From a virus: a DNA stretch of 20,166 bases. This document shows, piece by piece, positions 1 through 20,166 of this stretch. Under the pieces are notes generated by a model. That model did not search any database and was not told where the DNA came from. It saw only the letters and a list, made by a program, of their open reading frames with translations. The first letter of the stretch is position 1, and each line of letters begins with the position of its first letter. The stretch is from the IMG/VR virus record IMGVR_UViG_3300021142_001074, positions 1 through 20,166 of that record. The stretch is one strand, 5' to 3'. The position numbers and the translations under genes were made by a program.

Positions 1-58
1 CTAAAAGTCCTACTAGCATAGCTACAGTCTTTTTGTATTTTTTTAAAAATTCAATCAT
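1..58 (-). CDS. Partial small protein with hydrophobic N-terminus (cut by left edge)
   Basis: An ATG at 58-56 opens a frame that runs leftward to the window edge without a stop. The visible 19 residues are MIEFLKKYKKTVAMLVGLL: a short Lys-rich start followed by the beginning of a hydrophobic stretch, suggesting a small membrane-anchored protein. The start overlaps the stop of the upstream gene in an ATGA arrangement (ATG 58-56, TGA 57-55), the same junction used by the next three genes, which argues that it is real. Function unknown. Confidence 0.6.
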   Translation of the reverse strand, partial: MIEFLKKYKKTVAMLVGLL

Positions 59-642
59 TGTTCAAATCCTTGTTTAATTAATCTTTTTTCTTCACATGAG
101 TTGCAAACGGATCTCATCCATCCGCCGTCATTTTGCACTTCGCTAGGGTTGCCACATGACTCGCAAGTAACACCACTTAGACTTTCTGCTAGGCTGACCA
201 TACCGCGGATGTAGTCATCTCCACCTTGATAGTAAAAACGTAGTGTACCAAACTTCTCTTTAACTTGATCCAACGTTACTTGCGGAACTTCTTCAGGAAC
301 TGGCTGTAAGGGTTGTGTCATATATTCTTTAGCACGTTCTTTGACATAGTCTGCACTCAATCCTTTGTCCCCGTATTCAGCCGCCATCAAATCTGCAAAC
401 AATTCAGCATTACCTGACTGTCCTGCTTCACGGATTTTGTTGAATTTAATTATAACTTCACGCTGACGGTTACGCCAATCGATATGATTTTGAATATTGC
501 CCATAAGCTGATTCAAAATATTAAACCATCCATCACCGCAATCAAAGCCCCAGCACATTGCGGTCTCAGTCATAGGCTTGTCACGGTTTACCATCATCTT
601 CGGGTAAACCTTACATAGGTATTCGTCTAGTTCTTGTCTCAT
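55..642 (-). CDS. Phage hypothetical protein with C-terminal zinc ribbon
   Basis: A 195-residue protein of unknown function. Seen directly: an N-terminal part with an aromatic Cys-Gly-Asp-Gly-Trp-Phe stretch near residue 35, a charged helical middle, the motif KEKFGTLRFYY at about 128-138, and a C-terminal CxxC-x16-CxxC arrangement (C160, C163, C180, C183) that probably binds one zinc ion. Proteins with the KEKFGxLRFY plus zinc-ribbon layout are common small cytoplasmic proteins in tailed phages; that is recall, and no role is known to me. It overlaps both neighbours by four bases (ATGA), so it is likely co-translated in the leftward operon. Confidence 0.85.
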   Translation of the reverse strand: MRQELDEYLCKVYPKMMVNRDKPMTETAMCWGFDCGDGWFNILNQLMGNIQNHIDWRNRQREVIIKFNKIREAGQSGNAELFADLMAAEYGDKGLSADYVKERAKEYMTQPLQPVPEEVPQVTLDQVKEKFGTLRFYYQGGDDYIRGMVSLAESLSGVTCESCGNPSEVQNDGGWMRSVCNSCEEKRLIKQGFEQ

Positions 643-893
643 TTTATATCATCCGATGTTGATGGAAAATGACTAATAATCAAATCCAGTGCTTCAATAG
701 TACGCATGTTGATTACTATATCCTCAGGATGCAACCAATAGCCATCTGGGTTAGCTTCTGTCTTTGGATTTTTCTTCCATTGCTTGATTTCTTTCTTAAG
801 ATACGCACGATAGTCTTTTAAATTAAGACTAGTAATACGATCCGCAGTTTCGCCATCAATCCACTGATAAGGTTTATGTTTAGCTTTACTCAT
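639..893 (-). CDS. Small hypothetical phage protein
   Basis: An 84-residue, Lys- and Trp-containing soluble protein that I do not recognise. It has a basic N-terminus, a helical Lys-rich centre (KDYRAYLKKEIKQWKK, about 27-42) and an acidic C-terminus. No signal peptide, membrane segment or metal motif is visible. It overlaps the downstream 195-residue gene by ATGA at 639-642 and the upstream gene by four bases at 890-893, which supports both start and stop and places it in the same leftward transcription unit. Confidence 0.8.
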   Translation of the reverse strand: MSKAKHKPYQWIDGETADRITSLNLKDYRAYLKKEIKQWKKNPKTEANPDGYWLHPEDIVINMRTIEALDLIISHFPSTSDDIK

Positions 894-1087
894 AGTTCTG
901 CCTGTGCTTTAGTTAAGGGTGTTTCTAAATCAAATGTATCTTCTTCGGGCAAATGTGCTACAGTATTCATTTCTTTCAACTTGCGTAGCATAAACAATCT
1001 GAATGAATCTTCAGTCAAGTCCATAACATCTACAGTTGCCCAGCGACTGTCACTAGTCTTAGCTCTTACAAATACTCCGCTTTTCAT
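890..1087 (-). CDS. Small hypothetical phage protein
   Basis: A 65-residue protein with no recognised family. The N-terminal half looks like a small beta-rich fold (MKSGVFVRAKTSDSRWATVD) and the C-terminal half is acidic and helical. Its ATG (1087-1085) overlaps the stop of the upstream 226-residue gene (TGA 1086-1084), and its own stop overlaps the next start. The ATGA chain is the best evidence that it is translated. A longer frame on the opposite strand over 876-1163 has no supporting context and is treated as a shadow. Confidence 0.75.
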   Translation of the reverse strand: MKSGVFVRAKTSDSRWATVDVMDLTEDSFRLFMLRKLKEMNTVAHLPEEDTFDLETPLTKAQAEL

Positions 1088-1764
1088 TGTACTGCCTTTA
1101 CAAAGTTTAATCTTGTTTCGTCATTACCGTGTTTCCAATGTTTGCCCTGAGCTTTTACTTTAGCTTTGACAATTACACAAGGACCACGAATTAATTCTTT
1201 TTGGCTCATCCAGCTGGCCATTTTATTGTTTATTATAGCACACACATTCCAGCCGTCAAAGTTCTTTGACTTGATTACTTCAAGTATTTCACAATCTAAG
1301 TCAATCAGTCTATCACCCTCACTACCCAGGAATCCGTCTTCAACTGCTTTAGAAGCTTTCTTAACTTCATTGTGCATCTTGTCTTTGGCTTGTACGCTAG
1401 GCAAACAAGCTATCCAACCAAATTCATTTTCTTTAATAGTATCACTGCCCAACAAACTATTAACTTTGGTTAGGAACTCGTTCTCACCTTCGATGGCCAC
1501 AAACACTAGACGCTTGTAATACTTTTGTATTTCCTCTGCACGAGCAACATCTTCAGGTTCAATTTTAAGTATCTTAGTGTCGGGTATGACCATCTTGCTG
1601 TCTAACGTATAAAGCATTAGAGTTTTATTAGCCTGTTTAGTATACATGAATGCACCATCGTTGGCATAAACAGCCTCAGGTACTTTAAGGTACTCACCGT
1701 TAATTCTTTGTGCGGCACAAGCCAATTCTAATACTTGTTTGGTTGGGAATACTTTTGGCTCCAT
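1084..1764 (-). CDS. Hypothetical phage protein, 226 aa
   Basis: A soluble protein of unknown function. Residues 1-120 contain alternating beta and helix stretches. The last 60 residues (DGWNVCAIINNKMASWMSQ to the C-terminus) look like a compact beta-strand domain ending in a Lys/His-rich segment, faintly OB-fold-like. That resemblance is only an impression and no binding function is claimed. A 34-base gap upstream (1765-1798) separates it from the zincin-like gene; it contains AT-rich sequence and a weak GAG just ahead of the ATG, with no convincing promoter. It overlaps the next gene by ATGA. Confidence 0.8.
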   Translation of the reverse strand: MEPKVFPTKQVLELACAAQRINGEYLKVPEAVYANDGAFMYTKQANKTLMLYTLDSKMVIPDTKILKIEPEDVARAEEIQKYYKRLVFVAIEGENEFLTKVNSLLGSDTIKENEFGWIACLPSVQAKDKMHNEVKKASKAVEDGFLGSEGDRLIDLDCEILEVIKSKNFDGWNVCAIINNKMASWMSQKELIRGPCVIVKAKVKAQGKHWKHGNDETRLNFVKAVQ

Positions 1765-1798
1765 GTCAACTCGCTCTAAAAGTTAATATACAAGTATT

Positions 1799-2461
1799 TT
1801 ACATGAAAATGTATCGTTTGTCAACCGTTTCTAAATGTTTAAGTATCTTTTTGGACATACGTTTGACTATAGTATTAAGTCCAAAATAACTAATGTATGC
1901 ACGTAGGACTGGGCTAGAATAAACGGGTCCTGTTCTCATTTTGGACATAATTGTAATTCTGCCCAAATTGCGTCGAGCTCGTTGTACGTCCATTGCTCGA
2001 AGTAGTTCGATAGTAATACTTAATGCGTAAGCATCTATCTCATCGTTATCGGACAAATATTCTTCATATGGAGAGTGTGGCGGAGATGGATAGTCTCTAA
2101 AGTCTCTACGCATACTTTGATATTGGTGACGGAACTCGTGTGCTACTGCATCGTAAATTTCTATGAGAAAATTAGTTATTTGAAATTCGCCAAATGATTC
2201 AGTGCCTATTAAATTATGATGCACCACAACTTCCATTGGTGTTTCTCCGTGAGCATCATTTTCACTGTCATAGTAAGCCATGACATAAAATTTATCTATG
2301 TCTAAATCTTTTTCTCTTTTGGTTTTTATTGATATGTCAAAATTGTGACGTTTAAATGATCTGCGTGTTTGCAGTATGATTTTTTTAAATGATGTAGGCT
2401 TTTCGCACTTTTCTCGAACTTCCTTACAGACATTATTAATACGTTCGAGAATTATGTTCAT
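1799..2461 (-). CDS. Zincin-like metallopeptidase-fold protein (HEFRH), cytoplasmic
   Basis: A 220-residue protein with the HEXXH signature HEFRH at 108-112, preceded by a helix (IEIYDAVA) and followed by an acidic DNDEIDAYA segment whose E141 is a good third zinc ligand. That order (HExxH then a downstream Glu in a helix with Asp-Ala) is typical of gluzincin-type peptidases, so zinc binding and peptide hydrolysis are plausible inferences. There is no signal peptide or membrane segment, so it should act in the cytoplasm. The C-terminus is very basic. It lies three bases downstream of infA in the leftward operon. Substrate unknown. Confidence 0.75.
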   Translation of the reverse strand: MNIILERINNVCKEVREKCEKPTSFKKIILQTRRSFKRHNFDISIKTKREKDLDIDKFYVMAYYDSENDAHGETPMEVVVHHNLIGTESFGEFQITNFLIEIYDAVAHEFRHQYQSMRRDFRDYPSPPHSPYEEYLSDNDEIDAYALSITIELLRAMDVQRARRNLGRITIMSKMRTGPVYSSPVLRAYISYFGLNTIVKRMSKKILKHLETVDKRYIFM

Positions 2462-2464
2462 ATG

Positions 2465-2683
2465 TTACAACCTATAAGTTACTCTACCTTTGGTTAGATC
2501 ATAAGGACTGACTTCTAACCTAACACTATCACCTAGGATAATGCGTATCTTGTTTTGTTTCAATTTACCACCCATATAACATAGTAGCAAGTTAGGCATA
2601 TTTTCAACCTTAACTCTAAACATGTTACCCGGTAATACTTCGTCTACTGTGCCTGTTAATTCTAGTATATCGTCTTTAGCCAT
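2465..2683 (-). CDS. infA: Translation initiation factor IF-1 (phage-encoded)
   Basis: A 72-residue protein that aligns by eye along its whole length with bacterial IF-1: MAKDDILELTGTVDEVLPG at the start, then MFRVKVEN, a GGKLKQNKIRIILGD stretch, and the ending SPYDLTKGRVTYRL. In bacteria IF-1 is an OB-fold protein that occupies the 30S A site during initiation. The start at 2683 is chosen because it gives exactly the family N-terminus (MAK-D/E-D); an in-frame extension upstream (11 residues) lies inside the neighbouring gene and lacks family similarity. The start overlaps the end of the AbrB-like gene by 8 bases. All core IF-1 blocks are intact, so it is probably functional in tuning translation of phage mRNAs. 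Confidence 0.93.
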   Translation of the reverse strand: MAKDDILELTGTVDEVLPGNMFRVKVENMPNLLLCYMGGKLKQNKIRIILGDSVRLEVSPYDLTKGRVTYRL

Positions 2684-2846
2684 TTTTTGCTTTCGATATG
2701 GACCAGGTGCCGTCACCGTTATCTGTCCATTCGAGTGTATCTCCTTCTTTCCATCCTTGTAAGTCTAACAGTTCTTGTGGCAATGGCAGTACTACGTCTC
2801 CGCTACCGTCATCTGCTTCTTCAACTGTTACTGTCCATTTTGTCAT
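2676..2846 (-). CDS. AbrB-like small phage protein, 56 aa
   Basis: A short gene with ATG at 2846-2844 and TAA at 2678-2676. The protein starts MTKWTVTVEE, contains DVVLPLPQELLDLQGWKEGD and ends GDGTWSISKAKNG. The pattern of a strand, LPxPxELL, GWxxGDxLxW and a final GTWxLxK strand is that of the swapped-hairpin AbrB/MazE-type fold, common as small stand-alone proteins in phages, where the role is usually unknown. It might bind DNA or simply be a structural accessory. It overlaps infA by 8 bases. Upstream, a TGTAAATA box lies five bases before the ATG and a possible Shine-Dalgarno sequence (AAGG) is further away than normal. Confidence 0.8.
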   Translation of the reverse strand: MTKWTVTVEEADDGSGDVVLPLPQELLDLQGWKEGDTLEWTDNGDGTWSISKAKNG

Positions 2847-2851
2847 GCTAG

Positions 2852-2859
2852 TATTTACA
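2852..2859 (-). promoter_or_regulatory. T4-late-type box TGTAAATA ahead of the AbrB-like gene
   Basis: In the 20-base gap 2847-2866 the minus strand reads TGTAAATA followed by five bases and the ATG at 2846. It differs at one position from the T4 late promoter box TATAAATA. If used like a T4 late promoter, transcription would start at about the A of the ATG, giving a leaderless message for the AbrB-like gene and infA. Confidence 0.4.
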
Positions 2860-2866
2860 CCTTTAA

Positions 2867-3262
2867 TTAATCATCTTCCCAAGGAACAGGAAACCAGCCC
2901 AAACGGTTAAAGTCGGCTAGTACTTCACCAGTAATAACACCTTCTGAAACATATCCGTTTTTGGTAAAGTAATCGTCATCCTCTTTACCGTCAAAACTCA
3001 AACCGCCTCTAATGCCAGAACAGTACCAATCCATGTAGTCTCCGCCCTTGCCCTGCCAATCGGCAACTAACCCGCCAGCACTACGCCAACTACAACTCCA
3101 AAGGTCCTTGTTGGGGTCTTGTCTTAGTGCAGGAAAAGTTTCTCTGGGGCACCAACGCATATTACAAAATGCCGCGTAGACATTTTGAGCATAGTCATCA
3201 CGAGTCCTAATTTTATTTAGGATCTCAGCATCCTGCAAAATGTCTTGTTCTAAATCTCGCAT
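2867..3262 (-). CDS. Conserved phage hypothetical protein, Trp/Cys-rich
   Basis: A 131-residue protein starting MRDLEQDILQDAEILNKI. I take the ATG at 3262 rather than the longer frame from 3316 because the 18 extra residues would overlap the end of the upstream gene by more than 50 bases, and the MRDLE start follows the upstream stop at once. The body has the pattern YAxNxYAAFCNMRW, a LWSCSWRSAGG segment, a WQGKGGDYMDWYCSG segment and a final RLGWFPVP. Small proteins of this layout occur repeatedly in tailed phages (recall); their role is unknown. No signal peptide; the cysteines do not form an obvious metal site. Confidence 0.8.
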   Translation of the reverse strand: MRDLEQDILQDAEILNKIRTRDDYAQNVYAAFCNMRWCPRETFPALRQDPNKDLWSCSWRSAGGLVADWQGKGGDYMDWYCSGIRGGLSFDGKEDDDYFTKNGYVSEGVITGEVLADFNRLGWFPVPWEDD

Positions 3263-3263
3263 A

Positions 3264-3599
3264 TTAATAACTGTGCCAGCTTCCTTGAAAGCAATGACGC
3301 ATTTCATGTCCAACAACTGCTAGGTTAGATGTAGTACCTGTAATAATTGTACAAATAGTAGTATCGCCTACTTGATCATGAAATGAGCAAGCATACATAC
3401 TTGTGTCACCAAATCCGCCTAATCCTCTACGATTACTTTCGGCATTACAGGCTTTGTCAACATCATCTGCTGTGCGCCAAGTGATAGTAGATTTATTAGC
3501 TATCCTTTTGGTTGCATCAAATGATTTAAATGGCTCATCGTGATACTCCGCATGAACAACAGACGTAACTAACAGTAACATAAAAAATATCTTCTTCAT
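3264..3599 (-). CDS. Secreted small HEXXH metalloprotein
   Basis: A 111-residue protein with a clear signal peptide: two lysines, a hydrophobic core (IFFMLLLVTSVV) and a likely cleavage after HA at residue 17. The mature part has four cysteines (51, 71, 83, 103) that could pair as disulfides in the periplasm and HEMRH at 98-102, followed by H109 near the C-terminus as a possible third zinc ligand. This suggests a very small exported zinc peptidase-like protein; activity is inferred only. The start is supported by a good Shine-Dalgarno sequence (GAGG at 3605-3608, five bases before the ATG). It is the first protein gene behind the tRNA-like element in the leftward operon. Confidence 0.78.
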   Translation of the reverse strand: MKKIFFMLLLVTSVVHAEYHDEPFKSFDATKRIANKSTITWRTADDVDKACNAESNRRGLGGFGDTSMYACSFHDQVGDTTICTIITGTTSNLAVVGHEMRHCFQGSWHSY

Positions 3600-3604
3600 C
3601 TTTG

Positions 3605-3608
3605 CCTC
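3605..3608 (-). promoter_or_regulatory. Shine-Dalgarno of the secreted HEXXH gene
   Basis: The minus strand reads AGAGGCAAAGATG; GAGG sits five bases before the ATG at 3599. It fixes the start and contrasts with four other gap-adjacent starts in the window, which instead have an RTAAATA box in this position. Confidence 0.6.
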
Positions 3609-3628
3609 TTTTTGCCTAAGTTAATAAA

Positions 3629-3740
3629 TGGTGTGGACGGGAAGATTCGAACTTCCAAAGGCAGTCTAAGACCAAGCCCCGTTCCCTCCGTTCGGCTTTC
3701 GCTTACTAGGAGGAGGTTTACCAGTTACACTCACGTCCAC
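3629..3740 (-). tRNA. tRNA-like RNA gene, abnormally long core (112 nt), isotype not assignable
   Basis: Read on the minus strand, the 5' end GTGGACG (3740-3734) pairs perfectly over 7 bp with CGTCCAC (3639-3633). This is followed by a discriminator A and an encoded CCA (3631-3629). Just inside lies a perfect T-arm: stem GGAAG, loop TTCGAAT, stem CTTCC. A GG-containing D-loop-like stretch (AACTGGTAAA) follows the 5' acceptor strand. The core between is about 35 nt too long for a normal tRNA and 12-20 nt too long for a class II tRNA. I found no standard 5-bp/7-nt anticodon arm; the best stem is CCTCC with GGAGG closing a 19-nt loop. The predicted start of transcription falls on its first base. 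It may be an insertion-bearing or decayed tRNA, or a tRNA-mimic RNA. Confidence 0.55.
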
Positions 3741-3746
3741 GTAACT

Positions 3747-3775
3747 ATTGTAACACCGTGTGTAAATAATGTCAA
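3747..3775 (-). promoter_or_regulatory. Strong sigma70-type promoter for the tRNA-like gene and leftward operon
   Basis: On the minus strand, TTGACA (3775-3770, perfect -35) and TACAAT (3752-3747, five of six -10 bases) are separated by exactly 17 bases. Counting seven bases past the -10 places the transcription start on base 3740, the first base of the tRNA-like acceptor stem. The -35 lies inside the first codons of the rightward radical SAM gene, so the two divergent units share this sequence. It probably also supplies the downstream protein genes, since no terminator is visible between the RNA and the gene at 3599. Confidence 0.75.
3761..3768 (+). promoter_or_regulatory. T4-late-type box TGTAAATA ahead of the first radical SAM block
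   Basis: TGTAAATA on the plus strand ends directly before ATG 3769 and six bases before a second in-frame ATG at 3775. No Shine-Dalgarno sequence is present. If it works as a T4-type late promoter, the message would begin close to the second ATG and be leaderless. It is one of four similar boxes in the window, all in gene-to-gene gaps. Confidence 0.4.
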
Positions 3776-4734
3776 TGAACTTTAACACTATACCATTCCA
3801 AAATGTTGTTTCGTTTGGACAACAAACAATGCTAGATCGTCCTTTATTTAACGTAAGTTGGATATTGGGACGCTTTTGTAACTATAACTGTAGCTACTGC
3901 TGGCCTTATGCTCGTAGTGACAAAATGGACTACCAGCCATTTGAAGTGTACATTCGAGCAATAGACGAAATTAAACGGCAAGCTCGCCAAAACGGATTTA
4001 CCCAATTCCACTGGAGTTTCAGCGGAGGTGAGCCAACTGCTTACAAACAACTGCCCGAACTAATAAAATATTTAGACGAAACAGAAAGTCCGTACCAAAG
4101 CATCCACATGACAACTAATTTGAGTCCTGGATCTAAATGGTGGAACAATTGGTGTAACATTACGTTGCCCTTACAACGTAAAAGCATTACAGCCAGCTTT
4201 CATGCAGAGTTTGCCAAGGAGCAAGAGTTTGGCGACAAGTGCTTACAGTTAATGTACGAAAGTGTACACGTAACAGTTAACCAAGTTATGGTTCCAGAAA
4301 AGTTTTTTGAAACCCTAGAACGCTGTGAACGACTACGTGCTCGTGGAATCAATGTAACGCTCAAGCCGCAAAGTAATGATAGTGCTACAGCTATAGTAGA
4401 TGGCTATACTCCTGAAATGATTGCTATAATGCAAAATGACTTTGAGCAACAAGAGGGATATCAAATTAGACTAACAGATGGCGACAAAGATTATTATGTA
4501 GATCAAGCAGAAAGATTTAACGCATTGGGGTTTAACTCATTTACCAATTGGACTTGTAATGCAGGATATCAGAGTGTTATAATAAGAGGTAATGAAGTCA
4601 AACGTGCATATAGCTGTCACGAAGCACCGTTGGGGACGATAGAAAAATTTACTTTGTTTTCCGCCCCACAAAAATGTATAACTGCTAGGTGCGTTAGTTC
4701 GGCTGATAGCAAAATACCAAAATGTATAAAATAG
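3769..4734 (+). CDS. Radical SAM enzyme with C-terminal Cys-rich (twitch/SPASM-like) domain, type A
   Basis: A 321-residue member of the radical SAM superfamily. The [4Fe-4S] site is CNYNCSYC (C37, C41, C44), preceded by a strand and followed by the SAM-binding SGGEPT (85-90) and a TTN strand (115-117). The C-terminus has WTCNAG (C263), then C283, C303, C308 and C319, the order expected for one auxiliary iron-sulfur cluster. Such enzymes cleave SAM reductively to a 5'-deoxyadenosyl radical and abstract a hydrogen from a substrate, often a peptide, sugar or nucleotide; the substrate here is unknown. It shares the CNYxCxYCWP signature with the gene at 8777. The start could be the ATG at 3775 (third residue). 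The end overlaps the next gene by 13 bases. Confidence 0.9.
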   Translation: MSMNFNTIPFQNVVSFGQQTMLDRPLFNVSWILGRFCNYNCSYCWPYARSDKMDYQPFEVYIRAIDEIKRQARQNGFTQFHWSFSGGEPTAYKQLPELIKYLDETESPYQSIHMTTNLSPGSKWWNNWCNITLPLQRKSITASFHAEFAKEQEFGDKCLQLMYESVHVTVNQVMVPEKFFETLERCERLRARGINVTLKPQSNDSATAIVDGYTPEMIAIMQNDFEQQEGYQIRLTDGDKDYYVDQAERFNALGFNSFTNWTCNAGYQSVIIRGNEVKRAYSCHEAPLGTIEKFTLFSAPQKCITARCVSSADSKIPKCIK

Positions 4735-5702
4735 AAGATATAAGAGATATTCATTTAGAACTAACTAGCAAGTGTCAAGCACGTTGTCCTATGTGCCCAA
4801 GGCGCCTCAACGGCGGTCCTATGAATCCTTTGTTCGATCCAACTGAGATAGATTTAGTAACATTCAAGACTTGGTTCAAACCAGAATTTATACAACAACT
4901 TAATAAATTGTTTATGTGCGGTAATTTAGGCGATCCTATTATTGCAGAAGATTGTTTAGAAATATTTCAGTACCTTAGAGAAACAAATCCTAACATGCAA
5001 CTGACCATGCATACCAATGGCAGTGCTAGAAATGTTGATTGGTGGAAGGCACTAGCCGAGTGCGGAGTTAAAGTTACATTTGGTATCGATGGTTTAGAAG
5101 ATACACATAAGCTATATCGTGTAAGCACAGATTGGCATAAGATTATAAAAAACGCTTGGGCATTTATACAAGCAGGTGGTGAAGCTGAATGGCACATGTT
5201 AGTGTTCAAACATAACGAACATCAAATTGAAGAGTGTCGTGCTATAGCAACAGAAATGAAATTTAAAAATTTTCAAGTTAAACATACTTCAAGATTTGTA
5301 GAAGATAAACTTCATGTGTTAGATGATGCGGGAAGAACTACGCACATACTGTATCCTACAGAAACTAGCAAAGCCATAGTTAATAAAGTTAAAGATAATA
5401 TAAATTCTACTAAGATTAACTGTAAGGCTGTGCAACATAAACAAATGTACATTGCCGCAGACGGTACTGTAAACCCTTGCTGTTGGTTAGACTTTAGTTG
5501 GCAATTACCTAATCAATCAAGTCGAGTAGACTATATGGATGCTGTTGGGATATTTCCTAACTTGCACAAGGACTCGTTAGAAAATATATTCTCTTCAGGA
5601 CACTTTAAACAAATTGAAGATACTTGGGCACACAAGCCTTTGTTAGAATGTTCACGCCAATGCGGCAAGTTTGATAAACTAGGAGAACAGTTTGTTAATT
5701 GA
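4722..5702 (+). CDS. Radical SAM/SPASM enzyme, type B (CPMCPR family), paralogue 1
   Basis: A 326-residue protein. The radical SAM cluster motif is CQARCPMC (C18, C22, C25), followed by PRRLNGG. Where most relatives have GGEP this one has CGNLGDP (66-72), then HTNGS (97-101) and GIDGLEDTHKLYR. The SPASM-like tail carries C234, the pair C253-C254 within an AADGTVNPCCW turn, and C310/C314. It is clearly paralogous to the gene at 6284: same Cys spacing at both ends, same CGNxGDP, same FKHNEHQ at about 162-168. The family includes peptide-modifying and cofactor-building enzymes, so a large substrate is possible. It overlaps the preceding gene by 13 bases and the following TTG-start gene by 11. 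Confidence 0.9.
   Translation: MYKIEDIRDIHLELTSKCQARCPMCPRRLNGGPMNPLFDPTEIDLVTFKTWFKPEFIQQLNKLFMCGNLGDPIIAEDCLEIFQYLRETNPNMQLTMHTNGSARNVDWWKALAECGVKVTFGIDGLEDTHKLYRVSTDWHKIIKNAWAFIQAGGEAEWHMLVFKHNEHQIEECRAIATEMKFKNFQVKHTSRFVEDKLHVLDDAGRTTHILYPTETSKAIVNKVKDNINSTKINCKAVQHKQMYIAADGTVNPCCWLDFSWQLPNQSSRVDYMDAVGIFPNLHKDSLENIFSSGHFKQIEDTWAHKPLLECSRQCGKFDKLGEQFVN
5681..5685 (+). promoter_or_regulatory. Shine-Dalgarno AGGAG supporting a TTG start
   Basis: AGGAG lies six bases before TTG 5692, inside the end of the upstream radical SAM gene. It is one of the strongest Shine-Dalgarno sequences in the window and justifies the TTG start of the methyltransferase-like gene, whose first in-frame ATG is eleven codons later. 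Confidence 0.6.
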
Positions 5703-6291
5703 TACTGAACATCTGCACTATTGGATGCAGGCCATCCGCAATAGTGAAAATCCTATGCGAACTATGGATGCCTTTTGGAGTGGACAACTAAAAAGCAAAG
5801 AGTGGTTAATTACATCATTAGCTATGCATTGCCCTGATGGTCCATACTCAATTGACATACACGGCGGCTGGGTTGGTGTACTAGCCAGTATGTTATTTCA
5901 AAGTTCTATTCCTGTTAAGCATATTCGAAGTATTGATATTGATCATACCTGCGAAGACATTGCAACTATGATGAACAAAGGTGAAGAGATTGCAGGTAAG
6001 TTTCGTGCTGTAACATCAGACATGTGTACTATTCGCAGTGACGCTGACGTTATTATCAATACCAGTTGTGAACATATTACACAAGATCAATACGACTTAT
6101 GGCTAAGTGGACATCCGCAAAATAGTTTAATTGTTCTACAAAGTAACAACTATAACATACCAGAACATATTAGAATTGCTAATAGCTTAGAAGAATTCAA
6201 AGAACAAAGCCAACTTAAGGTTTTGTATGCTGACGAATTGCAATTACCGTTGTATAATCGTTATATGATAATAGGTTCAAAATATGCTTAA
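5692..6291 (+). CDS. Class I SAM-dependent methyltransferase-like protein
   Basis: A 199-residue protein starting at TTG 5692, supported by AGGAG six bases upstream. It has a Rossmann-like core: SIDIHGGWVGVLASML (53-68) in the place of motif I, the strand IRSIDIDH (78-85) with acidic residues expected to hold the SAM ribose, and VIINTSCEHI (120-129) as motif IV-like segment. No target-recognition domain is seen, so the methyl acceptor is unknown. The glycine-rich loop is GGWxG rather than the classical GxGxG, so SAM binding is likely but not certain. It sits between two type B radical SAM paralogues and overlaps both neighbours (11 and 8 bases), which suggests action on the same product. Confidence 0.72.
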   Translation: MLIDTEHLHYWMQAIRNSENPMRTMDAFWSGQLKSKEWLITSLAMHCPDGPYSIDIHGGWVGVLASMLFQSSIPVKHIRSIDIDHTCEDIATMMNKGEEIAGKFRAVTSDMCTIRSDADVIINTSCEHITQDQYDLWLSGHPQNSLIVLQSNNYNIPEHIRIANSLEEFKEQSQLKVLYADELQLPLYNRYMIIGSKYA

Positions 6292-7369
6292 ATTTAATGA
6301 ACTTAAAAGTATACAAATAGAGATTAGCAATAGGTGTCAAGCTTCATGCCCTATGTGCCCACGTAATATACACGGTGGTATAGAAAATCCATTATTACCT
6401 ATTAATGAATGGTCGTTAGATGATTTTAAAAAAATATTTACTACAGATATCTTAGCACAACTTGAACTAATTGATTTTTGCGGTAACTTCGGTGACCCAT
6501 TAATGAACAGCGATCTTGTTAGTATGTGCGAGTATGTTAAAGTTAATGCGCCAAACATTAAAGTTGTTATACACACTAATGGAAGTTTAAAATCTACAGC
6601 ATGGTGGAAAAGTTTATATCACGCATTGCCCGAGAATCATATTGTAGCATTTGCATTAGACGGACTAGAAGATACACACAGTCTTTATCGAATTGGTACT
6701 AACTATAATTTAATTATAAAGAACGCTAAAACATTTATTGACGAAGGTGGATCGGCTGAATGGGTATTCATTAGATTCAAACATAACGAACATCAAGTTA
6801 GTCAAGTAGAATTTTTATCTAACAGTTTAGGGTTTAAAAAATTTACAGTAAAAAATAGCAAACGTTTTGCAAAACCCTTTCCTGTAGTTGATAGCACTGG
6901 AAAATTTTTATACAATATTGAGCAAACATCTGATAGCGTTATTAAGTTTGTAAGTAAATCAGATGTAGCAGGACACCAAAATTGGCCTGATGCAGATAAG
7001 ATTAACTGTATGGCGATTGCAAATAAAGATTTGTATATAGATGCACATTATCAACTAAGCCCTTGCTGTATGATTGGAGCATTCCTTTATACAAACTATG
7101 ATGTAGATTTATATAAATCATATAACTTGTTTCAAAAAGATTCTATAGTTGAAGAAGGTGCAAAGGTTCAAGAACAAGTCTTAGGGTTTCCAAGATTTAA
7201 TGTATTAGAATTAGGATTGCAAAACATTGTCAACACTGAACAATGGCAAACAATGTGGCAACAAAAATGGAAAGACAAATCTAGTTCAACTTGTATAATA
7301 ATGTGTGGCCCTCATAGTCCTTACATAAGTATAGATGATCAAAAAATTAAGATGATAAACAATGAATAA
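6284..7369 (+). CDS. Radical SAM/SPASM enzyme, type B, paralogue 2
   Basis: A 361-residue radical SAM enzyme with cluster motif CQASCPMC (C18, C22, C25), CGNFGDP at 66-72 in place of GGEP, HTNGS at 97-101, ALDGLEDTHSLYR, and a SPASM-like tail (C242, C261, C262, C337, C341). Cluster positions match the gene at 4722 residue for residue over the first 100 amino acids, so the two arose by duplication. It is longer mainly through an insertion of about 30 residues between the middle and last tail cysteines. The start overlaps the methyltransferase-like gene by 8 bases, and the end overlaps the next gene by 8. Substrate unknown. Confidence 0.9.
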   Translation: MLKFNELKSIQIEISNRCQASCPMCPRNIHGGIENPLLPINEWSLDDFKKIFTTDILAQLELIDFCGNFGDPLMNSDLVSMCEYVKVNAPNIKVVIHTNGSLKSTAWWKSLYHALPENHIVAFALDGLEDTHSLYRIGTNYNLIIKNAKTFIDEGGSAEWVFIRFKHNEHQVSQVEFLSNSLGFKKFTVKNSKRFAKPFPVVDSTGKFLYNIEQTSDSVIKFVSKSDVAGHQNWPDADKINCMAIANKDLYIDAHYQLSPCCMIGAFLYTNYDVDLYKSYNLFQKDSIVEEGAKVQEQVLGFPRFNVLELGLQNIVNTEQWQTMWQQKWKDKSSSTCIIMCGPHSPYISIDDQKIKMINNE

Positions 7370-8780
7370 AGTATTTTGGATACAACCAGAAGAGACACAG
7401 TTAGGTAATTGGCAAAGACAAATTACTGAAGTGTCTGGCAGTCCTAGTTTTTGTGTATTACCTTGGATACATCTGGCAACTCGCCCAAACGGCGATATGC
7501 GTATATGCTGTGTTGCAAATGCATCAGGTGCTGACACTGGCGACTATACTGTTGGCTTAGTTAAAATGGAAGACGGTAAGCCAGCTAACTTTTCACATGA
7601 CTTGCCTACACAAGCATTTAACAATGACTATATGAAGTCAGTGCGTAAAACTATGCTAGCAGGAGAAGTACCTGCCAGTTGTGTTAAGTGTTATGAAGAA
7701 GAAGCAGAAGGTATCGCTAGTAAACGTATTTGGGAAACTGGTACTTGGTACTTAAATGAAAAGATTGATATTAAAGAACTAATTGCTGAAACAGAATTAG
7801 ACGGATCAGTTCCTTACAAATTACAATACTTAGACTTACGATTAGGGCATACTTGTAATTTAAAATGTATCATGTGTAGTCCGCATGATTCAAGTATGTG
7901 GGTGCCAGAACATAAAAAAGTGTTTCCTATATTCACTAGCCCATTAATCAAAAAACAAATGAGCTGGGAAGCAACTGATTTTAATAACAAGTGGCATGAG
8001 AACCCAGAGTTCTGGAAAGAAGTTTACGATCAAATTCCTAATATCAAACAATTATACTTTGCAGGTGGTGAGCCATTACTAATCAAAGAGCATAAAGTAT
8101 TCCTGCTAGAAATTATCAAGCGTGGGTATGCTGGACAGATTAGTCTACGCTACAACACTAATGGCATATTAGTCAATGATGAAATTATTGAAATATGGAG
8201 CCAGTTCCGTAAAGTTAAAGTAGGTGTTAGCCTAGACGGTATTGGTCCACGTGGCGAGTACATACGTTATCCATTAGATTGGAAAGTTGTAGAGGAGAAT
8301 CTAATTAAACTAGACAATGCTCCAGACAACATACAAACTAACATTGCTATGGCTGTACAAATCTTAAACATCAAACACGTTCCAGATTTTATTAAATGGA
8401 AAGTGCGTATGAACTTTAAGAAAGTTAACTTTGATAAAAATGCCGCTGGACAAATTATGGGTGGTGGATTAGTAGGTGTACACTTACTATGGATACCTAC
8501 ATGGCTAAGTCTACGTGTACTGCCTAAAGAAGATAAACAAGAAGTACGTCAATTATTTGCAGAACTGCAAGAATGGTTATGGAAAAATTACACACAGGAC
8601 AAGGAGTTCTGGGAAGTTAATCCGTACGGATGGAAACGTTGGGAAGGCATCTTAGATTGGATGGACAAAGAGGACCACACTAATTTATTACCAGACTTTA
8701 AGGATTACATTACTACAATGGATACCCAACGCAGTACAGATTTTAAAACAACATTTCCAGAGTTGGCACACTTACTATGA
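7362..8780 (+). CDS. Radical SAM enzyme with N-terminal Cys-rich domain, type C
   Basis: A 472-residue protein with inverted architecture. The auxiliary-cluster-like domain comes first: C31 in FCVLPWIHLATRPNGDMRICC (C49-C50), then C107 and C110 in the turn VKCYEEEA. The radical SAM core follows: CNLKCIMC (C165, C169, C172), AGGEPL (234-239), NTNG (265-268), SLDGIG (290-295). The C-terminus has the pattern DTQRxxDF...FPEL, which is shared with its paralogue at 11477. Proteins with this N-terminal twitch-like layout are known from marine phages as unassigned radical SAM proteins (recall). The end overlaps the next gene by ATGA (8777-8780), so the two are probably co-translated. Confidence 0.9.
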   Translation: MNKVFWIQPEETQLGNWQRQITEVSGSPSFCVLPWIHLATRPNGDMRICCVANASGADTGDYTVGLVKMEDGKPANFSHDLPTQAFNNDYMKSVRKTMLAGEVPASCVKCYEEEAEGIASKRIWETGTWYLNEKIDIKELIAETELDGSVPYKLQYLDLRLGHTCNLKCIMCSPHDSSMWVPEHKKVFPIFTSPLIKKQMSWEATDFNNKWHENPEFWKEVYDQIPNIKQLYFAGGEPLLIKEHKVFLLEIIKRGYAGQISLRYNTNGILVNDEIIEIWSQFRKVKVGVSLDGIGPRGEYIRYPLDWKVVEENLIKLDNAPDNIQTNIAMAVQILNIKHVPDFIKWKVRMNFKKVNFDKNAAGQIMGGGLVGVHLLWIPTWLSLRVLPKEDKQEVRQLFAELQEWLWKNYTQDKEFWEVNPYGWKRWEGILDWMDKEDHTNLLPDFKDYITTMDTQRSTDFKTTFPELAHLL

Positions 8781-9814
8781 TACCTATTAAGATTGTATCA
8801 ACGCAGAAACCCAACATCTTAGCAATAAGATGGAATCCTAATAATGTTTGTAATTACAAATGTGAATACTGCTGGCCCGATAACAATGCGGGCGACTATC
8901 TTTCTCCAAAGAATTTAGATTTAGTAGTTAAAAACTTTAATCACTTTATAGCAACTTACAAACAAAAACTAGGCAAGACTAAAATACATCTTAGCCTAGC
9001 AGGTGGAGAGCCTACACTATGGAGAGACCTTGCGCTATTCATAGAAGAAATTAAAAAAGAAAACGACATCTATTTAAGTTTAATCAGCAATGGGTCACGC
9101 ACACTACGCTGGTGGAAAGAATACGGACACTTAATTGATAACGCTCATTTGTCATACCACATCTCCCAAGCTGATCCGGATCACATGATTGCTGTAGCAG
9201 ATACATTATTTGAATACAACAAAAAGGTAACTGTCAAAGTTCTAATGGATCGCAAGCATTGGCAAGAAGGATTAGACGTTATTGACTATATGAAAAAGAA
9301 CAGCAAGTACAATTGGTTTATTATAACTTGTGAAGTTATCGAACCTGAAGTTGCTAAGATTGGTAACATCAAAGTTGTCAATGCTGATGATATACAAATA
9401 ACACCTGAGCAAAAACGTTTCTTAAAAAACCCTTTAAAGCGTATACCTAATCTTCTTTGGATTTGGAAAAACAGAAAATTAATATTTGAAGGGCAAATGC
9501 GTCTATACGAAAGTGTAGCAACACTTGATAACGGCAAAACTGTACGAGCAAAGTCTAACACTTACATTAACAATAACTGGACTAACTTTGAAGGTTGGAG
9601 TTGCGATATAGGACTAGACAATGTTTATATCAGTTGGACAGGAGAAATACAAGGATCATGCCAACAAACTATCTACGGGTTAGACTACTCGTTTAACATA
9701 CTAGATGAAAACTTTGTAGAAAAATTTAATCCTGAATTTAAATCTAGTATCTGTTCTATTAAGAATTGCTTATGTAGTTGCGAAACGCACCAATCAAAGT
9801 TTAAACTTAGTTAA
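8777..9814 (+). CDS. Radical SAM enzyme with C-terminal Cys-rich domain, type A
   Basis: A 345-residue radical SAM protein. Motifs: CNYKCEYC (C25, C29, C32) followed by WPD, AGGEPT (75-80), and a SNGS strand. The C-terminal auxiliary domain has WSCDIG (C277), C296, and a run C326, C331, C333, C335; the extra Cys compared with its relatives may alter the cluster. It is closest in layout to the genes at 3769 (CNYxCxYCWP) and 9794. The start is the ATGA overlap with the type C gene; the last 21 bases overlap the tail of the convergent gene at 9794. It ends KFKLS, the last residues being encoded within a palindrome. Confidence 0.9.
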   Translation: MIPIKIVSTQKPNILAIRWNPNNVCNYKCEYCWPDNNAGDYLSPKNLDLVVKNFNHFIATYKQKLGKTKIHLSLAGGEPTLWRDLALFIEEIKKENDIYLSLISNGSRTLRWWKEYGHLIDNAHLSYHISQADPDHMIAVADTLFEYNKKVTVKVLMDRKHWQEGLDVIDYMKKNSKYNWFIITCEVIEPEVAKIGNIKVVNADDIQITPEQKRFLKNPLKRIPNLLWIWKNRKLIFEGQMRLYESVATLDNGKTVRAKSNTYINNNWTNFEGWSCDIGLDNVYISWTGEIQGSCQQTIYGLDYSFNILDENFVEKFNPEFKSSICSIKNCLCSCETHQSKFKLS

Positions 9815-10690
9815 CGGTATATCAGCGGCGCAGGTACAGAAATTACGGTCACAAGTTACGGGTTCGCTAGGAGCAACGAAGCTTCCTTCATATATGTTGC
9901 CAAGACTACCACCGACTCTACAAGTCGCTCTGTGTACATCTCCGTCCCAATTTATCATTAGGCTTTCTATACCTGCGTTGCATGACCAGTCTTTGTATTT
10001 GTTCATGTGCAGTTTAATTATGTCGTTGGCATGATACATTTGTTTAGGATCATCATCAATAACACAATTTGCTTCTACTGTTGCTTCATACTCTTTGACC
10101 CAAGCTAAGTCTTCTGCATTATATCGCATGTCATCAAACAAGTCGTGATCACCTTGTGTCCAACGAACTCTACGAACGGCATGAGGTACATTACTTGCTC
10201 TTAACGCTTCTGCAATATATCTAGTACGTTTCATGTGATCCTGATGTGCCATCACGTGTACTAATATCTTTCCACTGAACAGTTCTTTAGTATTAACAAT
10301 AGTATCTAACACACGTCTAACGTCGTACTCCATATGTACACTAAACACAAATTGATCCACGGGCAAACTAGAATAGAATTCATGTGGTAGTGTTCCGTTA
10401 GTTGTTACACTAATCCATGTGATGCCAACATGCTTACAGTATGTAACAAGCTCTTTAAACTTAGGATGCACAGTTGGCTCGCCACCTGTGAAACTCAAAC
10501 GTATAGGTTTGCCTAGTGTAACAAGTTTGTCAACACATGCCTTTAATTTTTCTATGTCAGTGTGCGGGCTAGAATTATCGTGTATGCTACTAGGGCAGTA
10601 ACTACAATCAAAGTTACAACGCTTGCCTAAGTTCCATTCAATCTTAATAGTACCTGTATGTGTCGGGTATCGACTGGCTACTTTAAACAT
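9794..10690 (-). CDS. Radical SAM enzyme with C-terminal Cys-rich domain, type A
   Basis: A 298-residue radical SAM enzyme. CNFDCSYC (C25, C29, C32) is the cluster site, FTGGEPT (67-73) the SAM-binding motif, TTNGT the next strand. The tail has WSCNAG (C237), a NWDGDVHRATC strand pair (C257), LGNI, and C280, C285, C287. The phrase CNAG...G.v.rA.C.....LGNI is shared with the gene at 3769, making it a second close relative. It is last in the leftward block: it overlaps the upstream unknown gene by 13 bases and the convergent plus-strand gene by 21. Likely iron-sulfur enzyme of unknown substrate. Confidence 0.9.
   Translation of the reverse strand: MFKVASRYPTHTGTIKIEWNLGKRCNFDCSYCPSSIHDNSSPHTDIEKLKACVDKLVTLGKPIRLSFTGGEPTVHPKFKELVTYCKHVGITWISVTTNGTLPHEFYSSLPVDQFVFSVHMEYDVRRVLDTIVNTKELFSGKILVHVMAHQDHMKRTRYIAEALRASNVPHAVRRVRWTQGDHDLFDDMRYNAEDLAWVKEYEATVEANCVIDDDPKQMYHANDIIKLHMNKYKDWSCNAGIESLMINWDGDVHRATCRVGGSLGNIYEGSFVAPSEPVTCDRNFCTCAADIPLTKFKL
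9797..9808. repeat. 12-bp perfect palindrome AAGTTTAAACTT inside a convergent gene overlap
   Basis: The sequence reads the same on both strands and lies where two type A radical SAM genes meet tail to tail. In frame on each strand it encodes Lys-Phe-Lys-Leu, so both proteins end in KFKL (one with an added Ser). With no loop bases and no T-run it does not look like a terminator. Confidence 0.8.
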
Positions 10691-11484
10691 GTTACTTTTT
10701 TAACCTCGTTAAATTTTAATAGTGTAGATTTATCTATTGGCGTAACTAAATCTGCAACTGGAATCATTCCTATATTTAAATTTTTAAATTTAAAGTTTCT
10801 TTTTAATAACCACAACTTAATTATAAAGGAACGAGCCGCATACGCTAACCAATTAGTGCTTGGGCCAAACTTAACCATAAAGTCTGCGCTGTAATGAGTT
10901 TGTGGACGTACTGCTTCTGATAGTGTATCTTTATCTTTAAACACATCTAACACTGTCTTGCCTACTTGACAATAGTTTATATACACAGTACCTTGTTTCC
11001 ATTTGTAAGTAAACTGTCGCATGTCACTTTCTGATAATGCTAATCTAAGATTATCTTTAAATGTTACAACTACTGTAGGATGTTTTTGTCCTGTTCTAAT
11101 CGACGACTCAAGTTGATGTATTAGTATGTTAAATTTTTCTACAGCAATTTTTACATCTATGGGTGCAGTATTAAACCAAACAGTTCCAATAGATACTTCT
11201 CCTCGCAAGTCTTCGAAGAACCTGTGCAGATAGTTTAGTTCTTGTTGTGTAGATGATGCTGTAACACGTTTATCTATAATAGGCTGATAAGCATTTATGA
11301 TATCAATTTGTTGATTAAGCTGATTGACAAAATCATGCGGACCCCAGTTGCTAAATCTATTAGTTTCGTACAGGGCATAATCTTTAGACAATTCGTTAAA
11401 CCACTTGTTGGCAATATTGGTATTTCTTAACTTAAAAGTCAATACCAAATCCTCAACACCGTTAGTTAATGTTAGTTCAAACAT
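10678..11484 (-). CDS. Unknown protein between two radical SAM genes
   Basis: A 268-residue protein that I do not recognise. It has an N-terminal beta-type segment (MFELTLTNGVEDLVLTFKL), a long helical middle containing YLHRFFEDLRGE and a second helix around FNILIHQLE, then a mixed C-terminal half rich in Lys and aromatic residues. It has a single Cys in the middle and one near the end, so it carries no iron-sulfur or zinc motif, and there is no signal peptide or membrane segment. It overlaps the radical SAM gene upstream by 8 bases and the one downstream by 13. This intimate placement suggests a partner or substrate-binding subunit, or even the protein substrate; that is inference from position only. 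Confidence 0.8.
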   Translation of the reverse strand: MFELTLTNGVEDLVLTFKLRNTNIANKWFNELSKDYALYETNRFSNWGPHDFVNQLNQQIDIINAYQPIIDKRVTASSTQQELNYLHRFFEDLRGEVSIGTVWFNTAPIDVKIAVEKFNILIHQLESSIRTGQKHPTVVVTFKDNLRLALSESDMRQFTYKWKQGTVYINYCQVGKTVLDVFKDKDTLSEAVRPQTHYSADFMVKFGPSTNWLAYAARSFIIKLWLLKRNFKFKNLNIGMIPVADLVTPIDKSTLLKFNEVKKVTCLK

Positions 11485-12736
11485 ACAATTTAAACTCCGG
11501 TGTCACATCTGTGAAACTTTGATTACGAGTAGTGTCTAGTGCTTGATTAAATGCTACACAGTCTTGCCACTTGTCGCTTTGATCACGAGCCATTAGATAG
11601 TTAATGTTATCTTGTATCTGTCCTCGAGTGTATGCTAACAACTGGGGGTGCTGTTTAACCATTTTAAATTCTTCTAATCGTTGTTCAACAGCACGAAGTT
11701 TTGTTATGGCTAACACTTGTAACTCACGAGGGAGGACCTGTGCGGATAATACTTTAGGGTACTCGACACGATGTGTATGGAACACAATGCCTAAGTCGTC
11801 TAGGAAGTATTCAATCATCTTATCAAGCACAAGTACATTACTAACTTGTACAGTAACCGCACCAACTATACGACTGATGTTTGGAATAGTTTGTATTTGT
11901 TTAATATTATTAACTAACTCAGTCCACGACGCATTGCCACGAACATATTCATAGCTATCACCAATACCATCTATGCTTACATTAACTGCTACTGATTTAA
12001 ACTTGGGCCAGTATTGCCATACAGTACGATTGCTCTTACCTAGCATACTTAGATTAGTAGCATACTTAATTTCAATCTGGTGTCCGTAAGGTGCAAGCAT
12101 ATCTAAAATACGATAGTGCTGTGGATCCATCAATGGTTCACCACCGGCAAACTCAACACGGCGGAAGTGCGGAAGCAACTTTTCTAAACTAGCCCACCAT
12201 TCCGGACTGTCCTGGAACTTGTCCAAATGTGGCTTGTTTTCCAAATCATGTTCTTCAACAATAGCATACATGATGTTGTTTTCTTGTTTGTAATACTTTT
12301 TTACTACACTCCAATCATTCCAACTAGTTGAGTCCATTGGGTGACACATACGGCACTTAAGGTTACACAAATTGTTTAATTTTAGTTCCATTGTAGGAAT
12401 CTCAAACGGCATGCTGTAATCGTCTTTTAAAGCGTCTAACGCATTAGGGTATAGTTTGATACGTGCTTCGGGTATTGCACCGCTTATATGACGTTTTCGC
12501 AAGGATTCGACGCCCTGATCTTCTAGGCTAAAGCAGGGCTCGCACTCCGGTGGACGTATGTTAGTAAGTACTGACTTACGTATACGTTTCATAGTGTCAT
12601 TATTCCAAATTTCTTCTAAGGAATTCTGTTGTATAAAACCAACAGGATGGCTACGACAGCAGGCACAAATGGCTCCGTCTTCTCTAGTTGCTAGCCCTGT
12701 AAAAGGGTGCATACAAAATGTTTCACTTTGGTTCAT
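11477..12736 (-). CDS. Radical SAM enzyme with N-terminal Cys-rich domain, type C
   Basis: A 419-residue paralogue of the gene at 7362. The N-terminal auxiliary domain has C8 (FCMHPFTGLATREDG), C24/C26/C27 and C65/C68 (PPECEPC). The radical SAM core has CNLKCRMC (C124, C128, C131), AGGEPL (197-202), a TNLS strand and SIDGIG. The C-terminus TTRNQSFTDVTPEF matches the DxxR...F...PEF ending of its paralogue. The first domain is shorter by about 40 residues than in the paralogue. It overlaps the SGNH hydrolase upstream by 14 bases and the unknown gene downstream by 8. Probable iron-sulfur enzyme; substrate unknown. Confidence 0.9.
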   Translation of the reverse strand: MNQSETFCMHPFTGLATREDGAICACCRSHPVGFIQQNSLEEIWNNDTMKRIRKSVLTNIRPPECEPCFSLEDQGVESLRKRHISGAIPEARIKLYPNALDALKDDYSMPFEIPTMELKLNNLCNLKCRMCHPMDSTSWNDWSVVKKYYKQENNIMYAIVEEHDLENKPHLDKFQDSPEWWASLEKLLPHFRRVEFAGGEPLMDPQHYRILDMLAPYGHQIEIKYATNLSMLGKSNRTVWQYWPKFKSVAVNVSIDGIGDSYEYVRGNASWTELVNNIKQIQTIPNISRIVGAVTVQVSNVLVLDKMIEYFLDDLGIVFHTHRVEYPKVLSAQVLPRELQVLAITKLRAVEQRLEEFKMVKQHPQLLAYTRGQIQDNINYLMARDQSDKWQDCVAFNQALDTTRNQSFTDVTPEFKLYV

Positions 12737-13352
12737 TTATTATCTTATGTAATCGTTCAGCCGCCTGACGATGTGATATCGGTCCAGGGTGGCTGTTATC
12801 TAATGCCATGTCTAACTTGTGTTGTATTATTTCGTTTGGAATAAAATTTTCTAACGGCTGAGTAAAATGAGGCATCACTTCATACCATCCATGATATGCA
12901 CAAAAATGATGTTGCTTTACCCCTTTAATTTTTAAATAGGATTCTGCATGGTGCATATACAACCCCATCCTAACAGCCATGTCGTAATCATTGTGTACAT
13001 CGAAATATTTTTTAATAAACTTTGTATCCTTGTGCCACACACTTAGTCGAAGTGCAGATTCAACACCGAGCATATTTTTACTAAAGATACAATCTCTTAA
13101 ACTGTAAGTCCATCCAACAATTACAGTATCAGTTGGCAATGCATCAAAACTTATAATCTCTCTCAAAATTTGTATGTTGCTAAATCCCGGAGTTGATTTA
13201 TTAACAACTTCAAGCCCTAACATATTGCCTAGCACTTGTGGCCAGGCTAATTTACTAGCAGTAGGTCCGTGCCATCCTTTATCTGGAATCCAACAATCTT
13301 CTAATCCGTGTCCAAATGTAAAACTATCACCGAACGTTATTAATCTAGGCAT
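12723..13352 (-). CDS. SGNH/GDSL-type hydrolase
   Basis: A 209-residue protein with the SGNH signatures in order: block I ITFGDSFTFG (S10 as nucleophile), block II NKSTPGFSN with the oxyanion Gly (G56), a strand VIVGWTYSLRD (77-87) where block III normally has GxND, and block V DNSHPG with D185 and H188. The Asn of block III is replaced, so oxyanion-hole geometry may differ. The fold is used by esterases, lipases and carbohydrate O-acetyl transferases or esterases. No signal peptide, so it probably acts in the cytoplasm on a cell- or phage-made molecule. It overlaps the PLP gene upstream by 8 bases and the radical SAM gene downstream by 14. Confidence 0.85.
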   Translation of the reverse strand: MPRLITFGDSFTFGHGLEDCWIPDKGWHGPTASKLAWPQVLGNMLGLEVVNKSTPGFSNIQILREIISFDALPTDTVIVGWTYSLRDCIFSKNMLGVESALRLSVWHKDTKFIKKYFDVHNDYDMAVRMGLYMHHAESYLKIKGVKQHHFCAYHGWYEVMPHFTQPLENFIPNEIIQHKLDMALDNSHPGPISHRQAAERLHKIINEPK

Positions 13353-14196
13353 TTTCTAAATACCTTATTAACGGGCTTACACCTACAGGTTGGTTATCAC
13401 GCAATGCTAGGTAGATGCTTTTAGTTGGAGTTAAATTAAAATCTTTACAAATTTTGTAATACCTATCACCGTGTGTATTCCAAAGATAGTCTGTTGGTAG
13501 GTTGCGAAGAAAATGTAATCCTATCATAGCAGGCGCACGAAGATTCATATTAAAATCATTCATAATAGTAATAGCATCTGCTGAGGACTCTCTAGTCCAA
13601 CGTAAGCCAATCCTATTCCACCCTAATCCTAACCCTTTGCTCAAGCTAATACCTACAGACCGGATTGCGCTATGAGATACATCAAAGTCAATTCCGCGGC
13701 AGCAAGTAAGCCAAGCGCCATCCACATGTACACTAATACCTTTGTCTCTCGCTTCATCTAATATCTCCTTCATCTCTATGTGTACATCTCCTGTACTAGG
13801 AAATGGCATAGCAATGATTAATGGTAAATCTTTACGCAAGTATCCAGGAACGCTGTAGACTAAATTTGGATCTAATCTACTGTGATACCTATAGTCACCT
13901 TTTAATGTTTGTACTGGACCTTTCATGTAGACAGTATCAATAAATTGGGTGCATCCATTAATAATATCTACACGACTAAAATCATCAAACCCAGTTAACT
14001 TATTGTGTGTGCTTTGAAACAACCAATCGGTCATTTCTTTTTTAAAGTTAGTATAAACCTTATCAGTAATGTCCTTATCTAGTTTACCAGACATTACATC
14101 TTGAATTAATAGTTCAATACGATTATCCACTAATGGTTGTGGTCTTTCTATTTCTAAATATTTTGGATCGTATTCTGGAGCAATCTTAATCTTCAT
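13345..14196 (-). CDS. Short PLP-dependent aminotransferase-fold (fold type I) protein
   Basis: A 283-residue protein with the key marks of fold-type-I PLP enzymes: VHVDGAW (156-162) with D159 to contact the pyridine nitrogen, and SLSKGLGLGWNRIGLRW (184-200) where K187 is the expected Schiff-base lysine. An earlier NGCTQFID stretch (80-87) resembles the phosphate-cup turn. Typical members run to 380-420 residues, so the N-terminal region and small C-terminal domain are strongly reduced. It may transaminate, decarboxylate or cleave an amino acid, or may make an amino sugar; I cannot choose. It is the first gene of the leftward block, with a CGTAAATA box four bases before its ATG. Confidence 0.82.
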   Translation of the reverse strand: MKIKIAPEYDPKYLEIERPQPLVDNRIELLIQDVMSGKLDKDITDKVYTNFKKEMTDWLFQSTHNKLTGFDDFSRVDIINGCTQFIDTVYMKGPVQTLKGDYRYHSRLDPNLVYSVPGYLRKDLPLIIAMPFPSTGDVHIEMKEILDEARDKGISVHVDGAWLTCCRGIDFDVSHSAIRSVGISLSKGLGLGWNRIGLRWTRESSADAITIMNDFNMNLRAPAMIGLHFLRNLPTDYLWNTHGDRYYKICKDFNLTPTKSIYLALRDNQPVGVSPLIRYLENA

Positions 14197-14200
14197 GTTT

Positions 14201-14208
14201 TATTTACG
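14201..14208 (-). promoter_or_regulatory. T4-late-type box CGTAAATA ahead of the PLP gene
   Basis: On the minus strand CGTAAATA is followed by four bases (AAAC) and ATG 14196. A perfect TATAAT (14216-14211) lies just upstream but lacks any -35-like hexamer at 16-18 bases. Read as a late box, transcription would begin at the start codon. Confidence 0.4.
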
Positions 14209-14222
14209 TCATTATAGTAGCA

Positions 14223-14230
14223 TATAAATA
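14223..14230 (+). promoter_or_regulatory. Perfect T4 late-promoter box TATAAATA
   Basis: TATAAATA on the plus strand lies four bases before ATG 14235, in the 38-base divergent gap 14197-14234. It matches the T4 late consensus exactly. There is no Shine-Dalgarno sequence between box and start. A start of transcription five or six bases past the box falls on the ATG, predicting a leaderless message for the rightward block. Confidence 0.5.
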
Positions 14231-14234
14231 TTTC

Positions 14235-14900
14235 ATGCTTATACCTACCAATTATACAACAGATCCAAAATTATTTCAAGAGGCGTGTAGCCAATTACCT
14301 AAAGCAGGTATGAAAACTACTATTAATCAACCCACAGGCAATTTCTTTTATGACCCTTGGGAGTTAAAAGAAGAGTACAAAGGAACCATTTGGGAAACGC
14401 TTTATAACTCATTGCCTGTTGTTAAAGGTGAAGCGAGAATAATTATTTTGGATCCAGGACAAAGTTATACAGCTCATGCAGACATTGATGACAGATATCA
14501 TTTAAACATTTTAGGAGATGAAAGTTTCCTAATTGATTTAATGCGCGAGCAGATGCACAAGTTGAATCAAGACGGCATATGGTATGATATGGATGCGGGC
14601 TTTCTGCATACTGCCGCTAATTTTGGTCGTCGTGCTAGAGTGCAATTGGTTATTAGAAAATTATTAAAAAAGAATAAGTTAGTTAACCCTATTGAAGTGG
14701 CATTAACTACAACAATGACAAACGCAGACCATGCTAGATACTTGTTTGACAACACAATTAGTATTTGGCTCAACGAAGCAAACAAGCACGGATACATAAC
14801 TAACTTTGCATACTCGTCACCTTTTGTAAAATTTACTATAGAACAAGATAAGTTAGATTCTTTAAAACATATTTTGCCAGACGAGTTTAAGATCCTATGA
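14235..14900 (+). CDS. Aspartyl/asparaginyl beta-hydroxylase-like 2OG-Fe(II) oxygenase
   Basis: A 221-residue protein. The iron-binding triad is visible: HAD in YTAHADIDDRYHLNIL (H81, D83), and H125 in DAGFLHTAANFG, followed ten residues later by R135 for the 2-oxoglutarate carboxylate (RARVQLVI). The DxGFLHTAxNxG...RxxLVI pattern is that of the Asp/Asn hydroxylase subgroup, which hydroxylates protein side chains or, in relatives, small molecules. Residues 140-221 form an extra helical/beta tail of unknown role. It opens the rightward block after a TATAAATA box and overlaps the following radical SAM gene by ATGA. Confidence 0.82.
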   Translation: MLIPTNYTTDPKLFQEACSQLPKAGMKTTINQPTGNFFYDPWELKEEYKGTIWETLYNSLPVVKGEARIIILDPGQSYTAHADIDDRYHLNILGDESFLIDLMREQMHKLNQDGIWYDMDAGFLHTAANFGRRARVQLVIRKLLKKNKLVNPIEVALTTTMTNADHARYLFDNTISIWLNEANKHGYITNFAYSSPFVKFTIEQDKLDSLKHILPDEFKIL

Positions 14901-16441
14901 CCCACGCACTATTCTTTAGCCTAACAGGTAAACGCTGGGAACGCATATTGTGGACTCACCGTGTAGCTACCTTTCTACGTATGAATGACTGGGATGCAGA
15001 AGTTGTAGACTTTACAGCATTTTGGCAACTAGAAGAATTACAAGAGTTTGTGCGTTCACGCACTACTGGCAAGACAGTTATGTTTTGTTTTGGTACTGCT
15101 TTCCTAAATCCATGGAGCCCATACCTAAATGAATTCATTGCTTGGCTAAAGAAAGAATATCCAAGCATACCAGTTGTAGTTGGTGGTAACAATTCATTAA
15201 CTACTCCTGCTAATGGTGTAGACTATTGGGTTGATAGTTATGGAGAAAATGCTGTACTAGCATTGTGCCAACATCTTATTGGAACGCTAGGTGCTCCATT
15301 AATGACTGACCCTGCGTTCTTTGGATCAAAGAAAGTTATTCGTGGGCTTCATCATTATCCTTCAGCACCATTAGATAGTTATCTAGTGGACTATGAAGCA
15401 CGTGACTTTATGATGCCTTGGGAGTGCCCACAGATTGAAACAGCACGTGGTTGTATGTTTAGTTGTAGCTATTGTAACTTTCCTATCATAGGACAAGCCA
15501 AAGATGTTAGTGTTAGCAAAGAACAATTTAAACTGCAAATGCAAACAGGCTACGAAAAGTGGGGCATTAAGAATTGGCGTGTAATGGACGAAACATTTAA
15601 TGATCGTCCTGAGAAACTACAAAAGTATGCTGAAGCTGTAGATGAACTAGGATACAATCCTTGGATATGCGGATTTGCTCGTGGCGATTTAGTAGTAAAA
15701 CATCGTGAGCATTGGGACACTTATATTAGATTAGGATTCCTTGGACACTCAATGGGCATTGAAACATTTAATCATGCCGCAGGCAAACTTGTACGTAAGG
15801 GCATGGATCCTGATAAGCTACAACAAGGACTGGTAGAGTTTCAAGAGTATACTGATATTCATGCGCCTAATCGATACAGAGCTAACATACAAATGATATG
15901 TGGTATCCCTGGAGAAAGTGTTGAGTCTTGGAATACATCTTTAGAATGGCTTAATACTAATTGGACTAGACAAAGTGCCAGCGCACATATTTTAGAAGTA
16001 CCCGATTATGATGAGTCATTAACTAATCAAAGTCGATTTACTAAGGAACTTGTAAGCAATGGGTTAGTTAAGTTAGAGGCTAGACAAAATCCAGGGTACG
16101 AAGTTACTAAAGACAGCAGGGGCAATGTTGTATTCAAATCTACTACCCCAAGAGGCGGTGGCGTGGGCAGTACTAGAAACGACATTGTTATTTGGAGTCA
16201 TAACACTATGGATTGGTATCAAGCTGAAACATTGGTGCAAGAGTTTTATAGCGATAATGGATTCAAAGGACTGCGTGGGTGTAATCCATTCTTATCTGAT
16301 AGGCTATTCGCTTTCTACGAAACAAACTCCTATGAAGAAATATATAATTACAAACTATCAGATGTAGATACAGCCGATCAAAAGTTTAAGGATCAAGTTC
16401 AATCTTACATTGATAAAAAATTAAATTGGAATACACAATGA
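14897..16441 (+). CDS. Large radical SAM enzyme with B12-domain-like N-terminus, type D
   Basis: A 514-residue protein. Residues 1-150 look like the Rossmann domain found ahead of the core in B12-dependent radical SAM enzymes (HRVATFLRMNDWDAEVVD, later PVVVGGNNS at 92-100 and an SYGENAV turn), but the cobalamin-binding DxHxxG is absent, so it may not bind B12. The core has ETARGCMFSCSYC (C186, C190, C193), followed by DETFND, a GFARGD strand, MGIET, and the late GIPGES that mark this branch. The C-terminal 130 residues are an unrecognised domain. It overlaps its neighbours by ATGA at both ends. Methyl transfer, ring formation or C-C bond chemistry are possible; no specific reaction is claimed. 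Confidence 0.88.
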   Translation: MTHALFFSLTGKRWERILWTHRVATFLRMNDWDAEVVDFTAFWQLEELQEFVRSRTTGKTVMFCFGTAFLNPWSPYLNEFIAWLKKEYPSIPVVVGGNNSLTTPANGVDYWVDSYGENAVLALCQHLIGTLGAPLMTDPAFFGSKKVIRGLHHYPSAPLDSYLVDYEARDFMMPWECPQIETARGCMFSCSYCNFPIIGQAKDVSVSKEQFKLQMQTGYEKWGIKNWRVMDETFNDRPEKLQKYAEAVDELGYNPWICGFARGDLVVKHREHWDTYIRLGFLGHSMGIETFNHAAGKLVRKGMDPDKLQQGLVEFQEYTDIHAPNRYRANIQMICGIPGESVESWNTSLEWLNTNWTRQSASAHILEVPDYDESLTNQSRFTKELVSNGLVKLEARQNPGYEVTKDSRGNVVFKSTTPRGGGVGSTRNDIVIWSHNTMDWYQAETLVQEFYSDNGFKGLRGCNPFLSDRLFAFYETNSYEEIYNYKLSDVDTADQKFKDQVQSYIDKKLNWNTQ

Positions 16442-17133
16442 CAGATACAAGCACATGGGATTACTATCACAAATTAAATCCAACTGGGACACCTTATCCT
16501 TCAAACTTGTTATACACACCTAGGGTTAATCCAGAACGAACAGTAATGTGTGCCCACTACTGTATTGATCCAGCTTACAGACCGGACGAAACAATACTAG
16601 TACCAGAAGAGTTAGTAGACTGGTTCTTTCATAGAGATGTTAAGTTTTTAAAACAGTTGTCGCATCTTAAGACTACACCGGAACTATATGATGTAGACTT
16701 TGAAAATAGAAAAATTTTTATGGAGTGGAATAACGAAACACTATCACAAGTATTGTTTACTCCAGGAAGAAGCCTAGATGAAGAAGTTCCTAATTGGAAA
16801 GAACAAATGAAGGATTTCTTTATTGCAACAAAAGCAAATAATTTTTGGAAAGTATCTTTGTATCCAAATTGTTTCTTTATGTCAAAAGATGGTCAGTTAA
16901 AAACTATAGACAACTATGCTGTTATTCCTTACGAAGAACGTTTTATAGAAAGAAAAATAATAGAAGGCATTATTGGTAAAGACGGTGCGTATCGTTTTGA
17001 TCAATCTACAGATGAAAAAGGTTTTATTGATTTTAAAAAGTTCTTTGAAATTACAATTACAAAACATTTAAAAGAACGATCATGGGGCAATACTGTATTT
17101 GCTGAAATATTTGAAGAAGTTTACAATGATTGA
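16438..17133 (+). CDS. Kinase-fold (phosphotransferase-like) protein, apparently degenerate
   Basis: A 231-residue protein; the ATG at 16438, in an ATGA overlap with the upstream stop, is preferred to an in-frame TTG at 16426. The order of elements resembles a small protein-kinase-like or APH-like fold: a DVKFLKQLSHLKTTPELYDVDFENRKIFMEW stretch like the helix C plus hinge region, then FWKVSLYPNCFFMSKDGQLKTIDNYAV (136-162). The last lines up with the HxDxxxxNxxxxxxGxxxxIDF catalytic loop and metal-binding Asp. If that alignment holds, N144 and D158 are kept but the catalytic His and Asp are replaced by Lys and Ser. It may be a pseudokinase-like scaffold or an unrelated fold. Overlaps the next gene by 8 bases. 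Confidence 0.5.
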   Translation: MTDTSTWDYYHKLNPTGTPYPSNLLYTPRVNPERTVMCAHYCIDPAYRPDETILVPEELVDWFFHRDVKFLKQLSHLKTTPELYDVDFENRKIFMEWNNETLSQVLFTPGRSLDEEVPNWKEQMKDFFIATKANNFWKVSLYPNCFFMSKDGQLKTIDNYAVIPYEERFIERKIIEGIIGKDGAYRFDQSTDEKGFIDFKKFFEITITKHLKERSWGNTVFAEIFEEVYND

Positions 17134-17617
17134 TTGGAATTCAGTAATAGCTAATCTCAAAGACGGGCGAGTTGTTACTGTTGATCCTGCTCGATGGAAT
17201 ATGAGTAATCCTGAGTACGCAGAAATACTCAAGCTATGGAAAGACAGCAACTTCAATACTGATAGCGTCAAGTGGACCAACTACTATGATACTAAGGATA
17301 TTGAATCAAAGCTAGCTGAACAATTTTATGTAAAGCCGTTGCGCAGTTGGATCAGTTGTGTAGAACCTGGATACATGACTGGACATCATTATGACATTGA
17401 TGACAATGAACAAGAGTATTTAAAACTAGGTAAAATAAAAAGATTCTCTGTGTTTATGAGTGAGCCCAGTCCAGGGCAACTATTCATAATGGGGGACACC
17501 TATTACTACAACATGGAACAAGGTGCTGTGCTAGTTTGGAAAAACTACAGAGAATGGCACAACGGCATTAATGGCAGTCTTGCTAACAAATATATGTTCC
17601 ATTTGCTAGGATATTGA
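17126..17617 (+). CDS. 2OG-Fe(II) oxygenase-like/cupin protein
   Basis: A 163-residue protein starting at ATG 17126, which overlaps the upstream stop by 8 bases; an in-frame TTG at 17099 would overlap by 35. The C-terminal half is a double-stranded beta-helix type: GHHYDID gives HxD (H88, D90), then GQLFIMGD, GAVLVWKN, and REWHNGING with H145. The 2-oxoglutarate-binding Arg expected ten residues on is a Lys (K155). It is the most divergent of the five HxD...H proteins in the window, and might be an iron-dependent hydroxylase or a non-catalytic relative. Its last 35 bases overlap the tail of the convergent SGNH gene. Confidence 0.65.
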   Translation: MIDWNSVIANLKDGRVVTVDPARWNMSNPEYAEILKLWKDSNFNTDSVKWTNYYDTKDIESKLAEQFYVKPLRSWISCVEPGYMTGHHYDIDDNEQEYLKLGKIKRFSVFMSEPSPGQLFIMGDTYYYNMEQGAVLVWKNYREWHNGINGSLANKYMFHLLGY

Positions 17618-18419
17618 TTACATCGTTAGCAAACTGTTTGTGTGACAGTACTCCCGGGTGTCCATCCCTAGCTCTATCAATAGTATTAAATTTAAGTATG
17701 TCAATGTTAAATGCGGCTTTGACTATTTGAATCATATCATCGTCCCAAGAGCTTAATACTAAATTAATGTCTTTTGATTTAGCAATATCAATAATCCATT
17801 GAATAGAATCAACAGTTTGTGATAATAAAAACTGATCACTAAAGTCTTTTACTATATCAACCCTAACTGATTCTAGTTCCTGCTGTGTTGTGCTGTAGGC
17901 TAATAATATTGATTGTAGATGATTAGTTTTATCACTGTAGTGAAATCTTGTAAACGGTGGCAAGTTTATTACTGCTGTTTTTATATCCCATATCTTTGAT
18001 GCGGCTGAAAGAGTTAATGCTATCCGGTGACATCCTGCACCTGGGATTCCTAAATTTAAATATTTTGTGTCTTGATGCTTAGAAATCAAATCAGCATAAA
18101 TGTCATGCTCAGGCAACCCTTGTCCAAAGGTTATGCTACATCCAAGAAATGCTAACAGTTCTTTTTCATCAGTAGCAGGGTAATTTCCTCTAAACCCTAT
18201 GTCGTTTATATAATAGCTAAACGATTCTTGACCGCTTGATTGCGATTTAGTTCGTTCCTCTTCTGACAAATATTTGATCCAACCAAAGCTACTATATTCG
18301 TCAAAGTGTTCATTGTTAACAGCATACTGAAGGCAACTAAACTGTAACATATCTAAAGGAGTACTAACCAATGCTGGACTTTTTCCTTTTAAAAAATTTA
18401 GCAAGTGCTCAGTCAGCAT
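17583..18419 (-). CDS. SGNH hydrolase with N-terminal extension
   Basis: A 278-residue protein. After about 70 N-terminal residues comes NDIGFRG (72-78), a motif that often precedes block I in this superfamily, then LGCSITFGQG (S95 nucleophile; GCS replaces GDS), LGIPGAG (block II), VINLPPFTRF in place of block III, and RARDGHPG near the end (D252, H254), followed by a helix. The D-to-H spacing is one residue shorter than in the first SGNH protein of the window. No signal peptide. Likely an O-acyl hydrolase or transferase acting in the cytoplasm; substrate unknown. It follows the 2OG gene at 18421 after a one-base gap. Confidence 0.82.
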   Translation of the reverse strand: MLTEHLLNFLKGKSPALVSTPLDMLQFSCLQYAVNNEHFDEYSSFGWIKYLSEEERTKSQSSGQESFSYYINDIGFRGNYPATDEKELLAFLGCSITFGQGLPEHDIYADLISKHQDTKYLNLGIPGAGCHRIALTLSAASKIWDIKTAVINLPPFTRFHYSDKTNHLQSILLAYSTTQQELESVRVDIVKDFSDQFLLSQTVDSIQWIIDIAKSKDINLVLSSWDDDMIQIVKAAFNIDILKFNTIDRARDGHPGVLSHKQFANDVINILANGTYIC

Positions 18420-18420
18420 A

Positions 18421-18945
18421 TCAATCGTACATTGTTATTTGTAGTGTGTATCTTACATTATAGCCTACGTTAGCAGGACCGTGTATAGTCATAGGATCAC
18501 TCCACTCATACATGTCTCCTGCCTTGTAATTAGATATGTATTTGTCATCCCATACAAATATATGTCCAGGCTCCCAATCTTGTAAGAACATTGTATAGCG
18601 CACAGGATTACTAACTTCAGTTAGTTGAGGATCAATGTGCATAGCCTGAAACTCTCCTGGATACAACATTACAAACCACCAATTAATATTAGAACGGTGC
18701 TCGGGCACCGCTGGTAATGTAAATTTAAAATCCTGCATTTCTTTAGACTTAGGATTCATCTGATGAAAGAAATGTTTGTTACTAGAATAACCTGGACGAG
18801 CCATCTCTGTAAATTTTTCTAGGATAGGATTACCTTTCCATCGATCTGGCTGCCAAACAGGAGTGCGATCACCTTGGGACGCTTTTAGATGTTCTATAAT
18901 ACCCTGTTCTTCAATCCAGGATTTAAAATTGTCAATATATTTCAT
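18421..18945 (-). CDS. 2OG-Fe(II) oxygenase-like protein, duplicated family copy 1
   Basis: A 174-residue protein with the full 2OG-Fe(II) signature: MHID (H103, D105), PGHIFVWDD, AGDMYEWSDPMTIHGPANVGYN with distal H155, and R165 ten residues later for 2-oxoglutarate. It contains a WWFVMLYPGE strand just before the HxD. The truncated gene at the right edge is a close paralogue, sharing for example FLQDWEPGHIF and ISNYKAGDMYEWSDP. Small single-domain oxygenases of this kind are frequent in marine phages (recall), where the targets are mostly unknown. It overlaps the upstream gene by a single base (TAATG). Confidence 0.8.
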   Translation of the reverse strand: MKYIDNFKSWIEEQGIIEHLKASQGDRTPVWQPDRWKGNPILEKFTEMARPGYSSNKHFFHQMNPKSKEMQDFKFTLPAVPEHRSNINWWFVMLYPGEFQAMHIDPQLTEVSNPVRYTMFLQDWEPGHIFVWDDKYISNYKAGDMYEWSDPMTIHGPANVGYNVRYTLQITMYD

Positions 18946-19748
18946 TAATAGCTCTCTAAATGATCAATGCCTAGCTGTTTACGAAATTCTTCTGTAAACT
19001 TGCCATCAATTCTCAAACTATAGCTTTGCTCCATAATACGTTCGCCACCGTGCCAGTCAACATCATTCCACCATGCGGCTCTAGTGTTAAGATACGTCTT
19101 GTCTTTTGTTTCTGGATCCCATAGGTACATAGCTTTCTTTGTGTTGGGGCGAACGTGTATAAATTCGTTGCGATGCGGTTTAACTACATTAACACCATTC
19201 TTAGCATCTAAGTCTCTGTGTTCAAACGGGATACCATCTGCTTCACAGTGGAAGAATATAACACGGCCGATGTCTTCAAATACAGTACCTACTAGGCTTT
19301 CTACCCATTTAACTGTTCCTGGAAAGTATTTGGCTTCGGGTGTTAACTTACGTGGAGCAGTACGATCATCCCACGAACCCTCTTCCCACAAGTAATAGTA
19401 AATGTATGGATCGTATGAACCCATAGCCATTTTTAAAAAACGTGTAAAGATATTGCGCTGTTGGAAATTTTTAAAATCTGTTGGCATTAATTTTATGCCT
19501 GCTTGATATATTGGATCGTCTTTAGGCAGTTCCATAAACTCGTCCATAGACTGATAGATAGGTTTCCAACTAAGTTTATAGCTCATGTCGTCGAATGTAA
19601 AACCTGGTTTCATCCATGTGCCTTCTTTGGCAAACTCTCGTGCTAGAGCAAATCCTGTAAGTATCTCAGGTTGTAATTGATCAAATTGATTCATGTCTAA
19701 GTATGGAGACATATCAAAGTAATGTTTGTTGTTTATGCCGTGTATCAT
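18945..19748 (-). CDS. 2OG-Fe(II)/Asp-hydroxylase-like protein
   Basis: A 267-residue protein. The first 150 residues are a Tyr/Trp/Met-rich segment I do not recognise. The last 110 hold an HxD...H...R set: FEHRDLD (H177, D179), a NEFIHVRPNTKKAMYLWD strand pair, DVDWHGG (H233) and SYSLRIDG with R246. This is consistent with an iron- and 2-oxoglutarate-dependent hydroxylase, although the gap from the distal His to the Arg is 13, longer than in its neighbours. It is encoded between two copies of a smaller oxygenase family, three bases from one and overlapping the other by one base, which suggests that they form one functional set. Confidence 0.72.
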   Translation of the reverse strand: MIHGINNKHYFDMSPYLDMNQFDQLQPEILTGFALAREFAKEGTWMKPGFTFDDMSYKLSWKPIYQSMDEFMELPKDDPIYQAGIKLMPTDFKNFQQRNIFTRFLKMAMGSYDPYIYYYLWEEGSWDDRTAPRKLTPEAKYFPGTVKWVESLVGTVFEDIGRVIFFHCEADGIPFEHRDLDAKNGVNVVKPHRNEFIHVRPNTKKAMYLWDPETKDKTYLNTRAAWWNDVDWHGGERIMEQSYSLRIDGKFTEEFRKQLGIDHLESY

Positions 19749-19751
19749 ATT

Positions 19752-20166
19752 TTAATCGTTTAATGTAATTTGAAATGTATATCTTGGATTGTATCCTATG
19801 TTAGCAGGCGCATGTAATGATAACGGATCACTCCATTCGTACATATCACCTGCTTTATAGTTAGAAATGTATTCATCATCTAACACAAATATATGTCCAG
19901 GCTCCCAATCTTGTAAGAATATAGTGTACCTTACAAGATTTTTAACATCTACGGTATGTGCATCTAAGTGCATACACTGATATTCACCTGGCAGTAATTT
20001 CACAAACCACCAATTTGTATTTGTACGAGTCGCCGGCAAGTCTGGCAAATCAAATTTAAAATTTGCTATCTCTTGAGAATCTGGCCCGAGCGTGTGAAAG
20101 AATGCCTGATCGTTTGAGTACCAAGGGTATGCTAATTCTCTAATTTTTTCTAGTACAGGATGCCCA
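19752..20166 (-). CDS. 2OG-Fe(II) oxygenase-like protein, duplicated family copy 2 (cut by right edge)
   Basis: The frame is open from its stop at 19752 to the end of the window, so the N-terminus is missing; the first complete codons give GHPVLEKIRELAYPWYSND. The visible 137 residues align throughout with the protein at 18421: GHPVLEKI/GNPILEKF, NTNWWFV/NINWWFV, then CMHLD (HxD), FLQDWEPGHIFVLDDEYI, KAGDMYEWSDP, LHAPANIGYNPR with the distal His and the Arg. All iron and 2-oxoglutarate ligands are kept, so both copies look active. It is the upstream gene of the leftward block as far as visible. Confidence 0.82.
   Translation of the reverse strand, partial: GHPVLEKIRELAYPWYSNDQAFFHTLGPDSQEIANFKFDLPDLPATRTNTNWWFVKLLPGEYQCMHLDAHTVDVKNLVRYTIFLQDWEPGHIFVLDDEYISNYKAGDMYEWSDPLSLHAPANIGYNPRYTFQITLND

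Follow-up and report, generated by a model that had tools for sequence, protein, structure and literature searches.

A conserved tRNA-Leu-like RNA without an anticodon arm in uncultured freshwater phages

Why would a phage encode an RNA that has the two ends of a tRNA and no anticodon arm? The tRNA genes of phages are commonly explained in one of two ways, as aids to codon usage or as substitutes for tRNAs that host defences have cut. The question is posed by a 20,166-nucleotide stretch of virus DNA (positions 1 to 20,166 of IMG/VR record IMGVR_UViG_3300021142_001074; hereafter the window), in which the minus strand, read directly from 3740 to 3629, encodes a 112-nt tRNA-like RNA. An original prediction made from the sequence alone had set the same two end positions and named no strand; all of the signals lie on the minus strand. 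Direct reading confirms the perfect acceptor and T arms and the encoded CCA that it described (Table 1). The standard anticodon hairpin that it could not find was not recognized by dedicated software either: ARAGORN, run for tRNA and tmRNA, makes no tRNA call anywhere in the window, Rfam 15 has no match in the window at gathering thresholds, and the Rfam tRNA family RF00005 registers 3740-3632 (minus strand) at relaxed thresholds with 26.2 bits, short of the 29 that its cut-off requires. The alignment of this model with the RNA runs from end to end and leaves the middle unexplained; the acceptor, T arm and encoded CCA of RF00005 are present, while a score above the cut-off and an anticodon arm with a 5-bp stem and 7-nt loop are absent. 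The prediction was to be given up if a covariance model assigned a confident isotype or if the core proved to decay at random in homologues. No isotype was assigned with confidence, the core is kept in the relatives described below, and the claimed feature stands.

Table 1 Features of the RNA locus, in positions of the window.
Feature	Positions	Strand	Details
Whole tRNA-like RNA	3629..3740	-	112 nt; base 1 is the predicted transcription start, 3' end is CCA; 112.7 bits
Acceptor stem, 5' strand	3734..3740	-	Pairs with 3633-3639; GTGGACG/CGTCCAC, 7 bp; 98.9% of cells paired; two-sided changes in 3 of 7 pairs
Acceptor stem, 3' strand	3633..3639	-	Direct reading and alignment
tRNA-Leu-type D arm	3714..3731	-	Bulged U in stem; AAC-TGGTA loop with A14, A15, G18, G19, A20a
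Hairpin 1, where the anticodon arm is expected	3685..3713	-	CCTCC/GGAGG stem, internal loop, GC-GAAA-GC cap; without anticodon; 94.0% of cells paired; two-sided changes in 4 of 5 pairs
Hairpin 2, the long variable arm	3658..3680	-	5-bp stem, two-base 5' bulge TT, 4-bp stem, TTA triloop; 97.3% paired; two-sided changes in 6 of 9 pairs
U48, Levitt partner of A15	3657..3657	-	Single base separating hairpin 2 and T stem
T arm	3640..3656	-	GGAAG-TTCGAAT-CTTCC; 5-bp stem; direct reading and alignment
Discriminator A73 and encoded CCA	3629..3632	-	Direct reading
Sigma-70-type promoter	3747..3775	-	TTGACA-17-TACAAT; 11 of 12 consensus matches; -10 ends 6 nt before RNA base 1
ORF, small exported protein	3264..3599	-	Starts 29 nt after CCA; conserved HExxH and Cys
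Divergent radical SAM ORF	3769..4734	+	Neighbour, not a required part

What the RNA is can be regarded as fairly secure: it is neither a singleton nor a decayed tRNA, and its family is real, conserved and absent from Rfam 15 at its thresholds. With the adjacent radical SAM protein as bait we recovered 80 viral loci, the RNA lying beside the gene in nearly all of them, and a sequence pattern derived from the RNA matched at least 119 stretches. The RNA is present in 191 of the 194 loci fetched and full-length in 184, which yielded 95 distinct full-length sequences with pairwise identities of 59 to 99%; the 88 distinct RNAs with a complete 5' acceptor strand measure 95-121 nt. A family covariance model, built from 53 sequences with the window's own (locus L001) among them, finds a single match of 112.7 bits in the window, and the RNA occurs once in the 20,166-base virus record. 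Nineteen of 20 records searched with this model hold one strong copy each (87-125 bits), other matches reaching at most 41 bits. The carriers are many uncultured freshwater phages. Records bearing the RNA reach 265, 281 and 345 kb, with up to 34 tRNA-model matches per record, and a gp23-type capsid gene was present in 2 of 20 records; the best cultured relatives of one gp23-bearing record are Sinorhizobium phage Phosso (71.7%), Vibrio phage 2.275.O (69.5%), and PA5oct-like and CBB-like jumbo phages. Searches by blastn with three members returned no full-length match to the window's own RNA type in cultured phages, and no description of the RNA family was found in the open-licence PMC literature. 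The exact D-arm pattern had no match in a collection of bacterial and archaeal genome contigs, and on these grounds a prophage or chromosomal origin was rejected.

The fold of the family was examined in 53 aligned members (alignment A1, 53 of the 62 cluster representatives; the nine omitted, among them L049 with its CCG terminus, had ends truncated by the search envelope). RNAalifold and a named structure agree on four elements, the acceptor and T stems and both hairpins. The 29 pairs form in 97.9% of cells, as compared to 86.0% in shuffles; two-sided changes affect 15 of the 29 pairs (173 cells, against 41 in shuffles), and the covariation score of 0.365, against 0.137 in shuffles, was reached by 0 of 500 shuffles. 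When the partners are slid by 1-3 columns, pairing falls to 36-56%. Compensatory change is found in four of the five helices: the acceptor, the T stem and both hairpin stems. The D stem is invariant and for that reason offers no covariation evidence; it rests on analogy with tRNA-Leu, and the conservation of the D arm among loci found with the RNA pattern was partly imposed by that pattern. Single-sequence folding energy of the window RNA is not unusual (z 0.17) and is not significant on either strand. Hairpin 2 has a first stem of five pairs, then a bulge of two bases on the 5' side, a second stem of four pairs and, mostly, a triloop, and is followed by one U and the T stem; the triloop is TTA in 44 of the 95 distinct RNAs, ATT in 14, ATA in 4, CTA in 2 and ATC in 1, with 30 unmatched by the pattern used. 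This hairpin is a stand-in for the class II variable arm. Two internal pairings had been suggested originally: CCTCC/GGAGG is real and conserved, while AAGCC/GGCTT lies outside the conserved fold, its GGC side belonging to hairpin 2.

The covariance model also indicated which ordinary tRNAs the family resembles, the top 22 of its best ordinary phage tRNA matches being 17 tRNA-Leu and 5 tRNA-Tyr, with two near-duplicate records among them. The likeness to class II tRNA-Leu, the phages' own included, extends to nearly identical D loops (GGAATTGGTAGAC / GGAATGGTATAC), the long variable arm, A73, the A15-U48 pair and CCA. The phage RNA differs in being without an anticodon arm, in the bulged base of its D stem, in a longer variable arm with a 5' bulge, and in possessing its own promoter with a predicted start on base 1; it is also present as a single copy, which in the jumbo records G001-G003 lies at a distance of 20-40 kb from the main tRNA cluster. 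For E. coli LeuRS, one account lists A73, the A15-U48 pair, G18G19, A20a and contacts at the D/T loop elbow as determinants, and describes tRNA-Leu variants without anticodon and variable arms that are still charged, the anticodon arm being required for editing and not for charging (PMC9976931). Across the phage family, the D core is intact in 95 of 95 distinct RNAs, and U48 and A73 in all 93 that have a readable 3' end; among RNAs found by the protein bait alone, with no RNA used as bait, the counts are 43/43 and 41/41, respectively. By the sequence determinants A73, A15-U48, G18G19 and A20a, the RNA groups with tRNA-Leu. Of 24 distinct phage tRNA-Leu, 23 have the leucine combination, as do 27 of 205 other phage tRNAs, and so it is not exclusive to leucine tRNAs. 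The arm that has been lost is exactly the one that LeuRS can spare for charging, as would be expected of an RNA selected for charging without decoding; from these sequence features we infer that the RNA is probably chargeable by LeuRS.

Both ends of the RNA carry conserved signals. The stretch from 1 to 20000 of the window holds four promoter sites with 11 of 12 consensus bases, and the RNA promoter is one of them. That its transcript would begin on the first base of the RNA had been anticipated for the window; the same geometry, a 17-nt spacer and a -10 hexamer ending 6 nt before base 1, recurs in 102 of 105 distinct upstream regions. Of these 105, 102 have G as base 1, and 85 of the promoters score 11 or 12 of 12 consensus bases. 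Geometry and initiating G together suggest that the 5' end is probably made by transcription initiation rather than by RNase P. At the opposite end, ACCA closes 91 of the 93 distinct RNAs with a readable 3' end; CCG takes the place of CCA in two distinct RNAs (L049 and L188), and also in L281/L282.

Our preferred reading, to which we assign roughly an even chance, is that the RNA is a mature, trans-acting, leucylatable and non-decoding mimic of tRNA-Leu. Transcription would start at base 1, leaving no 5' leader to remove, and the RNA would be separated from the following mRNA at its CCA end. The features read by LeuRS (A73, A15-U48, G18G19, A20a and the D/T elbow) would have been kept along with the long variable arm, and the anticodon arm given up; host LeuRS would then charge the RNA with leucine. 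The RNA might act in trans as a tRNA mimic, occupying or titrating a binder of charged or CCA-ended tRNA. The titrated target would most likely be a host tRNA-targeting defence enzyme, and less likely a translation factor or LeuRS itself; such a decoy role is speculative.

The position of the RNA relative to the gene behind it permits a different reading, namely a cis-acting 5' leader in which a tRNA-like fold at the 5' end of an mRNA guards it against decay or regulates how its first gene is translated. Compatible with a leader are the predicted start on base 1 and, in one clade, a small hairpin between the CCA and the start codon, and an ORF of at least 40 codons begins within 61 nt after the CCA in 98 of 99 distinct loci (median, 26.5 nt); in the remaining locus, L168, a TTG-started frame is readable. 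Such short distances also occur for ordinary tRNAs in compact phage genomes, two in phage CBB lying 16 and 26 nt from the next ORF. We hold a leader to be unlikely, as the RNA is not tied to any single gene or kind of gene. Four unrelated families make up the downstream genes (79, 11, 7 and 1 loci), and the window's own downstream protein has no Pfam or PHROG match. Homologues of the main downstream protein were examined at 40 loci, where the RNA is present in 27 and absent in 10, L285, L286 and L287 being left out as not assessable, such that 10 of 37 assessable homologues are RNA-less; one of these, L274, retains the promoter type and the linker TTAACACACAGAGG and has no RNA. Seven of the 10 RNA-less loci were searched for a copy elsewhere in the record, each record being a fragment, and no strong match was found (best, 37.7 bits). 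In simple folding free of ligand and protein, the ribosome-binding (Shine-Dalgarno) zone does not appear to be sequestered (unpaired 0.559 versus 0.575, with a drop exceeding 0.3 in 5 of 89). A73 and CCA are conserved, although an mRNA would have no obvious need of them, and in cultured phages similar RNAs lie inside tRNA arrays. We read the RNA as a module, independent of the downstream gene, that appears to share its promoter with whichever gene follows. In L093, L100, L104, L138, L175 and L185, the small hairpin that separates the CCA from the MSNTVEQL gene's start codon bears a conserved ATAAG-type loop. A late-promoter role for the ATAAGTA motif that follows the CCA in one clade was considered and dropped, the motif being absent upstream of the gp23 gene examined; a pairing of the linker AGGCA with hairpin 2 was rejected upon inspection by eye, as it fails in other members.

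On the other side of the RNA, a divergent radical SAM ORF is found in all 41 rSAM-seeded loci and in 36 of the 53 RNA-pattern-seeded loci (loci with at least 500 nt of upstream sequence; among the matches listed). Combined with the leucine determinants, this neighbour could point to a dedicated leucine donor, an RNA charged by LeuRS and kept off the ribosome that would hand its leucine to an aminoacyl-tRNA-dependent enzyme, possibly in connection with the divergent radical SAM genes. We deem this improbable. Among the matches listed, 17 of the 53 RNA-pattern-seeded loci are without a radical SAM neighbour within 1.5 kb, and in 18 of the 20 records used for the covariance search, a search for amino-acid-transfer partners gave 0 of 18 for each of three families, L/F-transferase, LeuRS-type synthetase and peptidyl-tRNA hydrolase, though a host enzyme could serve. 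A tblastn search of 50,697 cultured phage records with the adjacent radical SAM protein gave no match. Positions 3769-16441 of the window hold a cluster of many radical SAM ORFs.

The variation of hairpin 1 bears on whether the RNA could decode, as a tRNA whose anticodon arm contains an insertion or intron. The order of the arms is correct for such a tRNA, and ARAGORN accepts 14 of the 95 distinct RNAs as tRNAs; however, it gives eight conflicting anticodon readings among these 14 and refuses most of the family. Hairpin 1, which ranges from about 12 to 37 nt, keeps its stem and exchanges its distal part, with repeatedly changed caps (CUUG in L006, at about 12 nt; UUCG; GAAA in the window) and elsewhere with long internal loops, and across the family it has neither a conserved 7-nt loop nor a consistent anticodon. 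A decoding tRNA of this kind is very unlikely. The chance of a decayed tRNA pseudogene is negligible: the score under the Rfam tRNA cut-off would agree with it, and pseudo-tRNAs appear in lists for related cultured phages (PMC7760394, PMC3622015; not equated here with the lookalike genes described below), but compensatory change has preserved the acceptor, T and both hairpin stems across 95 distinct sequences down to 59% identity, and the promoter is conserved. Three options had been offered at the start; the tRNA mimic fits, its suggested action on ribosomes, RNases or CCA-dependent enzymes being conjecture, the tRNA with an insertion is disfavoured and the decayed tRNA is rejected.

Cultured phages contain RNAs that resemble the family. 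The covariance model, applied to eight cultured phages, pointed to RNAs of 113 nt in CBB and XbC2; the CBB RNA, used as a blastn query, retrieved 16 phage records. The resulting 112-113-nt 'type II' lookalikes, found in CBB, BF, XbC2, Kaldavass, pEa_SNUABM_49, Kuerle and Fifi287, share a Leu-like D arm, a small-cap hairpin replacing the anticodon arm, a second hairpin with a 5' bulge, the T arm and A73; they differ in their 3' ends, which are CCT, CTT or ACA without an encoded CCA. Several lie inside tRNA arrays, those of the cultured Erwinia phages Kuerle and Fifi287 between tRNA-Gln and tRNA-Ile. Their scores of 42.1 and 38.5 bits compare with up to 45.5 for ordinary-length class II matches, so that the model cannot separate them from tRNA-Leu and we call them similar, not homologous beyond tRNA-Leu. 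Annotation misses or mislabels such RNAs, the cultured examples being entered as tRNA-Val (CBB), tRNA-Arg (Kaldavass), tRNA-Cys (Fifi287) or not at all.

Among known systems, tmRNA has a tRNA-like end without an anticodon. The phage RNA differs from it in possessing a D stem, in lacking a tag frame, in being roughly a third as long and, in the window, in having no G3-U70 pair; no tmRNA was found in the window by ARAGORN or Rfam. Plant-virus 3' tRNA-like structures are viral RNAs that mimic a charged tRNA end. These stand at the 3' end of RNA genomes, whereas the phage RNA comes from a DNA phage and stands at the 5' end of its predicted transcript. The historical precedent is T4 RNA C, described as a small stable phage RNA of unknown function (PMC3014915, PMC9697503, PMC12685909), and T4 RNAs C and D, or species 1 and 2 RNA, are reported as late RNAs (PMC9697503). 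RNA C (139 nt) resembles the family in the T arm and two long hairpins of its predicted fold; it differs in that neither a Leu-type D arm nor an encoded CCA was seen, and it adjoins tRNA genes. With 17.7 bits under the family model, T4 rnaC scores too low to be called similar.

A broader proposal, which we advance tentatively and with considerable doubt, is that of a class of aminoacylated, anticodon-less phage RNAs, made from a strong host-type promoter, that would serve as decoys for tRNA-binding or tRNA-cutting defence enzymes, for instance through the elbow, variable arm or CCA tail, or would tie up LeuRS. If this is true, the same functional class would also take in T4 RNA C and, from cultured jumbo phages, the lookalikes that have no annotation. 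The family may likewise offer a handle on the decades-old question of what T4 RNAs C and D do. A conserved non-decoding phage tRNA fits neither usual reading of phage tRNA genes, as codon-usage helpers or as replacements for cut tRNAs, and makes a clean test case for decoy action. Septu is reported to cut tRNA-Tyr in the variable loop, extra phage tRNA-Tyr rescuing T6, and decoy or supplement action of the phage tRNA-Tyr is suggested by its authors (PMC13096335). Cas12a3 is reported to trim CCA tails, and in the view of its authors viral tRNAs cannot readily circumvent the trimming (PMC12851939). A CCA-ended, non-decoding tRNA could, by analogy, be a fitting countermeasure to tRNA-targeting defence; the suggestion is speculative, and no defence is tied to the RNA here.

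Other unusual tRNA-like genes were seen in the course of the comparisons. Upstream of the lookalike RNA, CBB (L234:496-568) and XbC2 (L235:575-648) carry an annotated tRNA-Pyl (CTA), probably an amber-suppressor-type tRNA. Vibrio phage 2.275.O has two more long tRNA-like stretches (L236:768-879 and 4990-5124); one of the two ends 27 nt before groEL, and one measures 135 nt and has a Leu-like D arm. Jumbo phages hold 92-nt tRNA-Ile(TAT)-type genes at L214:264-355, L213:3553-3644, L216:6948-7039, L211:4510-4601 and L209:11287-11378, the anticodon call being given for L214 and L211 alone among the five; their extra arm is long and class II-like, with CAGATAA or CAGATTA retained in its loop, which is unusual for tRNA-Ile. 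In the tRNA cluster of an RNA-bearing record, L213:4006-4137 encodes a 132-nt RNA with a good T arm, several hairpins and no evident anticodon.

Follow-up and report, generated by a model that had tools for sequence, protein, structure and literature searches.

An ordered island of radical SAM and 2OG-Fe(II)-like enzyme genes in the tail-fibre region of T4-related jumbo phages

The window analysed here is a 20,166-nucleotide stretch covering positions 1 to 20,166 of IMG/VR record IMGVR_UViG_3300021142_001074. Within it, the island runs from 3769 to the window end at 20166 and contains 19 genes, with a total of 42 nucleotides of noncoding DNA between them in 16.4 kb. Stop-to-stop frames of 250 amino acids or more number 12, versus 0 in 200 shuffles. 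Across all 19 genes, dN is 0.01-0.29 and dS is 0.5-3 or saturated. The long frames and the low dN against dS exclude chance, and these values place every one of the genes under purifying selection. The features are listed below by position (rSAM, radical SAM).

3627-3740, minus strand: tRNA-like RNA (compensatory changes at 10 of 28 pairs in a 12-sequence alignment)
3769-4734, plus strand: rS1, rSAM, architecture A (PF04055, E = 3e-14)
4722-5702, plus strand: rS2, rSAM/SPASM, architecture B (PF04055, 2.1e-8; SPASM, 7e-8; phrog_21308)
5692-6291, plus strand: putative class I methyltransferase (invariant GGW, DID, and N-T-S-C-E-H motifs; no Pfam match)
6284-7369, plus strand: rS3, rSAM, architecture B (PF04055, 1.7e-6; above cut-off in another search)
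7362-8780, plus strand: rS4, N_Twi_rSAM, architecture C (NF033640, 395 bits; PF04055, 2.7e-12)
8777-9814, plus strand: rS5, rSAM, architecture A (PF04055, 1.7e-12)
9794-10690, minus strand: rS6, rSAM, architecture A (PF04055, 5.9e-15)
10678-11484, minus strand: protein without a family match, present in a minority of islands (11 loci)
11477-12736, minus strand: rS7, N_Twi_rSAM, architecture C (NF033640, 327 bits; SPASM, 1.3e-8)
12723-13352, minus strand: SGNH1, SGNH-hydrolase-like (Lipase_GDSL_2, E = 0.003, below cut-off)
13345-14196, minus strand: putative PLP-dependent enzyme (K187 and D159 invariant)
14223-14230, plus strand: TATAAATA, T4-late-type promoter motif 5' of OG1, conserved in position
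14235-14900, plus strand: OG1, 2OG-Fe(II)-like, Asp/Asn hydroxylase-like (PF05118, E = 0.0015, sub-threshold; HxD...H...R invariant)
14897-16441, plus strand: rS8, B12-type rSAM, architecture D (PF04055, 2.5e-11; PhpK-like, below cut-off)
16426-17133, plus strand: kin, kinase-fold protein (kinases in PDB, profile E about 1e-3)
17099-17617, plus strand: OG2, 2OG-Fe(II)-like (HxD...H invariant; homologous to OG3/OG5)
17583-18419, minus strand: SGNH2, SGNH-hydrolase-like (DUF6473, E = 6e-4, below cut-off)
18421-18945, minus strand: OG3, 2OG-Fe(II)-like (HxD...H...R invariant)
18945-19748, minus strand: OG4, HxD...H...R protein (triad kept in 38 of 38)
19752-20165, minus strand: OG5, OG3 paralogue cut by the window end (same cluster as OG3)

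A first-pass annotation had described eight rSAM genes of four architectures (A three times, B twice, C twice, and D once). All eight ORFs are intact, open and free of internal stops, each matches PF04055, and the family matches uphold the four architectures. The CxxxCxxC motif is found in 439 of 439 full-length rSAM homologues. The start of rS1 is probably at 3775 (MNF) rather than 3769, because homologues lack an ATG at 3769. rS2 and rS3 fall in one cluster and form one paralogue family. rS4 and rS7 are full-length members of the NCBIfam family N_Twi_rSAM (profile 1-397, cut-off 170 bits), whose model gives no reaction name. Assignment of rS8 as a PhpK P-methyltransferase was rejected (TIGR04479, 58 bits versus a cut-off of 600), and the likeness is limited to manner of working. 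Assignment of rS1, rS5, and rS6 as viperin-type antiviral rSAMs was also rejected (NF038283, 35-53 bits versus 180). Among the NCBIfam profiles, the equivalog cut-off of a sugar-active family was reached by none of the island rSAMs. A profile search of the PDB with rS8 gave no usable match.

Five HxD...H oxygenase-like proteins had also been proposed, and HxD...H is present in every full-length homologue of OG1-OG5, with the metal triad kept across homologues. A sub-threshold PF05118 match is seen in 10 of 14 members of the OG1 family and in two OG3/5 homologues. OG4 has no family match despite its conserved HxD...H...R. PDB profile searches with OG3/5 and OG4 returned no usable match. OG5 is complete in a matching contig (L029, 14856-15404), where it is 182 amino acids long.

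The other enzyme labels in that annotation (SGNH, PLP, methyltransferase, and kinase) are weaker, being sub-threshold or motif-based. The methyltransferase identity is putative and rests on motifs. No Pfam family matches the putative PLP enzyme, whose similarity to threonine aldolases is non-significant. A recognisable catalytic HxD was not found in kin, which is homologous to c15, a gene further along the island.

Dozens of virus contigs carry the island with its genes in the same order, among them pieces of 145-353 kb with 8-13 rSAM genes each. Each core family is present in 21-34 of 34 long loci. The core order is rS1-MT-rS2/3-rS4-rS5-rS6-rS7-(SGNH/PLP/PP-loop)-OG1, followed by (rS8)-kin-OG2-OG3/5-OG4-c3-c15-c16-c17-(c21/c19). 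rS8 was the first bait gene for collecting loci. Linkage as an artefact of this bait was rejected, as scans based on c3 and kin recover the block even without rS8. Six contigs of 145-353 kb share the order, four of them without rS8 in the island part read. The genes thus co-occur as an ordered block and are not scattered singly, and this comparison of sequences shows the ordered core to be conserved across divergent phages. With motifs kept in homologues and purifying selection throughout, the copies are not inactivated, which supports the island as one functional unit kept as a block.

Past the window end lie a tandem Tes/HMPTM-like rSAM, a second kinase-fold protein, a GNAT, a methyltransferase, and further oxygenases. 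The gene adjoining the window, c3, encodes an HMPTM zinc ribbon (PF23545, above cut-off) and an rSAM domain, the same combination as in Tes/HMPTM (MJ0619-type) rSAMs; lipid coupling is not claimed. Its identification as the tetraether synthase Tes was rejected (NF045702, 78 bits versus a cut-off of 450). c16 has a GNAT fold. c17 has a C-terminal methyltransferase and an N-terminus that is weakly GT-A-like in a predicted structure (mean pLDDT 76.5, pTM 0.50).

Some islands also carry a QueC-like PP-loop ATPase (c24; PF06508, above cut-off), and QueE-like scores are weak. The QueC-like genes are the only positive evidence for a hypermodified nucleotide or 7-deazaguanine-like base for phage DNA or RNA; a modified nucleotide had been one option in the first-pass annotation. 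Known phage hypermodification pathways do employ rSAM, PLP, and 2OG enzymes. The QueC-like step is a single one, however, and c22/c24 are missing from many islands, including that of the window. Of the set for 7-deazaguanine DNA modification (QueC, QueD, QueE, FolE, and a transglycosylase), QueC-like c24 alone was recognised in a search narrower than genome-wide, which also gave no dUMP hydroxymethylase, and a nucleotide product is considered improbable.

The RNA at the island edge has an encoded 3' ACCA, a T arm, a long variable-type arm, and an extended anticodon arm with no usable anticodon. A model of this RNA (R1) locates it at 23 places, each upstream of rS1 wherever rS1 is placeable. 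Neither ARAGORN nor Rfam detects a tRNA anywhere in the window, and the reading of 3627-3740 as a canonical tRNA was therefore rejected.

The T4-late-type motif ahead of OG1 is in a conserved position in 32 loci. Such motifs occur at 42 of 198 block starts versus 9 of 720 internal starts (p = 1e-21), a statistic drawn from related loci and a consensus-scored motif, not mapped transcripts. They lie mostly 4-8 nucleotides upstream of block-start genes, and suggest that the island is expressed late. A TAAATA-type motif is also present immediately 5' of rS1.

Auxiliary metabolism, in which host metabolite pools are shifted, has been proposed for other phages, as 2-oxoglutarate drawdown in cyanophages (PMC3037559) and as a boost of host metabolism in Campylobacter phages CP220/CPt10 (PMC2853527). 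For the present island this is the most improbable of the explanations considered. A strictly ordered set of many families with late-type promoters better suits a pathway than bulk co-substrate use.

On sequence grounds, the island carriers are T4-related (RaK2/PA5oct-like) jumbo phages of an aquatic lineage. Island-bearing relatives, as opposed to the window itself, encode a gp23-type capsid (PF07068, up to 328 bits, on contigs to 353 kb) that is 66-74% identical to those of Phosso, PA5oct, and CBB (74% to Phosso). The 2025 'moraphage' lineage paper (PMC12619734) makes no mention of rSAM and was rejected as a description of the island phages. In 50,697 named phage genomes, no match was found to the window DNA, rS8, c3, OG3, OG4, the PLP protein, or c15 (tblastn included), and rS4 and rS6 matched only remote rSAMs. 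The rS8-family profile, used to look for a bacterial source, matched a single 39% homologue that stands alone in a Pseudomonadales MAG, with no linked genes. N_Twi_rSAM is above cut-off in one of 369 genomes of that MAG's class, where its neighbours are uninformative.

The genes flanking the island have PHROG matches of the tail fibre, baseplate, and virion structural classes. The order tail fibre, two glycosyltransferase-like genes, island is collinear in G005, G014, and G018, and partly in G013. The two glycosyltransferase-like proteins were labelled by eye, with no Pfam match and no match in the 50,697 named phage genomes. Giant virion proteins, including a tail protein of 2,500-5,200 amino acids, adjoin the island. 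The flanks also encode decoration-type enzymes, namely an epimerase, a carbamoyltransferase, a Trp halogenase, a hexapeptide transferase, and an AMP ligase. Taken together, B12-rSAM, PLP, AMP ligase, GNAT, halogenase, and carbamoyltransferase recall the make-up of secondary-metabolite clusters, as would be expected if a diffusible small molecule were made during infection, whether an antibiotic, a signal, or a compound of siderophore-like or anti-defence type. In the islands read, nothing was noticed that would encode a transporter, a carrier protein, or an NRPS/PKS, and for such a compound the tail-fibre placement and late-type promoters are unexpected. This explanation is regarded as distinctly unlikely.

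The claim that such density of radical chemistry is not a described phage pathway is only partly right, and as written it is not supported, given precedents from 2010 (PMC2853527) and 2020 (PMC7029224). CP220/CPt10 (Firehammervirus, T4-related) have 11-12 rSAM genes, five of them in one exchangeable cluster of ~10 kb, several short and MoaA-like, and a glycine amidinotransferase (PMC2853527). They have weak short matches to rS5, rS6, and c3 only, with no common gene order. Their two sequenced rSAM clusters are unrelated to each other (PMC2853527), whereas the present island is conserved. In pelagimyophages and cyanomyophages, the host recognition cluster is tail-fibre-associated, encodes glycosyltransferases, and includes rSAM cassettes in some of the genomes; pelagimyophage clusters differ by these cassettes, and a freshwater group has none (PMC7029224). 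The present island also sits among tail-fibre genes, but it is a conserved ordered core and the pelagimyophage cluster is hypervariable. The isolated jumbo phage Phosso of Sinorhizobium (PV764938) has a related capsid and, at 185-193 kb, an rSAM cluster of about nine genes whose giant-fibre and tail-fibre neighbours are homologous to those of the island phages. The Phosso rSAMs are not orthologous to those of the island (sub-significant family scores), and no N_Twi or OG homologues were detected in its cluster.

That giant virion proteins adjoin both the island and the separate Phosso cluster fits direct action of the rSAM and 2OG enzymes on a polypeptide. This would be a RiPP-like or collagen-like modification of a virion protein, with no glycan. 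SPASM/twitch rSAMs, B12-rSAMs, and AspH-like 2OG enzymes, the classes found here, are typical peptide modifiers. Against this, 42 nucleotides of noncoding DNA leave no intergenic room for a precursor peptide gene within the island, and the N_Twi and architecture-A proteins do not reach a peptide-maturase cut-off among the NCBIfam profiles. The methyl-, acyl-, and carbamoyltransferase and PP-loop genes would be superfluous for plain protein hydroxylation. Polypeptide modification is considered unlikely.

The reading tentatively favoured, with somewhat less than even confidence, is that the island is a late-expressed biosynthetic module in the tail-fibre region, decorating tail fibres or the host surface. 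It is favoured because of the block conservation, purifying selection, tail-fibre flanks, and late-type motifs, because of the decoration-type flank enzymes, the c16 GNAT fold, and the methyltransferase and GT-A-like parts of c17, and because of the Phosso cluster beside homologous fibre genes and the pelagimyophage precedent (PMC7029224). The glycan or structural-protein tailoring suggested in the first-pass annotation fits the tail-fibre and glycosyltransferase-like neighbours and the late-type promoters. Counting against decoration, T4-like phages also keep unrelated cargo near their tail fibres.

The product may be a decoration of glycan type, heavily tailored, on the tail fibres or the host surface; the sugar assignment draws on the flanking genes and the weak structural match of c17. 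The enzymes would remodel, step by step, a precursor resembling a sugar or an amino acid, with dehydrogenation, epimerisation, C-methylation, or C-C coupling by the rSAMs and hydroxylation by the 2OG enzymes. Such a pathway would mix oxygen-sensitive radical SAM chemistry with oxygen-requiring 2OG chemistry. Methyl- and acyl-transferring enzymes would cap it, joined in certain phages by carbamoyl-, halo-, and adenylate-forming ones. Attachment to phage adhesins or the infected-cell envelope would fall to the glycosyltransferase-like genes and to c17 through its putative GT-A domain. The effect would be a change in receptor binding, in resistance to factors from the host or the environment, or in superinfection. 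Paralogue expansion (rS2/3, OG3/5, and c3) would fit position-specific variants of a single chemistry.

A broader proposal, held as doubtful, is a vertically conserved viral pathway of at least 20 steps that joins radical SAM and 2OG chemistry to make a new adhesin decoration. The site beside the giant tail-fibre gene would be a hot-spot at which jumbo phages have gained unrelated rSAM pathways time and again. The tRNA-like RNA of the island edge might serve the pathway as a non-decoding aminoacyl carrier.

Phages have been known to carry rSAM arrays since 2010, but the arrays have lacked an explanation. The present array is conserved, ordered, and widespread, and its role is therefore testable by comparing phages with different gene subsets. 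A cultured relative carrying its own rSAM array exists in Sinorhizobium phage Phosso. Should the product prove to decorate the virion or the host surface, the pathway would rank among the most elaborate chemical pathways known to be encoded by viruses, and it would supply new enzymes, N_Twi_rSAM among them.

The island is made up of 19 called ORFs, overlapping or abutting, from position 3769 to the end of the window, with only 42 nucleotides of intergenic DNA in 16.4 kb. Eight of the 19 genes (rS1 to rS8) match the Pfam Radical_SAM (rSAM) model (PF04055), and all eight are open with the CxxxCxxC motif intact. The four rSAM architectures recognized in the first-pass annotation were borne out: A (rS1, rS5, and rS6), B (rS2 and rS3, which form one paralogue family), C (rS4 and rS7), and D (rS8). 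Both rS4 and rS7 match the NCBIfam N_Twi_rSAM model at full length, scoring 395 and 327 bits, respectively (cut-off 170). rS8 is a B12-type rSAM with weak scores to the PhpK and ladderane-type models. All full-length homologues of the five 2OG-Fe(II)-like proteins (OG1 to OG5) contain HxD...H. OG2 is homologous to OG3 and OG5 (hhalign, 98.2%), OG1 shows a weak likeness to Asp/Asn-hydroxylases, and OG4 has the motif alone. Motifs make the SGNH, PLP, and methyltransferase assignments plausible, at scores below the curated cut-offs. The kinase-fold protein (kin) has a profile match to kinases but no recognisable copy of their usual catalytic HxD.

In contig L029, where the proteins from rS2 to OG5 are 100% identical to those of the window, the island runs on past the window end with the following genes.

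L029, after OG5: c3, two copies, an rSAM with an HMPTM/Tes-type zinc ribbon (PF23545)
L029 continuation: c15, homologous to kin (99.5%)
L029 continuation: c16, predicted GNAT fold (AlphaFold model, pLDDT 87.8)
L029 continuation: AMP-binding enzyme
L029 continuation: c17, predicted structure (pLDDT 76.5, pTM 0.50)

The C-terminus of the predicted c17 structure matches methyltransferases, and GT-A glycosyltransferases are matched weakly. TauD-like and AspH-like oxygenases and QueC-like PP-loop ATPases are added in the islands of other phages. The flanks in two related contigs (G003 and G005) hold a carbamoyltransferase, Trp halogenase, hexapeptide transferase, AMP ligase, epimerase, and 2OG enzyme. 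Within the flanks, the tryptophan halogenase and carbamoyltransferase lie at L084 16134-17648 and the L092/L093 boundary (G003 38803-40284); marine cyanomyophages carry such genes too. A UvdE-type UV endonuclease is present at L077 3127-4209, in the island-bearing phage contig G004. A lone B12-type rSAM homologue, with 50% identity to a paralogue in G006, is located at L097 3495-5018 in a Pseudomonadales MAG, where the other island genes are absent.

A scan of IMG/VR with rS8 as bait returned 67 contigs, and the 34 with enough flank were used for counts. rS4, rS7, and kin are present in 34 of these 34 loci, OG1 in 33, rS2/3 and OG3/5 in 32 each, and c3 and OG2 in 30 each. A 21-kb locus contains between 7 and 11 rSAM genes. 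Second scans with c3 and with kin were meant to remove the bias of the rS8 bait. Six contigs of 145-353 kb contain 8-13 rSAM genes apiece. The island gene order is identical in all six, and rS8 is absent from the region read in four of them (G013, G014, G016, and G018). Order is kept though kin identity drops to 33-40%. dN is well under dS in all 19 window genes (dN 0.01-0.29; dS 0.5-3 or saturated). The rSAM and oxygenase island claimed from sequence alone thus stands as a unit, with genes neither scattered nor inactivated, because order is shared across loci, including those from rS8-independent scans, and dN is far below dS. Since most loci belong to one phage lineage, shared ancestry also contributes to this linkage. 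At such divergence, passive hitch-hiking is unlikely.

No structural hallmark genes were found in the window itself, so the lineage assignment leans on relatives. Four of the 10 island-bearing contigs searched encode a capsid protein of the T4 gp23 type, with PF07068 scores as high as 328 bits, and the remainder may be fragments. The capsid protein of G015 is 74% identical to that of Sinorhizobium phage Phosso (469 kb), 72% to Vibrio phage 2.275.O, 67% to PA5oct, and 66% to CBB. Judged by these sequences, the island-bearing relatives are T4-related RaK2/PA5oct-like jumbo phages. Most island contigs presumably come from lakes, an impression gained from sample numbers.

The first-pass annotation regarded the island as not a described phage pathway. 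The kind of system is already known, because rSAM arrays or related enzyme sets occur in several phages. CP220 and CPt10 encode 11 and 12 rSAM proteins, five of them in a single exchangeable cluster (Timms et al. 2010, PMC2853527); the CPt10 cluster has only short and weak similarity to the window island. Pelagimyophage host-recognition clusters vary by rSAM cassettes, which the freshwater group lacks (PMC7029224), and cyanomyophage genomes can contain as many as five 2OG genes plus a halogenase and a carbamoyltransferase (PMC3037559). Six proteins of Vibrio phage K566 match PF04055, and similarity marks several of them as N_Twi-like. What holds of the earlier claim is that the conserved, ordered, oxygenase-rich version was not found in the openly licensed papers searched, so an unindexed description is possible. 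Homologues of rS8, c3, c15, OG3, OG4, and PLP were not found in named phage records at the sensitivity used.

The edge of the island carries an RNA feature.

3627-3740, minus strand: tRNA-like RNA with an acceptor stem, T arm, encoded ACCA (CCA end), long variable-type arm, and Leu-like D arm

An extended hairpin takes the anticodon-arm position, leaving no usable anticodon, and neither ARAGORN nor Rfam recognized the RNA in the window. Compensatory changes occur in 10 of 28 pairs (12 sequences). Its covariance model matches 23 places, some in overlapping or duplicate loci, and in every case with a locatable rS1 the RNA lies next to that gene, upstream and on the other strand. The loci of G003 and G005 give no match to the model, and there the pathway has no strict need of it. 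The RNA may be charged, a decoy of a host nuclease, or a decayed tRNA.

The upstream flanks of the island match PHROGs for tail fibre, baseplate, and virion structure. G005 and G014 are collinear from a giant protein through a 200-aa protein, tail fibres, and two glycosyltransferase-like genes to rS1, and this order is partly kept in G018 and G013. Phosso has four PF04055 matches at 185-193 kb, three above cut-off, and its annotation lists another rSAM at 179.9 kb. PF04055 gave no match in PA5oct or 2.275.O and a single sub-threshold match in CBB. The Phosso array adjoins three genes with homologues in G005, which encode a giant protein (25% identity), a protein of 199 aa (56%), and a tail fibre (27%). 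These neighbours are homologous, whereas the Phosso rSAM proteins are not orthologues of those in the island. This one case suggests, no more than tentatively, that the site beside the giant fibre is a recurrent landing place for rSAM pathways. The Phosso cluster (L288 13272-20396; Phosso 185271-192395) belongs to a cultured jumbo phage and offers a tractable model.

The T4 late promoter element, NATAAATA, lies mostly 4-8 nt ahead of the start codon in the first genes of same-strand blocks (71 of 296 block starts versus 16 of 957 internal starts). With duplicate upstream sequences removed, the counts are 42 of 198 and 9 of 720 (p=1e-21). One copy is in the window.

14223-14230: late-type promoter motif TATAAATA, before OG1

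The count in the window alone (1 found, 2.8 expected) is not significant, and the evidence is the conserved position. With this motif-to-start spacing, transcripts would be nearly leaderless. Beside the island is an IF-1 translation initiation factor gene (2465-2716, minus strand; PF01176, E=8e-18), also present in about ten related loci and intriguing in a phage whose late transcripts may be near-leaderless. The protein encoded at 1799-2461 (minus strand) has an HEFRH motif and no Pfam match; it is putatively metalloprotease-like and is likewise kept in about ten related loci.

Direct protein modification by the island enzymes is the main rival to a pathway whose product is attached by glycosyltransferase-like proteins, and the product might instead be a small molecule or a modified nucleotide. 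Gene content, order, selection, position, and promoter motifs are shown for the island, and the most economical reading, which we favor tentatively, is a tailoring pathway that is made late. Its rSAM and 2OG steps would remodel a precursor resembling a sugar or an amino acid, to which methyl and acyl caps would be added, together with carbamoyl or halogen groups in some phages. The capped product would then be attached via glycosyltransferase-like proteins, and the pathway may serve the tail-fibre or host-surface interface.
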